A DNA stretch of 64,000 bases, taken from Arcobacter vandammei. Lineage in GTDB: Bacteria; Campylobacterota; Campylobacteria; Campylobacterales; Arcobacteraceae. Shown one piece after another: positions 1-64,000 of this stretch (position 1 is the stretch's first letter; each line of letters begins with the position of its first letter). The translations under genes and the position numbers were made by a program. The notes beneath the pieces were generated by a model that did not search any database, was not told where the DNA came from, and worked only from the letters and a program-made list of their open reading frames with translations. The stretch spans positions 1 through 64,000 of the forward strand of contig NZ_JADKPZ010000001.1 of NCBI RefSeq assembly GCF_016106035.1, in the 5' to 3' direction.

Positions 1-534
1 TGATACTGTTGATTTATCTACACTTATAATTGCAAATACTTCATCACCTTGATTTCCTGGATTATTTGGATCCTCTGGGTTTCCTGGTGTTCCTGGTTCA
101 TCTGTGATTGTACTTGTTGCTGTATCTTGTGTTCCAACTTTTATATTCTCAAACGATGTTACATCTTTATCTAAGTCTGTGATTTTTACTACTAAATCTT
201 CACTTCCTTCTGCAAACACATCATCTACTGTATTTACTGTAAATTCTGTACTACTATTTCCACCTGTTATTGTTACACTTGTTGGTCTTCCTGTTGTATC
301 CGTATCATTTGCAGCATCTCCACTCCAAGCTAGTTTTACTTCTATCTCTTTTCCAGCTGGTACTTTTACAGGGTTATTATTTTTATCTACTAATGTTACT
401 GTATATACTAAATCTCCACCTTCTGATACTGTTGATTTATCTACACTTATAATTGCAAATACTTCATCACCTTGATTTCCTGGATTATTTGGATCCTCTG
501 GGTTTCCTGGTGTTCCTGGTTCATCTGTGATTGT
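1..534 (-). repeat. 423-bp tandem repeat unit in the adhesin gene
   Basis: Bases 1-111 are identical to bases 424-534, giving a period of 423 bp or 141 codons. The repeat lies in frame within the adhesin and encodes a Calx-beta-type unit plus a proline/glycine linker. The array continues beyond the left edge. Near-perfect identity suggests recent unit expansion or gene conversion and makes the copy number likely to vary. Confidence 0.9.
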
Positions 535-2370
535 TGTATTTACTGGTGTTGTATCTACTGTTGATTTCTCAAACTGATCTAAGTTACTTACAGTTTTAAT
601 AGCTATATCAAACTCTTCAGTTCCTTCAGCATATACATCATCTACAGTTTTTACAACTACAGGTACTTCACTACTTCCTTTTGGAATTACTACACTTACA
701 GTCTCAACTATATCATCACCAGAAGCTGATTTATATGTATATGTAAACTCTACAGTTATAGGTTCTCTTGCAACTACTGGGTTTCCTTTATCATCTGTTA
801 AAGTTACTTTATATGTTGCATCTTCACCTTCTGTTACATTAGTATTTACACCTACTAATTTAACATTTACATTCTCTTTAACTCCTGGCTCTTCAGGGTC
901 TGTTGGATCTGTTGGAGTATCTTTATCATCATCAAGAATAGTTGATTCTATCTCTCTATCTCTTACTGTTAAATGTTCAAACTGATCTGCTCCAACTACT
1001 GTTGTTAAATCTTTATTTAATGTTACATTTAAAGTTTCTGTTTGTTCTGCATATACATCATCTACAGTATCTACTTTAAATGTTGTTTCACTACTTCCTT
1101 TTGGAACTGTTACTGTTTTTACTTCTACTATATCACTTCCATCTGCTGTTACATATTTATATACTACTTCAAATGTAATATCTTTATCAGCTTTTACTGC
1201 TCTTCCATAATCATCTGTTAATGTTACTTTATATTCAAAGCTATCACCCTCATATACTGTTGTTGTTACACCTATAATATCTACATTTACATTATCTCTT
1301 GTATTTGGAACACTTGGATCTTTTGGTTCATTTGGATCTGTTGGATCTACAGGGTTTGTTGGATCTACTGGTTGTGTAGGATCTACTGGTTCTGTTGGTA
1401 CATATGGTTTATCTTCATCAGTTATTGTTGTATTTACTGGTGTTTTATCAAGAGTTATCTCATCTGTAGAGTTTGTAGTAATCTCATCTATAGAAATTTC
1501 AAACTCTTCTGTTCCTTCATTATAAACATCATCTACTATTTCTATTTCAAACTCAATACCTGTTTCACCTTTTGGGATTGTAACACTCTTAACTTCTACT
1601 ATATCATCACCAGAAGCTGTTTTATATGTATACTTAAAAGTTACTGTTATATCTTCTGAAGCAATAATAGAATTACCATTTTCATCATATAAACCAACTT
1701 TATAGATAGCTTTATCCCCTTCAAGAACATCAACAACTTTTAAACCTTCTAATCTAATAATATATCTTGGAGCTTCTATTTCTTCAGCTGGTGTATCTCC
1801 AGTCTCAACAGGTAAAGAAGATATTTCTCTTGATAGATTTTCCCAAATTGCTGTTTCTTGAAGACCAAATAAAGAGTCATTTATAGAATCTGAAGAACCT
1901 ACTTTAATACCACTTGTTCTCGCAGTTCCCTCTCCACCAGCAGCAGCAGCTTCAAGAGTTTCAACCAAAGAAGCAAAGTCATTAACTAAAGCTAAGCTAT
2001 TAGGCTTATTAGAAATTAGAGCTTCTAAATTATCAATAATCTCACTACCATTAAATACTTTGTTATTTACAACACTATCAATATTTTGTTCATTTAAATC
2101 TTTATTTACTACAACTAATGTAGGATTTGACATACCATCTTTATTTGCATTTAAAAGTGGGACTATTCCATTTAAACTTACATTTACAGTTTTCCCATCA
2201 ACTTTAAAAGTAAAAGCTACAGATTTTTGATTATCTGTAAACTTCATAGTATAACTTGAGAATCCATTTGAGAAAATGAATTGTTGCCCTTTTTTAGCAC
2301 TAATGCTAAAGTCTTTATTTAGTTCAACTACCTTGCTTGAACCGTTTGCTTCTCTAATCGTCAATTTCAT
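1..2370 (-). CDS. LapA-like giant repetitive adhesin, N-terminal part
   Basis: This is the first 790 codons of a large surface protein that runs off the left edge of the window. The start at 2370 has a strong ribosome site (AGGAGCTTATT). The N-terminus lacks a classical signal peptide and resembles the retention module of LapA-type biofilm adhesins. A run of alanines then two glycines at residues 141-146 (EAAAAGGEG) fits the LapG cleavage pattern [TAP]AA[GV]. From about residue 190 there are Calx-beta-like repeats ending in TITDE or TILDD and linked by proline-rich spacers (PTDPTDP). It is probably exported by the adjacent type I system and held at the cell surface. The type I secretion signal would lie outside the window. 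The family call rests on architecture and neighbours. Confidence 0.8.
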   Translation of the reverse strand, partial: MKLTIREANGSSKVVELNKDFSISAKKGQQFIFSNGFSSYTMKFTDNQKSVAFTFKVDGKTVNVSLNGIVPLLNANKDGMSNPTLVVVNKDLNEQNIDSVVNNKVFNGSEIIDNLEALISNKPNSLALVNDFASLVETLEAAAAGGEGTARTSGIKVGSSDSINDSLFGLQETAIWENLSREISSLPVETGDTPAEEIEAPRYIIRLEGLKVVDVLEGDKAIYKVGLYDENGNSIIASEDITVTFKYTYKTASGDDIVEVKSVTIPKGETGIEFEIEIVDDVYNEGTEEFEISIDEITTNSTDEITLDKTPVNTTITDEDKPYVPTEPVDPTQPVDPTNPVDPTDPNEPKDPSVPNTRDNVNVDIIGVTTTVYEGDSFEYKVTLTDDYGRAVKADKDITFEVVYKYVTADGSDIVEVKTVTVPKGSSETTFKVDTVDDVYAEQTETLNVTLNKDLTTVVGADQFEHLTVRDREIESTILDDDKDTPTDPTDPEEPGVKENVNVKLVGVNTNVTEGEDATYKVTLTDDKGNPVVAREPITVEFTYTYKSASGDDIVETVSVVIPKGSSEVPVVVKTVDDVYAEGTEEFDIAIKTVSNLDQFEKSTVDTTPVNTTITDEPGTPGNPEDPNNPGNQGDEVFAIISVDKSTVSEGGDLVYTVTLVDKNNNPVKVPAGKEIEVKLAWSGDAANDTDTTGRPTSVTITGGNSSTEFTVNTVDDVFAEGSEDLVVKITDLDKDVTSFENIKVGTQDTATSTITDEPGTPGNPEDPNNPGNQGDEVFAIISVDKSTVS

Positions 2371-2470
2371 AATAAGCTCCTTGAAACATTTTTAGATTTA
2401 TATGCTTGTATTATAGATTAAAAAAGTCTCTAAAAAGTTTTTTTATGAAGAAATTTAGAAATTTGTAAAA

Positions 2471-2495
2471 AGATAATTGAAAAATTCAATTATCT
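2471..2495 (-). terminator. Terminator at the end of the secretion operon
   Basis: The 11-bp inverted repeat agataattgaa / ttcaattatct has a 3-nt loop and is followed on the minus strand by a T run. It overlaps the last codons of the membrane fusion gene and separates the secretion operon from the adhesin gene, which has its own ribosome site downstream. Confidence 0.7.
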
Positions 2496-4025
2496 TTCAT
2501 GAAGTGAGTCTTGTTTTACTTTTAAAATAGGTTTTAGTATAAAGTCCATTATAGTTTTTTTACCAGTTACTATATCAACTGTTGCAACCATTCCAGGAAT
2601 AATTGGAAGTTTTTTACCTCTTCTTTCAAGGTAATTTTTATCTGTTTTTACCAAAACTCTATAGTAACTTTTACCCTCTTTTGAATCTTTATCAACTATG
2701 GAATCGGCTGAAATTTCTATAATATGCCCTTCTAATCCACCATAAATTGAAAAGTCATAAGCTGTAATTTTAATTATTGCTTTTTGACTTGGATTTATAA
2801 ATGCAATATCTTTAGGGTCTATTTTTGCTTCAACAACCAAAGCATCACTTAAAGGAACAATTTCAACTAAATCAACTCCAGGTTGAACAACTCCCCCTAT
2901 TGTATTGAAATTCAACTGCTTTACAATTCCATCAACAGGAGAAGTAATTGTTGTTTTATCTACTTTATCTCTATCTCCTACAAGTTTAGCTTCAAATCGA
3001 TTTATTTGACTAACTGTTTTTTGTAACTCATTTGAAGCTTCACTTCTAAAAGTATTCAACTTTTCTTGGATTTTATTTCTTGCTTCTTGAATCGCATAAT
3101 TTGATCTTGTAATAGATAAATTTGCAGTATTTAAATCACCACTTGTTTGGTTATATTCTTTTTCCATATCAAGTAAATCAATATTTGATTTAATTTTTCT
3201 CTCAACTAATTGTTTAATTGTCTTTTTTTGCTCATCAATAAATCTTAAATTATCTCTTAATTTCTTAATTGTACTCTCAATTTCTCTTAGTTCTTGAACT
3301 TTTTGACTCTCTTGAGTAGCTAAAACACTAATAGAAGATTTCAACTCTCTATATCTATTTTCATAAAGCATTTTTTCATTTAAATCATATCTTGAGCTAT
3401 CTTCAAGTACTTTATCATCAAATTTTAATTCTTGTAAAGGAGCATTTATATCAACAACTGCTTCTTTTTCTAATCGTGATTTAAGTGCCAAAAGAGAAAG
3501 ATATTCTTGACGGCTCTCTTCTAATGTTGCTTGAAATCTTGTAGTATCAATTTTCATCAAAGGAGCATCAAACTTTACAGTATCTCCTTCTCTTACAAAT
3601 ATTTCAGAAATAATACCTCCATCAAGGGATTGAACAGTTTGTATTTTATCAGTTGGTATAACTTTTCCAGCACCTCTTGCTAACTCATCAATTTCAGCTA
3701 AAGTTGCCCACAGTAAGAAAACAGAAAAAACACCTACAACTATAGTAAATATAATTTTACTAACTAAACTAGACTCTTCATTCGCATGAGAATAATTTGT
3801 GTAAATAAAATCCAAATCCTCTTTTTCATTATACTTATCATCGCCTAAGCCATAAATAGCTTTTATATTATTTTTAAATTTATTAAAGATTGTATCTTTT
3901 TTCTTTTTTATAGGCTTTTGAGTAGGCTTTATTTTATTTGCAACAATTAGATGTTCATTCGCTTCTACTATATCAATATTTGTAGTTACAATATTTTGTT
4001 TTTCTAAATTTTCCATATCAATCAA
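2490..4025 (-). CDS. lapC: Type I secretion membrane fusion protein (HlyD/LapC family)
   Basis: This 511-aa periplasmic adaptor should bridge the inner-membrane ABC exporter and the TolC-like outer-membrane channel. It has a cytoplasmic N-terminal tail, one membrane segment at about residues 90-110, a biotinyl-lipoyl half motif (EIFVREGDTVKFDAPLMKID), a long coiled coil at about residues 165-345, and a second lipoyl half (TTITSPVDGIVKQL). The C-terminus carries the HlyD-type YYRVLVKTD and IPGMVATVDI stretches. It overlaps the ABC transporter gene by 8 nt, so the two are probably translationally coupled. An ATG at codon 4 is an alternative start. Secretion of the neighbouring adhesin is inferred from synteny. 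Confidence 0.92.
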   Translation of the reverse strand: MIDMENLEKQNIVTTNIDIVEANEHLIVANKIKPTQKPIKKKKDTIFNKFKNNIKAIYGLGDDKYNEKEDLDFIYTNYSHANEESSLVSKIIFTIVVGVFSVFLLWATLAEIDELARGAGKVIPTDKIQTVQSLDGGIISEIFVREGDTVKFDAPLMKIDTTRFQATLEESRQEYLSLLALKSRLEKEAVVDINAPLQELKFDDKVLEDSSRYDLNEKMLYENRYRELKSSISVLATQESQKVQELREIESTIKKLRDNLRFIDEQKKTIKQLVERKIKSNIDLLDMEKEYNQTSGDLNTANLSITRSNYAIQEARNKIQEKLNTFRSEASNELQKTVSQINRFEAKLVGDRDKVDKTTITSPVDGIVKQLNFNTIGGVVQPGVDLVEIVPLSDALVVEAKIDPKDIAFINPSQKAIIKITAYDFSIYGGLEGHIIEISADSIVDKDSKEGKSYYRVLVKTDKNYLERRGKKLPIIPGMVATVDIVTGKKTIMDFILKPILKVKQDSLHER

Positions 4026-6177
4026 CTTTTACAGTAAATACTTCATCTTTTGGTCCATCAACAATAATAGACCCATTTTCAATAATAATAACTCTATCAA
4101 CAAGCTGTAGGAGTGAAGTTTTATGTGTTACAACAATTAAAGTTTTATCAGAAACAATATTTTGAAGCCTATTTATAAATGCCTTTTCTGTTTGTCTATC
4201 CATAGAGTTTGTTGGCTCATCTAAAATAATAATTCCAGGATCTGAAATTAAAGCTCTAGCTAGTGTAATAGATTGTCTTTCTCCACCAGATAATCCATCT
4301 CCTCTCTCTCCAACAAGTAAATCATATCCAGCTTCATGTTTTCCCAAAAATTCATCAAGACCTGCAATTTTTGAAACTCTTAAAATCTCTTCATCTGAAA
4401 CATATTGCTCACCAATAGTAAGATTATCTTTAACTGTTCCCATAAATAAAAATGGCTCTTGTGGAACACTACCCATAGCATGTCTTAAATCAACAGGGTC
4501 TATTTGTCTAGTATCAAGACCATCAATCAAAACTGAACCTTTTGTTGGTTCATATAAATTCATTATTAATTTAAGTAAAGTAGATTTACCTGAACCAATT
4601 TTCCCTAAAATTGCAACTTTTTCACCCTGTTTTATCTTTAAATTAATATTTTTTAAAGTCTGATGATTTTGCTCTTTATATGAAAATTGAACATCTTTTA
4701 GCTCAATATCTCCTCTTAAATGTGGTCTGCTTATATATAATTTATCCTCTTTTTCAACAGGCATTTTCATAACTTCATCAATATTATTTAAAGATAGCAT
4801 TACTCTATCAAATCTTATAATCATACTAACAAGTTGTGCTATTGGTGCAATTACCCTTCCATTTAAAATCATAGAAGCAATAATAGCTCCCATAGTAATT
4901 TCACCCTCTTTTGCCAAATAAACACCAGCTGCAACAATTGCAATATTTGAGAATTGTGATAAAAAAGCTGTAAAATAAGTAACTGATTGAGATAAAAAAT
5001 GGCTTTTATCTGAGTAATGTGTAGTTTTATTTACAGAATTTACCCAATGTGTCTTCATTCTATTTTGAGCTTTTACACTTTTTATGATTTCCAAACCTGT
5101 AACAGCTTCGATTAAAGTTGTTTGCTTTATTTGGTCTTCTTTTACACTTTTCTCAATAATCTCTTTTAATGGCTTTTGAAAATACCAAGATAAAAGTATA
5201 GAAATAACAGCTGTTCCTATAGAGATATAAGCTAATGGACCACCAATAAAGAATATAACTGCAATAAATATAAATACAAATGGTAAATCAACAATTGTTG
5301 CAATTGTTGCACTTGTAAAAAATTCTCTAACACTTTCAAAAGATTGAATTCTACTTACAAATTGTCCTGTACTAGCTGGTTTTGCATCTAATCTAATATT
5401 TAGAAGGTGGTTAAATATATTATTTGACATAACAGTATCAGCTCTTTTTGCTGCAATTCCAAGAAAATAAGACCTTAAAACTTTTAGAAGTAAGTCAAAT
5501 ATCATAACTATAGAGATTCCTATAAATAATGCCCATAAAGTCTCAATTGCATTATTAGGTAAAACTCTATCATATACATTCATAGTAAATAGTGGTGTAG
5601 CTAAAATAAAGAGATTTATAAATAAAGATACAACTATCACTTGTTTATAAATATCTCTGTTTCTTTTTAAAGTTCCCCAAAACCACTCTTTTGGGTTCTC
5701 AACTTTTACCTCTTTTTCAATTCTATTATTAAAGTTATATTCAGGTTTTATAATAATTACTTCACCTGTATATTCTGATTCAAGTTTTTCAACCGTAATT
5801 TCTGTTTCACCACTACTTAAACCAGGAATTATTACCTGAGCTGTTCCATTTTTTAAATCATAATTCAACAAAACACAAGCTCTATTTTTATTTAAAATTA
5901 AAACAGATGGTAAGGCAAGTTTTGTAATATCTTTTAATTTTTCTCTATTTACAGTTCTTGTAGAAAATCCTATTCGTGAAGAGGCTTGATGAAACATAGC
6001 AATATTCATCGAAGTATTATGTATTGGTAATCCATAAGTTAGAGATTCAGCTGAAGTCTCTCTATTGTGGTATTTAGAAAGAAAAAGTAGACAACCTAAA
6101 AGGTCATCTACTTTTCTTCTATCTTTTAAGTTTCCAAGTGTTTCGTTCTCTAATTGGCTAGAGTATTTATTTTCCAA
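4018..6177 (-). CDS. lapB: Type I secretion ABC transporter (LapB family)
   Basis: This 719-aa exporter powers one-step secretion across both membranes. Residues about 25-150 form a C39 peptidase-like domain. Its family neighbours use such a degenerate domain for substrate docking rather than cleavage, and I see no convincing catalytic triad. The membrane domain with several hydrophobic helices follows at about residues 180-460. The nucleotide-binding domain has Walker A (GKIGSGKSTLLKL, about residue 527), the signature LSGGERQSITLARAL (about 629) and Walker B IIILDEP (about 650). It sits between the outer-membrane component and the fusion protein in one operon. Confidence 0.93.
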   Translation of the reverse strand: MENKYSSQLENETLGNLKDRRKVDDLLGCLLFLSKYHNRETSAESLTYGLPIHNTSMNIAMFHQASSRIGFSTRTVNREKLKDITKLALPSVLILNKNRACVLLNYDLKNGTAQVIIPGLSSGETEITVEKLESEYTGEVIIIKPEYNFNNRIEKEVKVENPKEWFWGTLKRNRDIYKQVIVVSLFINLFILATPLFTMNVYDRVLPNNAIETLWALFIGISIVMIFDLLLKVLRSYFLGIAAKRADTVMSNNIFNHLLNIRLDAKPASTGQFVSRIQSFESVREFFTSATIATIVDLPFVFIFIAVIFFIGGPLAYISIGTAVISILLSWYFQKPLKEIIEKSVKEDQIKQTTLIEAVTGLEIIKSVKAQNRMKTHWVNSVNKTTHYSDKSHFLSQSVTYFTAFLSQFSNIAIVAAGVYLAKEGEITMGAIIASMILNGRVIAPIAQLVSMIIRFDRVMLSLNNIDEVMKMPVEKEDKLYISRPHLRGDIELKDVQFSYKEQNHQTLKNINLKIKQGEKVAILGKIGSGKSTLLKLIMNLYEPTKGSVLIDGLDTRQIDPVDLRHAMGSVPQEPFLFMGTVKDNLTIGEQYVSDEEILRVSKIAGLDEFLGKHEAGYDLLVGERGDGLSGGERQSITLARALISDPGIIILDEPTNSMDRQTEKAFINRLQNIVSDKTLIVVTHKTSLLQLVDRVIIIENGSIIVDGPKDEVFTVKVD

Positions 6178-6191
6178 TTATTCCCTCTAAA

Positions 6192-7973
6192 TTATTTATG
6201 ATATTTGTCATAAAGTTTTTGGTGTTTAGATACATTATCAACATAAGGTTTTTGAGCTTTTACAGAAGCTGGTAAATTATCCATTGCAATATTTGCATCT
6301 TTTACTGATTTAAATATACCATATATAACCTTAGCACTTGCCATTTCAGGACCGAATGGGTATGTATATGTAGAGTTCGAATCTAAACCACTACTTCTTA
6401 CAAATCCATTAGCGGCATCAATACCTTCTGTTGTAGTAATATTGATCGTATAATATCCAGCTGGTGCTTCTTGAAAGCTTGCAAATTTTTCACTCTTAGC
6501 TGTTTGCTTAACTGGTGCTACAGGTGTAGGTGAATGATGCATTGGTTTTTCTACTACATTTTCTTGTTGAACTGGGGTATCTCCTAAAAGAGCTCTTAAT
6601 TCATCATTTGCTGTAATAGTATTTTGTGGCTCACCAGTTAAATTATTTAAAGCAACACCATTTGAACAACCATCATTAGCTGGAGATAAAACCGTATCTG
6701 TTAAAATTGAAAGTGATGATAAAATATCATAATAGTTTCTATATAACTCATACTCTCTATTAATCAAGCTTTTTTTAGCTTCATAAAGAACTGTTTGAGC
6801 ATCTAGTATATCTACAAATGTTCTAGTTCCAGATTCAAATTCACTTTTATAAACTTCAACAATATTTTCATTTGAAACTACATAATTTTTAAGAATATTA
6901 ATTCTATCTTTATTTTTTTGGTATCTCTCAAAATTTACTTTAATCTCTTCAACTACTTTATTTGTAATTGCATCTAATCTTTGCTTTTGTTCTGCTAAAA
7001 ATAGAGTTTCTTGCTCACTTACAGCTTTATCAGCTCCACCATTAAATAGATTCCAAGCTAAGTTTATTCTTCCAAAAGCTTGATTTTCTCTACCATTTTC
7101 ATTTAAAGATAAATCATTATCAGTTAAAGCCTTTAATTCTAAACTAAAATTTGGTAAGAATTTTGAATCAGCTTGAGCAATTTTTTCTCTTTGAGCTTTT
7201 ATTTTTTCAATTTGTTCTTTTATCTCATAGTTATTTAAAACTGCTTTTTCTACTAAATCTTGAAGATTATTTGGAATATTCGTTAAATCCATTTTTGGTC
7301 TACACTCATTACCTGCTGGTTCTTCTCCAACAAATCTTTTAAAAGTTGCAATTCTTGAATGCTTTAAATCTTGCTCTTCAATATATTTCTCTTTCATGAA
7401 GTTAAGTTTTCCCTCAGTTTCATAAGTCTCTAAGATTTCTCCACTTATAGACTCTTTCTCTTTAGCAATTCTAAGGTTGTCTTCATTTGTTTGAATCATA
7501 GATTTTGTAAGATTTAGCATCTCGTCATATTGAACTAATCCTGTATAAGCATTAACTGTTTCATATACGATATTTTGAATGTTATTATTTGATCTATATG
7601 TATTTGATAAATCATTGTGTTTTGCTTCTCTTATTTGAGCAGGAGTCAAATCACCATCATAAAGCATTTGATTAATAGCTATCCCTAAATTATAACCATC
7701 TTCTTGTTCTGAACCATTTTTATTAATTGTTTGGTCTTTATATTTTTTGTCAGAGTTACTTTTTTCTAATCTTCCATCTATATCTAATCTAGGAAGATAT
7801 TTAGCTTCTCTTTCATCAATATACTTTTTAAATGCCTCTTGATTCTTTTTCTCTGCAATAATCTCTGGATTATTGTTAAGTACTTTCTCTACATTATCTT
7901 TTAAACTTGCAGCTTGTATGCTAACACTTGCAAATAAAGATAGACAAATAACTTTTAAAGCTTTATGTTTCAT
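6192..7973 (-). CDS. lapE: TolC-like outer-membrane channel with C-terminal SPOR domain (LapE type)
   Basis: This 593-aa protein has a signal peptide (LKVICLSLFASVSIQAAS) followed by two outer-membrane efflux repeats rich in coiled coil, typical of TolC and LapE (for example LNLTKSMIQTNEDNLRIAKE-like and LDAQTVLYEAKKSLINRE-like helices). After a proline-rich linker (about residues 470-505), residues about 505-590 look like a SPOR domain, which binds peptidoglycan with denuded glycan strands. Ordinary TolC proteins lack this domain. The gene is first in the secretion operon, and the intergenic region upstream is shared with the divergent response regulator. Confidence 0.88.
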   Translation of the reverse strand: MKHKALKVICLSLFASVSIQAASLKDNVEKVLNNNPEIIAEKKNQEAFKKYIDEREAKYLPRLDIDGRLEKSNSDKKYKDQTINKNGSEQEDGYNLGIAINQMLYDGDLTPAQIREAKHNDLSNTYRSNNNIQNIVYETVNAYTGLVQYDEMLNLTKSMIQTNEDNLRIAKEKESISGEILETYETEGKLNFMKEKYIEEQDLKHSRIATFKRFVGEEPAGNECRPKMDLTNIPNNLQDLVEKAVLNNYEIKEQIEKIKAQREKIAQADSKFLPNFSLELKALTDNDLSLNENGRENQAFGRINLAWNLFNGGADKAVSEQETLFLAEQKQRLDAITNKVVEEIKVNFERYQKNKDRINILKNYVVSNENIVEVYKSEFESGTRTFVDILDAQTVLYEAKKSLINREYELYRNYYDILSSLSILTDTVLSPANDGCSNGVALNNLTGEPQNTITANDELRALLGDTPVQQENVVEKPMHHSPTPVAPVKQTAKSEKFASFQEAPAGYYTINITTTEGIDAANGFVRSSGLDSNSTYTYPFGPEMASAKVIYGIFKSVKDANIAMDNLPASVKAQKPYVDNVSKHQKLYDKYHK

Positions 7974-8134
7974 TTTGTCTCCATTCTAATTTTTTATGAA
8001 ATAATATTTATCGTTATAATAATAACTTTCAACTTAACTTTTGGTTAATTTTATCTTACTTATTCTTAAATATTATTAATTTATACTAAGCTTTATTATT
8101 ATATTATAATCAAAATATTTACAAAGAGGATATT

Positions 8135-8836
8135 TTGATTAACAATAACTACACAAAAATACTAAGTAATTTAAATATATTATATATAGAAGATGAGATA
8201 AAAATAAGAGAAAATGTAAAAGAAACTTTAAAACTTTTTTGCGAAAATATTTTTGATGTATCAAATATTGAAGAAGCAAAATCTATTTTAGAAAAACATA
8301 GAGTTGATATTATTATTTCAGATATAAACTTACCTGATATAAATGGTATAGAATTTATAAAAGAGTTCAGAAAAATAGACAAAAAAATCCCAATTATTAT
8401 TCTAAGTGCTTATACAGATAGAGATTTCCTACTAGAAGCTACAAAATTAAAACTAGCTGATTATCTTACAAAACCTATTGATTTTAAATCTTTACATTCT
8501 GCTCTTTATAAATGTGTTGATGATATTTTAGAAAATTCAAGATATATAATCTCTTTTAAAAATGGTATAGAGTTTAATGTTTTACATAAAAAACTTTTTT
8601 GTAAAGAAAAAAATGAAGAAGTACCTTTAACTTCAAAAGAGTTAGTTTTACTTGAATATTTAATAAATAACTCAAATAGAGTTTTATCTATTGATGAATT
8701 AAAAAATTATATTTGGGAAGATGAGCTAGAAGCAACTGAATCTGCATTTAAAAATTTATTAAATAAACTTAGAAATAAAATAGGGAAAGAGTCTATTTTA
8801 AATATTTCTGGTGTTGGTTATAGACTAGAATATTAA
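8135..8836 (+). CDS. OmpR/PhoB-family response regulator
   Basis: This 233-aa two-component regulator has an N-terminal receiver domain (phosphoacceptor Asp63 in IIISDINLPD, acidic pair E19/D20, conserved Thr/Ser in IIILSAY and Lys in YLTKPIDF). Its C-terminal winged-helix domain ends in the typical GVGYRLEY. The start is TTG at 8135, preceded by AAAGAGGA at 6-nt spacing. No histidine kinase gene is adjacent. The gene is divergent from the secretion operon, so it may control adhesin export. That link is inferred from position only. Confidence 0.9.
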   Translation: MINNNYTKILSNLNILYIEDEIKIRENVKETLKLFCENIFDVSNIEEAKSILEKHRVDIIISDINLPDINGIEFIKEFRKIDKKIPIIILSAYTDRDFLLEATKLKLADYLTKPIDFKSLHSALYKCVDDILENSRYIISFKNGIEFNVLHKKLFCKEKNEEVPLTSKELVLLEYLINNSNRVLSIDELKNYIWEDELEATESAFKNLLNKLRNKIGKESILNISGVGYRLEY

Positions 8837-8960
8837 AATTATTTGCTGTTTTGTTACAAATATAAACAATAAAATTTTACTTATGAAGAGCCAAAAAATA
8901 ATTATATTCTTTTAGTTATTTTTATAATACAATATTTGTATCTTATTTTAAGGGTTTATA

Positions 8961-11006
8961 ATGTCTGTAAAAACTAGGTTGTGGTTATTATCATCTGTTT
9001 TACTTTTTGGTATGTTAATTATTGGATATATTGGATTTAATAGTGCAAAAACTTGGTCTAATGATATAGAAGAAGTTGCCCAACAAAGAGTTCCAATTTT
9101 ATTATCTTTAGCTGATTTAGACAAAGAGAGAATGGATATTCGTTCTATTGTTCATGAGTTTAACACAGTTTATTACACTAACAATACTAAAGAAAATCTT
9201 CAAAAAGTACAAAAATCAAAACTTGATACTTGGAGTAGAATTCAAAAGCAGTGGGATTTCTTTAAAAGTACACCAAGAAAAACTGAAGCTGGACAAAAAG
9301 CTTTTGCTGGTTTAGAAGAAGCATTTAACGACTGGAAAAATATTCATATAACTTTGGATAATCTAATAGCAAAAACGATAGAAGCCTCAGATAATAAAGA
9401 GATTCAAGCAACTTATGCAAAACTTTATAACACAAATATTGCAAATTTAGTTGTAATTTCAGAGAAATTCTCAAAACTTCTATTGGAACAAAGAGAAAGA
9501 ACATTTAATTTTTCTAAAAATATGATAGAAAATTCAGTTTCTAGTGCTAATAACTCTATTGTTACTATAGTTGTAGTATTTCTTGTAATAGCTATTTTAG
9601 GTTTAGTTTTTGTATTTATTACTATAAATTTCATTACTAATTCTTTAGAAAAAATAAAATCTGGAACACTTAGTTTCTTTGATTTCTTAAATCACAAAAC
9701 AACTTCTAGTTCGTATATTGATATAACTTCTAAAGATGAGTTTGGTGAAATTGCAAATGTAGTAAATACAAATATAAAAAATTCAAGTGATGGAATAAAA
9801 AAAGATAATGAATTTTTAGAAGATGTAGAAAGATTTGTAAAAGAGCTTTCAAATGGAAATATGCTTGCAAAAATAGAAAAAACAAGTGATACTCCAAATC
9901 TAATAGCTCTTAAAGGACTATTAGATCACCTTCAAGATTATCTTGAGCATACAATAGCAAGAGATGTAAATAAACTTTTAAGTGTAATTGAAAGCTTCAA
10001 ACAACACGATTTTACAGCAAGATTTCCAAGTCCTTATGCAAAAGTAGCTGTCGCTATGAATGAGTTAGGTGATGAGATTAGTGATTTATTAAAACAATCA
10101 TTAAATGTTGGTCTTGTTTTACAATCTAGCTCTAATGAGCTTCTTGAAAATGTTGATATTTTAAATAAAAGTTCAAATAGTGCTGCTGCTTCACTTGAAG
10201 AGACAGCTGCCGCTCTTGAAGAGATTACAAGCACAGTTATTAGTAATGCAAATAATGTAGCACAAATGTCAAATTTATCAAGTCAAGTTTCTAATTCAGC
10301 AAAAAAAGGTCAAGAGTTAGCAAATCATACAACAACTGCTATGGATGAGATAAATAATCAAGTAAATAGAATAAATGAAGCAATTGCTGTAATTGATCAA
10401 ATTGCATTCCAAACAAATATTTTATCTTTAAATGCCGCTGTTGAAGCAGCAACAGCTGGAGAAGCTGGAAAAGGATTTGCCGTTGTTGCAGGAGAGGTTA
10501 GAAATCTAGCAAGTAGAAGTGCTGAAGCTGCTAAAGAGATTAAAAATCTAGTAGAGTATGCAACACAAAAAGCAAATGAAGGTAAAAATATCAGTTTTGA
10601 AATGATTGAAGGATATACAGAACTTCTTGAAAATATAAATAAACAAGCAGAAACTATAAATGAAATAGCAAATGCTTCTAAAGAACAACAAGCTGGAATT
10701 ACTCAAATAAATGATGCAGTAACAGGACTTGACCAACAAACTCAACAAAATGCTAATATTGCTGCAAATACTAAAGAGATTGCAGTAAAAGCAAATGATA
10801 TAGCTTACAAAGTTGTTGAAGATGCAAATAAAAATGAATTTATTGGGAAACAAGAACTTCAAAATGAATTTAAAAATAGTGCAAAACCTGTAAAAAAAGA
10901 TGCAACAGTTAGTGTAGCAAATACTAAAACTGAATCAAAAGTTATTAAACCAGCAACAAAAGAGATAAAATCATCTTCAAATGATGATGAGTGGGAAGCT
11001 TTTTAA
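8961..11006 (+). CDS. Methyl-accepting chemotaxis protein
   Basis: This 681-aa chemoreceptor has a first membrane segment at residues about 6-26 and a periplasmic four-helix-bundle-like sensor (about 30-190). A second membrane segment lies at about 195-222, followed by HAMP-like regions. The signalling tip carries the hallmark IAFQTNILSLNAAVEAA and GFAVVAGEVRNLA. It should relay ligand binding to CheA/CheW. The tail ends in DDEWEAF after a lysine/serine-rich linker. I do not recognise a CheR-binding pentapeptide of the usual NWETF kind, although WEAF is close. The gene is monocistronic with a terminator right after the stop. Confidence 0.95.
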   Translation: MSVKTRLWLLSSVLLFGMLIIGYIGFNSAKTWSNDIEEVAQQRVPILLSLADLDKERMDIRSIVHEFNTVYYTNNTKENLQKVQKSKLDTWSRIQKQWDFFKSTPRKTEAGQKAFAGLEEAFNDWKNIHITLDNLIAKTIEASDNKEIQATYAKLYNTNIANLVVISEKFSKLLLEQRERTFNFSKNMIENSVSSANNSIVTIVVVFLVIAILGLVFVFITINFITNSLEKIKSGTLSFFDFLNHKTTSSSYIDITSKDEFGEIANVVNTNIKNSSDGIKKDNEFLEDVERFVKELSNGNMLAKIEKTSDTPNLIALKGLLDHLQDYLEHTIARDVNKLLSVIESFKQHDFTARFPSPYAKVAVAMNELGDEISDLLKQSLNVGLVLQSSSNELLENVDILNKSSNSAAASLEETAAALEEITSTVISNANNVAQMSNLSSQVSNSAKKGQELANHTTTAMDEINNQVNRINEAIAVIDQIAFQTNILSLNAAVEAATAGEAGKGFAVVAGEVRNLASRSAEAAKEIKNLVEYATQKANEGKNISFEMIEGYTELLENINKQAETINEIANASKEQQAGITQINDAVTGLDQQTQQNANIAANTKEIAVKANDIAYKVVEDANKNEFIGKQELQNEFKNSAKPVKKDATVSVANTKTESKVIKPATKEIKSSSNDDEWEAF

Positions 11007-11029
11007 AATAGAGCTTTCTGCTCTATTTT
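11005..11029 (+). terminator. Terminator after the chemoreceptor gene
   Basis: Perfect 9-bp inverted repeat aaaatagag / ctctatttt with a 7-nt loop, ending in a T-rich tract, directly after the stop codon at 11006. It covers the upstream TTG of the next reading frame and so argues for a start slightly further downstream there. Confidence 0.75.
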
Positions 11030-11747
11030 GGTAAAAAACTTGAAACAAGAATTTTTATATCTAATAGAAAAAGAGAATTTAGAAGATAAAAATACTCTTT
11101 TTGAAATTTACAAAAATAACAAAACAAACTACTATGTAAGCTTAGATTTTTCACAAGAGTTTTATATTCTTCTTGCAAAAACTGGATTTATTTCTACATC
11201 TATTTTTATTGAAAATGAGTTTTATTTGCTACCTGAAATACAATTTGAGTATGCAATTTTAGACTTCTCTAATCTTCATATAAGCAAAAAGGTAAAAAAA
11301 CTTTTAAATCAAAAAAACTATCAATTTTTTATAAATAAAGATATAGAAAAAGTTTTAGAAAAACTTGAACTATATCATAAAGAAAATTGGCTTTGTGGAA
11401 AATATAAAGATTTAATTTTAGATTTATATAAAAATCCAAAAGATGATTTTGAGATTTTTTGTGTAGAACTTTATGATGATAATAATATTATAGTTGCAGG
11501 TGAAATAGGCTATAAAATAGCTAAAACTTATACTTCGTTGAGTGGTTTTTCAAGTAAAGAAAAAATTTACAACAACTGGGGAAAACTACAACTTGTATTA
11601 CTAGCACTTTATTTAGAAGAAAACAGTTTCTCTTTTTGGAATTTAGGTCACCCTTATATGCAATATAAATTTGATTTAGGAGCAAAACTATATAGTAGAG
11701 ATGAATTTTTAAAAAGGTGGTTACCGCTTAGCTTTAGTAATTTATAG
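11028..11747 (+). CDS. Aat-like (leucyl/phenylalanyl-tRNA-protein transferase-like) protein
   Basis: The frame is open from 11028, but the better start is TTG at 11040, because 11028 lies inside a terminator stem (about 235 aa). The C-terminal half resembles the GNAT fold of Aat enzymes. The pattern is an AGEIGYKIAKTYTSLSGF strand-turn, then a helix (KLQLVLLALYLEE), then WNLGHPYMQYKFDLGAK and SRDEFLKRW, matching the order seen around the catalytic region of Aat. Such enzymes add Leu or Phe to protein N-termini for ClpS/ClpAP degradation. The N-terminal half is diverged, so another aminoacyl-tRNA-using GNAT role is possible. Confidence 0.5.
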   Translation: MVKNLKQEFLYLIEKENLEDKNTLFEIYKNNKTNYYVSLDFSQEFYILLAKTGFISTSIFIENEFYLLPEIQFEYAILDFSNLHISKKVKKLLNQKNYQFFINKDIEKVLEKLELYHKENWLCGKYKDLILDLYKNPKDDFEIFCVELYDDNNIIVAGEIGYKIAKTYTSLSGFSSKEKIYNNWGKLQLVLLALYLEENSFSFWNLGHPYMQYKFDLGAKLYSRDEFLKRWLPLSFSNL

Positions 11748-12609
11748 ATACATAAAAACTAAACTCAAACTCATCATCTAAATCTATAAAATCTGGTTTA
11801 TCATATATTGCAAAAGATGGTTTTGTAGTGGTTTCATATTCACTTTTTGGTAACCACTCATGATAAACCCACTGGATAAAAGGCAATAAATCCTCATTTT
11901 TTACCTTTAAATCAAATTTTGCATAAACCCCACCAGCTATATTGAATTTTGGGATTCTATCGCTTTTTATACTTTTATCATCATCAACAATAATACAAGC
12001 GATATATTGACAATCATCAAGTGGTGTAATTGTAGGATTATCGTGAAAAAGTGCAGCTCTTTTATATGATTTTATATTATTTGTTAAAACCCAAGTTTGA
12101 AGCTTTTGCCAAGTTTCTTCTATATTTTGATTATAACCCCTATTTCTTAAGTAGTAACTCTCAATGTCTTTTGTTTTTACTATTGTTGGAGTGATATTTT
12201 CAAAACTGGCTTTTGATTTCATCGCAAATTTTGACTGCTTTATAATCTCATTTGAATACTCTTTATATCCACCATTTTTCCACTCTTTTGGACTCATTCC
12301 AAATCTCTCTTTAAAAATTTTTATAAAAGATGATTGAGATGAGTAACCGCAAGAGTTTACAATACTTGAAATTGTTGAGTACTTATTTGTTAAAAGTAAG
12401 TTTGAAGCTTTTTGTAGCCTTATTGATTTTATACTTTCATATATGTTTCTACCAAAAATCTCTTTAAAAATCCTATGCATATGAAATTTACTTACTCCTA
12501 AATCCATACTAAGTTCTTCTATATCTATGTTTATTTCAATATGGGTATAAATATAGTACATAATATCATTTGCTATTTTTGTTCGTTTTTCTAAAGTCTC
12601 TTTTTTCAT
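11734..12609 (-). CDS. AraC-family regulator with GyrI-like effector domain
   Basis: This 291-aa transcription factor has two helix-turn-helix motifs at its N-terminus (residues about 20-110, containing VSKFHMHRIFKEIFG and CGYSSQSSFIKIFKERFGMSP). These are followed by a GyrI/Bacterial transcription activator effector-binding domain (about 130-291) that in the family binds small hydrophobic ligands. This Rob/SoxS-like layout suggests a stress or drug-responsive regulator. It is convergent with the Aat-like gene, and the 3' ends overlap by 14 nt. No target is evident. Confidence 0.88.
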   Translation of the reverse strand: MKKETLEKRTKIANDIMYYIYTHIEINIDIEELSMDLGVSKFHMHRIFKEIFGRNIYESIKSIRLQKASNLLLTNKYSTISSIVNSCGYSSQSSFIKIFKERFGMSPKEWKNGGYKEYSNEIIKQSKFAMKSKASFENITPTIVKTKDIESYYLRNRGYNQNIEETWQKLQTWVLTNNIKSYKRAALFHDNPTITPLDDCQYIACIIVDDDKSIKSDRIPKFNIAGGVYAKFDLKVKNEDLLPFIQWVYHEWLPKSEYETTTKPSFAIYDKPDFIDLDDEFEFSFYVSINY

Positions 12610-12748
12610 AAGATAATTTTATCAAATTTTAGATAAAATTAGCACTAAACAACAATTTATAAAGCACCAAAAAGGAAGAAGAAAATATAAAATTTTCCTA
12701 AAATACGGTACTTTAAAACAAGTGTTAATAAATACTTAAAGGAGAAAT

Positions 12749-13012
12749 GTGGAAGCCTTATTACAAGCAATATTCAGCTTTTTTATAATTATGGGGGTAG
12801 TTTCAACTATTCTATTAGTTATTGGATTTTTGCTAAAAGCAAAAGGTGTTACTTTTGTTGAATTTTTTCCAAAAAAACCAGAGCCTGCAACATCTCAAGT
12901 TATCTATAATAATGTTATTTCTCAAGCACCAGCAAATCCTTATGGAATTGATGCTAGAAAAGTAGCTGCAATTATGGCTGCAATTGAGCATCATACGAAA
13001 GCAAAGGCATAG
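12749..13012 (+). CDS. oadG: OadG-like small membrane subunit of a biotin decarboxylase
   Basis: This 87-aa protein has one N-terminal membrane helix (about residues 5-28) and a soluble tail with proline-rich linker, then AIMAAIEHHTKAKA at the C-terminus. That fits the gamma subunit of sodium-pumping oxaloacetate decarboxylase, which anchors the alpha subunit. The start is GTG at 12749 behind a good AAAGGAG. Its stop is 3 nt before the alpha subunit start. Confidence 0.75.
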   Translation: MEALLQAIFSFFIIMGVVSTILLVIGFLLKAKGVTFVEFFPKKPEPATSQVIYNNVISQAPANPYGIDARKVAAIMAAIEHHTKAKA

Positions 13013-13015
13013 TTT

Positions 13016-14848
13016 ATGGCAAAAAAATATATTGATATTATGGATACTACTTTCAGAGATGGATTTCAATCTGTTTTTGGAGGAAGAGTTTTAATGAATG
13101 ATTTCTTTCCAGCTGTTGAAGCTGCGAAAGATGCAGGAATTAGACATTTTGAATTTGGTGGAGGAGCTAGATTTCAAAGTCTATTTTTCTACTTAAATGA
13201 AAATGCTTTTGACATGATGGATAAATTTAGAGCAATCGTTGGTCCTGATGCAAATCTACAAACATTAGCTCGAGGTATTAATACTGTTATGCTTGATACT
13301 GGTAGTCGTGAATTAATTGATTTACATGCAAAACTTTTTGCAAAACATGGAACAACTACTATTAGAAATTTTGATGCACTAAATGATGTTCAAAATTTAG
13401 AGTATTCAGCGCAATGTATTAAAAATCATGGATTAAAACATGAAGCAGTTGTTACTTTAATGGATTTACCACCAAATTGTACAGGTGCCCATGATGTACC
13501 TTTTTATGAAAAAACTTTAAGAAAAATTCTTGATAGTGGTTTACCATTTGATTCTATTTGCTTTAAAGATGCAAGTGGTACAAGTAGCCCAAATAAAGTT
13601 TTTGAAACAATTAAAATGGCAAGAAAACTTTTAGGAGATTCAACTCATATAAGACTTCATACCCATGAAACAGCTGGTGTTTCTGTTGCTTGTTATTTAG
13701 CAGCACTTGAAGCTGGAGCTGATGGTATAGATTTAGCAGCAAGTCCAGTTAGTGGTGGAACATCTCAACCAGATATTCTTACAATGCTACATGCTACAAA
13801 AGGTATGAACTACGATTTAGGTGGATTAGAAATAGATAAAATCTTAAAATATGAAGAGGTTTTAGCTGATTGTTTAAAAGATTACTTCTTACCACCAGAA
13901 GCGACTCAAGTATCGCCACTTATTCCATTCTCACCAATGCCAGGAGGTGCTTTAACAGCAAATACACAAATGATGAGAGATAACGGAACTTTAAATAAAT
14001 TCCCAGAAGTGATAAAAGCTATGCAAGAAGTTGTAGTAAAAGGTGGATTTGGAACATCTGTAACTCCTGTTAGCCAGTTTTATTGGCAACAAGCTTATGC
14101 AAATGTTATGTTTGGTCCTTGGAAACAAATCGCTCCAGGTTATGGAAGAATGGTATTAGGATACTTTGGAAAAACTCCAGTTCCTGCTGATGATGAAATA
14201 ATCAAACTAGCAAGTGAAAAACTAAAACTAGAACCTACAACTTTAAACCCACTAGATATTGCAGATGCAGACCCTAAAAAAAGAGTAGATGTTTGGAAAC
14301 AAAGACTAGAAATTGAAGGAATAGAAGCAACTGAAGAGAATATCTTTATAGCTGCTGCTTGTGATGAGAAAGGTATTGCATTTTTAAAAGGTGAAGCACC
14401 TTTAAATGTAAGAAAAAATTGTACAAATGAAGTAAAAGAGACAAAACAAAAAGGAGAAAATAAAATGGCAAATGGAAATTATACAGTAGTAGTAGATGGT
14501 CAAAGATTTAATGTATCGGTTTTTGAAGGAGATGTTCAAAATATTCAAGTAGCACAACCTGTTGTTCAAGCACCAGTTCAAGCTGCAGCTCCTGTTCAAG
14601 CAGCTCCAGTAGCACCTGCAAAACCAGTTTATAATGGTACAGAAGTTCCAGCAGCTGTAAATGGAAATGTATGGAAAATTCTTGTAAAAGAGGGCGATAG
14701 AGTTGAAAAAGATCAACAAATTATGATTTTAGAAGCTATGAAAATGGAAATAGATATTGTTGCACCAGTTTCTGGAACAGTAAGTAAAATCCTAACTGAG
14801 CCTACAAAAGCGGTTGAAGAAGGACAAGTTTTAGCTGTTATCTCTTAA
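13016..14848 (+). CDS. oadA: Oxaloacetate decarboxylase alpha / pyruvate carboxylase subunit B
   Basis: This 610-aa protein has an N-terminal HMGL-like carboxyltransferase TIM barrel (DTTFRDGFQSVFGGR, with metal-binding HTHETAG) and a conserved carboxylase domain. A linker rich in Ala, Pro, Val and Gln precedes the C-terminal biotinyl domain with the biotin-accepting lysine in EAMKME. It transfers CO2 between oxaloacetate or pyruvate and biotin. No beta subunit (OadB) gene is nearby, so it may act as a pyruvate carboxylase B subunit with a separate biotin carboxylase. The adjacent gamma-like gene nevertheless favours a membrane-bound decarboxylase. Confidence 0.9.
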   Translation: MAKKYIDIMDTTFRDGFQSVFGGRVLMNDFFPAVEAAKDAGIRHFEFGGGARFQSLFFYLNENAFDMMDKFRAIVGPDANLQTLARGINTVMLDTGSRELIDLHAKLFAKHGTTTIRNFDALNDVQNLEYSAQCIKNHGLKHEAVVTLMDLPPNCTGAHDVPFYEKTLRKILDSGLPFDSICFKDASGTSSPNKVFETIKMARKLLGDSTHIRLHTHETAGVSVACYLAALEAGADGIDLAASPVSGGTSQPDILTMLHATKGMNYDLGGLEIDKILKYEEVLADCLKDYFLPPEATQVSPLIPFSPMPGGALTANTQMMRDNGTLNKFPEVIKAMQEVVVKGGFGTSVTPVSQFYWQQAYANVMFGPWKQIAPGYGRMVLGYFGKTPVPADDEIIKLASEKLKLEPTTLNPLDIADADPKKRVDVWKQRLEIEGIEATEENIFIAAACDEKGIAFLKGEAPLNVRKNCTNEVKETKQKGENKMANGNYTVVVDGQRFNVSVFEGDVQNIQVAQPVVQAPVQAAAPVQAAPVAPAKPVYNGTEVPAAVNGNVWKILVKEGDRVEKDQQIMILEAMKMEIDIVAPVSGTVSKILTEPTKAVEEGQVLAVIS

Positions 14849-14853
14849 ATAAT

Positions 14854-14879
14854 ATTAGATAGAGTTTTCTCTATCTAAT
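14854..14879 (+). terminator. Terminator after oadA
   Basis: Perfect 11-bp inverted repeat attagatagag / ctctatctaat with a 4-nt loop, just after the oadA stop. Confidence 0.7.
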
Positions 14880-14949
14880 AATCTACATTAAAATCTTTAA
14901 TTAATCTTATTATTATAAAATACTCAACAAAAAATAAAAAAGAGTTATT

Positions 14950-15075
14950 ATGTTAAAAATCTTACAAATAGTTTTAATGATATTTATTATTCTTAGCTTC
15001 AATGCCTGTTTTACATCAGCTCATATAAGTAGTGGAGGAAGTGTTGGAATGAGTGTTGGTGGAAAAGTTTTTTAA
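14950..15075 (+). CDS. Short hydrophobic, possibly lipidated peptide (41 aa)
   Basis: A small frame starting with ATG at 14950 encodes a hydrophobic N-terminus (MLKILQIVLMIFIILSFNAC) followed by a short Ser/Gly-rich tail. The SFNAC stretch could act as a lipobox, which would give a mature peptide of only about 22 residues. There is no clear family. It lies alone between oadA and the tRNA genes, and the ribosome site is weak. Confidence 0.4.
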   Translation: MLKILQIVLMIFIILSFNACFTSAHISSGGSVGMSVGGKVF

Positions 15076-15101
15076 ATAATCTTTTATAACTAATAATTTA
15101 G

Positions 15102-15178
<77 letters not shown>

Positions 15179-15238
15179 ATAGTTTAAGAGAAATAAAAAA
15201 GCCTTATATAAAAAGTAATCTTCTTATATAAGGCTTTA

Positions 15239-15315
15239 TGGAGCGGGAGACGAGACTCGAACTCGCGACAGTCTGCTTGGAAGGCAGAAGCTCTAGCCAA
15301 CTGAGCTACTCCCGC
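15239..15315 (-). tRNA. tRNA-Gly (anticodon TCC)
   Basis: Minus-strand cloverleaf with GCGGGAG acceptor stem, anticodon loop CTTCCAA and encoded CCA. It lies 9 nt from the left attachment repeat of the integrated element and probably followed tRNA-Leu directly in the uninterrupted operon. Confidence 0.95.
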
Positions 15316-15324
15316 TTAAATAAA

Positions 15325-15336
15325 TGGTGCGGATGA
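15325..15336. repeat. Left attachment site core (attL)
   Basis: Twelve bases tggtgcggatga, identical to the 3' end of tRNA-Leu at 32744-32755. The flanking bases differ on both sides, so the identity block is exactly 12 bp. Confidence 0.85.
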
Positions 15337-15427
15337 TAGGATACTGAAATCCATCAATCACAATGTTTGTGGGAAGTGTAGAATTTTCAAACTTCCAAAT
15401 AAAGTTTCCCATAAGTTTATCAGTCAT
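15325..15427 (-). other. Separated 5' end of the integrase gene, int(N), 34 codons
   Basis: On the minus strand an ATG at 15427 opens 34 sense codons (starting MTDKLMGNF and ending DGFQYPIIRT) that run through the 12-bp core in the same phase as the integrase frame at the other end. Position 15325 and position 32744 are both first codon positions. Circularisation would therefore fuse this stretch to the integrase and give a 517-aa protein with a normal start. In the integrated state the frame enters the flanking DNA instead. No Shine-Dalgarno is visible, but a TATAAT lies just upstream, so translation may be leaderless. A second in-frame ATG is at 15412. Confidence 0.65.
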
Positions 15428-15432
15428 TTGTA

Positions 15433-15460
15433 ATTATAATGTCTGTATTCTTACTTTCAT
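15433..15460 (-). promoter_or_regulatory. Candidate promoter of int(N), now facing tRNA-Gly and tRNA-Arg
   Basis: On the minus strand there is a perfect -10 box TATAAT (15438-15433) with a 4/6 match to a -35 box (ATGAAA at 15460-15455) at 16-nt spacing. Transcription would start near the ATG at 15427. In the integrated state it reads into tRNA-Gly and tRNA-Arg, which have lost their original upstream promoter. Confidence 0.5.
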
Positions 15461-15579
15461 CTTTAACGAATGGAAGTATAGCGAATAAAACTTAGAAAAA
15501 TATTAAAAAATATAAAATAGATAGTAATTATATATATAAAAGTTTACTATGAAAACAAAAAAAGTTTGGGAAAAGAAAA

Positions 15580-15610
15580 GAGTATATCAATTTTTGATGG
15601 TGATATACTC
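15580..15610 (-). terminator. Terminator of the RHH-like gene
   Basis: 10-bp inverted repeat gagtatatca / tgatatactc with an 11-nt loop, followed on the minus strand by a pyrimidine/T-rich tract. It lies 31 nt downstream of the gene at 15642. Confidence 0.6.
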
Positions 15611-15641
15611 CATCCAATGTAATAAGACTTTAGAATCAGTT

Positions 15642-16052
15642 TTATGGTTTTCTTTGGATATGATAACTTTTATCCACCAAATTCATCAACTCATCAATCT
15701 GTTGTGTGATTTTTTCATCCTCTTTCTTTTTCAATTCTCTCTCAAAATTAACAACACAACACATAACCAAATGGGATTTTTTAACATCTAATTTTTTTGA
15801 AAAGAAGTTTAAAACTTCCAAACAATCGAATGGTAAAGTATAAAATTTTGGTATTGTATTTTTTCTTTTTCTAATACTTTTTATAGGTTTACCATTACTA
15901 CTTTCCAATTCTTCATACATTAACTCATAACCATTTTGAATATAAAACAATAAAATCTTACTTTTTGGAATATTCTCCATCAAACTTCTTTTTTCAATAA
16001 TATCCACAACAGATTTTTCTAATGTATAACAAACTTTTTTGTGTTTTCTCAT
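15642..16052 (-). CDS. Small possible DNA-binding protein with two ribbon-helix-helix-like segments
   Basis: I chose the ATG at 16052 (MRKHKKVCYT, 136 aa), although the frame is open to 16064. Two stretches have the strand-helix-helix look of ribbon-helix-helix proteins: YTLEKSVVDIIEKRSLMENI near the N-terminus and LPFDCLEVLNFFSKKLDV near residue 90. The tail is rich in Lys and Glu. It could be a plasmid regulator or a copy-number or partition factor. No close family is recognised. It is the first gene inside the left end of the element. Confidence 0.5.
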   Translation of the reverse strand: MRKHKKVCYTLEKSVVDIIEKRSLMENIPKSKILLFYIQNGYELMYEELESSNGKPIKSIRKRKNTIPKFYTLPFDCLEVLNFFSKKLDVKKSHLVMCCVVNFERELKKKEDEKITQQIDELMNLVDKSYHIQRKP

Positions 16053-16304
16053 TATAAACTCCAATTTATTCTATGTATAAATCTATTTATAATGGATTTC
16101 TAAATATATGTTTAATAGTATGAAAAAGTTTTTAAATTTAGTGAAAATATCAATAAAATAAGGTTTATTTTGGAGGTTAATTTACAGTTTAGATTTGATG
16201 ATAATTTTAGATTGTAGAGTAATAGAATGATGGAAGAAATCCATTATTCTATTACACAAATTTGAAAGGTTGATTTGAAAATGGTTGATAAACTACTTTA
16301 TTAC

Positions 16305-16682
16305 TCAAATTTTTTTGATACCATTAAAAACAAATTTGTTGGTATTCTCATCACTAAAAAATAGAAGTGAACTTTTTAATTTTTTCAATATCTCATTTGG
16401 AGATTTTTTAGTTTTAATTGTAAAGATTGATACATCACCTAATATATAGTGATAATCAACACAATTAAATCCAAAAACTCTTTGATTTGGATATTGTAAG
16501 AAGAAATTATTTGAAGTAAATAATCCATCCTTATCACCAATTTTGTATGAAATAAAATCATAAAATGGAAAGTCAATCAAATCCCTCCCCTTTATATCAT
16601 ATTCTAAATTTTCACCAATATAAATAACTCTTTCACTCTCAACCTCTTTAAATGGGTTGATTAAAAATGTTAATTCTCTCAT
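16305..16682 (-). CDS. Hypothetical protein, 125 aa
   Basis: The frame starts at an ATG at 16682 with a modest AAGGAAAT ribosome site. The protein is acidic and aromatic-rich (DFPFYDFISYKIGDKDG, then YHYILGDVSIFTIKTKK) and looks like a compact alpha/beta domain. It has no signal peptide, membrane span or recognisable motif. The neighbours are other element genes on both strands. Confidence 0.55.
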   Translation of the reverse strand: MRELTFLINPFKEVESERVIYIGENLEYDIKGRDLIDFPFYDFISYKIGDKDGLFTSNNFFLQYPNQRVFGFNCVDYHYILGDVSIFTIKTKKSPNEILKKLKSSLLFFSDENTNKFVFNGIKKI

Positions 16683-16865
16683 AATATTTCCTTATAAAAT
16701 AGAATTTAGAAACTCTCAAAAGGATGAAATCCTCTTTCCCCTTTTCATACATAAATTATAGGAAATTAGTGAAACTTAGGGAGTTTCACTTCGTTTGTAT
16801 AATATGAATGTAAAAGAGATAAAAGGTGTGGTTTAACCACTTATACAAATATTGGGAGTTTAATT

Positions 16866-17201
16866 ATGAAAAAAAGAAAAATCAAATTGGATGATAAGTT
16901 TATATCAGTAGTTAAGGAAGTTGTATCACATTGTTACAATTCATATAACCAAACTAAAGGAATTCAATTCAAAAATTATGGTGATATTATCAATTCAATT
17001 GTTAATGGTAATGTAAATGATTTTTATTTGGGTTATTTAGAAAGTTTTTCTAAATCACAATTAAAGATGGTAAATAAATCTCTAAAAAATAAGAGAAATA
17101 CTAAATCTGAAATAGATTATTATAAAAATCAAAAAAAGATTTTTATTTATCTTTGTGATTGGTTTGAAAAAAATCCAAATCCATCTGTTATAGTTATCTA
17201 A
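16866..17201 (+). CDS. Hypothetical protein, 111 aa
   Basis: ATG at 16866 preceded by GGGAGTTTA. A basic, helical, lysine/asparagine-rich small protein without membrane segments. It may head a short plus-strand transcript with the two following genes. The function is unknown. Confidence 0.55.
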   Translation: MKKRKIKLDDKFISVVKEVVSHCYNSYNQTKGIQFKNYGDIINSIVNGNVNDFYLGYLESFSKSQLKMVNKSLKNKRNTKSEIDYYKNQKKIFIYLCDWFEKNPNPSVIVI

Positions 17202-17247
17202 ATCCTTCCCTTCAACTAAAAAAATCGGTATCATCCTATAAAATGGA

Positions 17248-17448
17248 TTGATACCAATGTTAAAAATCTTCATAACTAACTTATCAGAATATAACAATGA
17301 AAACCTAATTGATAAATGGATTCTTCAATCAGATTTTTCATTTTTAAACCAAACTATCATAAAAATATTATTATCAGACGATAGTAAAAAAAATTTCATA
17401 ATAGATTGGAAATTAAATGATAAAAATATTTTTCAAATTATAAAATAA
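17248..17448 (+). CDS. Hypothetical protein, 66 aa
   Basis: Short frame with N-terminus MIPMLKIFITNLSEYNNEN; its stop overlaps the start of the next gene by 1 nt (TAATG), which suggests coupling. An ATG at codon 4 is also possible. No family is recognised. The pair looks like a small co-translated module. Confidence 0.45.
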   Translation: MIPMLKIFITNLSEYNNENLIDKWILQSDFSFLNQTIIKILLSDDSKKNFIIDWKLNDKNIFQIIK

Positions 17449-17816
17449 TGATACTTATATACTCTCCATTTCCACTTAATGAAAATCAAATCTATAACCA
17501 AATGGAATTATTCAAAGATAAATTGTCTATGTTTTTTGTAGATGACAATAGTTTTATATACAGTAGTGAAACAAATCAAAAATTACTAAGAGAAATTATC
17601 ATCAATCATAAGGTATTTTTATTTTATACCCACTCTATAAAACAAATGGGATTCACACCAACTCAAATAAGTGAATTGATAATATTTTTGTTAAAAAATG
17701 GATGTGAATTTCAATCTGAATTGGAAAATTTGTATTTCAAAAAATCTGATTTAGATACTATATATCCTAAGATATTTGAAATTTTTAGAGATAAAACTAA
17801 TTCTTTCCAAAAGTAA
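17448..17816 (+). CDS. Hypothetical protein, 122 aa
   Basis: Coupled by TAATG overlap to the 66-aa gene. It begins MILIYSPFPLNENQIYNQME and has the alternating strand/helix pattern of a small alpha/beta protein, including FLFYTHSIKQMGFTPTQISE. No known motif is seen. It is convergent with the gene at 17797 and overlaps its 3' end by 20 nt. Confidence 0.5.
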   Translation: MILIYSPFPLNENQIYNQMELFKDKLSMFFVDDNSFIYSSETNQKLLREIIINHKVFLFYTHSIKQMGFTPTQISELIIFLLKNGCEFQSELENLYFKKSDLDTIYPKIFEIFRDKTNSFQK

Positions 17817-18411
17817 AAAATAAATTCTCTAAAACTCTCATCTTTGTTATATCTCTATCAAATCCTAACTGTTTGGTTGATTCATCATAAATTTTTTGAA
17901 ACCTATCATCTGAAATCATTTCCAAACAAATATCTCTATATAGTTGATACTGTTTAACATCCTTATTCTTATTTTGATAAGTTGGTTTCCATATAGACTC
18001 CAATAAATGATTTTCTTTAAAATAATTTTTGATTCTACTATCAAATATTGGATAATCTGTTGGATTGATAAAATGGATTAATTTAGATACACCTACGATT
18101 GAATTATTAATACAATCAACTAACTTTCCATATTCAATATTATTAATTTCAATATGGTTTTTAACCTTATTTAAAATGGTGATAACATCATCGATATTAT
18201 CTTTTGTATTAAATTTTTTTAAGATGGTTGGCATCCATCCATAAGTAAAATATGATGAAATAACTAATGAATGATAATCTATTGTTTCAATTCTTTTGAA
18301 AAACTCTACAAATTCAAAATAACTCTCAAAATAAGATATATTTTCAAATTCTATTTTATAATTTTTTAATGATTCAAAAACTAAATCAATATCTTTTTTA
18401 TTAAAACTCAT
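17797..18411 (-). CDS. Hypothetical protein with FINPTDYPIFDSR motif, 204 aa
   Basis: A helical protein of 204 aa. The central stretch SKLIHFINPTDYPIFDSRIKNYF resembles a motif seen in uncharacterised accessory-region proteins with a helix-hairpin-helix-like core. I cannot assign a function. There is no signal peptide or membrane span. It lies just upstream, on the opposite strand, of the replication origin region. Confidence 0.5.
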   Translation of the reverse strand: MSFNKKDIDLVFESLKNYKIEFENISYFESYFEFVEFFKRIETIDYHSLVISSYFTYGWMPTILKKFNTKDNIDDVITILNKVKNHIEINNIEYGKLVDCINNSIVGVSKLIHFINPTDYPIFDSRIKNYFKENHLLESIWKPTYQNKNKDVKQYQLYRDICLEMISDDRFQKIYDESTKQLGFDRDITKMRVLENLFFTFGKN

Positions 18412-18530
18412 TTTATTTCTCCAATAGATTTTTTGTAATAAATTTTACCTTTAATATCATCTATTTTACATTATTTTAAACATAATTATTATTTTTAAAT
18501 AAGTATCAAAGGTTTGTAACCAACAAAGGG

Positions 18531-18546
18531 AGTGTCGTAAGACACT
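18531..18546. repeat. Perfect hairpin in the origin region
   Basis: agtgtc / gacact with a GTAA loop. It could be a terminator remnant, a protein site or an origin structure; nothing decides between them. Confidence 0.4.
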
Positions 18547-18674
18547 ACCAACTGAAGTCTGAAAGACAAAGAATCCTTTTCTTTTTTTCTTTATTTAATT
18601 TATTTCTTTATTTGAGAGGATTTACCTCTGAGAAACACTTTATTATAAAGGTGAAAAATGGTGATGAGTTAGAA

Positions 18675-18770
18675 TTTATCCAAAATGAACCAACTTTTAT
18701 CCAAAATCATTCAACTTATTCCAATATAAAGTAAGTTTTTTCCAAAATAAATCACATTTTTTCAAAAATC
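18675..18770 (+). repeat. Iteron array (five repeats, 20-21-bp spacing)
   Basis: The core tccaaaat occurs at 18679, 18700 and 18741, with variants tccaatat at 18720 and ttcaaaaa near 18761. Spacings are 21, 20, 21 and 20 bp, close to two helical turns. They lie 60-150 bp upstream of a Rep_3-type initiator gene, as expected for initiator binding sites. Confidence 0.75.
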
Positions 18771-18828
18771 AATAAAAAACTTTTTAAGATTTGTAAAATA
18801 GTTATATATACAATAAAGGAGTATAACA

Positions 18829-19878
18829 ATGTTTACAATTAATAGAGGTCTATGTGAAATTGAATTTAAAAATATCAACTTAGAAAATATTGATGTTGAT
18901 GTAATGGAATATTTGTGGTTTAAAATCAGAGAAAGATATGAAACACCTACTAATAATATTGAAATAGGTTTTAGTGAAATAAAAGAAGGAATTAGAAGAT
19001 ATAGTAAAGATTCCTTTATTTCATCAATACAAAGATTAAATGGTATCACCATTATTACAAACATAAAATCAAATAAACCATCTAAGAGATATAAATTTTA
19101 TTTTACATTATCTGAAGACAAAAAGAGTTTCAAAGTTGAATTTGATGAGAAGATTTTTGTATTGTTTGGTAAATCCAAATCATTCAATTCATATCATCAA
19201 CATAATATTTATCAGTTTAATGAAAAATATTCAAAACTATTTTACAAATTTTTGGTTGGATACAAATTTCTAATAGGTAAATCAATCTTTGTGAGAAGTA
19301 ATGTATTGATGAAGATTTTAAATATCCATACTGATAAATCTATAAGTAAAATACAAAGTGATATTTTTAAATCATCTGTGAACAAAATCAATGAAAAAAC
19401 TGATTTGAATATCTCATTTGATAAAGAGTGTGTAGAGTTTGAAAATGGATTAGAAATTGTAAAATATAGAGTGACTATCAACAGTTATAAAGGAGATACT
19501 GATATGAAAGGAAATGATTTAAAAAGAGAAACTTCAAAGAAAAAATCAGATTATGAAAAAAGAATAGATAAGCGGATTAATAACATAAAATCTGAGTTTG
19601 ATGGAAAATTTGATACAACAAATACAAATAAAATTCCAATTGTTATTCTTAAAAATAAAATTACAAACTTACCAATCTACATTGATGGAGAATACAGATT
19701 AACAGATTTTTTTAATTATTTTACAAAAACACCATTAGAAACATTGAATAAAATTAATGAATGGATTAAAAATGATGATTATAATTATGATATATGGTGG
19801 GTAGATACTTATTTTAAAACATTTGAAAAGGTATGTTTATTGTCACAGAGTGAATTAAAACAAAGAGGATTAATTTAA
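18829..19878 (+). CDS. rep: Plasmid replication initiator, Rep_3 family
   Basis: This 349-aa protein starts at an ATG behind AAAGGAGTATAAC. The N-terminal part matches the winged-helix pair of Rep_3 initiators: YLWFKIRERYETPTNN, SFISSIQRLNGITI, then YQFNEKYSKLFYKFLVGY, where the family has its LxxxYSxxLYxxL stretch. A basic helical segment (KRETSKKKSDYEKRIDKRI) follows the initiator core, and then a C-terminal domain of about 90 aa that I do not recognise. It probably binds the upstream iterons and opens the origin when the element is circular. Whether it is silent in the chromosome is not visible. Confidence 0.75.
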   Translation: MFTINRGLCEIEFKNINLENIDVDVMEYLWFKIRERYETPTNNIEIGFSEIKEGIRRYSKDSFISSIQRLNGITIITNIKSNKPSKRYKFYFTLSEDKKSFKVEFDEKIFVLFGKSKSFNSYHQHNIYQFNEKYSKLFYKFLVGYKFLIGKSIFVRSNVLMKILNIHTDKSISKIQSDIFKSSVNKINEKTDLNISFDKECVEFENGLEIVKYRVTINSYKGDTDMKGNDLKRETSKKKSDYEKRIDKRINNIKSEFDGKFDTTNTNKIPIVILKNKITNLPIYIDGEYRLTDFFNYFTKTPLETLNKINEWIKNDDYNYDIWWVDTYFKTFEKVCLLSQSELKQRGLI

Positions 19879-20057
19879 CCATTACTTCTTAACACAATAA
19901 CCTCTTTAAAATCAACGGAATCAAATCACCCCTCACATTGGTATTCTTTTTATAAAAAAACCTTTGAAGAGAAGATTTGACATTTTTTTTACATTCTATG
20001 TATAAATTTAAAAAATACATAGAATGAGTATAAATAAAAATAAAACAGTTGGAGTTG

Positions 20058-20354
20058 ATGATGAGAAATCCTAATGAAATTGAAAATCTAATTTTTAAAT
20101 CTGTTAAACAATCAAATTTATTTGATGGTGAATGGGAAAGTATGATGTATTCAAATCTTTTAAAAATGATAATCATCAAAGGTGGTGGAATTGAAGAATT
20201 TATTCAACACTATTCACCGTATTTTGATGTATCTGATTTAGAGTATTACTTTAAAGATGATTTAATAAAAAGATATGGAAATGATGGTTATCAACTCTTT
20301 ATTGATTTTGTTGTAGGAGAAAATGATGTTATTGAGAGAAATAAAAGTAGATGA
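20058..20354 (+). CDS. Hypothetical acidic protein, about 98 aa
   Basis: I prefer the ATG at 20058 with GGAG four bases upstream, although the frame is open from 20049. It contains EIENLIFKSVKQSNLFDGEW and a second half with GGGIEEFIQHYSPYFDVSDL. It is weakly similar in layout to the next gene (VDELIFKSISNDE), so the two may be paralogues. It heads a run of six tightly packed small plus-strand genes. Confidence 0.55.
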   Translation: MMRNPNEIENLIFKSVKQSNLFDGEWESMMYSNLLKMIIIKGGGIEEFIQHYSPYFDVSDLEYYFKDDLIKRYGNDGYQLFIDFVVGENDVIERNKSR

Positions 20355-20598
20355 ATTAATTTTTAAAAGTATTTCAAATGATGAAACTACTTATAAAGAT
20401 GAATTTGAAAGAGAGTTTGTTTTATCAATTGTAAAACATTTTTTTAATGAATATGATTGGAATAATTTTGATGGATTTTATGTAGATACGAATACTTATA
20501 ATAAGTATTACAGAGATTTATTTTTGGAATATTATCCATTTTTAGAAAAATACCATATTCAAAAATTACTTAGGGAGAATAGAAATGAATCTATATGA
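20323..20598 (+). CDS. Hypothetical acidic protein, 91 aa
   Basis: Overlaps the previous gene by 32 nt and the next by 14 nt. The stretch DELIFKSISNDETTYKDEFE parallels the start of the preceding protein, suggesting tandem duplication and divergence. It is rich in Asp, Glu, Tyr and Asn. No domain is recognised. Confidence 0.5.
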   Translation: MMLLREIKVDELIFKSISNDETTYKDEFEREFVLSIVKHFFNEYDWNNFDGFYVDTNTYNKYYRDLFLEYYPFLEKYHIQKLLRENRNESI

Positions 20599-20848
20599 AT
20601 TTTTAGAAAATAGAGATTATGAAGAAATTGAGAGTTACATTACAGATTGTATATCTCATAATAAAAACAATGAATTAGATAAATATAGAAAATTAGTCTT
20701 AGTATTAATGTTAAGTGAATTTTTTGAAAGAAAAGATTTCAAACATTTTTACAATAATCATCAATTTGATATAAAAGAGTTAAACCAACAAATAAAACAG
20801 TCAATAAAAGAAAAATTAAATAAGGATAAAAAAAATGAAAGTAAGTGA
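20585..20848 (+). CDS. Hypothetical protein, 87 aa
   Basis: ATG at 20585 with GGGAG upstream. Helical protein beginning MNLYEFLENRDYEEIESYIT and ending in a lysine-rich tail. Its stop overlaps the next start by 14 nt. Unknown function. Confidence 0.5.
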   Translation: MNLYEFLENRDYEEIESYITDCISHNKNNELDKYRKLVLVLMLSEFFERKDFKHFYNNHQFDIKELNQQIKQSIKEKLNKDKKNESK

Positions 20849-21071
20849 TTTAAACAAAGATATTCAAAATATCAAAAATCAAAAACCTTTATCAAATGAG
20901 AATAAAGACAAACTGAGAAATGTTTTAACAAATATGTTTGATGTAATAGAGAAATTTGAAAGAAATGGAGTAATTGATAAAAACTCCACTCAAAAAATTG
21001 ATTTTTTAAAAGATACCATAAAATCAATTATCAAAGACGAGGATGAGAAGAAAATCATTAGAGGTGAATAA
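20835..21071 (+). CDS. Hypothetical helical protein, 78 aa
   Basis: Small charged helical protein (KVSDLNKDIQNIKNQK, then LTNMFDVIEKFERNGVID). Coupled to its neighbours by overlap upstream and a 2-nt gap downstream. No recognised family. Confidence 0.5.
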   Translation: MKVSDLNKDIQNIKNQKPLSNENKDKLRNVLTNMFDVIEKFERNGVIDKNSTQKIDFLKDTIKSIIKDEDEKKIIRGE

Positions 21072-21073
21072 TA

Positions 21074-21298
21074 ATGAAAGAGTATGAGATATTTGATGAT
21101 TTTTTAAAAAAATCCAAAAAAATCAGAGAGTTTTGTGATGATAGAGAAAAAATGTTATTTGAATCAATCAGAATGGAAATTTCAAATGATGGAAAAATCC
21201 ATTGGTTGAATTCCATTGTGTATGAAATTGATAAGGTTTTATCTTTTATTGACAGATTATCAAATGAAAGAAAATCTCAATTTAATTTAAAAAAGTAA
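21074..21298 (+). CDS. Hypothetical protein, 74 aa
   Basis: ATG at 21074, 2 nt after the previous stop. Charged helical protein (DDFLKKSKKIREFCDDREKM). Last of the tightly coupled block. Unknown. Confidence 0.5.
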   Translation: MKEYEIFDDFLKKSKKIREFCDDREKMLFESIRMEISNDGKIHWLNSIVYEIDKVLSFIDRLSNERKSQFNLKK

Positions 21299-21374
21299 TC
21301 CATTTTATTAAAAATGATTTTTATATTTAAACAATTTTGGGGTAAAATCTAAAAAATAACTCTAAGGAAACACA

Positions 21375-21746
21375 ATGGATAAATCTCAGTTACAACTTCA
21401 AATTTTACAACTTAGTGAATTACAAAATATCTGTAATGATATTATTGAAATTGAATCAAATAAACAAAATGATACAGAATTAGTAAAGTTATTAAAAAAA
21501 GACTATAGATTATCAAATGATGAAATTAATTCTATTTCAACGATTGTTTTAGGTAAGAAAAAAGGTGAAAGTGTTGATAAAAAATCATTAGATTTATTAA
21601 AAAATAAATGTGAATCTTACTGTATGATTTGTGAAATCAATCCAAAAGATAAAGATGGTAAATTTATTGGTTATGGAAAAATCAAAACTCGGTCATCTAA
21701 TAAGAAAAACTCTTTAAACAAGAAGTTAAAAGAGATGGGAGAGTAA
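21375..21746 (+). CDS. Hypothetical protein, 123 aa
   Basis: ATG at 21375 behind AAGGAAACACA. The N-terminal half is coiled and Gln/Leu-rich (QLQLQILQLSELQNICNDI). The C-terminal half has two cysteines (KCESYCMICEINPKD) that could bind metal, but the spacing fits no zinc finger I know. A strong terminator follows. Confidence 0.5.
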   Translation: MDKSQLQLQILQLSELQNICNDIIEIESNKQNDTELVKLLKKDYRLSNDEINSISTIVLGKKKGESVDKKSLDLLKNKCESYCMICEINPKDKDGKFIGYGKIKTRSSNKKNSLNKKLKEMGE

Positions 21747-21758
21747 TTAGTCTCCCAT
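21735..21758. terminator. Bidirectional terminator between convergent genes
   Basis: Perfect 8-bp inverted repeat atgggaga / tctcccat with an 8-nt loop, between the stops of the genes ending at 21746 (plus) and 21759 (minus), with T and A tracts on either side. Confidence 0.75.
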
Positions 21759-22370
21759 TTATAATTTATTAAATATTTCTTTCCACTCTTTCTTTTTATC
21801 TTCAATAGAAGTTCTCTGTTGAAATGATGGAGATTTTAACTTTACCCATTTAATATTTTTATCATCAAAATTTATATTATCAAATTTATTAGTATCTTTT
21901 TTAGAATCTCTATTTACACAACATTTTATTTTTTCAGAAAAAAGTGATGTTGAAAGTTTTTCTACATATTCAGAAGTAAATAAAATTGTATCTATCTCTG
22001 TATTCTCAATATATTTGAAAATATCTTTGAATGATATAGGAATAATATCTGAATCAGATGATGATTGTTTATGTCTATAAATTTGATGGAATAAATCAAT
22101 AAATCCAATATAATTTTTTGTTGAAAATTCTTTTCTTTTTTCAATTGAATCTAAATCATTTAAATCTACATCAAATACAGATGAAATTATTTCCCAAAAA
22201 CTATTATCTTTACTACCATAAAACCAATTAACATCATCATCTTCTAAACGATTAATACAAAATCTATGTGGTGGAATTGTTCCAACAATAAGATATTTTG
22301 TATCATTTTTTATAAATGGTTCAAATGGGTGTGTATCTACATTAACTATGTTATTAATAATAAAATCCAT
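21759..22370 (-). CDS. Uracil-DNA glycosylase superfamily-like protein in the type III R-M operon
   Basis: The N-terminus of this 203-aa protein matches the superfamily pattern. A hydrophobic strand and catalytic-loop-like segment KYLIVGTIPPHRFC is followed by WFYGSKDNSFWEIISSVF, resembling the YYxxPxNxFWxxL of MUG and deoxyinosine glycosylases. These enzymes excise deaminated bases. The second active-site motif near the C-terminus (KLKSPSFQQRTS) is where the family has a loop with SPS and a DNA-intercalating segment. It starts 2 nt after the tiny HsdS-like frame and ends the R-M operon. The role could be base repair, recognition of modified phage DNA, or a structural derivative. Confidence 0.6.
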   Translation of the reverse strand: MDFIINNIVNVDTHPFEPFIKNDTKYLIVGTIPPHRFCINRLEDDDVNWFYGSKDNSFWEIISSVFDVDLNDLDSIEKRKEFSTKNYIGFIDLFHQIYRHKQSSSDSDIIPISFKDIFKYIENTEIDTILFTSEYVEKLSTSLFSEKIKCCVNRDSKKDTNKFDNINFDDKNIKWVKLKSPSFQQRTSIEDKKKEWKEIFNKL

Positions 22371-22372
22371 AT

Positions 22373-22489
22373 TTATAACTCTCCTCTAAAAGCTTTATCC
22401 AAAATTGAAGCCTTTAATGCTTTAAGGCTATCCATTTTTTCTTTTTGGATTGATTTAACTTTTTCTATTTTTTCAGAAATTTCATCCAT
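22373..22489 (-). CDS. 38-aa peptide resembling the C-terminus of HsdS
   Basis: The start codon overlaps the stop of the Res gene (ATGGATGA), and the stop lies 2 nt before the next gene. The peptide is a short coiled coil ending in LKASILDKAFRGEL, which closely resembles the conserved last residues of type I specificity subunits (LKxSILxKAFxGEL). It may be a remnant of an hsdS gene or a functional assembly peptide. Tight coupling on both sides argues that it is translated. Confidence 0.6.
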   Translation of the reverse strand: MDEISEKIEKVKSIQKEKMDSLKALKASILDKAFRGEL

Positions 22490-25109
22490 TAATTATTTCT
22501 TTGATTACTTCTTCAAAATACTCTTTTGTTTTTTTGTCATCTTCACTACAATTAGAATCATTATAAAATGGTAATCCAATTAATCTATAATTTTCTGTTT
22601 CATATACAATTTTGTTGTTTGTTTCAAATACAGATTGAACCTCATTTAAAAAGTCTTTTTCTTTCCATTTATCATTTTGGATTAAGTGACATCCTTTCGG
22701 TTCAACAAACAATTGATATTTTAATTCTGAATCTGAGTGTTTAAAAAATATTAGAAAATCTGTTTCAAATCCTTTACCATTTTTGAATCCAAATGTCTTT
22801 AAAACACCCTCATTTCTAATTAAGTAAAAATAATCAAATTCTCTATCTGTATTCTCTCTATACTCTTTGATTAATTCATTAACAAATCCAACTAAACATT
22901 TTTCTTCAGTTGTTCCATAACAATCATCATAAACATACCAATCTTCATCTTTTATTGATACTTTCTTAGAATGTTTATCAATAGAATGTCCTTCCCCATC
23001 AGTATTAGTAGTAATTTGTTTGAATTTTCTTCTAAAGTCTTTGAAAATATCTTTAATTGGTTTTCTTTCAAACTCTTTACTACCTTCATCATCTGTATAT
23101 TTTTTCTTCATCTGTTTTTCAATCTCACTAAACAGATTGTTTGATATTTCCAATAATTCTTTTGGTTGTAATGATGATAAATCAAATGATTTAGGTATGT
23201 TGTTGATGTAAATACTGATTTGTGATACATTATCATTAATAAATGTTTCTATTGAATCAATTGGAAGATACTTCTTTAAGTTATTATAGAAAAAGAAACT
23301 ATTTAGAGATAGAGATTTTAAATACACTCTTTTTGATATAGTAATCTTCTTACTCTCCACATCTCCAAAGTTATAACTCTCTTTTTCTAAGAATGGATTA
23401 TCAGTAATGATTTTTTTAATATCAATCTCAAAATCATATCTTTTCTCTACACCATAATCTTCAAAGAAATCCACTTTATCTTTATCTTTTTTAATCTGAT
23501 AGTTTTTGAATACAAACTCATCATTATAAAAATCAGTTTCTTTGAATTCATCTTTGAGTTTAACTTCTATCTCTATCTCATCAGTATCAATCAATCCCTC
23601 TTTTACTAAATTATCTTTGAGTGATGAAATAAATTTATCATTGTTTTTAGAGTGGTAATAAAACTCCTCTAATACTCTTAAATCATTATCCAAATCCTCA
23701 TCAAACTTTCTTTGAAATGTTTCTCTACCAACTACTTTAAATGGGAATATCCTACAACCTCTACCAATAAGTTGTTTATCACTTATAACAGTATCTTTTT
23801 TACTACTATTTGATTCATCTAACCTAACAATATCAAAAAGGTTTAATACATCCCATCCCTCATTTAACATATTAACTGCGAAAATTACTCTTATAGAGTT
23901 TTTTTCTAATTCATTCAACTCTTTAACAATGGTTTCATTTACAGAAGTATTATTTACAATCCTAATACTTTCATCAACATAGTTAGATTTGAAAATTGTT
24001 ATGAGATTTTCATAACTAAATCCACTATCTTTTTCAAAGTATGAAATCGCTTTTTGTATCTGTGGATTATCATAATCTTTAAAATATTCAAAATCAGATA
24101 CAGAAAGATTTTTAATTAAATCCAAAAAATCTTCCATATCAGATTCAGAATCTTTTATCTTCATTGATTTAATTAGGATGGTTGGTTTTAGATTTATTCC
24201 ATTATCAGAAGCAACTTTCTCTCTATAATATGAGAGTAGTAATGCAGATAATATCCTTTTATCTTTACTCATATCAGATTTTAGAAGTGATATATCTTTA
24301 GAATACTTATCCTCTCTAAATTCCTTTAGTGAATATCTTATAATAATTTTATCTTCATATTTTTTTGCGATATTTTCATTATCCAAATCTATTGTAGCTG
24401 TATATTCCAATAATATATTATCTCTATTTTGTTTTAAAAGTTTTGATACAGTTGATTCCCATCCATTTTCTTCTTTTTCTAATTCTTCTATTTCATTTTT
24501 TTGTGTAGCTGTTTGTAAGTGATGAGCTTCATCTGATAGTAATACTATTTTTAAATCTTTTACACCATCATATGTGATTTGATTTTCAGTAGGTGTATTT
24601 AGTTTTAAATGTAAATTTTGGATTGTAGTAAATATAATTTGTATCTCATCATCATTAGTTTCTTCAAATGATGTAACCTCTTTTACTTTTATCTTTTGAG
24701 AGTTATATACAATTTCATCTTTGAATAGATATTTATCTGATTGAACATTTACAAAGTTTTCTTTTGTCTTTTTTACAATTACATCTCTATTTACAAAGAA
24801 GATAAAGTTTCTGTATCCCTTTTCATAGAAATACAAAATATTTGAAGCCATTAGTAGTGTTTTTCCACTACCAGTAGCCATATTAAATAGAATATGTTTT
24901 GATTTATCTTCAAAATATACATCATCATTCTCAATTACATAATCCAATCTACTAATTGCTTCTAATTGATATGGACGAAGTGATAGAGATTGATTTAATT
25001 GAGATATAAAGAAAGGATTTGTATCTTCATACTCTTTTCTTAATTTCTCTAAATCTTTTTTTGTTTTCTTTGTTTCAAACTCTTTGAATAAGTAATCTAA
25101 ATCATACAT
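22482..25109 (-). CDS. res: Type III restriction endonuclease subunit (Res)
   Basis: This 875-aa ATP-dependent translocase/nuclease cuts DNA when it meets unmethylated sites with Mod. It shows helicase motif I NMATGSGKTLLMA (about residue 78), motif II SDEAHH (about 193) and motif VI LIGRGCRIFPF (about 450). A C-terminal nuclease region contains ETDFLIFF followed by QLFVEPKG, matching the PD-(D/E)xK pattern of Res subunits. Its ATG overlaps the mod stop at 25109, so Mod and Res are co-translated. The length is slightly shorter than typical (900-1000 aa), but all key motifs are present. Confidence 0.93.
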   Translation of the reverse strand: MYDLDYLFKEFETKKTKKDLEKLRKEYEDTNPFFISQLNQSLSLRPYQLEAISRLDYVIENDDVYFEDKSKHILFNMATGSGKTLLMASNILYFYEKGYRNFIFFVNRDVIVKKTKENFVNVQSDKYLFKDEIVYNSQKIKVKEVTSFEETNDDEIQIIFTTIQNLHLKLNTPTENQITYDGVKDLKIVLLSDEAHHLQTATQKNEIEELEKEENGWESTVSKLLKQNRDNILLEYTATIDLDNENIAKKYEDKIIIRYSLKEFREDKYSKDISLLKSDMSKDKRILSALLLSYYREKVASDNGINLKPTILIKSMKIKDSESDMEDFLDLIKNLSVSDFEYFKDYDNPQIQKAISYFEKDSGFSYENLITIFKSNYVDESIRIVNNTSVNETIVKELNELEKNSIRVIFAVNMLNEGWDVLNLFDIVRLDESNSSKKDTVISDKQLIGRGCRIFPFKVVGRETFQRKFDEDLDNDLRVLEEFYYHSKNNDKFISSLKDNLVKEGLIDTDEIEIEVKLKDEFKETDFYNDEFVFKNYQIKKDKDKVDFFEDYGVEKRYDFEIDIKKIITDNPFLEKESYNFGDVESKKITISKRVYLKSLSLNSFFFYNNLKKYLPIDSIETFINDNVSQISIYINNIPKSFDLSSLQPKELLEISNNLFSEIEKQMKKKYTDDEGSKEFERKPIKDIFKDFRRKFKQITTNTDGEGHSIDKHSKKVSIKDEDWYVYDDCYGTTEEKCLVGFVNELIKEYRENTDREFDYFYLIRNEGVLKTFGFKNGKGFETDFLIFFKHSDSELKYQLFVEPKGCHLIQNDKWKEKDFLNEVQSVFETNNKIVYETENYRLIGLPFYNDSNCSEDDKKTKEYFEEVIKEIING

Positions 25110-27133
25110 TACTTAACCTCATAAAATTCTCTATTGAATTTTTTTACTTCATCTGATATATCAAATTGTATATCATCTATTTCAGAATAGTTTACATAAA
25201 GATGATTTTTATCCAATATTTTAATAAGTATTTCTTTTTGTTCATCCATTGGTAATGTATCAAATTGATTTTTATCATCAAATAGATTCTCATCTTTAAC
25301 TTCATATCTTATGAAGTTAGAATTTTTCAATTCATTTTTTATTTCAATTAGTTGTTCTGATGTAGTGGACTCAGTAATAGCATCTATGTATGTTTGATTA
25401 TTTTTCATCAATTCCATATATATGAATGAACCTCCACCATTCCAATTAACAAATTTAGATATACCACTTTTGTCCCCATTAACTACATTTTTCAATCTAC
25501 ATAATGTATCATTATCTCCATAATCTAATTGTTCTAACCCAATAAATTGTCTGTTAAGTTTTTTAGCTACTGATACTGTTGTTCCACTTCCACTAAAAAA
25601 ATCCATTACAATATCATTTTCTTTTGTAGATAATTCTATAATTCTTCTCAATAATTTTTCTGGTTTTTTAGCATTTTTTAATGTTACTCCACCTTCATTA
25701 GCTATTCCATCCCAACTTATATCTCTCCAAAAATCTGTAAGTAATTCAGTTGATGTTTCAACTCCATCTATAGTTTTTACTTTATTGGAATAAAACGATA
25801 ATGCTCCTCCATTTACAATATATCCAAGACTTCCATCTTCTCTATTATATGTATAAACTTTATTTCTATCAGTAGATGATAAATTCATTAATTCTTTAAC
25901 TTTATCAGATGGTTTATGTGGATCTCTTATACTAACAACTTTATCTTTATGTTTTAATGCATATTCTGAGATTAATTGTTCTCTAATCACTTTCCAATGT
26001 ATTCCCCATTTGTTTTCTGCATTTTTATTTGATTTATGAAATGTATCACCAATTTCTATATTATTTTCTCTATATACACAATCTCTAATGTTTTCCAATT
26101 TCCATTCTGTTGGTTTGTCTTCAATATTTATTATTACGAATTTATAGTTATCATCATATTCTGTAGGTACATATTGTTTATTAAATTCAAATTCTTTTCT
26201 ATTTTTTACATAAAATAATATATATTCTGTTACATCTATTGGTCCTGGATTAACTGTTTTAAATCCAGCAGGTGAAGCAGTTTTCACTGAAATTAATTGA
26301 ACAAAAGATTTATTGTTCTTTTCTTTCATACTTTCATTAAATAATTCATCTATTAAAATTTTAAGATATGCTAATTCATTATAATCTATATGTACAAATA
26401 ATGCTCCATCTTTGGATAATAATTTTATTGCTATTTCTAATCTATTTTTCATAAATGTAAGCCAACTACTATGATTAAATTTATCATTATATCCAAAGCT
26501 ATCAGAACCAGTATTGTATGGTGGGTCAATATAAATTAACTTTACTCTTCCCTCATATCTTTTTGATAATGAATGTAACGCAATTAAGTTATTCCCTTTA
26601 ATCAATAAATTGTCAGTATGTTTGAAAGTTGGATTTTCTTCCATTCCATTTTTTGTATACTTTTTTATATTTGTAAATACTTTTGGATGTAATAATCTAT
26701 CTACTTCATCATTAGCTAATGTTTCATTGTAGAAAAATTCTTTTAGTGATTGTTCTTCTTTACTTTGTCCACCCTCTAAAATACAATCTTTATAAGGAAA
26801 ATTCAATACAACATCTTTTGATTTTTTTATAAAATCTGTTCCATCTGATAATCCAATATAATTCAAATATGATGTATAAGATGATGGGAAAAATTCTTTA
26901 TGGTTGATTGTATTGATAAACTTATCTTTCAAAAATATCTTTGTATCTTTTACTGTTTTAAAATATGTGTTTGAAAGTTTCACATCTGATAGTAATAATT
27001 CTAATATTTCCTCACTATCATTTTGAGAATCATAAATCACTTTTGATTTAAGTAAATCTCCATTTTCATCAAAATACTGTTCTTTTGTTTTTAATTTCTC
27101 TATTAAATTATCATATGTTTCTGTTAATCTCAT
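25109..27133 (-). CDS. mod: Type III DNA adenine methyltransferase (Mod)
   Basis: This 674-aa N6-adenine methyltransferase supplies both modification and site recognition. It has the beta-class order: catalytic DPPYNTGSDSFGYND (about residue 202) and later the SAM-binding motif DFFSGSGTTVSVAKKL (about 510). The region between (about 270-440) is the probable target recognition domain. I see no simple sequence repeats of the kind that make Mod phase-variable in related bacteria. It is preceded by the 297-aa gene and followed with overlap by res. Confidence 0.94.
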   Translation of the reverse strand: MRLTETYDNLIEKLKTKEQYFDENGDLLKSKVIYDSQNDSEEILELLLSDVKLSNTYFKTVKDTKIFLKDKFINTINHKEFFPSSYTSYLNYIGLSDGTDFIKKSKDVVLNFPYKDCILEGGQSKEEQSLKEFFYNETLANDEVDRLLHPKVFTNIKKYTKNGMEENPTFKHTDNLLIKGNNLIALHSLSKRYEGRVKLIYIDPPYNTGSDSFGYNDKFNHSSWLTFMKNRLEIAIKLLSKDGALFVHIDYNELAYLKILIDELFNESMKEKNNKSFVQLISVKTASPAGFKTVNPGPIDVTEYILFYVKNRKEFEFNKQYVPTEYDDNYKFVIINIEDKPTEWKLENIRDCVYRENNIEIGDTFHKSNKNAENKWGIHWKVIREQLISEYALKHKDKVVSIRDPHKPSDKVKELMNLSSTDRNKVYTYNREDGSLGYIVNGGALSFYSNKVKTIDGVETSTELLTDFWRDISWDGIANEGGVTLKNAKKPEKLLRRIIELSTKENDIVMDFFSGSGTTVSVAKKLNRQFIGLEQLDYGDNDTLCRLKNVVNGDKSGISKFVNWNGGGSFIYMELMKNNQTYIDAITESTTSEQLIEIKNELKNSNFIRYEVKDENLFDDKNQFDTLPMDEQKEILIKILDKNHLYVNYSEIDDIQFDISDEVKKFNREFYEVK

Positions 27134-27147
27134 TTATTTCCTTTATT

Positions 27148-28041
27148 TTAAAACTCAAATATATCCATTGATGGAGTTACTTCACCAATTAATTTAGTAA
27201 TTTTCTCTTTTTCTTCTGATGGTAAATCATTTATCATCTCTCTTACTTTTTCAATATCATCTCTTAATCCATCTTCTGATGAATTTTCAATTGAAAGGAT
27301 TTGTTTTATATCTGATTGGTTTTGAGATATGAAGTTATCAAAATGAATATCAAATCCATTTTCTTTGATAGTTACTTTTTTAATTTTTGTATTGTTTAAT
27401 TCAATAGTGTTTCCAAAGTTTTCAAACTTTACATTTACATTGATTTGAGAATCAATAATACTCATAATTACATCTAATGGATACCCATTAGTTTTATCAC
27501 TCATATTTTGAATATTATGGTGTTTCACAACTACTTTACCAATGGTTTGAGATACAAAATCTGTTTGAAAACCAAATAGTTGTGATTCTAATACTGTTTT
27601 TATCAATTCATCATATATAGTTAAATCTTTTATGGATAAAACCATAGATGAAATATTTTGGGATAATTTAATTCTTCCTTCTTTAGTTTGTGGAATATGT
27701 AAATCTACACCATAATCTTCATCTTTATCATCAATATCTTTATCATATAATCTAACTCTGTATTGATTAGGTTTTAACTCAACTATATTTCCATTATTAT
27801 CAGTTATCTCAGTAACCTTTACAAAGATACTACTACCTACATAAAAATCAACAACTCTTTTAACCATAGATTTAACTGATGTATCTGTTGGATCATCAAA
27901 TAGTTTTTCTCTGATTTCACTATTCATAAAGGATTTACCTTTATTTTCCATCATTAATATTAATACATTCACATATGTATCAAATATAGTATCTTTTGTG
28001 TGAATTACTTTTCTATCTGTTTTATTTTCTTCACTCATCAT
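27148..28041 (-). CDS. First gene of the type III R-M operon, unknown (possibly regulator)
   Basis: This 297-aa protein begins with a helical region (TIFDTYVNVLILMMENKGK, NSEIREKLFDDPTDTSVKSM) that looks like a winged helix. A beta-rich middle follows (residues about 85-125), and a part around 190-245 (MSIIDSQINVNVKFENFGN) has the flavour of a WYL-type ligand domain. That would fit a regulator of a defence operon, but the match is weak. The gene lies 14 nt upstream of mod in the same direction and has a GAGAG ribosome site. Confidence 0.55.
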   Translation of the reverse strand: MMSEENKTDRKVIHTKDTIFDTYVNVLILMMENKGKSFMNSEIREKLFDDPTDTSVKSMVKRVVDFYVGSSIFVKVTEITDNNGNIVELKPNQYRVRLYDKDIDDKDEDYGVDLHIPQTKEGRIKLSQNISSMVLSIKDLTIYDELIKTVLESQLFGFQTDFVSQTIGKVVVKHHNIQNMSDKTNGYPLDVIMSIIDSQINVNVKFENFGNTIELNNTKIKKVTIKENGFDIHFDNFISQNQSDIKQILSIENSSEDGLRDDIEKVREMINDLPSEEKEKITKLIGEVTPSMDIFEF

Positions 28042-28282
28042 AATCTCTCTTAAAATATATAAAAAATAGTTATTGATTTTACCTTCTTTTCCGTTAATTG
28101 TGGTTGAACAAAAAACCGACTCTTAGAGAGATTAACTATGATTGTAATATATGAGTATCAAAAGGAAAAGATACCTATTTAAAGGGATTTTCCTTCGGTT
28201 ATGAGAGTTGGTGGAGCGAATTTTATTGAGATTCGGTAGTTAGGAATAATTACAGTAACAAAACAAAAAGAAGGAGTTACCA

Positions 28283-28864
28283 ATGAGTAATTACAAAGTA
28301 GAAGATGTTGTAAAGAGTATCAAAAGTGATTGGTTGTATGTGATGGGTTATCACAGATGTATAGAGTTATACAATGATGATGAGTGGTGTAACCAATTCC
28401 TATCTTCTCAATATCAAAACTTTGAGATAGTGATTGTAAGAGATGTTGATGGTATGGAAGATGGGTTTTATATAGTTGATAGAAACTATACAAAATTCAC
28501 ACATTCACCATTCATAAGAAATCTTATCTCCCAAATAGTAGTTAAGGAGAAAAGAAAAAAAAGAGTAAGTATGATTGATGGTTTTGTAATCAGAAACAAA
28601 ACCTATTCAAAAAGTATTGATAAGTTTTTTATCAACTATATCAAAAACAATACCATTGTTTATTACACTTATGATGAATTTGTAGAAGAGTTTAACCCTT
28701 ATAAAATAAAACCATCAAATAGAGGGGATTATAAACCTCACACAAAATCTCATCACACAGTAAATGGGTTTTGGAGAAAACAATGGTATGGAAGTAGAAG
28801 TAACCCTCAATACAAAATGATTTGGATTGAAAGTTTTGAGAGAGGTGGTAAAAAGGTTGGGTAA
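28283..28864 (+). CDS. Hypothetical protein, 193 aa
   Basis: ATG at 28283 with AAGGAG seven bases upstream. Soluble, rich in Tyr, Trp and basic residues. It contains HSPFIRNLISQIVVKEKRKK and a C-terminal SRSNPQYKMIWIESFERGG. No domain is recognised. It is divergent from the R-M operon across a 240-bp gap. Confidence 0.55.
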   Translation: MSNYKVEDVVKSIKSDWLYVMGYHRCIELYNDDEWCNQFLSSQYQNFEIVIVRDVDGMEDGFYIVDRNYTKFTHSPFIRNLISQIVVKEKRKKRVSMIDGFVIRNKTYSKSIDKFFINYIKNNTIVYYTYDEFVEEFNPYKIKPSNRGDYKPHTKSHHTVNGFWRKQWYGSRSNPQYKMIWIESFERGGKKVG

Positions 28865-28872
28865 TTCCAACC
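28855..28872 (+). terminator. Short hairpin at the end of the 193-aa gene
   Basis: ggttgg / ccaacc with a 6-nt loop straddles the stop codon. There is no long T run, so it is a weak terminator candidate. Confidence 0.35.
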
Positions 28873-28975
28873 CCAACCAACTACTGAATCTCCCTCGGAT
28901 TCACTCTCTTTATATAATTTATATACAAAGGAGGAAGTGATACTTCCTCTTTAAATTCAATACTAAGGATACAAA

Positions 28976-29125
28976 ATGAAAACAATAAATTTTTCATTAT
29001 CAACAAAAGATGTTTTGGAGTTACTTCCATTCACTAACCAAAATGGTTTAAACATTCTATGTGATAGTGGTAGATTGAAAAGAAAGAAAAGATTGGGAAA
29101 ATGGGTTTATGATAAAAATCTGTAA
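28976..29125 (+). CDS. Small excisionase-like protein, 49 aa
   Basis: A short frame with ATG at 28976 and AAGGATACAAA upstream. It begins MKTINFSLSTKDVLELLPF and ends with a basic LKRKKRLGKWVYDKNL, the helix-turn-helix plus wing layout of Xis/AlpA/MerR-type small proteins. It could act as recombination directionality factor for one of the two recombinases. The assignment rests on length, charge and layout only. Confidence 0.45.
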   Translation: MKTINFSLSTKDVLELLPFTNQNGLNILCDSGRLKRKKRLGKWVYDKNL

Positions 29126-29130
29126 ACTCA

Positions 29131-29463
29131 TTGAAACAACAAATTGGTATGGATGAGTATGTTTCAATCTCTGAAACTAAACAGATGTTGGAAACCAATG
29201 GTATCAAAGATATTTTCCAAAGATTCTCAGATAAGAGTGAAACTCTCAAATGTAAGTATCACAGAGTAACAAATGAGTTTCCAATGAGTGTATCTAACCT
29301 AATCAAATATGGTTACTTAGATGTTGATGGTGATATAACCCCAAAGATGATTAAAAAAGAGAGTGTTATCAAAACTATCAAACACTTTTCAAAAGGGGTG
29401 AAACAAAATGTTTCAACTCCTTCAAATAATATAGGTTTTAACCAACAGAAAAAAATTGGATAA
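29131..29463 (+). CDS. Hypothetical protein, about 104-110 aa
   Basis: Starts with TTG at 29131 or ATG at 29149, six or more bases after the previous stop, neither with a clear ribosome site. Contains DEYVSISETKQMLETNGIK, reminiscent of a helix-turn-helix, and a middle part PMSVSNLIKYGYLDVDGDIT. Possibly DNA-binding. Unknown. Confidence 0.45.
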   Translation: MKQQIGMDEYVSISETKQMLETNGIKDIFQRFSDKSETLKCKYHRVTNEFPMSVSNLIKYGYLDVDGDITPKMIKKESVIKTIKHFSKGVKQNVSTPSNNIGFNQQKKIG

Positions 29464-29572
29464 CCGAAACTGAGGGAGATTCAATATCTCTCTATAATAA
29501 AGATGTAAATGGGAAAGAAGTGAGTTTATCTCAATAATTAAATTTAAAATAGTAAGAAAGGAAAATACTACT

Positions 29573-30094
29573 ATGGGTAATTGGGTTTATAATGAAGTAA
29601 ATATGATGGGTAAACAAACTGAGGTGGATAGATTTGTGGAAATTGGTATGGATATTTCTGAAAATGGTAATAAAATGTTTAACTTTCATAATTTCTTTAC
29701 TAATACAGATGTAACAATTAATGGTATTCAATATAATGAATTAACAGAAGTTATTCAAAATAAAATTTGGAGTAGATTTATTCAAACATCAAATGGATTT
29801 TACTTATCAACTGAATATGAAAATAAATCAATGAGATATGAAACAAAAGGGTATCCTCCATTGGGATTTTATATCACATTTGGTTTGATGTTTGATATTA
29901 TCTTTAAAATTAAATCTGAAGATGATTCTGATCAATATTGGGATTACATTGTATATAAAGGTGAAATTATATACAGAGAGTTTTCACAATACAATGATGA
30001 AAAAAAAGAAAAAATTCTAACAGATGATTTTATGGTTTACAGAGAAGAAAAATTTGAATTAGATAACAATGGTGTATTTAACTTAGATTTCTAA
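29573..30094 (+). CDS. Hypothetical protein, 173 aa
   Basis: ATG at 29573. A soluble protein with a central hydrophobic stretch (YPPLGFYITFGLMFDIIFKI) and an acidic second half. No recognised domain. It stands alone between the 110-aa gene and the small recombinase. Confidence 0.5.
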   Translation: MGNWVYNEVNMMGKQTEVDRFVEIGMDISENGNKMFNFHNFFTNTDVTINGIQYNELTEVIQNKIWSRFIQTSNGFYLSTEYENKSMRYETKGYPPLGFYITFGLMFDIIFKIKSEDDSDQYWDYIVYKGEIIYREFSQYNDEKKEKILTDDFMVYREEKFELDNNGVFNLDF

Positions 30095-30229
30095 ACATAT
30101 TAAAACAACCATTTTAATAAGATTTCCCTAATTAAGGGAATCACTTCAAAACCCTAAAAAGTCGCCCTTCCGTAAAGTATTTTTTTACGGTAGGATGATA
30201 TTTATTAATACTTTTAAGGGATAAAATCA

Positions 30230-30811
30230 ATGAGACCAAAAAATACACAAAGAAATTCAAAACCAATTTTAGAAAGAGAATATAAAATTCTTAAATCATA
30301 TATAAATGGATTAGAAACATTTGAAACGACAAAAATCAAATGGTTAAGAAGTTTGGAAATTTTATATATGGGTGGAATGAGAGTATCTGAAATTTTAGAT
30401 ATTAAAATCAAAGATATAAAAGATGGAATTGAAAAATCTGAATTAACTATATATGTTAAAAAACAAAAAATTATCAGACATATTCCACTATCTGAAAAAT
30501 CTGTAAAGGTTTTAAAAAAACTGATTGAAAATGAAACTGATATAAATGGTTACTTTATCCATAAAAGAAATAATGTAAGAAATAATCTTAATTCAATTGG
30601 ATTTACTAAAGATTTCAATCAACTTATTCAAATTGTATTAGGGAAAAATTATTCAACACACAGTTTTAGAAAAGGAATTATCACAGAAATGGGTGTAAGT
30701 GGTATAAATCCAAAAATCATTCAACATTTTGTATCACATAAGAATATATCAACAACTTTGAATTACATCAATCCAACATCTGATGATATTAGAAATTCTT
30801 TATTGAGATAA
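30230..30811 (+). CDS. Small tyrosine recombinase, catalytic domain only
   Basis: This 193-aa protein carries the full catalytic set: Arg in GGMRVSEILDI, Lys in VKKQKIIRHIPL, HxxR in HSFRKG, His in HFVSHKN and the nucleophile Tyr in TTLNYINP. It lacks the usual N-terminal core-binding domain and is about the size of FimB/FimE invertases. Possible jobs are multimer resolution of the circular form, inversion of an internal segment, or helping the main integrase. ATG at 30230 with AAGGGATAAAATCA upstream. Confidence 0.8.
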   Translation: MRPKNTQRNSKPILEREYKILKSYINGLETFETTKIKWLRSLEILYMGGMRVSEILDIKIKDIKDGIEKSELTIYVKKQKIIRHIPLSEKSVKVLKKLIENETDINGYFIHKRNNVRNNLNSIGFTKDFNQLIQIVLGKNYSTHSFRKGIITEMGVSGINPKIIQHFVSHKNISTTLNYINPTSDDIRNSLLR

Positions 30812-30867
30812 TTATCTCAATTAACCCAATTATTCCAAATAAACCAAATATCTTTAGGAGAAAAACT

Positions 30868-31281
30868 ATGAAACTACCAACAATTATAAAAAACATTCTT
30901 ATTGAAACATATTTAGATTTTGAAAATATTAATACAGATGGTGATGTATCAAAAATAAATTTAAAAAATCTATTATTAGAGATTAAAAATGGAAAAGATG
31001 AAATCAATATATTAGATTCATCTGTATTGTTTGAATTCTTTTACAATGGATATAAAATATTTAAAAAATCACAAAATATAGATGAAATTAGATTACAGAA
31101 TGACACTATCAACTACTATGATGATTTACACAAAAAATATTTTGATGATATAGATTTTAAGAGTTTGGATAAAAATAATCCAATAACTTTACAGATTATG
31201 AGTAATTCAATTTACTGTGAAAACTTTATTCTAATTGATTGGATAAAAAAGAATTTTAACATTGTTTATTTTGGGGAATAA
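30868..31281 (+). CDS. Hypothetical protein, 137 aa
   Basis: ATG at 30868 with TAGGAGAAAAACT upstream. Acidic and helical (LLLEIKNGKDEINILDSS, then LFEFFYNGYKIFKKSQN). Convergent with the integrase, separated by a terminator. Unknown function. Confidence 0.5.
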   Translation: MKLPTIIKNILIETYLDFENINTDGDVSKINLKNLLLEIKNGKDEINILDSSVLFEFFYNGYKIFKKSQNIDEIRLQNDTINYYDDLHKKYFDDIDFKSLDKNNPITLQIMSNSIYCENFILIDWIKKNFNIVYFGE

Positions 31282-31288
31282 TTTCCCC
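31273..31288. terminator. Hairpin between convergent genes
   Basis: ggggaa / ttcccc with a TAAT loop, overlapping the stop of the 137-aa gene and preceding the integrase stop. Confidence 0.5.
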
Positions 31289-31292
31289 TAAC

Positions 31293-32743
31293 TTAGATAG
31301 GTAAAAAATCAGATGATGAAAAATAGATAGAGAAATCAACCTTATCTATTCTTTCTTTAAGGGTTTTCCAATTTCTCTTACCCCTAATGTAGTGGGTATC
31401 AGTTACATCACTTTTTGTAGAGTGACCCACCAATGTTTTAATCTCTAAATCTGAAAAAAATCCACTTAAACTGATAGTTTGTGAGAAATTTTTTCTAAAA
31501 CTATGTAAATCAACAACTTTTTTAGTTTCTTCTCCAACAACATCTTTAATGTAACCATTTAATTTAGTTCCAATTTTTTCACTTCTATATTTATTGGTTA
31601 ATTTTATATTGAAAAATAAGTAATCATCACTATTTTTTCCATCCATTTGTATTTTTAAATCATCAACTATATCTTTATGAATAATAGAAATTCTTTTAGA
31701 ATTTTTGGTTTTTTTACCATCAATTTCAATCAAAGATTTCTCAAAATCAATATCACCAACAGTAGGTATTAATCCCTCTTCTCTTCTCAATCCACAGTAA
31801 AGTAAGAATTTCATAAATCTATATTCTTCTATCAAATCTTTAGTATTTAAATAAAAAAATATTCCTTTTAATTCACTCTCAGAAAATTCTCTTTTTTCTG
31901 TTTCTACTCTTTTAATACCATTTCCAACTTTTTTAAATGGATTTTTGTATATATAGGTATTTTCTTCAAAATATTCAAATATTGTTATAACTTTTTTAAT
32001 AATCTCATTTACAGTTGATACTTTAAGTTTTTCATACTTATCTAACATTTTAGGAGTTTTCTCATAGATTAGTTTTAAATCTTTACCAACTAAATCTTTT
32101 TTCTTTTTCCAATCTGATGGAATTGATAGTAAAAAAAGTTGAAAATCCATATTATCTTTTTGTGTAATATCTTTCACTAATTTTTTTTCACCAAAATATA
32201 TATTTAGAAATTCAATACATTGTTTAAATTTATACATTACTTTTACAGATGTTTTAACTTTCTCTCTATATTTAATATATTCATCTGTTAATTTTTTAAG
32301 ACTATTTGTATCTCTTATTTCATCAGTTTCAATATTTACACTATGTTGTTGAGTTTTTAATCTTTTGATTTTATTTACAATAGTTTTTTCAATCTCTTTA
32401 AGTAACTTTTCTTCTGTCTCATTTTCTGCGACTAAATTCAAAGAATTCTTACCTATAAATGTTGTGTATCCTTTTCCGACAAATCCCATCTTACTCAACC
32501 TATATAATATTTTTAATTTTAAAAGGATACCTAAAGTGAGGTTAGATGTATGTAAAGATTTTTTAAAAATAATTGATTCATTAAATCTTATTACAAAATA
32601 ATAAATACCATTCCTATTGAGTAAATATTTCTCATTATATAATGATAATTTCTTTAAAAGTTTCTCAGTTTGATTAAGTTTATCAAAAGTTTCCCAAAGT
32701 GTTTGATTGTACGATAAAATGGGGGTTTCTGAAGTGTTTGTAG
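31293..32743 (-). CDS. int: Element integrase, main part (int(C)), tyrosine recombinase
   Basis: The frame runs without a stop from 31293 through 32743 and on into tRNA-Leu up to a GTG at 32822. There is no ATG, GTG or TTG in frame between the tRNA end and the conserved N-terminal domain (NRNGIYYFVIRFNE, the usual arm-binding type start); the first ATG is about 36 codons deeper. The catalytic residues are all present: Arg in YCGLRREEGL, Lys in KKTKNSKRIS, HSFRKNF, GHSTKSD and Tyr in DTHYIRG. It belongs to phage/ICE-type integrases acting on tRNA 3' ends. The natural 5' end appears to lie at the other end of the element (15325-15427). Confidence 0.9.
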
Positions 32744-32755
32744 TGGTGCGGATGA
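32744..32755. repeat. Right attachment site core (attR)
   Basis: tggtgcggatga, the 3' end of tRNA-Leu(TAG) with CCA, identical to 15325-15336. Confidence 0.85.
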
Positions 32756-32829
32756 AGAGACTCGAACTCTTACACCGCGAGGCACCAGATCCTAAGTCTG
32801 GCGTGTATACCAATTTCACCACATCCGCA
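32744..32829 (-). tRNA. tRNA-Leu (anticodon TAG), integration target
   Basis: 86-nt class II tRNA with a long variable arm, acceptor TGCGGAT / ATCCGCA, anticodon loop CTTAGGA and encoded CCA. Its last 12 bases are the attachment core, and insertion leaves the tRNA intact. Confidence 0.95.
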
Positions 32830-32869
32830 TATATTGTTTTAAAAGTTTAGTTGGTATTCTAAACCAAAA

Positions 32870-32946
<77 letters not shown>

Positions 32947-32957
32947 TTAAAATAAAA

Positions 32958-33035
32958 TGGGGTAGATAATGGGGCTCGAACCCACGACCCTCGGAACCAC
33001 AACCCGATGCTCTAACCAACTGAGCTATACCTACC
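32958..33035 (-). tRNA. tRNA-His (anticodon GTG)
   Basis: Cloverleaf with acceptor GGTAGGT, anticodon loop TTGTGGT and encoded CCA. Confidence 0.95.
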
Positions 33036-33048
33036 ATTGAAAAATAAA

Positions 33049-33127
33049 TGGTCGGGGCGAGAGGATTCGAACCTCCGGCCCCCTGGTCCCAAACCAGGTG
33101 CGCTAACCAGACTGCGCTACGCCCCGA
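33049..33127 (-). tRNA. tRNA-Pro (anticodon TGG)
   Basis: Cloverleaf with acceptor TCGGGGC, anticodon loop TTTGGGA and encoded CCA. First gene of the tRNA operon. Confidence 0.95.
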
Positions 33128-33159
33128 ATTTCACTCTTTATTCTTAAAAAGTGGACGGA

Positions 33160-33188
33160 ATTATATTATATATTTTTTCTTTTGTCAA
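33160..33188 (-). promoter_or_regulatory. Consensus sigma-70 promoter of the tRNA operon
   Basis: On the minus strand TTGACA (33188-33183), exactly 17 bp, then TATAAT (33165-33160), 33 bp upstream of tRNA-Pro. Both boxes match the consensus fully. Transcripts can read through Pro-His-Arg-Leu into the integrase. Confidence 0.85.
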
Positions 33189-33235
33189 GGGTTTTTAGAA
33201 GAAATTTAAAAAAAATTCAAATTTCCTCTAAATTA

Positions 33236-34015
33236 CTAAAATTGAATCAATCCATTAAGAGGTGAAGATGCACTTGCAAATGGCTTTTTCTCTATTCTTC
33301 CTGCCTTATATCCAAGTCTTCCAGCTATTACTGCATGTTTCATAGCTATTGCCATAGAAATTGGATCTTTTGCACAAGCTATTGCTGTATTTGTTAAAAC
33401 TCCATCAGCTCCTAATTCCATACAAATAGCTGCATCACTAGCACATCCAACTCCTGCATCTACAATAACAGGAACTTTTACACTATCTTTTATAAAAGCT
33501 ACATTGTATCTATTTTGAACACCTAAACCACTTCCTATTGGTGCAGCTAAAGGCATAATAGCATCAGCTCCTACATCTTCAAGTCTTTTTGCAACAATTA
33601 AATCATCACTTGTATATGCCATAACTGTAAAACCATCTTTTTTTAATATCTCACAAGCTTTTATTGTCTCAATAACATCTGGATATAGGGTTTTAGAAAA
33701 ATCTCCAATAATCTCTAGTTTTATTAAATCAATTCCTGTAGCTTCTCTCATTAGCCTAAAAGTTGTAACAGCTTCTTCGGCATTTTTGCAACCTGCACTA
33801 TTTGGCAAAAACTTAATATTTGTATCTTTGAAATAATCTAGTAAATTCTCTTCATTTGGATTTGTAATATTTACTCTTCTTATAGCAACAGTGATTAACT
33901 CACTTCCACTTGCAAGTGTTGCTTCTTTAGTTGTATCAAAATCTTTATATTTTCCACTTCCTACAATCAATCTACTATTTAGTTCATATTTTCCAATTTT
34001 TAATATATCGCTCAT
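33236..34015 (-). CDS. thiG: Thiazole synthase ThiG
   Basis: This 259-aa TIM-barrel enzyme forms the thiazole phosphate of thiamine from deoxyxylulose 5-phosphate, the ThiS thiocarboxylate and an imine. Family signatures include [13 protein letters not shown] at the N-terminus, the Schiff-base lysine region IKLEIIGD, and phosphate-binding [12 protein letters not shown] and [10 protein letters not shown]. The start overlaps the cutA stop by 4 nt. Other thiamine genes are not in the window. Confidence 0.95.
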
Positions 34016-34323
34016 TTTGTATTTTCCTTAATAAATTTTAAATATTCTTTACTAACATTTTTTAGTTTTATCGAAATAATTTCGGGCAAATCATAACTAT
34101 GTAGTTCTAAAATTTTGCTTTTTATTTTCTTAAAACAACTTTTTCTTGTTTTTATATTTAAAAGTGTTTCATTATCACTACAAACTCTTTTTTCCCAAAA
34201 ATAAAAAGATTTTATATCATAAGTTTGTACACAAGCAGCCAATTTCTCTTTTATTAAAATTTGTGCAAAATCTTCTGCTTCTTTTTGATTTGTAAAAGTT
34301 GTTTGAATCATAATTGCTTTCAT
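34012..34323 (-). CDS. cutA: Divalent cation tolerance protein CutA
   Basis: This 103-aa trimeric ferredoxin-like-fold protein was originally linked to copper tolerance. Recognisable features are the family patterns [19 protein letters not shown], the SFYFWEKRV loop, and [10 protein letters not shown]. It overlaps both neighbours by 4 nt in an operon. Confidence 0.9.
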
Positions 34324-35714
34324 AGTTTTTCAACCATTTTTATAATATCTTGTGGTTTTAGTGCATAAGAAGATTTTTTGACTCTATTACTAGCAAGGGT
34401 ATGTGCTAAACTGCCACAGATAGTTGCATTTAAAGCTTCATAGCCTTGAGCTAAAAGTGAAGCTACTAAACCACTTAAAACATCTCCACTTCCACCTTTA
34501 CTCAATCTTGCTTTTCCTAGGGTGTTTATATATATTTTTTCATTTTGTGAGATTATTACATTTGCACCTTTTAAAAGCAAAGTTGTTTTTGGATATTTTT
34601 TACAAAACTCTTTTACATAGAAAAATCTATTCTCTTGCAAAGTTTTTATATCTATATTTGCAATATTGCTTAATGCTAAAAGTGATACAAACTCTTTTGG
34701 ATGTGGAGTTAAAACAACATTTTCATCTAAATATTTTAAAATCTCTTTTTCATAAAAAATATCAGCATCCAAAACCTTTGGAATATTTAATTTTAAAATA
34801 TCTATATGCTCTTTTTTAAACTCTCCTAAACCCATTCCAAAAGCAATAGCTGTGCAGTTTTTACTAATAGTGCTACTTTGCATAATATGATATGGCAAGG
34901 CTATTTTTTGATTACTTACAACTGTAACAAGTCCTGAACCAAAAGAAGAAGCAGCAAGTGCTGCTAAAACTCCTGCACCCTCTTTTTCTCCACAAACTAT
35001 ATTTGTATGTCCAAAACTTCCTTTATTGGTACTTTTTTGGCTAGTTTTATCTTCTCTTTTTGGTAAAACTAAATCTGATTTTTCAAGTAAAAATATATCT
35101 GTATCATCTTCATACTTTTTGCTATCAAATCCTAGATTTACAATTTTAATTTTTCCTACATAATCTTTTGCTATATCACTAAAAAGTGCCAGTTTTAAAG
35201 CTCCCATTGTAAAAGTAATATTACTTTTAAATGCTACACTCTCTATTTTTCCATCTATATCTATTCCACTTGGAATATCACAAGCTATTTTAAAAGATGA
35301 AAAAGAGTTTAAATTTTCAATTAAAGATATTGTTTTTTCATCTATTTTTCTATTTAGTCCACTTCCAAATATACAATCAACAATAATATCTGCTTCATAA
35401 ACTTCACTTACAAAATCTAATTTTAAAGCTTTACATCTTTGTTCTTGTAGTTTTGCCATAGAAGATTTTGCTTTGTTTATTTGAAAGATTTTTACACTAT
35501 ATTTCTCTTGTAAAAGTCTAGCTAATGCCAATCCATCTGCACCATTGTTTCCACTTCCACAAGCTATTAAAACAGTGCTATTTTTTTTAAAATTCTTATT
35601 TATGTAGTTAAAGATAGAAAGACTTGCATGTTCCATCAAAATATCTTCACTTAAAAAATATTTTGTGTAAGATTTTTTATCTAAACTATTTACCTCATAA
35701 AAAACCTTTTTCAC
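34320..35714 (-). CDS. nnr: Bifunctional NAD(P)H-hydrate epimerase/dehydratase
   Basis: This enzyme repairs hydrated NADH and NADPH. The N-terminal YjeF epimerase domain shows ACGSGNNGADGLALARLL, and the C-terminal ribokinase-like dehydratase shows TPHPKEF and KGGSGDVLSGL. The frame is open to 35762. GTG at 35714 is the better start, because it has AAAGGAG at 7 nt and removes the overlap with the upstream gene. The protein is then about 464 aa, a little short for the family. Confidence 0.92.
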   Translation of the reverse strand: MKKVFYEVNSLDKKSYTKYFLSEDILMEHASLSIFNYINKNFKKNSTVLIACGSGNNGADGLALARLLQEKYSVKIFQINKAKSSMAKLQEQRCKALKLDFVSEVYEADIIVDCIFGSGLNRKIDEKTISLIENLNSFSSFKIACDIPSGIDIDGKIESVAFKSNITFTMGALKLALFSDIAKDYVGKIKIVNLGFDSKKYEDDTDIFLLEKSDLVLPKREDKTSQKSTNKGSFGHTNIVCGEKEGAGVLAALAASSFGSGLVTVVSNQKIALPYHIMQSSTISKNCTAIAFGMGLGEFKKEHIDILKLNIPKVLDADIFYEKEILKYLDENVVLTPHPKEFVSLLALSNIANIDIKTLQENRFFYVKEFCKKYPKTTLLLKGANVIISQNEKIYINTLGKARLSKGGSGDVLSGLVASLLAQGYEALNATICGSLAHTLASNRVKKSSYALKPQDIIKMVEKL

Positions 35715-35733
35715 AAGCTTGTCTCCTTTTGTT

Positions 35734-36090
35734 TTAGTTTTTAAATTTCCACCCATTATCAACCATTATGATTCTAATTTTATCTTTTAAATCACCTTGA
35801 ATCTCTATATTTTCATCTTTTATTGAGCCACCACAGGCAAGTTTAGTTTTAAGAAGTTTTAAAATCTCTTTTCTTTTTTCATCTTCAATTTGAAATCTTC
35901 CAACAATAGTAACTGGTTTTCCATTTCTCTTTTCTAAAGAGAAAACCAATTGATGTTGATTTTTTGCTAAGATTACTTTTGCCTCTTCTTTTTGAACCTT
36001 GATTTTTCCTTTATCCTCTTTTTTTGTGTCAAAGCTATTTCCTTCAAGCTTCGCACCAAGCCCCAAAGCTAACTTCTCTGCAATTCCCAT
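35734..36090 (-). CDS. SUI1/YciH-family translation factor-like protein
   Basis: This 118-aa protein has the eIF1/SUI1 fold pattern in its C-terminal two-thirds: LEKRNGKPVTIVGRFQI, then LKTKLACGGSIKD, then IEIQGDLKDKIRIIMVDNGW. Bacterial members bind the ribosome and may affect start-site selection, but their role is unsettled. It follows tsaD by 3 nt in the operon. Confidence 0.88.
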   Translation of the reverse strand: MGIAEKLALGLGAKLEGNSFDTKKEDKGKIKVQKEEAKVILAKNQHQLVFSLEKRNGKPVTIVGRFQIEDEKRKEILKLLKTKLACGGSIKDENIEIQGDLKDKIRIIMVDNGWKFKN

Positions 36091-36093
36091 CTT

Positions 36094-37089
36094 CTAATAA
36101 TCCTTTAATCTTGTCTTTATATCTAAATCTTCTAAATTTATAAATTCACCTATTTTATACTGTTCAACTGCAACTCGACCAATCATTGCAGCATTGTCTG
36201 AACAATATTTCAACTCTGAAAGGTGCAATCTTGTATCATATTTTTTACATAAAGTTTCTAACTCTTTTCGCAAAAATAGATTTGCACTCGCCCCTCCAAC
36301 TATTGCAAAATCTTTGGGTGCTTTTTGTTTAAACAGCTTCTTTAATTTTTGAATAATATGTAAAACTGCTGTTTTTTGAAAACTAGCACTTATATTTGCA
36401 ATATCCTGCTCTTCTAAAGTGGTGCGTTCAAGTTTCTCAATTTCAAGTCTTACAGCATTTTTAAGCCCTGAATAACTAAACTCAATTCTTCGGCTTTGAC
36501 TTAATGGTATTGGAAAATCAAATCTATTTTCATCTCCATTTTTTGCATATTTTTCAATCATTGGCCCCCCAGGGTAACCTAGATTTAACATCTTTGAAAC
36601 TTTATCAAAACTCTCACCAAAACTATCATCTAAGGTTCTAGCAACTAGTTTCATCTCATTTAAAGAGTTTGCTTCAATGATTTGTGTATGTCCGCCAGAA
36701 ACTAGCAAAACTGTAATTGGGAAAATCTCCTTTTTTTCTATAAAAAGAGAGTAAATATGACCTTTTAGATGATTTACAGCAATTATTGGAATATTGAGTG
36801 CAATGCTTATAGCCTTTGCCATAGCAACACCCTCTGTTAGAGTTACAGATAATCCAGGGGCATTTGTAACTGCGACAGCTTTTAAATCTTTTAGGTAATC
36901 TTTACACTCTGCTAAGATTTTTGGAAGTGCTTCAATATGAAGCCTAGCAGCAAGTTCTGGAACTACTCCACCATAAATGCTATGCTCTAACTCTTGAGAA
37001 ATTTTTTTATGAAAAACTAGCTCCAAAGTCTCTATTTTTGTAATAGATATAGAACTATCATCGCAAGAGCTTTCAATCGCTAAAATCAT
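36094..37089 (-). CDS. tsaD: tRNA threonylcarbamoyladenosine synthase subunit TsaD
   Basis: This 331-aa ASKHA-fold enzyme transfers threonylcarbamoyl to A37 of ANN-decoding tRNAs. The start is placed at ATG 37089 ([11 protein letters not shown]), the family's conserved N-terminus, with AAGGATAAAACCT upstream, even though the frame is open to 37128. Metal-binding histidines are in [11 protein letters not shown]. Nucleotide-binding LLVSGGHTQ and [10 protein letters not shown] are present. Confidence 0.95.
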
Positions 37090-37189
37090 AGGTTTTATCC
37101 TTATAAAAAGATTCATACATTTCAGCAATCTTTGATTGCGTGAAATTTATCCCGCAGGAGTTTACGACGAGGACAATCGCTAAAATCAT
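37073..37189 (-). other. Duplicated tsaD start with an out-of-frame 38-codon frame
   Basis: The sequence around the tsaD start (caatcgctaaaatcata then ttttatccttat) occurs twice: at 37075-37103 and at 37175-37203, with one mismatch near the centre. The upstream copy carries its own ribosome site and ATG (MILAIVLVVNSCG) but diverges after five codons and stops just inside tsaD. It looks like a partial tandem duplication scar. Translation of the short frame is possible but unproven. Confidence 0.6.
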
Positions 37190-37200
37190 AGATTTTATCC

Positions 37201-37788
37201 TTATTTTTCTGCTGGGATTCTTGTGCTTTGCACTCTCTTTGAGAAAATCCCAGTTCCGTTACAAGCTTTTATCCATTCAAAAGCACAATCAAGTTTTCCA
37301 AATCCAGCACTTGGATTTATATGCCCTGCATTTTCCATAATCTTCATTCCGATATTTAACTTACTTTGCAGATTTATAGCCTCTTCTATACTCATATATG
37401 GGTCATTTGTTGAAGCTGCCATAATTACTTCAATAGATTTTAAATCTTTTGCAATTGGGTATGGAAAAAAAGTTTTTGCTTCTTCTAAAACTTCGTTTCT
37501 AACAGGTGCTACAAGCATTAGTTTTTCTAATTTTATATCAAGCTCATCACAAATATGAAACCATAAAATATTTGCTAAAGAGTGGCAAACTACAATATTC
37601 GGCTTAAAATACTCTATCTCTTTTCTTATAAACTCTTTCCACTCATTTAAATCTGGGCTATTTTTATTTGGTAAGCTTGGAAAAGATACAGTGTAATTCT
37701 CTTTTATTAAATCTTGTGCTAAATGATTTTGCCAATGTGGAAAATCACTTCCACTAAGCCCGTGAAGTATTAAAACTCTTTTACTCAT
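37201..37788 (-). CDS. RBBP9/YdeN-like serine hydrolase
   Basis: This 195-aa alpha/beta hydrolase begins RVLILHGLSGSDFPHWQNHL and has nucleophile CHSLAN, Asp in STNDPYMS and His in AGHINPSAGFG, the RBBP9/YdeN pattern. The substrate is unknown. The last about 20 residues (ACNGTGIFSKRV and on) do not look like the family and end in the duplicated DNA upstream of tsaD, suggesting that the 3' end was rearranged. Confidence 0.85.
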   Translation of the reverse strand: MSKRVLILHGLSGSDFPHWQNHLAQDLIKENYTVSFPSLPNKNSPDLNEWKEFIRKEIEYFKPNIVVCHSLANILWFHICDELDIKLEKLMLVAPVRNEVLEEAKTFFPYPIAKDLKSIEVIMAASTNDPYMSIEEAINLQSKLNIGMKIMENAGHINPSAGFGKLDCAFEWIKACNGTGIFSKRVQSTRIPAEK

Positions 37789-38068
37789 TGTTATTTCCTA
37801 TTAGTTTTGTATCAAATTTTGCTCTTTTTAATCTATCTTCAATATCTTTAAACATCTCAACTTTTAACTTATACTCTTCTTCAAAGACAAGTGCGACAAG
37901 TTCTTTTCTTGGTTTCTCTTCTGTTTGTATTGGAGTGTGTTTTTTCCACTCTTCAAACTTCTCTTCATAAAGTTTTAGCATATCTTTTTCAAATTTTGTT
38001 CTAGTATATATTAAATAGATTACAAGTATAAGCAAAATTGCAAATGGTATTAGTAAATCAAGAGTCAC
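37781..38068 (-). CDS. Small membrane-anchored coiled protein, 95 aa
   Basis: One N-terminal membrane helix (LLIPFAILLILVIYLIY) followed by a charged coiled-coil tail. Overlaps the dxr stop by 11 nt and the hydrolase start by 8 nt, so it is co-translated. A conserved hypothetical by its operon position; its function is unknown. Confidence 0.7.
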   Translation of the reverse strand: MTLDLLIPFAILLILVIYLIYTRTKFEKDMLKLYEEKFEEWKKHTPIQTEEKPRKELVALVFEEEYKLKVEMFKDIEDRLKRAKFDTKLIGNNNE

Positions 38069-39125
38069 AATATTTTCTCACTTCTTTATCTATTAAAAAA
38101 ATATCATCTATATTTGAAGCTTTAAGTCTATGAAATTTATTTATTGCATCAATTGAAATTTTTGAAATATCCAAAAAGCCAATTTTTCCAGCCAAAAACT
38201 TTGAAACTGCTACTTCATTTGCAGCATTTAAAATAACTCCTAAATCTGGATTATCTAAAATTTCATTTTTTAAATCCCAAATTGGGTATCTTGAACTCTC
38301 TATTTTTTTAAACTCCAAAGATGAGATTTCAAGCAGATCAACAGGTTTTAAAATCTCATCTTCTATTTTATCAAGTAAGGCATAAGCAATTGGAAGTTGC
38401 ATTGAAGCATTTGCAATATGTGCTGTTGTGCTCCCATCTGTAAAGTTTATAAAGGCATGAACCAAAGATTTTGGCTCTATTATGGCATCAAGTTTTTTTG
38501 TGTCAAAAAGCCAAAAAGCTTCAAGAAGTTCAAACATTTTATTTGTCATTGTTGCACTATCTATTGTAATTTTATTTCCCATTTTCCAGTTTGGGTGATT
38601 TAAAGCTTCTTTTACACTTACATTTTTTAAACTCTCTATTGGGGTATTTCTAAAACTTCCACCACTTGCAGTTATTAGCATTGAGTCTATTTTTTTTTCT
38701 TGTTGTAAATACCATAAAGCAAAGTGTTCGCTATCTATTGCTCTAAGGTTTGATTTATCTATAAATTTTCCTGCAACAACTAAAGATTCTTTATTTGCTA
38801 GACACAACTTTTTGCCACACTCTATGGCTTTTAAAGTTGGTTTTAGTCCCAAAAATCCAACAAGTGCATTTACAACAATATTTGATGAACTATTTTGTAT
38901 AGCTTCTAAAATAGCCTCTTCACCAAAACTTACATTTTGATGATTTACTTTGTGTAAATCAGCTTTTGAAGCAATTATCACTTTTTTTGGATTATGCTCT
39001 TTTATTTGAGAGTTTAAAAGCTCTATATTTTTACCTGCAACTAAAACCTCAACACTTAGTTTATATTTTTTTGCAATCTCTAGGGTATTTACCCCAATAG
39101 AACCTGTACTTCCTAAAATTATCAA
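38058..39125 (-). CDS. dxr: 1-deoxy-D-xylulose 5-phosphate reductoisomerase
   Basis: This 355-aa NADPH enzyme carries out the first committed step of the MEP isoprenoid pathway. Features are the N-terminal nucleotide fold ILGSTGSIG, the metal/substrate site AIDSEHFAL, the flexible loop TASGGSFRNTP, and HPNWKMGNKITIDSATM. It overlaps cdsA by 4 nt, an arrangement common in Campylobacterota. Confidence 0.96.
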   Translation of the reverse strand: MIILGSTGSIGVNTLEIAKKYKLSVEVLVAGKNIELLNSQIKEHNPKKVIIASKADLHKVNHQNVSFGEEAILEAIQNSSSNIVVNALVGFLGLKPTLKAIECGKKLCLANKESLVVAGKFIDKSNLRAIDSEHFALWYLQQEKKIDSMLITASGGSFRNTPIESLKNVSVKEALNHPNWKMGNKITIDSATMTNKMFELLEAFWLFDTKKLDAIIEPKSLVHAFINFTDGSTTAHIANASMQLPIAYALLDKIEDEILKPVDLLEISSLEFKKIESSRYPIWDLKNEILDNPDLGVILNAANEVAVSKFLAGKIGFLDISKISIDAINKFHRLKASNIDDIFLIDKEVRKYCDS

Positions 39126-39880
39126 ATAATTACTCTTAATAAAACTAGCATTACAATTGCACCAAAAAGGTAACCATCTATTCTATCTAAAACCCCTCCA
39201 TGACCTGGAAGAATATTCCCACTATCTTTAACTCCAGCTTCTCTTTTTAAATAGCTTTCATATAAATCTCCAAATACACTTGCAAGTGATACAACAGCTG
39301 AAACAATAACTGCACCTAAAATTCCTATTTCATTTATAGAAGTTAATGTACCTAAAATTATTGCTAAAACCATACCACCAACAACACCTTCAAGTGTTTT
39401 ATTTGGGCTTGTTTCACTAAAAGGAGTTTTTCCAAAAGCTTTTCCTGCAAAATATGCTCCTGTATCAGTAGCAGCAACAATTACTAATAACCAAAATAGG
39501 ACCATTACTCCAAATTCACTATAAAGTGATATTAAAAATACAAATGATGCTGTTGGGTAAAGAAGAGGTAAAACCATTTTTCTATCAAGTTTTCTTTTAT
39601 ATGCAAGTTGTGAAGCATATCCAACAGCTACGATGAAAATCAAATCTACAGGCATAGGATAAAAATAGACTGCAACCCAAAGTAACACAATATAGATATA
39701 TATACTTTTATCTTCTAATTTGTATAAATCCTTTGACTCTTTTACAGCAATTAAAAGCATAATACCAAATACTAACCAAAATAGAAAATATGAATCAATG
39801 TAACCAATAATTAATGTTACAATCATCAAAACAATACCAGTTTTTACTCTAGTAGATAATCCACCTAAAATTTCTAACAT
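39122..39880 (-). CDS. cdsA: Phosphatidate cytidylyltransferase
   Basis: This 252-aa membrane enzyme makes CDP-diacylglycerol from phosphatidate and CTP. It has several hydrophobic helices and the C-terminal signature VSLASVFGDLYESYLKR, then KDSGNILPGHGGVLDRIDG, which is diagnostic of the family. It probably starts the cdsA-dxr operon. Confidence 0.95.
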   Translation of the reverse strand: MLEILGGLSTRVKTGIVLMIVTLIIGYIDSYFLFWLVFGIMLLIAVKESKDLYKLEDKSIYIYIVLLWVAVYFYPMPVDLIFIVAVGYASQLAYKRKLDRKMVLPLLYPTASFVFLISLYSEFGVMVLFWLLVIVAATDTGAYFAGKAFGKTPFSETSPNKTLEGVVGGMVLAIILGTLTSINEIGILGAVIVSAVVSLASVFGDLYESYLKREAGVKDSGNILPGHGGVLDRIDGYLFGAIVMLVLLRVII

Positions 39881-39968
39881 CTTTTTTTGACCTTAAAATA
39901 AAATTGTTTTATTTTACTAAAAATTCGCTTTTAAATGGATTTTGTTAATTTTTAAAGAGTTTAATAAG

Positions 39969-39997
39969 AAAAATGCACTAAATTTTAGTGCATTTTT
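39969..39997 (-). terminator. Terminator after traT
   Basis: 12-bp inverted repeat aaaaatgcacta / tagtgcattttt with a 5-nt loop and flanking T run, 6 bases beyond the traT stop. Confidence 0.8.
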
Positions 39998-40002
39998 ATT
40001 TT

Positions 40003-40779
40003 TTAGAATAGACCTGCAATTTGATTTGAGATTTGTTTTTCTAAAATAGGAGTAGCTTCAGCTAAAGTTAATTTCATTTTTGTAGCTTCAGCAAACATCA
40101 TAGTTTTATGTTCAATATAATCTGTTTCAAAACTTTGTGATTGTGCATTTGCCATATTTGAATTTAAATGACCAGTTGCATTAGTATCTTTTACACTTCC
40201 ACCAAAACTGTTAATAAATCCAGATTTTTTACTATCACTTACACTAGATTGTCCAGCAGCTGTTGAATTAGAAGCATATACAGGACCTTTTGCTTTTTCT
40301 CTAATTACAATATCAACTTGCATTTGGTAAATTGTATCTTCTGTTGCTTTTGCTATTAAACCACCAATTAAAGCAGCCCCTAGACCAGCTCCTATTGTTC
40401 CACCAGCTCCTCCACCATTATATCCAGCAACACCAGCTCCAATTGCTCCTGCTCCTAATGCACCACCTGCAGCATTATTTTCTTGTTTTTTATCACAATA
40501 TAATACATTTACCATTAAAACATAAGTTGCAGCATCTGGATCATCTACTACAGTATAACCTTTTGCTTGTAATTCAGCAATAATAGTATTTTCAAGATTT
40601 ATTTTTTGCCCACTTGTATTTTTACTCGATAAGAACACAGTTCTTAACTCTTTTTTAACTGGGTTTATAAAAATACTTTGAGTCATTTTTGCATTTGTTT
40701 GTAACTCTGTTGTAGCACAACCTGTAAATAACATAGTTGCTGTAACAAACCCTAAGCCTAAAGTTTTGATTTTATTCAT
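40003..40779 (-). CDS. traT: TraT-like complement resistance lipoprotein
   Basis: This 258-aa outer-membrane lipoprotein has lipobox LFTGC (residues 17-21) followed by the TraT pattern ATTELQTNAKMTQSIFINPV, the VVDDPDAATYVLMVNVLYCDK segment, and a long glycine/alanine-rich membrane-inserting stretch (about residues 105-145). Plasmid TraT gives surface exclusion and serum resistance. Here it is chromosomal with no tra genes nearby, as in other Campylobacterota. Confidence 0.9.
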   Translation of the reverse strand: MNKIKTLGLGFVTATMLFTGCATTELQTNAKMTQSIFINPVKKELRTVFLSSKNTSGQKINLENTIIAELQAKGYTVVDDPDAATYVLMVNVLYCDKKQENNAAGGALGAGAIGAGVAGYNGGGAGGTIGAGLGAALIGGLIAKATEDTIYQMQVDIVIREKAKGPVYASNSTAAGQSSVSDSKKSGFINSFGGSVKDTNATGHLNSNMANAQSQSFETDYIEHKTMMFAEATKMKLTLAEATPILEKQISNQIAGLF

Positions 40780-41094
40780 AAAACAATCTCCTTGATAAAA
40801 TTTGGCTTTGATTTTACAGTTTATATTTTAAATTTCACTTAATTTTGGTAAAAATTATTGATATTCTATTGAAATAATGGAAGATATTATGTACATATGA
40901 ATTTTTTAGATTTATAATAAGATTAGGTGGTACCCAGTAGGAGTCGGAAAAATATCTCCAAATACTATAAAACAGTAGTTTGCAAGATACGATTTTTTTA
41001 CATTCACCCAAAAAACCACCCAATTATTTTTTTAACAAAAATAAGATGAGTTATAAAAGATAATCATTATAACTCATTTTTTATTATTATGATA
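40780..41094. other. Intergenic stretch at the left edge of the second accessory region
   Basis: 315 bp without a convincing gene. A moderately GC-richer block at about 40925-40955 (aggtggtacccagtagga) is flanked at 41012 by ccaccc, so the outer bases could pair. It may be an old junction or an RNA or regulatory element. No tRNA or repeat partner was found elsewhere in the window. Confidence 0.3.
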
Positions 41095-41271
41095 TTAAGA
41101 GCATAAAGCTTCTTCTACTTCTGCAACATTAAATAAAGTTACTTTTGGGCTTATTTTTATACTTTTGATTTTTCCAATTTTAAGATAATACCATACTGTA
41201 CTTTCGCCTATACATAAATAATCTGCTAACTCTTTTGCTCTTAGAAATCTTGGTCTTTCAATATTTTTCAT
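41095..41271 (-). CDS. AlpA/Xis-like helix-turn-helix protein
   Basis: About 58 aa from ATG 41271 (AGGAG upstream; the frame is open to 41292). The sequence RPRFLRAKELADYLCIGE then STVWYYLKIGKI is the typical helix-turn-helix of AlpA/excisionase proteins found next to integrase or replication genes of integrative elements. It overlaps the end of the RepA-like gene's operon. Confidence 0.75.
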   Translation of the reverse strand: MKNIERPRFLRAKELADYLCIGESTVWYYLKIGKIKSIKISPKVTLFNVAEVEEALCS

Positions 41272-41272
41272 C

Positions 41273-42439
41273 TTAAATCTCCTCTTTATCACTGTTTGGC
41301 AGTTTTGTAAGTTTTGCAGTTTGTTCTATGAAAAAATATTTTGCATTTTTCTCATTTGCTCTTTGCACATACTTCCATTTACCATCTTTTGCCCATTTAT
41401 CTAGCCATCCTATTACTTTTTTCTCACCAATACCAAATTTTGTGAAAAATGAGGATTGCTTTAAATAATTCATTATTTCTGACTGATTCATCTCCCCATC
41501 TTGTAGCAAGTCAATAATTATTTTCACAAAATTAGATTCTTGATATGAAATATTTGCCATAGAAAAGTCTATTTCATCTATTATTTTTCGGTCTTCGGTC
41601 TTATATGCTTTTGGTTGAATATCAAACCTACTTGCTTTTTGTGGCTTTAGTAGTATACAGTTATTAAAATCATTTCTTTCAACTAGATAGGTATAATCTG
41701 CAAAATTTTCAATTTGTTGAGAATCAGCAAAAACTCCACTTTTATTTAAGTGATGGATTAAAATAATAGTTCCTCCTGCATCTCTAAGTTGTTTTTCATA
41801 TTTATACAGTAAAGTAGTATCAATGAAACCATTTTTTTTAGGAGATAAAAGAGTTAGGCAGTCTTCTATAATAAGATATTTTCTCATCTTATACTTTTTT
41901 TGAACTTCTACAATTTCTTCTAAAAAACTTTGTGTTTTTTCAATAATATTTGTTGTTTCTTGCTTTCCAGCATATATAAATCTATCTTTATATGTTTTGA
42001 TTAATTTATCAATTCCTATTTCTTTAAGTTTCACAGCAGACATATCAGCATCAATATATATAATAAATATATCCTTATTTGTATTTAATAATTGAGTACA
42101 ATATTCAATCATAATAGTTGATTTTCCACTCCCTGGATTACCATAAAAAACACCAATTGACTGGCTTGGAAGTACACTAGGAATAAGCCATTCAATATTT
42201 TTGGCTTCACTAATATCTTTTATGTCATATATAAAATCATTAAAACTATCTTCAAAGCTTAATTTTATTTTGATGATTTGTGATTCTAAATTATGCTTTT
42301 CTTGTGTAAGTTCTTCTATCTCAAGCTCTTCTAAAAGAGCCTTTTTTTGTGATAAAATATAGTTTATATCTTCAATCTGCCTATTAAGGCTAGATTGAAA
42401 ATTGATTTTTTTCTTAACTTTAGCTAATATTTCACTCAT
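41273..42439 (-). CDS. RepA-like AAA ATPase (plasmid/satellite replicative helicase)
   Basis: This 388-aa protein has a RecA-like core. Walker A is GNPGSGKSTIMIEY (about residue 98), followed by a Walker B-like strand LIIEDCLTLLSPK and a sensor strand TIILIHHLNKSG, as in RSF1010 RepA and AAA_25 helicases. The N-terminus has a coiled coil (EELEIEELTQEKHNLES). The C-terminal third looks like a winged helix (MNQSEIMNYLKQSSFFTKFG). Probably used for autonomous replication of an integrative element. Confidence 0.75.
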   Translation of the reverse strand: MSEILAKVKKKINFQSSLNRQIEDINYILSQKKALLEELEIEELTQEKHNLESQIIKIKLSFEDSFNDFIYDIKDISEAKNIEWLIPSVLPSQSIGVFYGNPGSGKSTIMIEYCTQLLNTNKDIFIIYIDADMSAVKLKEIGIDKLIKTYKDRFIYAGKQETTNIIEKTQSFLEEIVEVQKKYKMRKYLIIEDCLTLLSPKKNGFIDTTLLYKYEKQLRDAGGTIILIHHLNKSGVFADSQQIENFADYTYLVERNDFNNCILLKPQKASRFDIQPKAYKTEDRKIIDEIDFSMANISYQESNFVKIIIDLLQDGEMNQSEIMNYLKQSSFFTKFGIGEKKVIGWLDKWAKDGKWKYVQRANEKNAKYFFIEQTAKLTKLPNSDKEEI

Positions 42440-42459
42440 TAATTTACTTCCTTTTGGGT

Positions 42460-43080
42460 TTAAATTATTAATTCAAGTTGGTAACTAAAATTACCACTTC
42501 GACATTTTTTAAATTGGATTTGAACAGATTCGTGGCTACCAACTACTTCATCTACTTCAAATCCATACTTCTCACATAACTCTGTAAAATCTAAAAAATC
42601 AAAATCTTCATCATATCTAGCTTCTTTCCAAACTTTAATAAGACCTTCTTTGATAATTGATTTATCCAATTCTTGAATATCTAAAATTTGAATCATTCTT
42701 TCAAAATCATCATTGTCTTGATAATTCCCTTTATAAATATCAATCTTTTTGGGATTAAAATATAACTTATATTTTGGATTTGTTGTCAAATTCCGCATAT
42801 TATTTAAAATTCGAGAAACTAACCAATTTAACTTATCTTCTATATTTTCGAGTTTAAAAAATCTTTTTACACCATTTAAGTGTTTCTTTTTTATTTGATT
42901 ATTTAAAACACTTACAGCTGTTGAATATGTAAAATCAAAATCATAAAAGTGTAATTTTTTTGATTTTGAAATTCTTAAAATATCTTCTTTCAAAACATCA
43001 ATAATTGCTTCAATGTTATCTATAAGATCCTTTACATTGTTTATTTTTTTACTCATAAGTAAAAATTCAAACTCCTTCAC
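42460..43080 (-). CDS. Hypothetical protein of the replication module, 206 aa
   Basis: First gene of the minus-strand trio with the RepA-like ATPase and AlpA. Basic helical N-terminal half, then an acidic region (ESVQIQFKKCRSGNFSYQLE at the C-terminus). No domain is recognised. The start at 43080 has AAGGAATTTAT upstream. Confidence 0.5.
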   Translation of the reverse strand: MKEFEFLLMSKKINNVKDLIDNIEAIIDVLKEDILRISKSKKLHFYDFDFTYSTAVSVLNNQIKKKHLNGVKRFFKLENIEDKLNWLVSRILNNMRNLTTNPKYKLYFNPKKIDIYKGNYQDNDDFERMIQILDIQELDKSIIKEGLIKVWKEARYDEDFDFLDFTELCEKYGFEVDEVVGSHESVQIQFKKCRSGNFSYQLELII

Positions 43081-43103
43081 ATAAATTCCTTTTTCTTTGT
43101 ATT

Positions 43104-43161
43104 TAAGTTAACTTATAGTAGAATAATTCATTACAACATACTATGTTCACTTATAAGTGAA
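43104..43161. promoter_or_regulatory. Palindromic operators between divergent genes
   Basis: Two perfect palindromes, taagttaactta at 43104-43115 and ttcacttataagtgaa at 43146-43161, lie 31 bp apart between the minus-strand replication module and the plus-strand CI-like repressor. They share the acttata core. They are likely binding sites for that repressor. Confidence 0.6.
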
Positions 43162-43204
43162 TAGTACACTTTATAATCTTAAGAAAAACTTTAAAAGGAA
43201 TTTA

Positions 43205-43894
43205 ATGGAACCTATAAATACTGATTTGGCAATAAAATATTTAGTAGAAGAGTTAAATTTAAAAAATGAAGCTGAATTGGCTGAAAAATTAAAGATGAAT
43301 AAAAATGCTCTTTCTATGCTAAAAAAAAGGAATTCCTTAGGTACATTAATTGAAAAAGTTTTAACTCACATAGATATTCAAGTATCCCTAGATAAAATTG
43401 TTTATGGATATACTTCAAAATGTTTTAAAGCTCAATGTTTAGCTACTCAAAACAATAAAGAAAATGAACTTAATAATATACTAGAAAATTTCATTAATAC
43501 TCAGAGTATTTTATTTAAAATAAAATCATTAATTGAGAAGCTAAAAGGACAAACTTTTTTTGAAAAGATTATAGAAGAATTTTCAGGAAAAGGAGAAAAA
43601 ATAATTAAATTTTTATATTACTTTGTAGTATATATTGAGGAAACTCAACAAAAATTTGATTTTTTAGATATTAAAAATTCTTTTATTTTAGAACTAAAAA
43701 AATTTGAGTTACCAAAAAATGCGAAGATTGCTTCATTTGAACTAAAAGAGGTAGATAAAGATAGGTTAATTCTTTGGATAGAAAATGAATTAGATAATTC
43801 TTCTATACTCGAAATTATTTCTAACACTACTGAACTTAAATATATTTTAGAAAATGAATTAAATATATTTAATAAAATGTTAATTAAATTTTAA
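43205..43894 (+). CDS. CI-like phage/element repressor
   Basis: About 229 aa from ATG 43205 (AAAAGGAATTTA upstream; the frame is open to 43157). The N-terminal helix-turn-helix NEAELAEKLKMNKNALSMLK resembles the CI repressor domain of Mu/P2-like elements, which regulates the lysogenic state. The C-terminal part is helical and unlike the LexA-type peptidase domain. It is divergent from the replication genes and probably autoregulated at the two palindromes. Confidence 0.65.
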   Translation: MEPINTDLAIKYLVEELNLKNEAELAEKLKMNKNALSMLKKRNSLGTLIEKVLTHIDIQVSLDKIVYGYTSKCFKAQCLATQNNKENELNNILENFINTQSILFKIKSLIEKLKGQTFFEKIIEEFSGKGEKIIKFLYYFVVYIEETQQKFDFLDIKNSFILELKKFELPKNAKIASFELKEVDKDRLILWIENELDNSSILEIISNTTELKYILENELNIFNKMLIKF

Positions 43895-44021
43895 TAGATA
43901 TTTGTTTTTTTTCATATGCATTAATGAAATAATACCCTTTTTTTATGTATAAATTTTGTATATTGACAGTATCTTGTGGCTGAGAAGTTTTAAGTATTTT
44001 TAAAAGTGATAAAAATTTACT

Positions 44022-45755
44022 TTACAATGAAGAATAACCCTTTTCATCCAAAGTTAATCCAGCTAAATATAATTTTTCTTTACTATCATATTTGCTAAAT
44101 AGCTTTTCTAGTATATCATCTTTTGATACATTTAACCTCAATGATAAAATTTCATCATTATAAGAAAAATCATTCAATAATCTTTCTAAAGGAGCATTAA
44201 CATCACAAAATTTTAGAAAATATTTTATCTCTTTATCTTCTATTTGTTCTATGTCTATACTTTGATTTAATTGGCTCAATCCATATAAAGATAAAACTCC
44301 AAATGAATATAATTGTGTTTTGTCATCAGCTTTTAAAATATTTTTCTTAATTTTTGGATTGGATAAAGAATTTGCTTTAGATATTTCTACAAATGTTAAA
44401 ATAGACTTACCCCCAATATTCAATATATTTGAAATATCATTTTTTATCAAAGCTTCAATAACAGATTTTGTTTCAAAAAAATCTTTTGTTGTAGGTATTA
44501 AAGGTAATAATTTACTCTCAAATTCACTTACATCAAATAAATAAATGAGCCTATTTATATAAAAATGATACTTCTTAAGCAATATTTTTTGATGAACATT
44601 TTGTTCGGATGTATCTATTTTATTCAAAGATTCTAAACTTTCAATATAAAATTTCTTCAATTTTATAGCTCTATTTATTAACTTTTCAACAGTTAAAGAT
44701 TTTCTATAGCTATTTAAAGGATTATAATAACTTAACCATTTTACAAAAGATTGCCATCCTGAATACCTTGAATTTATGTAAAGTTTATACACAGGAAGTG
44801 ATATTTTATTGTCTTTTAGCTCTTTTTGTATTTCTGATACAGTATCTTGCATAGACAAATAAAGTTGAATGTCATTAAGTAAGTTAATAAATTCATCATT
44901 ATGACCAATTTCACTAGTAAGAAGCTCCCATTCTGACACATCCAACTCTTGATATTTTTCTTGATTTAAAATAGCACCTTTTATTTTAGATATTTTTTCA
45001 TATAAAATAGCTTTTACATATTCAACATTATCTTTATTATCAATAATTACTATATCATCAACATACCTAAAATATTTATCTTCAAAAATTTCATACATCT
45101 CATTATCAAATGATTTTAAAGTAATACTACCAAGAAGATGACCAATATCGGGATTGACTGCTATTCCTGATACTGTAACATCAAGAGATGATTTAATGAA
45201 AGCTAAAATGCCTTTTTTGATTTTTTCATCAATATTAGTTTGTTCCATATACTTAGAAAAATTTTCATAGACATAAGATTTATCCATACTAGGGTAATAA
45301 TTACTCAAATCAAAAACAAAAGCTCTCAAGTTTTCATCTTCTGCTAGTCTGCTTGAGATAGAAACATTTCTGTTTTTATAACCTTTATAGTAGTATGAAT
45401 AATTATAACTAGCATAATCTTCTGCAAGGTAATAACTGAAATTTTGTGGATTGTTTTTAAATATTTCTTCTTTTGACAATATAGATAAAATATATGCTTC
45501 CACAAGTAAAGTTGTAGGACTCCCAATATAAAAATTACGATGATTTAGTTTATCTTCTTCATCAATCTTTTTAAACCATTGATATTCAAAATAAGACCAT
45601 TTTGATATTGTAGTTAATTTTCTTTCACAATAGCTTTTTAACCATTTTAAATTTTGCTGATTATCAAGCAATAGCCTAAGAGCTACATATGTAGATGGAG
45701 AAGTTCGTCTGCTTGAATTAATGGCTCTAAGTGCTATTTTCTTTATATCTATCAT
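44022..45755 (-). CDS. Reverse transcriptase, defence-type, last gene of the type I R-M operon
   Basis: A 577-aa RNA-directed DNA polymerase-like protein. Motif A is VFDLSNYYPSM (Asp149), motif B GIAVNPDIGHLLGS (about 197-210), and motif C FRYVDDIVII (Asp233-Asp234), the catalytic pair of reverse transcriptases. The C-terminal half (about 330-577) is helical and lacks an endonuclease or maturase domain that I can see. It overlaps the preceding gene by 4 nt. It is not a group II intron or DGR type: no RNA structure, variable repeat or target gene is seen. It is best placed among unknown-group/Abi-like defence RTs. Confidence 0.8.
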   Translation of the reverse strand: MIDIKKIALRAINSSRRTSPSTYVALRLLLDNQQNLKWLKSYCERKLTTISKWSYFEYQWFKKIDEEDKLNHRNFYIGSPTTLLVEAYILSILSKEEIFKNNPQNFSYYLAEDYASYNYSYYYKGYKNRNVSISSRLAEDENLRAFVFDLSNYYPSMDKSYVYENFSKYMEQTNIDEKIKKGILAFIKSSLDVTVSGIAVNPDIGHLLGSITLKSFDNEMYEIFEDKYFRYVDDIVIIDNKDNVEYVKAILYEKISKIKGAILNQEKYQELDVSEWELLTSEIGHNDEFINLLNDIQLYLSMQDTVSEIQKELKDNKISLPVYKLYINSRYSGWQSFVKWLSYYNPLNSYRKSLTVEKLINRAIKLKKFYIESLESLNKIDTSEQNVHQKILLKKYHFYINRLIYLFDVSEFESKLLPLIPTTKDFFETKSVIEALIKNDISNILNIGGKSILTFVEISKANSLSNPKIKKNILKADDKTQLYSFGVLSLYGLSQLNQSIDIEQIEDKEIKYFLKFCDVNAPLERLLNDFSYNDEILSLRLNVSKDDILEKLFSKYDSKEKLYLAGLTLDEKGYSSL

Positions 45756-46672
45756 TTATCTTGCCCATCTACAATTAATCTTAATCCAGATATATTTCCT
45801 CGCAACTCATTAAAAGAAGTTGGATGAATAAATTTGAATTCTCTTGTTGAAATTTCACAAGCATTGCTATTTAAATCAGTAAACTGTGTCCAAAGTTTTT
45901 TGATTGATTCGATTAACTCTCCAATTCTTTTAAACAACTTTTCTGCTTTTTTAAAATTCCCAGGTTCTATCCACAATATAGTAGAATTTTTACCAATAGT
46001 AGCAACATAATCCAATATAGTACGAAATGAATCGTCAAAATTATTATTAGTACCTGTAGCACCTGAAAAATTAGAAAAGAATACAAAATATTCATCTGCA
46101 TTAGTAGCAAACAAATAATGCATTAATTTCATTGTCTCAGTGTTACTTGTAGCATCCCACTGTTTTGTAGAGTATGATATATTAATTCCAACTTTTAAAA
46201 AATCTTTCGATATTGAATTCATCATTTCATCAAAAATTTTCAAAGCATCACTTGAAAAATCAGCACCTATAATTTCAATATCTAATGGTAAAGTTGGATA
46301 ATACTTGTGTTGTCTTAATGTAAATAAAGTAGTAAGTAAACCAATCAATCCAGCACCACTTCCACACGGTAAATATAATATCTTTAATTTTTTATCAGAA
46401 AATACAGTTGCTAGTTGTGATGCAATATGATTTAAATCTCCATCTGGATTAATTACAACATATTGTGATCTTACTGCACCATTTGGGAATCTTCCTACAA
46501 AATGATTTATTGCTTCATCTTCATCATTACCACCTATTGAACCTTGCAAATTTGCTTTTGATTCTTCAAATTTACCAAGTGCATTTAATTTATCAATATA
46601 CGATTTGATTAAAAGTGGAGATAATTTTAACTGCTTATTTTCAAACAGTTCAGTTGGAAGATTATTCTTCAT
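45752..46672 (-). CDS. Rossmann methyltransferase-like protein next to the RT
   Basis: I prefer ATG 46672 (AGGATAAAT upstream), 2 nt after the previous stop, giving 306 aa; the frame is open to 46708. The middle shows a SAM-binding-like motif KILYLPCGSGAGLIGLL followed by IEIIGADFSSDALKIFDE, then a strand with AFATNADEYFVFFSN-like order typical of class I methyltransferases. No DPPY or NPPF target-base motif is present, so the substrate is open (RNA, protein, small molecule), or it may be a non-catalytic nucleotide sensor. Confidence 0.55.
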   Translation of the reverse strand: MKNNLPTELFENKQLKLSPLLIKSYIDKLNALGKFEESKANLQGSIGGNDEDEAINHFVGRFPNGAVRSQYVVINPDGDLNHIASQLATVFSDKKLKILYLPCGSGAGLIGLLTTLFTLRQHKYYPTLPLDIEIIGADFSSDALKIFDEMMNSISKDFLKVGINISYSTKQWDATSNTETMKLMHYLFATNADEYFVFFSNFSGATGTNNNFDDSFRTILDYVATIGKNSTILWIEPGNFKKAEKLFKRIGELIESIKKLWTQFTDLNSNACEISTREFKFIHPTSFNELRGNISGLRLIVDGQDK

Positions 46673-46674
46673 AT

Positions 46675-47583
46675 TTATCCTAATTTTTCCGTTATCAATC
46701 TTTTCCAATTCTTTTTATGTATTAATCTATCTTCTTGTAAATTTTCTTTTAGTATCTGAGCTTTTGTTAATTGAGATATATTAATCCAATCATCCCTAAA
46801 TACATATGTAGCATTTCCTGCAAATGCGTTTTCCATAACAAATAAATTTTTATCTTCAAAAGCAAAGACTACATAATCATTAAATCCACCATTTCCTCTT
46901 GCAACAAAATTTGGTGCAAATTTATTAATAAACTCAAATCTATTAAGAGCATCTTCTTTATATTCAACTTTAACTATATCAAGCATTTCATTTAAATTAT
47001 GTCTCAATCTCTCCCAAGGCATTTCACCTTGAGGCAATATGTGCCAATTTACTTTTTTAATTTTTGTTTTTACCTTTGATATAAAATCTACTCCTACTAT
47101 TTCACAAGAACCAAATAGTTCTAAAAATAAATTAATTATATGTTTAACCTGTTCTTTATCAGATTTTTTTACTTGTGTACGATGAGTTAATATCTTATTA
47201 TTTTGATTATCTTTTCTAATAATTAATTCTATTGAATAGGCATTAATATAGTCTCGTTGAAATTTTTTATATGGAATATCAATTGAGCGACTATGGTTAT
47301 TGCCATGCCAATCTTTAAAATTTCTATCTTGTGATACATAAAAAGTTATCTTTGGCAAATTATCTAATATTATTTCTTTACCTATTGCATTTACTTTTGA
47401 TATAGGTCCTACAATAGAGGGTAGTAATTGTTCTCCTATATCAAACTCTTTACTAAAACCCATATTTCTGAGTTGTTTTTCAAATGTACTTATATCACTT
47501 AATACAATTGATACCTCTTCATCTTCTTTAAATAAAGTTAAATATTTATCAACATTTTGAACTCTTGATTTATTAATATACAT
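46675..47583 (-). CDS. Unknown protein of the RT operon, 302 aa
   Basis: A soluble protein with no domain I can name. The C-terminal third is distinctive: NGGFNDYVVFAFEDKNLFVM, then ATYVFRDDWINISQLTK and DRLIHKKNWKRLI. This is a beta-rich stretch followed by a basic helix with His, Lys and Trp, which could be a nucleic-acid-binding or nuclease-like region. It starts 5 nt after the stop of the preceding gene and ends 2 nt before the methyltransferase-like gene, so it is firmly in the operon. Confidence 0.55.
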   Translation of the reverse strand: MYINKSRVQNVDKYLTLFKEDEEVSIVLSDISTFEKQLRNMGFSKEFDIGEQLLPSIVGPISKVNAIGKEIILDNLPKITFYVSQDRNFKDWHGNNHSRSIDIPYKKFQRDYINAYSIELIIRKDNQNNKILTHRTQVKKSDKEQVKHIINLFLELFGSCEIVGVDFISKVKTKIKKVNWHILPQGEMPWERLRHNLNEMLDIVKVEYKEDALNRFEFINKFAPNFVARGNGGFNDYVVFAFEDKNLFVMENAFAGNATYVFRDDWINISQLTKAQILKENLQEDRLIHKKNWKRLITEKLG

Positions 47584-47588
47584 TTAAA

Positions 47589-48431
47589 TTACTCCTCTAT
47601 AATCTTAATAAGTCTTGCATCTCTCGTTTCTATAAGTTCACCAATTTTAATAATAGGCTCTACTTCAATTTTTACAGCTTGAGAATTTTTAAAATAATCA
47701 CTCATTTTTGACAACTGTTTATCTGTCGCTCTAATTTTCATTTTTCCTATAAAATCTACATCTATATAAAAAAACTTACTACTTCTTGTTAATCCATCTG
47801 GTACACCAGAAATGATTATATTATCTATTTTAATATTATCTAATTCATTACTGTCAAATATATGTTTATTGGATATATTGATTTCTAAAACTTCTTCAAG
47901 TTCTATATCATTCTTCGCAATCATCTTAATTGATGTAGGTTTTAGTGATTTTTCTTCATTTTGAGCAATTATCGAAGAAATTTGCTTCATTGCATTATAA
48001 TTCGAAAATTCTGCATTAATTTTTTTCAAATTACTTTCAATAGTTTGTTTTTTATTAACAAATTGAGAATTAAAATACTCTTCTTCTGCCAATTCGGTTG
48101 CAATTTCAAATGTAGTATCAATAAGTTTTTTAATATCTTCCACAAATTCTTTAGATTGAGTATAGCTTTTCATTTTTTTAATCAAATCATATAAAAATGC
48201 ACCTGCTAATCCTTCTAAAATAGTTTGATAATTTACAATATCAATCAATCCTAGAACAATTTCAAAACTACCCTCTTTATTTGCTTGAATATAAATCTCT
48301 CTATTGCGAGTACCATATCGCTCATACTCATAATTATATGAAATTTTTTGAATACTTTCAGCAAGTTTTTTCATATCACTAAGTGCTATCATATGTAAAT
48401 CGGTTGAACCACCATCAAGCTTTATATTCAT
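47589..48431 (-). CDS. Unknown protein following hsdS, 280 aa
   Basis: Start placed at ATG 48431 (MNIKLDGGSTDLHMIALSD; AAGGAGAATAAT upstream); the open frame extends to 48539. It overlaps the hsdS stop by 17 nt. The N-terminal part (to about residue 90) is alpha/beta, followed by a coiled coil and a C-terminal beta-rich domain (EVLEINISNKHIFDSNELDN and on). No recognised family. It is the first of four non-R-M genes behind the type I system. Confidence 0.55.
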   Translation of the reverse strand: MNIKLDGGSTDLHMIALSDMKKLAESIQKISYNYEYERYGTRNREIYIQANKEGSFEIVLGLIDIVNYQTILEGLAGAFLYDLIKKMKSYTQSKEFVEDIKKLIDTTFEIATELAEEEYFNSQFVNKKQTIESNLKKINAEFSNYNAMKQISSIIAQNEEKSLKPTSIKMIAKNDIELEEVLEINISNKHIFDSNELDNIKIDNIIISGVPDGLTRSSKFFYIDVDFIGKMKIRATDKQLSKMSDYFKNSQAVKIEVEPIIKIGELIETRDARLIKIIEE

Positions 48432-49737
48432 TATTATTCTCCTTAGTTTCAAATGCTTCTTTAAGGACTGTTGCCATAAGCTTATCAACTGTTGTTTTGT
48501 TTTGTTTGATTTCGTTCTCAAGTTCATCACAAATAGCAAAAAGTTTTTCTATTGTCGCTACTATCTCTTTTTGTTCTTCAAGTGGTGGAAGAGGAATAAT
48601 GGTTTCACCAATAATATCTGTATTTAGATTTGGCTGCCCTTGTCCCCTCGAAGCTTCTTTTAAAAACCAAGTTGTTTTTGACTTTAGTAAATAATAAAAA
48701 AATGGCTTAAACAAGCTTATATTCATACGAATAAAAGCTGCAATTCCATCATTAAATGCGGTTGGAAAATTACAAATTTTAGGAACACCTAGTGTTGCAC
48801 CACTATTTGTTAGCATTAAAGTTTCTTCTTGCAAATATCTAGTTTTATGCAAACCTGCTTCCTTTATAGTGTATGAATAACCATCAACATACATTCCATC
48901 ATCTTTGGTTAAATCAGCAACTTTTAGAAAAGGTATTGTTCCATCATAATATTTCTTGTCTCCAGCTGGTCTTGGAGAACCACCTCTAACAATGTTTAAA
49001 ATATCCCCTAATCTACACCATTCCCAAGATGATGGAATATCAAAAGGTTTTTCATCATCACTTATTGGCGGAAGTGGTTTTTGGGCTTTTATTTTTTTCT
49101 CTTTTATAAGTTTTGCTTTCTCTTTTTTTATCTCTTCTAAAAGCTCTTTTGCACTACCTATATTTTGATTTTCTTCTCTCCAATTTGCTGTAAGTTTCCC
49201 TTCTATTGCTTCTTGTAAAATAGTCTGTTTTAATTGTTTTAAAAGAGATTGTTGATTTTCAATTTCTATACTTACATCAGCACTTATTGATTTTGCATTT
49301 ATAAGCTTATCTATCCAAAGGTTTTGCTTTTCTATTTCAAAATATGGTATTTCATAATTTCTAAGATTAGATTGATTTATAGCTTCTTTTGATGTTCCTG
49401 TTTTTGTATTTTTTACAATTTCATCTTTTAAAGAATTAAATACAAATTGATAAAATTTAAGATTTATAGGATATTTTTTATTATTTTTTGGAGTTAGAAT
49501 AAAACACAAATCACTAGCTATAAATTTATCATCAATATAATGTGTTCTTCCAAGTGAACCTGAAGCAGCTGCTGCAAATATTAAAGCTTCACATTCGTGA
49601 GAATAATTATTATGGGTTTTCCACTCTTGTGCAGCTGTTATAAATGTATATTCTCCCTCTGTACATTTTGAACTTTGAAGTAAGCCTTTTTCTAATTCAA
49701 AGAGTTCTCCAATTTTAACTTTTTGCCAATTACTCAT
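48415..49737 (-). CDS. hsdS: Type I restriction specificity subunit HsdS
   Basis: This 440-aa subunit has two target recognition domains (about 1-150 and 215-380) separated by conserved coiled-coil regions. The central region is LLKQLKQTILQEAIEGKLTA, and the C-terminal one has IIPLPPLEEQKEIVATIE. It determines the split recognition sequence of the HsdRMS complex. The start overlaps the hsdM stop by 4 nt. Confidence 0.94.
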   Translation of the reverse strand: MSNWQKVKIGELFELEKGLLQSSKCTEGEYTFITAAQEWKTHNNYSHECEALIFAAAASGSLGRTHYIDDKFIASDLCFILTPKNNKKYPINLKFYQFVFNSLKDEIVKNTKTGTSKEAINQSNLRNYEIPYFEIEKQNLWIDKLINAKSISADVSIEIENQQSLLKQLKQTILQEAIEGKLTANWREENQNIGSAKELLEEIKKEKAKLIKEKKIKAQKPLPPISDDEKPFDIPSSWEWCRLGDILNIVRGGSPRPAGDKKYYDGTIPFLKVADLTKDDGMYVDGYSYTIKEAGLHKTRYLQEETLMLTNSGATLGVPKICNFPTAFNDGIAAFIRMNISLFKPFFYYLLKSKTTWFLKEASRGQGQPNLNTDIIGETIIPLPPLEEQKEIVATIEKLFAICDELENEIKQNKTTVDKLMATVLKEAFETKENNNEYKA

Positions 49738-51161
49738 ATTAATTCACTTTTTAATTTTTCTAAAAGTTTATTGCTCTTTAAAAAAGAGTTTGAAAGCATA
49801 TCCAAAAGCTCTGTTGAAGTGTGGTTTTGTTCATCTTCTTCTTTGTGTGGGTTTTTAATATCTAAGTTATAACCATTTGCTTTTATAGTTTCTATATTTA
49901 CTTTCCAAGCTTGTTCATTTTCAACTCTATTGTTCCACCAAGATTTTAAAGTATCAAACTCTTCTATTTTTATAGGTTTTGTTTTACTATATGATTTTTG
50001 TCCCTCTGGTAACTTGTGTTCATAATACCAAATTTCAGATGTTGGTTTTCCTTTTGTAAAAAATAGTAAATTTGTAGCAACAGAAGCATAAGGTTGAAAT
50101 ACAGAGTTTGGAAGTCGCACAATTGTATGAAGATTACAATCTGTTAAGAGTTTTTCTCTAATTCTTTGTTTTACCCCATCTCCTGTGAGTGAGCCATCTG
50201 GAAGAACTATTCCAGCTTTTCCATCTTCTTTTAGATACTCAATCATTAAAATCAAAAACAAATCTGCACTCTCTTTTGTACGATAGTTCATAGGAAAATT
50301 TGTTTCCATACCGTCTGTTACATTTCCACCAAATGGTGGATTTGCTAAGATACAATTTACTTTATCTTTGTTTGATATTGAAGATAACTCTTTTGAAAGG
50401 GCATCATCATATATAATATTTGGTAGCTCAATATCGTGTAAAATCAAATTTGTAAGTGCCAACATATGTGGAAGTGGTTTTAGCTCCATTCCTTTTATAT
50501 TGTTTTGTAAAGTTACTCTATCTTCTGGAGTTTTTAGCTCTTTATTGTTTGTAATATGCTCTATTGCATTTACCAAAAATCCACCTGTACCACAAGCTGG
50601 GTCTAAAACTATATCATTTAAAGTAGGATTTACCATTTGTGTAACAAATTGTGTGATTGCTCTAGGAGTGTAAAATTCTCCACTATTTCCTGCACTTTGA
50701 AGCTCTTTTAAAATAGTTTCGTAAATATCCCCAAAAAGATGTCTATCTTCGCTATTGTTAAAATCGACTTCATTTATTTTATTTATCACTTGTCTTATGA
50801 TAGTTCCTGATTTCATATAGTTATTATTACCTTCAAAAACCTCTTTTATCAATAATGCTCTTTTGTTTGATGTTGATAGATTTTTTAAAGTTGTAAATAG
50901 CTTGTTGTCTATAAAATCAAGTAATTCATCGCCTGTAATTCCTTCATCATTTGTAGCCCAATTTCTCCACTGAAGTTCACTAGGAATTGGTGAGATATAA
51001 TCATCTTTGATTAGTTCAAGCTCTAAATCTTTATCATCAAATATTTTTAAGAAAATCATCCAACCTAACTGCTCAATTCTTTGGGCATCACCGTTTAGAC
51101 CTTTGTCATTTCTCATAATATTTTGTATTGATTTTATTATAGAAGATATATTTTTACTCAT
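49734..51161 (-). CDS. hsdM: Type I DNA adenine methyltransferase HsdM
   Basis: This 475-aa protein has an N-terminal helical HsdM_N domain, SAM-binding DPACGTGGFLVNA (about residue 183) and catalytic NPPFGG (about 272), the N6-adenine gamma-class order. It forms the modification core with HsdS. It lies 3 nt from the hsdR stop and overlaps hsdS. Confidence 0.96.
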   Translation of the reverse strand: MSKNISSIIKSIQNIMRNDKGLNGDAQRIEQLGWMIFLKIFDDKDLELELIKDDYISPIPSELQWRNWATNDEGITGDELLDFIDNKLFTTLKNLSTSNKRALLIKEVFEGNNNYMKSGTIIRQVINKINEVDFNNSEDRHLFGDIYETILKELQSAGNSGEFYTPRAITQFVTQMVNPTLNDIVLDPACGTGGFLVNAIEHITNNKELKTPEDRVTLQNNIKGMELKPLPHMLALTNLILHDIELPNIIYDDALSKELSSISNKDKVNCILANPPFGGNVTDGMETNFPMNYRTKESADLFLILMIEYLKEDGKAGIVLPDGSLTGDGVKQRIREKLLTDCNLHTIVRLPNSVFQPYASVATNLLFFTKGKPTSEIWYYEHKLPEGQKSYSKTKPIKIEEFDTLKSWWNNRVENEQAWKVNIETIKANGYNLDIKNPHKEEDEQNHTSTELLDMLSNSFLKSNKLLEKLKSELI

Positions 51162-51164
51162 TTA

Positions 51165-53549
51165 TTAAACTGCCTCTTTATAAATTTCTTGCTCTAGCTC
51201 TTGTATTAGTTCTAAATATTTATTTCTACCACCAAAAGTATTAACTATTTCAATAGCTGTTCCAAAAGGACTAAATTCTGGAAGTCTTAATACTTCTATA
51301 GTTTCAATGGCTTCTATTCCCTCATCAGAATATTTTTGAAGTAATTTTTCTATAATTGCTCTTGCAGTACCCTCATATTTTGTAAAATAATCTCGCTTTT
51401 GAACACTCTTTACTCTCTCTTTTCTAGTAAGTGGTGGTTTATCGTAAGCTATATGACAAATTAAGTCAAATACATCTATATCTTTTCCAATTTCATCTTT
51501 TAGCTCTGTAAATAAAATATCTTTTTCGTAAAGTTCATCTATAATTGCTTGTTTTTTGTCTGCTTTTGACCATTTATTTAAGAAATCATCTAAAGAACTA
51601 AACTCTTCTTGAATTTTTTGTTTTGTATAGTCTTTGTAGCTTGTTGTTATTAACTCTCCACTATTGTTTCTTACTTGTATTCTCTCATTTAGTATTGTAA
51701 CATCTACACCATTTATATAGATTTTTTCTCTTGGTGTTTTAGTTTCTTCATCTATTTCTCCAGCATTTTTTATATCAGGTGTTACAAAAATAATCTCTTC
51801 TCCACTCTCTTCATCAATTATAGGAGTATTATCATCATCTTCTGTATTGTCAATATCTTCATCTTCTTTTATCTCTTTTATTTTAACTGCTTCGCCATCA
51901 AAATCAGGGTCGATAAACTTATCTGTTACATTTCTAAAATCCATTATTGTAAAAAAAGTTTTTCCATATTCTTCATTTATTCTAGTTCCTCTACCAATTA
52001 TCTGTTTAAACTCTGTCATTGAACCTATATTGCTATCAAGAACTATTAATTTACAAGTTTGTGCATCAACTCCTGTTGTCATAAGTTTTGATGTTGTTGC
52101 AATTACTGGGTATTTTTCACTAGGATTTATAAAGTTATCAAGCTCTCTCTTACCCTCATCATTATCTCCTGTTATTTGCATTACATATTTTGAATTTTGT
52201 GCCATCAAATCACTGTTTAAGTTTGCTAAAGCATTTCGCATTCTACTTGCATGGTCTATATCTGTACAAAATACTATTGTTTTATCAAATCTATCATTCT
52301 TCTTTAAAAATTCAGTTACTTTTGAAGCTACTATTTGAGTTCTTTCATCAATTACAAGACTTCTATCAAAATCTTTTCTGTTGTATATTCTTTTTTCTAC
52401 TTCATTGCCTTGTTTATCTTTTTTTCCAACTTCAGGCTCATATCCTTCTAAATCAATATTTAGCCCAACTCTTATAACTTTATAAGGTGCTAAAAAACCA
52501 TCATCAATCCCCTCTTTTAAAGAGTATGTATAAATTGGTTCTCCAAAATACTCTATATTTGAAACTTCTTTTGTCTCTTTTGGTGTTGCTGTAAGTCCTA
52601 TTTGTGTAGCATTTGTAAAGTAATCAAGTATCTCTCTCCAAGCACTATCTTCTGCTGCACTTCCACGATGTGCCTCATCTATTACGATTAAATCAAAAAA
52701 ATCTGGGCTAAATTCTCTATATGCGTCTTTATCTTCATCATAATTTGTAAGTCCTTGATAAAGTGCTAAATATATTTCATAAGATTTATCAATCTGTTTT
52801 TTTCTTATAACTGTCATTTTGTCTTTGAAATGCCTAAAATCACCTCTTTTTGTTTGGTCTATTAAAGCATTTCTATCAGCTAAAAATAAAATCCTTTTCT
52901 TTTCTCCACTTTTCCAAAGTCTATGAATAATCTGAAAAGCTGTATATGTTTTACCTGTACCAGTAGCCATTACAAGCAAAATTCTATTTTGTCCTTTTGC
53001 TATTGCTTCTACTGTTCTATTTATTGCTATTTGTTGGTAATACCTTGGATTTTTGTTTGTACCATCGAAGAAATAATCTTGTGAAGCAATATTCTCTTCT
53101 TTAGGAGTTGAGATTCCTTTGTATTTTTTGTATCTTTGCCAAAGTTCATCTGGTGTAGGAAAACTATCTAATGATAACTCTCTTTCAATAGTGCCATTAG
53201 AAATAGTTTTATCATGTTCATAAAAGCCATCACCATTGCTTGAAAAAACAACTGGAATATCTAAAATATTTGCATAATCTAAGCCTTGTTGTATTCCATC
53301 TTGAACTCTATGATTATTGTCTTTTGCTTCAATAATTGCTACTGGAATATTTGGTTTATAATAAAGAATATAGTCTGCTTTTTTACCTTCACCTCTTTTT
53401 GTTTTGTTTCCCTTTACATAAATTTTTCCATCAGTAAAGTAAACCTCTTCTCTAATTTGAGATTGTAAATCCCAACCAGATTTAAGTAAAGCAGGGTTTA
53501 TATATTTTGTACAAATATCTCTTTCTGTTAGCTCTTTTTTTGATGACAC
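51165..53549 (-). CDS. hsdR: Type I restriction subunit HsdR
   Basis: This 794-aa protein has an N-terminal PD-(D/E)xK nuclease region (ADYILYYKPNIPVAIIEAKD), then SF2 translocase motifs LLVMATGTGKTYTAF, VIDEAHRGSA, GLTATPKE and QIIGRGTRINE, and an HsdR C-terminal helical domain. It translocates DNA and cuts when unmethylated. First gene of the seven-gene operon. The start at 53549 is the first ATG, and the upstream 190 bp are shared with a divergent gene. Confidence 0.96.
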   Translation of the reverse strand: MSSKKELTERDICTKYINPALLKSGWDLQSQIREEVYFTDGKIYVKGNKTKRGEGKKADYILYYKPNIPVAIIEAKDNNHRVQDGIQQGLDYANILDIPVVFSSNGDGFYEHDKTISNGTIERELSLDSFPTPDELWQRYKKYKGISTPKEENIASQDYFFDGTNKNPRYYQQIAINRTVEAIAKGQNRILLVMATGTGKTYTAFQIIHRLWKSGEKKRILFLADRNALIDQTKRGDFRHFKDKMTVIRKKQIDKSYEIYLALYQGLTNYDEDKDAYREFSPDFFDLIVIDEAHRGSAAEDSAWREILDYFTNATQIGLTATPKETKEVSNIEYFGEPIYTYSLKEGIDDGFLAPYKVIRVGLNIDLEGYEPEVGKKDKQGNEVEKRIYNRKDFDRSLVIDERTQIVASKVTEFLKKNDRFDKTIVFCTDIDHASRMRNALANLNSDLMAQNSKYVMQITGDNDEGKRELDNFINPSEKYPVIATTSKLMTTGVDAQTCKLIVLDSNIGSMTEFKQIIGRGTRINEEYGKTFFTIMDFRNVTDKFIDPDFDGEAVKIKEIKEDEDIDNTEDDDNTPIIDEESGEEIIFVTPDIKNAGEIDEETKTPREKIYINGVDVTILNERIQVRNNSGELITTSYKDYTKQKIQEEFSSLDDFLNKWSKADKKQAIIDELYEKDILFTELKDEIGKDIDVFDLICHIAYDKPPLTRKERVKSVQKRDYFTKYEGTARAIIEKLLQKYSDEGIEAIETIEVLRLPEFSPFGTAIEIVNTFGGRNKYLELIQELEQEIYKEAV

Positions 53550-53742
53550 TTTAACCCCTACGATATATCTATTTTTTAAAATAGCTTAGATTTTATCTAA
53601 ATGTTTATAAAACACACTTATTGGAATTTTGATTTAACACTTTTTGTCTATATTTCATATTATTTCTTAAATTATGAATATAGGTATAAATATATTTTTT
53701 ACTAAAAATAAATATATTTAAAAACTATATCAAAGGAAAAAA

Positions 53743-54192
53743 ATGGACAATTTAAAAAATTGTGAAAGTCTCACAAAACTAGGACAAAAAGCTATTAAAA
53801 AAGCTTTTAATGAGTTTGCTGATTTTGATGAGAATAGAAGAAATGAAATATTTAAAAGGCAAAGAGTTAATTTCCACAAATTAAAAGATATTTATAAAAA
53901 TTATGACAATGAAACATTATCCCAATCAGCACTTATAATTTCTATTCGAGAATATATTAACTCACTCCCACCTGAAAAACTTCAAATGGAAAAACATAAA
54001 AAAATATTTAGACAAAAAACAAATAAAGAAATGCTATTATTGGAACATTGGGCTATTATCAGAGAAGCTATATTGATGTCAAATATGAGTTTTAGAGAGC
54101 TTACACAGTTTTTAGGTAAAAAATATAATGTAGAAGTAAATCATTCTTATCTTTATCAAATTTGGAAAAAAATTGAAGGAGATAAAATATGA
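53743..54192 (+). CDS. Hypothetical helix-turn-helix-like protein, 149 aa
   Basis: ATG at 53743 with AAAGGAAAAA upstream. Helical, basic protein. The C-terminal part (EAILMSNMSFRELTQFLGKK, ending HSYLYQIWKKIEG) has the layout of a DNA-binding helix-turn-helix. Divergent from hsdR and overlapping the next gene by 4 nt. It may be a regulator of the island. Confidence 0.5.
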   Translation: MDNLKNCESLTKLGQKAIKKAFNEFADFDENRRNEIFKRQRVNFHKLKDIYKNYDNETLSQSALIISIREYINSLPPEKLQMEKHKKIFRQKTNKEMLLLEHWAIIREAILMSNMSFRELTQFLGKKYNVEVNHSYLYQIWKKIEGDKI

Positions 54193-54824
54193 AGAAAAAA
54201 TCAATTATTATAAAAGAATCTGAAATTAATGTTTCTTTACTTAGTAAAATACAAAAAAATATTTATAATAAGATTCTTTCAAAATATAGATTTTGGGAGA
54301 CATATGATTTTCTAAAGCTTATCTACAAAAATGAAGTTTATTTTTCAGATATTTTTATGAAAGATATTTTTTATATTTTGATAAAAATAAATGAATATAC
54401 AGACAAAGTAATGTCTGTACATCACTATACTTATTTTCCTAGATATGGTGATTGTAGTTTAACTGTTGCAGTTATTCAAATAAATTCTGCAGTTTGTAAA
54501 ATATTAGAGGCTATTGTATTAAAGAAATATGTTCTAACTATACATGAACTTGAGAAATTAATATTTGCCTCATTGCTTATCTTTTTGGATAAATCATTTT
54601 ACCATTGTAGATTTAAATATCCTAGTATATTGCATAAATATACAGAAGATAAAATTATCAATAAATATATAAATGTCATTAACTCAAAAAGTGATAATTT
54701 TGAATTTATTTCAAATATTCTTGAAAGTGAATTAAAAAATGAAGCTGAAATATTAAAAAATAATCCTAAGTTACTTCGAATCTTAAATAGTAAAAAAAAC
54801 ATTTATAAAAGTAATATTTTTTAA
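54189..54824 (+). CDS. Hypothetical helical protein, 211 aa
   Basis: Translationally coupled to the preceding gene (ATGA overlap). Helical throughout, with long hydrophobic but not clearly membrane-spanning stretches (HELEKLIFASLLIFLDKSFY) and a Cys in YGDCSLTVAVIQINSAVCKI. No recognised family. The pair could be a two-gene toxin or defence module, but nothing in the sequence proves it. Confidence 0.5.
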   Translation: MKKKSIIIKESEINVSLLSKIQKNIYNKILSKYRFWETYDFLKLIYKNEVYFSDIFMKDIFYILIKINEYTDKVMSVHHYTYFPRYGDCSLTVAVIQINSAVCKILEAIVLKKYVLTIHELEKLIFASLLIFLDKSFYHCRFKYPSILHKYTEDKIINKYINVINSKSDNFEFISNILESELKNEAEILKNNPKLLRILNSKKNIYKSNIF

Positions 54825-54848
54825 TTATTTTTTTAAAGTCTTAAAACT

Positions 54849-54882
54849 ATCCATTAGAGGTAAAGTCATATCTCTAATGGAT
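54849..54882. terminator. Hairpin terminator between convergent transcripts
   Basis: 11-bp inverted repeat atccattagag / ctctaatggat with a 12-nt loop, 25 bp after the stop of the 211-aa gene and facing the small-peptide cluster. Confidence 0.6.
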
Positions 54883-54949
54883 TAGTTCAAATGAGCAATA
54901 CTTTGACAATATTTACTGTTTAGATTAGTTTACTAAAAGTTTAGCAAAA

Positions 54950-55039
54950 TTATTGATTTTTATTTTTTACTTTAAAAGACAGATAAAGTACAGTAAGTGC
55001 AAATGATGCAACTAATATAAATCTTAATACTTCTTCCAT
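54950..55039 (-). CDS. 29-aa single-span membrane peptide
   Basis: ATG at 55039; a hydrophobic helix (EEVLRFILVASFALTVLYLS) with a basic tail. Last of a row of four or five such frames. Resembles accessory peptides such as KdpF or CydX in size and layout, but no identity is claimed. Confidence 0.45.
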   Translation of the reverse strand: MEEVLRFILVASFALTVLYLSFKVKNKNQ

Positions 55040-55042
55040 TTT

Positions 55043-55156
55043 TTATTTGCTCTCTGTTTCATTTGTACTATCAATATACCAAATAGCACCTTTTAATATA
55101 AAAGCTATTATTGTAAGAATTGTCGCCAATAAAATAATTTTATCTATTGGACTCAT
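55043..55156 (-). CDS. 37-aa single-span membrane peptide
   Basis: ATG at 55156; membrane helix IILLATILTIIAFILKGAIW with a polar acidic tail (IDSTNETESK). Ends 3 nt before the next frame's start at 55039. Confidence 0.45.
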   Translation of the reverse strand: MSPIDKIILLATILTIIAFILKGAIWYIDSTNETESK

Positions 55157-55173
55157 TTTTAGCCTTTTTTATT

Positions 55174-55314
55174 TTAGATTAGTTTGCTAGATTTATCAAA
55201 ATTTTTATCTTTTTTATTTGTGCTTTTCATAAAGATTCTCATTAATATTGGAATCAAAGCTGCAATAGCAGTAAATGTTCCTAATACTATTAGTCCTTGA
55301 CTTACATTACCCAT
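55174..55314 (-). CDS. 46-aa single-span membrane peptide
   Basis: ATG at 55314 with AAAGGAGAAAAA upstream. Membrane helix GLIVLGTFTAIAALIPILMR and a long basic tail (KSTNKKDKNFDKSSKLI). Start overlaps the preceding frame's stop by 8 nt. Confidence 0.5.
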   Translation of the reverse strand: MGNVSQGLIVLGTFTAIAALIPILMRIFMKSTNKKDKNFDKSSKLI

Positions 55315-55408
55315 TTTTTCTCCTTTTTTTATTATTTAAACCTTTATCTAAATACCACACAAAAGATCCAACAACAATCAAAATTAATGACTGAAATAAT
55401 TCAAGCAT
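55307..55408 (-). CDS. 33-aa single-span membrane peptide, copy 1
   Basis: ATG at 55408 with AAAGGATAAAG upstream. MLELFQSLILIVVGSFVWYL followed by a basic tail. A near-identical copy is at 57807-57917, with only a few changes in the first 24 residues, mostly conservative, so the peptide sequence seems to be under selection. Confidence 0.55.
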   Translation of the reverse strand: MLELFQSLILIVVGSFVWYLDKGLNNKKRRKNG

Positions 55409-55429
55409 CTTTATCCTTTAAATATTCAT
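55341..55429. repeat. Direct repeat flanking hipBA, copy 1
   Basis: 89 bp matching 57850-57938 with four mismatches. It covers most of the 33-aa peptide gene and the end of the preceding frame. Confidence 0.9.
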
Positions 55430-55496
55430 GTGCCCTATTGTATGTTGTAAGTTCAGAAGTTATAATAGTCGAAAAGTTTACATTCTGTGTCAGCAT
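55401..55496 (-). CDS. 31-aa frame upstream of copy 1, probably frameshifted
   Basis: ATG at 55496 with a good AGGAG seven bases upstream; ends EYLKDKDA and overlaps the next start by 8 nt. Compared with its counterpart at 57910 the DNA has one base fewer near 55430, and the upstream part encodes polar rather than membrane residues. It may be a decayed copy that now only supports coupling. Confidence 0.35.
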   Translation of the reverse strand: MLTQNVNFSTIITSELTTYNRAHEYLKDKDA

Positions 55497-55588
55497 CAGA
55501 TAACTCCTAAAATTCTTCTATCATAAATTTAAACTATCATCGAGCCGTCTTCCAAAGTGTGTAAAACCAACAGTAGCACTTTTTCTAA

Positions 55589-56869
55589 TTAGAAACTTCT
55601 GATTTTATTCTTTATATCTTCACAAATATTTATATAATTTTCCTCTTTTATTCCTAATTCTTTTGCCTTTGTTTCAAACAAACTAAGTTCATCTTTTATA
55701 TTTTTAATTGTTTCTAAAACAAATTTTTCATCAATTAGATTTTTCTTTGCAAGATTTAGCATATCTTCTACTAAGATATTTTTACCTTTCCCATTTATAG
55801 TAGTTAAATGCTCTTGCAATCTTCCTTTTGAATAAGTAATATCATAAGCAGGTGATAAATCCCAAGAGCCATTTTTACTCATTATAAAAGAGAAGTTTTT
55901 TGCATGGTCATCGTAGTTTAAAATCAAAATATTGAAAACCATTCTTCTAAATAGCTCTTCAATAGTTGATTGTTTTTTACAAATTTTATTTGTAAAAGCA
56001 AAAAGTTCCTCATAAGACATCACCTTTGGGACACTTATATCTTTGTGCATAAGTGCTGATGCTGTTGATATATGAATTTTTTTATCAGCTTCATCTCTAT
56101 CAAATCTTTCAAGTATCAAATGAGTGCCTATTTTTTCTTTATAAAGATAAATATTTGGAATATTAATACCACAATTTTTTGCACTTTTCATAAACAAATA
56201 TTCAAGCTTTGTATCATCTAAACTCTCATCTATAAGTTTACTATTTGGGTAAATCTCATCAAATTTTATAATAGCTCTTTTATATCCACTATCTAATTTT
56301 TTATTATTATATTTAATCTGATTTGATAAATGATTGTAAGTTATAAGTATTTTAGGTCTTGCACCACCAATAGAAGATGCACTATTTAAAATATTCATAA
56401 GTTTAGCAACACTATAAATAGAGTTTTTATTTTCCAAAATAGTCTTCATATCTTCATAAGCATCTTTTACACTTAAAATCTCATCTATATCATAGTTTTT
56501 TGCTTCTTCTTTTGGTTTAAACTCAATAGCTCCTAAACCTCTATCTCCAATAAATGCAAGTTTATGTAAAAGTGTAATATCACTAGCTTTATAGCCTTTT
56601 GCTTCAAAATATCTATCTATAAAAGGCATTCCGTGAATATCAGGTAAAAGATCAAAAAAGACTCCAGCTAAACCTTGGTATAAATCAAAATTATCAAGAT
56701 TTGTATAAGCACCTTTTGTTTTTTTTGTATCAAGTTTCAAAGGAGAGATTTCTATATTTTCTTTTAAGAATTTTGTATCGTACTCAAAGTAAATCCTATT
56801 TTGATAATAAAGTAATTCCCCTATTTTTTTACCATAGATAAGTGCCTCTAGTTCTATATCTTTATTCAT
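55589..56869 (-). CDS. hipA: HipA-family serine/threonine kinase toxin
   Basis: This 426-aa protein has the HipA N-terminal couple domain and kinase core: GARPK activation-loop motif (SSIGGARPKILITY, about residue 170), catalytic NYDDHAKNFSF (about 320), and metal-binding DLSPAYDITYS. Family members phosphorylate tRNA synthetases or other targets and cause dormancy. It is coupled to the upstream hipB-like gene by an 8-nt overlap. The kinase residues look intact. Confidence 0.92.
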   Translation of the reverse strand: MNKDIELEALIYGKKIGELLYYQNRIYFEYDTKFLKENIEISPLKLDTKKTKGAYTNLDNFDLYQGLAGVFFDLLPDIHGMPFIDRYFEAKGYKASDITLLHKLAFIGDRGLGAIEFKPKEEAKNYDIDEILSVKDAYEDMKTILENKNSIYSVAKLMNILNSASSIGGARPKILITYNHLSNQIKYNNKKLDSGYKRAIIKFDEIYPNSKLIDESLDDTKLEYLFMKSAKNCGINIPNIYLYKEKIGTHLILERFDRDEADKKIHISTASALMHKDISVPKVMSYEELFAFTNKICKKQSTIEELFRRMVFNILILNYDDHAKNFSFIMSKNGSWDLSPAYDITYSKGRLQEHLTTINGKGKNILVEDMLNLAKKNLIDEKFVLETIKNIKDELSLFETKAKELGIKEENYINICEDIKNKIRSF

Positions 56870-57176
56870 CTTCTTTTAATCTCACTCTTTGTGGTTTAGT
56901 TTCCTCTTTTTTAGCTCTTTTTATATCTTCAAGGCTTTTTATCTCATCATAAGATATAAGTCCACTTAGGTTTTTGTGCATATCTAAAGAGTACATAATT
57001 TTTACCAAGCTAGTAATACTTATTTTTTTATCATATAAAAAGTTTTGATAAGTAGAGATAGATACTCCAGCATTTTTACATAAATCTTTTTGTCTTAGAT
57101 TTTGATTTATTCTTGTTTTTTCAATAACTAAGCTTAACTCTTCTATAATCTCAAATGGTGTTTTTAATTCTATCAA
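56862..57176 (-). CDS. hipB: HipB-like antitoxin, XRE family
   Basis: This 104-aa protein has an N-terminal helix-turn-helix (LRQKDLCKNAGVSISTYQN) and a charged C-terminal tail. In hipBA modules it neutralises HipA and represses the operon. It precedes hipA with overlap. Confidence 0.9.
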   Translation of the reverse strand: MIELKTPFEIIEELSLVIEKTRINQNLRQKDLCKNAGVSISTYQNFLYDKKISITSLVKIMYSLDMHKNLSGLISYDEIKSLEDIKRAKKEETKPQRVRLKEDE

Positions 57177-57806
57177 ATAAAACTCCTTTTAGTATGTTTT
57201 ATTCCTATATTTAAATATAAAACATTTTATATAAAGTTTAATATAGTAAAAAAATGCTTAAAATAATATATTTGAGATTAGTTTATCTCCTAAAACTTGT
57301 AAAGTAATTTCAACAACTAATTTTTCAATTTTATTTCACTAACTCTTCAAAAAATGGAAACATAAAAGTGAAACAACTGGAATGGAGTTATCATTTGATT
57401 TCGAAATAATCATATATTTAAATCAAACAAGTACTTTTAAAAAGGTAATCCTGATGAGCTTAATGAAAATTATATTTTTTCTTATATGGTAACTAAAGTA
57501 TAATATTTTAAAGCAAATAATTTATTCTTAGACAGCATGACAGATAGGCCAAGCCTTATTGATAATCTTGTTATTATGCTTAATAGTTACGAAAGTATAT
57601 TAAGATAGACAAGTTAGTTGGTAAAAGCTGCAACTTCTACTGACTTTATCAATAAGACTAAATCTTATCAAAATTTTAACAAAATTTAAAAAAAAGTCAA
57701 TATTATGTATTGGAAGGATAGATGTATTTGATAATTTCTTTTTTTTGCTACTATTTTTATAGTATCAAATTAACTATTAATGCCAAAGTAACTAGCATCG
57801 TCAATC
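57177..57806. other. Gene-poor stretch with degenerate coding traces
   Basis: About 630 bp upstream of hipB. Short interrupted plus-strand frames occur near 57360 (VKQLEWSYHLISK) and 57538 (MTDRPSLIDNLVIMLNSYES), which look like remnants of protein-coding DNA, but no family can be named. At 57750-57805 a degenerate version of the third small-peptide frame may remain. hipB promoter signals should lie at its start. Confidence 0.3.
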
Positions 57807-57917
57807 CTAGTGTTGTTGCTCATTTTTTCTTCTTTTTTTACTATCCAATCCTTTACCTAAATACCACACAAAAGATCCAACAACAATCAAAGTTAATGAC
57901 TGAAATAATTCAAGCAT
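57807..57917 (-). CDS. 36-aa single-span membrane peptide, copy 2
   Basis: Second copy of the MLELFQS peptide, with a slightly longer tail ending KKRRKNEQQH. ATG at 57917 with AAAGGATAAAG upstream, overlapping the previous frame by 8 nt. Confidence 0.55.
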   Translation of the reverse strand: MLELFQSLTLIVVGSFVWYLGKGLDSKKRRKNEQQH

Positions 57918-57938
57918 CTTTATCCTTTAGATACTCAT
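57850..57938. repeat. Direct repeat flanking hipBA, copy 2
   Basis: Matches 55341-55429 with four mismatches in 89 bp; the two copies are 2,509 bp apart in the same orientation. Confidence 0.9.
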
Positions 57939-58005
57939 TATGTCCTATTGTATATAAGATTCCAATAAGAGTAATTGTCCCATAAACTACAAACATAGTA
58001 ACCAT
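57910..58005 (-). CDS. 31-aa single-span membrane peptide
   Basis: ATG at 58005 with AGAAGGGATAGAAA upstream. Membrane helix MFVVYGTITLIGILYTIG and tail HNEYLKDKDA. Coupled to the 36-aa peptide. Probably the intact form of the frame at 55401. Confidence 0.5.
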   Translation of the reverse strand: MVTMFVVYGTITLIGILYTIGHNEYLKDKDA

Positions 58006-58061
58006 TTTCTATCCCTTCTTTAAATATTTACAAATATACAAATTACATTATTCTATTTCTA

Positions 58062-58145
58062 TTAACGAATATCTCTAACGAATATTACTGCTGCTATAAT
58101 AGCAACTACCATCATAATACCAACAGCTATTTCATTATTAGTCAT
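58062..58145 (-). CDS. 27-aa single-span membrane peptide
   Basis: ATG at 58145; EIAVGIMMVVAIIAAVIFVR is a clean membrane helix with a short basic end. Located between the recombinase and the other small peptides. Confidence 0.4.
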   Translation of the reverse strand: MTNNEIAVGIMMVVAIIAAVIFVRDIR

Positions 58146-58194
58146 AATAATTTATCCAAAACTCTAATTTTATTTATAATTATAGCTAAAAAAT

Positions 58195-59112
58195 CTAACC
58201 CAAATAGTGCTCAGTGATACTAGCTCTATTATGTTTCATCTCATAGCTTACTTGTTGTAACGATTCAGAGTAAGAGTAAGAAGCCTTCCCATATTCAAAC
58301 ATTCTTCTTTTTGCAAAATTCCATCTAAGACCATGTGAGCCTTCAGAAATTTCTTTTGAAATAAGTGCTGATTGTTTTATATCATTATAATAATCTTGCC
58401 TATTGATTTTAAATTTAGAATTTATAGATATATAATTTTCTAATGCATTATAAGTTTCAAGTGATACTAAAACTTCACCCTGCTTCCCACCTTTTTCTTT
58501 TGTAAAAATAATTCCTTTTTGTGTATTTGTGATTAAATCTATTTTAGTTCCTAAAAGCTGTTCAGGTTTTATAAGTGCAACACCTTCAATTCTAGCTCCA
58601 CCTTCAAGTTGAATATTTGCGGCAAGTTTATGAATAGGATTTTTTAAATTAAAGATTAAAAGTTTTGGATTATTATATGCTCTGTTGTGATAATTATTTG
58701 CTACAAATTTTAAATCTCTAGCTTCATTTAAAATAGTTTGTCGAATTGAAAAGTCATAATCTTTTTCTACTTTGTAAATATTTTTAGAAAAGAGTTTTAA
58801 TGCAGTTTCTAGTTTACCAAGAGCTGCTGATATTTTTTCAAGATACTGTTTTGAAGGATAGTATTCAATTTTATAATCCATATAAGCTTGAATATGATGA
58901 GATTCAATTTTCTCAAAATCTTTTATGTTCCAATGTTCCAACAGATAGTTAAAAAAGTTATTCCAAATACTTCTATAACTCTCCATAGTTTTATAGCTAG
59001 AAACCTTTTGAAAGTGTTCATGGTTTGGATCTGTTTTTTCAGATTTTTTTGCACCATCTTGAAATATTTGTTTAGTTAATTGCGAACTTTGATAGTAAAC
59101 ACTTCCTCTCAT
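58195..59112 (-). CDS. Phage-type tyrosine recombinase
   Basis: This 305-aa protein has an N-terminal SAM-like core-binding domain (SYRSIWNNFFNYLLEHWNIK) and catalytic residues: Arg in GGARIEGVALI, Lys in KEKGGKQGEV, HxxR-like HGLRWNFAK, His in YEMKHNRAS and Tyr in ITEHYLG. It could be the integrase of the accessory region that begins near 41095, but I found no attachment repeats to confirm it. ATG at 59112 with AAGGATTATA upstream. Confidence 0.75.
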   Translation of the reverse strand: MRGSVYYQSSQLTKQIFQDGAKKSEKTDPNHEHFQKVSSYKTMESYRSIWNNFFNYLLEHWNIKDFEKIESHHIQAYMDYKIEYYPSKQYLEKISAALGKLETALKLFSKNIYKVEKDYDFSIRQTILNEARDLKFVANNYHNRAYNNPKLLIFNLKNPIHKLAANIQLEGGARIEGVALIKPEQLLGTKIDLITNTQKGIIFTKEKGGKQGEVLVSLETYNALENYISINSKFKINRQDYYNDIKQSALISKEISEGSHGLRWNFAKRRMFEYGKASYSYSESLQQVSYEMKHNRASITEHYLG

Positions 59113-59782
59113 TATAATCCTTAATTTAATTTTTTTAGTGATAGATTAAGCTCCTATCTTAAGCAATTTATATAGTTAAGTCAATCTGCATTTATTTAAA
59201 TTCTTGCATCTGAATTTTTTGTGTAATGTTTTAAAGGATCTCCGTAGAGTTCAGGATTATTTTTTTGAATTTATCTTTTTAGTTTATTAAAAGTAATTGT
59301 GCTTTTATAAATTAGAAAAGATTAGTAGTAATAGATATTTTTTAATAGATAAAACATCTATTGGTTAATATATTTATAAAAAAATATATTTTAAATCTAG
59401 CTTACAAAATTTTGTAAACCAATTGTTTAAAAAGTTAAAGTTATAAAATTGTAACACAAATTTTTGTTTATTATTTTCAGGTAAATTCTTTTGATAGTTT
59501 AAATTTTTACTTCGGTTTCCTTTTTTTTGCTAAGTTTGAAAAAAGAAGCCTAGAATAAGGCTTTATTAAAGTGTTTATTTTTTACAAAAAAACAGTAAAA
59601 AAAACATTTAGTAAACAGCAAATAAAACAGTAATTTTAAGATTTTTAAATTTATTTTTCTAAATTTTTTATTTGCTAAGAGATTTATTTTGAAAAGATAT
59701 GTAGTTATAACTTGAATTATTTTAAGAGATGATTTTTGAAAATTAAATTTTATTTAGAGTGTTTCTTCTATAAATTATCAAA
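59113..59782. other. 670-bp AT-rich non-coding stretch
   Basis: No frame with a ribosome site was seen. A short inverted pair lies near 59150 (agctcctatctt and surrounding A/T) and several A/T runs occur. It may be the right junction of the accessory region. Nothing specific can be supported. Confidence 0.3.
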
Positions 59783-59899
59783 CTATTTTTTCTTATTCTT
59801 TAAATCTTTTTCATAAGAGTATTTCCCATAAGCTAGAAATATTCCAAAGGCTAAAATTATCATCATTGTAATTGATCCAGGGTTAATTGGTATTTCCAT
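59783..59899 (-). CDS. 38-aa single-span membrane peptide
   Basis: ATG at 59899 with AAAAAGGTAGC upstream. Helix SITMMIILAFGIFLAYGKYS with a strongly basic tail (KDLKNKKK). Similar in design to the peptides at 54950-58145 but not a sequence copy. Confidence 0.45.
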   Translation of the reverse strand: MEIPINPGSITMMIILAFGIFLAYGKYSYEKDLKNKKK

Positions 59900-60012
59900 T
59901 ACTGCTACCTTTTTATTTATAAATTTTCTTTATTTATTATTTTGAATATACTATTTTACTTTTGATAATATTTAATTATCCTTTAAATTTATGTTTTAAA
60001 GCTAAAAATATT

Positions 60013-60741
60013 TTATTTCTCTTCTAACCATAAACCTTCTTTATTGATTGGAAGAAATACTTCTATTAATATTATTATAGGTATTACAAATATGAGAAAT
60101 TTTATAAATACTATTACTATAATTAACCAAAATATCATTCTATACATTATACTTTTTTTATTTCTATTTTTATAATAATCTTTTAATTCAGAAGCATGTT
60201 TATTTATAAAAGTTAAATCTTGGATAGAATATTTTCCATTAGGATTTTTCTTACCAATATTCATAGCTCTTCCTACATAGTTATGAATTGTATAATGGTG
60301 AATACCTCTTCCAGTCCCTGCTTCAGAACCAGTTGTTTTATAATAATTTACATAAAAAACTGCATTTGCACCTATTAAGTTTGCTTTATTTATTAAATCT
60401 TCTTTTGCACTATCTGGAGATTCTCTTGAAGTTCCTGTTATTATCCAATCTGATTCTTCAATAACTTCCCAACCTTTAATTTCATCTTTTTTACTAATAT
60501 AAACTGTATCTGGAACATTGTATTTCAAAGTTGTATTATTATCCAGTAATCTTATATTTACTGCACTATAACCTTTGGGAGTAGCTTTTTGTTCAAATTT
60601 TAAAATTAAATCTTCACACAATTTATCAATATCTTTTTTATCTTTTAAAGATGAATCATGAAAAAAATAATCTTTTCTATCTTCACCTTTAATAAAGCCA
60701 TAGTTTTTTTCAGACAAATAAGATGTTACTGTACCTATCAT
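60013..60741 (-). CDS. Cold-shock-domain protein with membrane tail
   Basis: This 242-aa protein begins with a cold-shock-type nucleic-acid-binding domain (GTVTSYLSEKNYGFIKGED, then DYFFHDSSL). A middle domain (about 95-165) with ANAVFYVNYYKT and HHYTIHNYVGRAMNIGKK resembles YbjQ/heavy-metal-like or lipoprotein-associated beta domains. It ends in two hydrophobic segments (about 200-232). Coupled to the lipoprotein gene upstream by 4 nt. Confidence 0.7.
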   Translation of the reverse strand: MIGTVTSYLSEKNYGFIKGEDRKDYFFHDSSLKDKKDIDKLCEDLILKFEQKATPKGYSAVNIRLLDNNTTLKYNVPDTVYISKKDEIKGWEVIEESDWIITGTSRESPDSAKEDLINKANLIGANAVFYVNYYKTTGSEAGTGRGIHHYTIHNYVGRAMNIGKKNPNGKYSIQDLTFINKHASELKDYYKNRNKKSIMYRMIFWLIIVIVFIKFLIFVIPIIILIEVFLPINKEGLWLEEK

Positions 60742-61865
60742 TTTTTATCATCTAAATTTTTTTGATAGTGTTTAAGATTTCTAATAAGTCCAGCATAAAT
60801 ATTAGATTGAATTTTTCTTAGTTGTTGAGTTGCAATATCTGAGTTAAAAACTCTTTCATAAATTTCATCACTCATAAATCTTTTATCATAAGTTAATGGA
60901 TCTGTTGCAACTAAATTATCAATTAAAAACTCTTTATTCTCTTTTTTATCAATAACTTTTACAAATATAGGAACAAACAAACTATCATTTGGAAGCAATG
61001 CTCCAATTAAAAGAACTCCAAGTCCAACACCAGCACCAAGAGAGCTAGAATTAGATAAATTTCCTGCAACACTCATTGCACTTTGTTCGATATTAAAGTC
61101 TATTTTAGATGTACTAAATTTAACATCTAATGGTCTTCCTAATTTTTTAAGATCTCTTATTTCTGAGTTATTATAATCTCTTCCAAATTCAATCTCTACA
61201 ATTTTATCTGCATCTTCTATTTTATCAACAAACTCATATCCACCATCAAAAATTTGTTTTTTAATAAGTGGGGCATAATAGTTTCTAACTCTCTCTTTTT
61301 GTGTAGTAAATTTGATTATTCCACTATTTTTTAAATCAAGTTCATTTATAGAGTAAGAGCCAAATGTACCTTTTACACCAAACTCATCTCTTTTATCATA
61401 AGAGTTCCAAAGCCATTTACTCCAAATTCCTCGCATTATATTTTCATAGTCGATATAAGCTTCTACATTTGATGAGTATTTTTTATTTGTTACAACAATA
61501 TAATTACTATTTTCATCTAATTTAAATTGAAAATCTAAGGCAAGATTATTAGTATTTTTTTGTTCATCTCTTCCTGAAGCAAATATATTTATAAATGTTG
61601 GTTCATAATAAACATCTCTATTATTTAGATTTACATTAGAAGTTAATACAGGTGGTACAATTTTATTATTGTTTAAATCTTCAACTAATTTATTAAGTTG
61701 TTCTCTAGTCTTTGAATAGTTATTATCAACATAAAAGACTTTTGTTTTACTATTATTCTGTTTATACTCTTTATCTACTTTAAGAATTCCATCTTTTAGT
61801 TTTTGAGAGCAAGCTGTAAATAAAAGTGTTACAGCAAAAAGTATTAAAATCCTGAATTTCTGCAT
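60738..61865 (-). CDS. Lipoprotein, about 375 aa
   Basis: Start placed at ATG 61865 (MQKFRILILFAVTLLFTACS), giving a signal peptide with lipobox LFTAC; the frame is open to 61931. The mature part contains a glycine-rich hydrophobic stretch (SLGAGVGLGVLLIGALLPND) near residue 275, as in outer-membrane lipoproteins such as the TraT family. The function is unknown. Operon with the cold-shock-domain gene. Confidence 0.7.
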   Translation of the reverse strand: MQKFRILILFAVTLLFTACSQKLKDGILKVDKEYKQNNSKTKVFYVDNNYSKTREQLNKLVEDLNNNKIVPPVLTSNVNLNNRDVYYEPTFINIFASGRDEQKNTNNLALDFQFKLDENSNYIVVTNKKYSSNVEAYIDYENIMRGIWSKWLWNSYDKRDEFGVKGTFGSYSINELDLKNSGIIKFTTQKERVRNYYAPLIKKQIFDGGYEFVDKIEDADKIVEIEFGRDYNNSEIRDLKKLGRPLDVKFSTSKIDFNIEQSAMSVAGNLSNSSSLGAGVGLGVLLIGALLPNDSLFVPIFVKVIDKKENKEFLIDNLVATDPLTYDKRFMSDEIYERVFNSDIATQQLRKIQSNIYAGLIRNLKHYQKNLDDKK

Positions 61866-61890
61866 TATATCTTTCCTTATTGAACTTAAA

Positions 61891-62103
61891 TTATTTAAGT
61901 TCACCTTTTTTAATTTTATGTTTTCTTCCAAAAATCAAATATAAAATCCATCCTATTGGATACAAAATCAAAATTACTATTATCCAAATAAGTTTATTTG
62001 TACTATCTTTAAATTCACTAGCAATTACATTAATTAACATAACTATTGGCATAATCATAAAAATCACCATAATCAACAAATCAATTCCAGAAGGCATTCC
62101 CAT
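61891..62103 (-). CDS. Small membrane protein of the phospholipase D-nuclease N-terminal type
   Basis: 70 aa with two membrane helices. The second has KLIWIIVILILYPIGWILYL followed by FGRKHK, the pattern of the PLDc_N domain (xWxLVILxxPxxGxxxYxxxGR). These are usually integral membrane proteins of unknown role. It overlaps the unlikely upstream extension of the lipoprotein gene. Confidence 0.75.
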   Translation of the reverse strand: MGMPSGIDLLIMVIFMIMPIVMLINVIASEFKDSTNKLIWIIVILILYPIGWILYLIFGRKHKIKKGELK

Positions 62104-62141
62104 ATTTTCTCCTTATTTAATATTTTTTAGTTAAGACTTGA

Positions 62142-62414
62142 TTAGCCACCACATTTTATGCCAGTAGCATTCCATTGTTTATCTATTTCAATCATAGGCA
62201 TTTCACAAATCATTCCTTTGATTTGTAGGATATATACTATTTTTCCATCTTTTTCAAAAGATTTTACTATTTTTATATCAGATTCTTGTGCTGATTTAAC
62301 ATTATATTTAGCTGCAATAGCTTTTACAGTTTTTTCATCTGGCTCAGAAGAGCAACCTGTAAAAAATAATGTTGCCAATCCAAAACTTGAACTTAATAAT
62401 AATATTTTTCTCAT
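62142..62414 (-). CDS. Small lipoprotein, 90 aa
   Basis: Signal peptide with lipobox LFFTGCSS (Cys at about residue 21), a mature 70-residue domain with two further Cys (MICEMP and IKCGG) that may form a disulfide. No family is recognised. Divergent from the XRE regulator across a region with an 11-bp inverted repeat. Confidence 0.75.
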   Translation of the reverse strand: MRKILLLSSSFGLATLFFTGCSSEPDEKTVKAIAAKYNVKSAQESDIKIVKSFEKDGKIVYILQIKGMICEMPMIEIDKQWNATGIKCGG

Positions 62415-62437
62415 TTTCTCCCTTTTGTATTTTATTT

Positions 62438-62508
62438 TTATCCTATAGAATAAAGACTAAAGGATTATATCTCATTAAAGTTTATATTAATTTTAACCTA
62501 TAGGATAA
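62438..62508. promoter_or_regulatory. Inverted-repeat operator pair between lipoprotein and XRE gene
   Basis: ttatcctatag at 62438-62448 and its exact reverse complement ctataggataa at 62498-62508 lie 49 bp apart, between two divergent starts (62414 and 62515). The core cctatagg at the second site is itself palindromic. They probably bind the XRE protein encoded next door. Confidence 0.6.
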
Positions 62509-62514
62509 ATATAA

Positions 62515-62766
62515 ATGTATATAGACTTTAGCAACAGTTCAAAAGAAGAGATTGAACTTTTTTATAAAAAAATATCTAACAATGTTAAAAAGCATAGATT
62601 AGAAAAAGGCTTATCACAAGAAAAACTTGCTCTTGATATAGGTATTAAATCAATTGCCTTTTATTCAAACTGTGAAAACAATAAATATGATAAACATTTT
62701 AATTTAGAGCATTTATATAAAATATCCAAATCATTAAGTATAAATATTGAAGTTTTATTTGAATAA
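62515..62766 (+). CDS. XRE-family regulator, 83 aa
   Basis: Small helix-turn-helix protein: NNVKKHRLEKGLSQEKLALD and GIKSIAFYSNCENNKYDKHF form the HTH, then LEHLYKISKSLSINIEVLFE completes the five-helix domain. It probably represses itself and the divergent lipoprotein. Confidence 0.85.
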   Translation: MYIDFSNSSKEEIELFYKKISNNVKKHRLEKGLSQEKLALDIGIKSIAFYSNCENNKYDKHFNLEHLYKISKSLSINIEVLFE

Positions 62767-62821
62767 ATTCTTATTAATTTTGGCTCGTTAAATATTTTAT
62801 AAAAGTATTTTATATTTACCA

Positions 62822-63013
62822 TTAAAAAAAATCATTTATAAACTTCATCACTCTTTCATCTTTATCTTTTCTATAAAATAAAAATATTAACCCTACTCCA
62901 GCAATAAATAAAAATATTGCAGCTTCTCTTACATCTTTTATATTACTATTACTAAAAAATAGTATTATTGCTGGAAATATTGTAAAGAATACAATTATTA
63001 AATAGTTTTTCAA
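62822..63013 (-). CDS. Small membrane protein, 63 aa
   Basis: TTG start at 63013 with AAGGATAAAA upstream. Two membrane helices (LIIVFFTIFPAIILFF and AAIFLFIAGVGLIFLF) and a charged tail. Unknown. Confidence 0.55.
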   Translation of the reverse strand: MKNYLIIVFFTIFPAIILFFSNSNIKDVREAAIFLFIAGVGLIFLFYRKDKDERVMKFINDFF

Positions 63014-63049
63014 ATTTTATCCTTATTATCAAATTTTGAGATTAGTATT

Positions 63050-63331
63050 TTAGTTTTTTTCATTTTTACTCCTATTGACTCTTTTTCTTTTTAGTACTAA
63101 ATATTTTTTATATCTATATAGTTCTTTGTTTAAATTATCTTTCATAAAAATCTGAATAGCTACTAAAAGTAGAAATATAATTATAAAATTCATTAAAAAT
63201 GTTCCATCATTAACTTTGAAATAAATTGCAGTTGTTATATAAAATATAAATATCCATAACATTAATTTGCCATGTAAAAAGTATATTAGAAATAAAAACA
63301 TATTTTTATAGAAGAATCCTCTTGGTATCAT
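63050..63331 (-). CDS. Small membrane protein, about 93 aa
   Basis: Start placed at ATG 63331 (AAGGAGTAAAAAT upstream; the frame is open to 63352). Two to three hydrophobic helices and a basic C-terminus (RYKKYLVLKRKRVNRSKN). Unknown; operon with the next two genes. Confidence 0.55.
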   Translation of the reverse strand: MIPRGFFYKNMFLFLIYFLHGKLMLWIFIFYITTAIYFKVNDGTFLMNFIIIFLLLVAIQIFMKDNLNKELYRYKKYLVLKRKRVNRSKNEKN

Positions 63332-63335
63332 ATTT

Positions 63336-63623
63336 TTACTCCTTAGTTTCACATCTTGAGATTATTAGTTCTGTTGGACCTTTAACAAAGTTATAGCTAT
63401 CATCAATAGACCAATTATCAGACTTTGAGACTTCTATTTTTATGTTACTTACATTACAAACTATAGTTTTATTACTATTGAAATCATTTATAAGATCATT
63501 TCTAATATGTTCAAGCCAAAGGACTGCTAATATTGGAAATGAAATTAAGAATAAAATAAATAGTGTCCAAGCAATAATCTTTCCATTTGTATTTTCATAT
63601 TGTTCTAATCTATTTTCATTCAT
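63336..63623 (-). CDS. Small membrane-anchored protein, about 95 aa
   Basis: ATG 63623 overlaps the upstream gene's stop by 8 nt. One membrane helix (IAWTLFILFLISFPILAVLW) and an exported or cytoplasmic domain with two Cys (TIVCNVSNIK and ISRCETKE). Unknown. Confidence 0.6.
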   Translation of the reverse strand: MNENRLEQYENTNGKIIAWTLFILFLISFPILAVLWLEHIRNDLINDFNSNKTIVCNVSNIKIEVSKSDNWSIDDSYNFVKGPTELIISRCETKE

Positions 63624-63894
63624 CTGTACTACTTGTACTTTTATTATCTTTAAATCTAAATACACTATTAGGAGCTTTAGATGCCAATTTTTGACCAGTT
63701 ACAAGTAATACACCCCAAAATACAATATATAATAGAACCATATTAATATTTACATACAAATCATCAGGAGCAAAAAACATAGCATAAAATAAGCTAAGTA
63801 TAAAAGAGCCTATTAGAACTAATATAGATACAACTACTAAAGTAACACCTAAACTTCCAAAAAAGTGATTCATATTTTTATAAAAATTACACAT
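63616..63894 (-). CDS. Small membrane protein, 92 aa
   Basis: Two membrane helices (VTLVVVSILVLIGSFILSLF and MVLLYIVFWGVLLVTGQKLA) and a Ser/Thr-rich tail. AAGGAAGTGCT upstream of the start. First of three coupled small membrane genes. Unknown. Confidence 0.55.
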   Translation of the reverse strand: MCNFYKNMNHFFGSLGVTLVVVSILVLIGSFILSLFYAMFFAPDDLYVNINMVLLYIVFWGVLLVTGQKLASKAPNSVFRFKDNKSTSSTDE

Positions 63895-63917
63895 AGCACT
63901 TCCTTTTATTTTTTACT

Positions 63918-64000
63918 CTATTTAACCATACAGTTATATATAATAAATGTATTTTTACCGTCACTAACTCTATCTTTACTTTTTTTATCAAGTTTAAATC
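63918..64000 (-). CDS. C-terminal end of a gene entering from the right edge
   Basis: An open minus-strand frame with no start in the window ends in NTFIIYNCMVK and a TAG at 63918. It is too short to identify and could be chance. Confidence 0.3.
   Translation of the reverse strand, partial: FKLDKKSKDRVSDGKNTFIIYNCMVK

Follow-up and report, generated by a model that had tools for sequence, protein, structure and literature searches.

The lambda integrase gene adjoins attP and does not span it, and in ICEclc the change at the att junction is a promoter exchange only that does not remove the integrase start codon. The archaeal SSV-type 'suicidal' integrases (SSV1/2, pTN3, pT26-2) carry attP within int, mostly target tRNA genes and are split on integration into int(N) and int(C), with the catalytic domain in int(C); a 2021 review describes these recombinases as exclusive to archaea (PMC8371274). 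Myxococcus phage Mx8 (and Mx9) has a bacterial tyrosine integrase with attP within int that is altered by integration, and in Mx8 a 112-residue C-terminus is swapped for 13 residues to leave an enzyme that is active but weaker (PMC6070905, PMC4701971). The streptococcal rumA ICEs also have their att site in the integrase gene (PMC4701971), which in this case encodes a serine recombinase whose C-terminus changes. The authors of Islander treated integrases that reach across attP as an exception and named Mx8 and SSV (PMC4383910). Gene output also depends on the circular versus integrated att junction in the integration-dependent immunity of mycobacteriophage BPs (PMC4557955), where the C-terminus of the repressor is altered and not the integrase start codon, and at Pcirc of ICEclc, which is listed as the intB13 promoter (PMC2892462). 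Within open-licence papers, no description of a split-integrase family in Campylobacterota was found.

The window analyzed here is a 64,000-nucleotide stretch of Arcobacter vandammei (NZ_JADKPZ010000001.1, positions 1 to 64,000) that carries an element of ~17.4 kb at a tRNA-Leu gene. We place the probability at roughly 85% that this element is a plasmid-like circle whose own integrase gene contains attP in its 5′ end and is split on integration. The features of the locus are as follows.

15325 to 15336, no strand: far copy of the 12-bp att core, identical to 32744 to 32755.
15325 to 15427, minus strand: int(N), an ATG and 34 codons that read through the core in the phase of int; relatives are arranged alike.
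15337 to 32743, no strand: body of the integrated element, ~17.4 kb between the core copies, based on direct core repeats and flanks that are contiguous in congeners.
15401 to 15422, minus strand: far-arm repeat pair TGATAAACTTA TGGGAAACTTT, located within int(N) directly behind its ATG and common to the near arm; putative arm-type sites.
15433 to 15438, minus strand: TATAAT, which could be a −10 box, 5 nt upstream of the ATG; weak, near chance.
18829 to 19878, plus strand: Rep3 plasmid replication initiator (PF01051, 1.6e-5, above the curated cut-off).
22482 to 27133, minus strand: res and mod of a type III restriction-modification system, carried as cargo (PF04851, PF01555, PF12564).
31293 to 32743, minus strand: int(C), the integrase body (PF00589; conserved R, H-x-x-R, H, Y), with no start codon for 80 codons past the core.
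32675 to 32696, minus strand: near-arm repeat pair TGGGAAACTTT TGATAAACTTA, located within int(C); putative arm-type sites.
32744 to 32755, no strand: near copy of the att core, the tRNA-Leu 3′ end.
32744 to 32828, minus strand: tRNA-Leu (tag) called by ARAGORN; integration target, restored by the element.

Both copies of the core read TGGTGCGGATGA, and the copy at the tRNA-Leu 3′ end includes CCA. In most genomes of the genus the left flank adjoins the tRNA cluster without interruption, at 85 to 92% identity, and these empty sites identify the intervening 17.4 kb as an insertion. The minus-strand ATG at 15427 to 15425 opens 34 codons plus one base to position 15325, and in silico joining of this end to 32743 gives an uninterrupted frame of 517 aa that continues to 31293 and has the core at codons 31 to 35. 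Positions 15325 and 32744 are both first codon positions. In the integrated form the int frame enters tRNA-Leu directly, and no in-frame TTG is reached until 81 codons past the core and no ATG until 84. With a PF00589 match of 1.9e-11 and catalytic residues R354, H448, R451, H475 and Y486 that are invariant in 10 sequences, the window integrase meets the sequence definition of a tyrosine recombinase.

These coordinates bear out three claims of the first-pass annotation: identical 12-bp cores with the second at the tRNA-Leu 3′ end, an ATG at 15427 that opens 34 codons in the matching phase, and a 517-codon integrase rebuilt by joining the ends. Its statement that no ATG, GTG or TTG lies between the tRNA end and the conserved N-terminal domain is also correct, and the missing start stands for the region after the core, but the in-frame GTG and TTG codons within tRNA-Leu itself were not discussed. 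The promoter it proposed is less secure. The TATAAT is present but is only 5 nt from the ATG and would thus give a leaderless mRNA, and promoter-like matches around the far arm number 4 compared with 2.7 ± 1.4 expected by chance. No ribosome site was found upstream of the window ATG, and this absence together with the −10 box being too close to the ATG is the weakest link in the window. An in-phase ATG occurs in ~22% of random arms drawn from the same DNA, which agrees with the earlier caution that a 34-codon open stretch is not significant alone. The window locus taken singly is weak evidence, and with a single-locus chance of ~0.22 the case for a fused gene rests on its relatives.

A genome contig search with the window protein alone gave 0 matches, and an alignment as query gave ten loci. 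A first search of 100 related genomes, extended by profile searches at order, phylum and family level, yielded 27 elements, consisting of the window and 26 further Campylobacterota integrases with a frame that runs straight out of a tRNA or tmRNA 3′ end. The members that were placed belong to the window's own order or phylum, several of them to Sulfurimonas, Sulfurospirillum or Campylobacterales. The targets are of eight kinds (Leu, Arg, Val, Met, Ser, Asn, Phe and tmRNA), and the resolved elements have exact core repeats of 12 to 23 bp. Only the 3′ part of tRNA-Val adjoins int in G248, and a remnant is present in G030. Far ends were not located in G248, G345, G355, G109, G166, G415, G414, G150, G644, G722, G706, G649 and G605, where in most cases the contig or the examined stretch stops first. 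In G075 (49% identity) the int frame emerges from tRNA-Arg and in G094 from tmRNA, with second core copies 8.5 and 6.0 kb away, respectively, and each far arm offers a ribosome site together with an in-phase ATG (AAAAGGAAAATTTCAAAATG and AAAAGGGTATCAAATG). Rep3 is also encoded by G075, a GPA-like replication protein by G094 and FtsK/SpoIIIE-like ATPases by several elements. Their gene content resembles that of self-replicating integrative plasmids, and by inference a switch between a replicating circle and a silent insert would make sense for such elements.

Both ends were located in 12 elements. A far-arm ATG in phase with int is present in 10 of these, against a null built from the same DNA of 0.22 to 0.32 each (tail ~9e-5), and 8 of the 12 pair the in-phase ATG with a ribosome motif (null 0.05 to 0.10 each, tail ~4e-7). 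An eleventh has an in-phase GTG with an AAGG site, and only G659, whose int is truncated, lacks a far-arm start. The start is clearer in G619, G240 and G661 than in the window. Because G133 and G392 are closely related, the 12 trials are not all independent. When the other two frames are read, four elements show a start with a ribosome motif: G133 and G392 (the second ATG of ATGTATG), G275 (a GTG) and G613, an atypical element. The int(N) peptides are alike within subfamilies, for example MSIKPINKGFCGYNKAWSNFPSS and MYSKPLFKGVAGYNENWSCLPLC. A chance open frame was rejected by comparison of the 12 elements with the null from the same DNA. The homologues predicted by the first-pass annotation, whose full frame takes in left-end sequence, thus exist among Campylobacterota; no free circle or close free relative was found in the PLSDB plasmid, INPHARED phage and IMG/VR viral collections.

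In the circle, the far arm would supply the start codon, ~34 codons and, in most relatives, a ribosome-binding site, and the promoter is placed there by inference. From there the frame would continue through the 12-bp core of tRNA-Leu and across the near arm to the body of the integrase. With the arm sites, core and start signals of attP inside the int 5′ end, integration at the tRNA-Leu 3′ end would remove the start of the gene by parting the start signals from an int(C) that is startless for 80 codons past the core. Integration should switch the enzyme off and stabilize the insert, where shut-off in cells is inferred. Excision would occur only with Int from another copy, inferred to come either from an incoming element or from an int at the inner junction of a tandem. 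The fused gene, the loss of its start on integration and its conservation can all be read from the sequences.

Tandem arrays are present in G619 and G392. A natural fusion is found in the array at tRNA-Phe in G619, where the core links the far arm of one element to the near arm of the next. Contiguous DNA behind GGAGGT encodes MTSYPHFMGFFTINTESNQSEISHHNPYFTDF...YYYFNIR, which comprises int(N), the core codons and the start of the integrase body in a single frame. The second integrase of the array is truncated further on. From this fused junction, any tandem insertion is predicted to rebuild a complete int at its inner junction.

Repeats of 10 to 20 bp are common to both arms in most elements (TGTCCAACTTTTTGTCCAAC in G240 and TGACAACTTTAAAACAACTT in G661) and lie ~45 to 90 bp into int(C) and ~75 to 135 bp before the far core end, beside or over the start codon. 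By analogy, and without binding data, the shared repeats match the layout of lambda-like arm-type sites, and we infer that the integrase may bind over the start of its own gene. Lambda-type (heterobivalent) integrases likewise have repeats on both arms, an arm-binding-like N-terminal module and a three-part fold. The predicted structure covers only int(C) and not int(N), with a mean pLDDT of 77 and a pTM of 0.44. The first 14 to 17 residues are disordered and are followed by a helix, an arm-binding-like module of three strands and a helix, and the core-binding and catalytic regions; PDB matches to the model include Tn1549 Int, XerA and lambda Int. The earlier claim that integration cuts off 34 codons holds in that the frame is split, but since a disordered stretch follows these codons before the first folded module, the model suggests that what is lost seems to be start signals rather than a recognizable domain.

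The int(C) reading frames are under purifying selection, with dN/dS values of 0.07 to 0.13 in the close pairs compared. The first 45 codons past the core have 31% synonymous versus 13% nonsynonymous change (four pairs pooled, P ~2e-5), and this excess indicates that the post-core region was translated for much of its history. Constraint on arm-site DNA may mimic part of this signal. In the integrated form, most members have no ATG ahead of the post-core codons.

The alternative that survives best accepts the split gene but supposes that integration merely lowers or modifies integrase activity, with a weak post-tRNA start still yielding a little int(C) able to excise. The arm-binding-like, core-binding and catalytic regions of the model all fall in int(C), most int(C) frames are intact and selected, and integrated Mx8 keeps a less active enzyme (PMC6070905, PMC4701971). 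The window has no canonical start for 80 codons past the core, however, the first ATG of most members is at least 66 codons past the core and beyond the arm-binding-like module, and the selection signal may equally have arisen while the elements existed as circles. It is possible, but we consider it doubtful, that a non-canonical start allows int(C) to be translated at a low level, which would make the switch tuned and not suicidal. A finding against the start-loss reading is an ATG 5 to 15 codons past the core in G075, G094, G644a and G661; in G075 and G661 the repeat that holds this ATG also occurs in the far arm, and of the two ATGs the far-arm one has the better ribosome site.

A second alternative has the integrase translated from a start inside the tRNA or past the core, either non-canonical or internal, or by read-through from the tRNA promoter, with the open far-arm frame a by-product of attP arm sites in AT-rich DNA. 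The single-locus chance of 0.22 to 0.32, the window ATG without a ribosome site, the in-frame GTG and TTG of tRNA-Leu and the DNA repeats common to the far and near arms are all compatible with such a start. It does not account for phase, ATG and ribosome site coming together in 8 of 12 elements (~4e-7), for purifying selection that reaches the codons right past the core, or for the contiguous fused frame in G619. In G275, G345, G109, G722a and G659, there is no ATG, GTG or TTG in the upstream open stretch or the first 60 post-core codons. A start within or after the tRNA is disfavored by the start-codon and selection data, and we regard it as improbable. It is hardly credible that the element is dead and its fused frame a mere fossil. 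Degenerate forms exist (the truncated int of G659 and the remnant in G030), but the window int is stop-free with its catalytic residues kept, both cores are identical, and the Rep3 and type III genes have open reading frames.

In more distant relatives (G006, G394, L035, L045, L081 and L082) the protein begins at an ATG immediately ahead of the region that corresponds to the arm-binding module, a position ~75 residues into the window protein. This later start leads to the inference that the split family probably arose by an upstream extension of int through attP. The 26 split proteins used cluster strongly in a quick tree (2 changes versus 10.4 in shuffles), but they are not strictly one clade, as the unsplit G669 falls inside with weak support. 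As judged from these comparisons, a diverse family has kept the design while moving between eight kinds of tRNA and tmRNA gene. We suggest only tentatively that in this clade attP, the arm sites, the start signals and the coding sequence are combined in a single module that would act as a built-in one-way switch without a directionality factor, in which tandem insertion rebuilds int and excision would be sensitive to copy number or superinfection.

The Campylobacterota elements share with the SSV-type an attP inside the integrase gene and the split of int into int(N) and int(C) on integration at a tRNA gene, established here in silico, and the absence of a start for 80 codons fits the SSV-type criterion of an inactive integrated copy, with Int output inferred. 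They differ in their bacterial hosts, in a PF00589 domain, in cores of 12 to 23 bp compared with 40 to 50 bp, in arm-type-like repeats on both sides and in the disordered stretch after int(N). PF16795 (Phage_integr_3) gave no match in searches with E up to 1 for the window protein and up to 0.01 for 14 members. Membership in the SSV-type family was rejected based on the lack of PF16795, the bacterial hosts and the short cores. By analogy, the Campylobacterota integrases would work like the SSV-type but belong to a different family. Mx8 alters the 3′ end of int, whereas these elements lose the 5′ end with the start codon, and a C-terminal swap of the Mx8 type is ruled out by the core position at codons 31 to 35 of 517. 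The first-pass annotation did not regard such splitting as usual in bacteria; no account of the N-terminal split in Campylobacterota was found within open-licence papers, but attP within int is known from phage Mx8 and the rumA ICEs (PMC6070905, PMC4701971). Its interpretation of the locus is otherwise supported by these sequence comparisons.

Integrated copies of these genes are likely to be annotated as truncated, mis-started or pseudogenes, and the true int start can be found only by closing the circle. An SSV-like design thus appears in a bacterial family whose recombinase domain is of another kind and whose arm repeats resemble those of lambda, and these bacterial elements could be used to address the questions raised by suicidal integrases: escape, specificity switching and the upkeep of gene function.

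Rep3 or GPA-like replication proteins are encoded by related elements in the genomes G075, G094, G133, and G620 (L009-L012, L051, L060, L141), and FtsK/SpoIIIE-like ATPases are also among their genes. From gene content, these elements look like integrative plasmids and not typical prophages. Three features lie in or beside the window element:

15102-15178, tRNA-Arg (tct) copy
30230-30811, + strand, second tyrosine recombinase, 193 aa (PF00589, 1.3e-22)
32870-32946, tRNA-Arg (tct) copy

The second recombinase adjoins the integrase gene and contains little beyond the catalytic domain; it is possibly a plasmid dimer resolvase. The tRNA-Arg copies are ~99% alike and lie one on either side of the element, and such copies likewise recur close to the same site in congeners.

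Related genomes carry a remnant and tandem att arrays:

L004 1501-1653 (C15:140760-140912), core and near-arm remnant in G030
L146 9263-10783, tandem att array in G619
L061/L052, tandem att array in G392 C3

The G030 remnant sits at a tRNA-like 3' end and retains 71% identity over 51 aa with the integrase body absent, and by sequence it is a fossil of the same split-int family. The fused int frame is contiguous across the inner junction of the G619 array, and in the G392 C3 array the core occurs two more times, accompanied by degenerate copies of int(N).

The same design, with int running out of tRNA-Ser, is found on L108. This contig is 3 kb long, bears the label Candidatus Gracilibacteria and is perhaps mis-binned. 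If it is not, the design also occurs outside the phylum.
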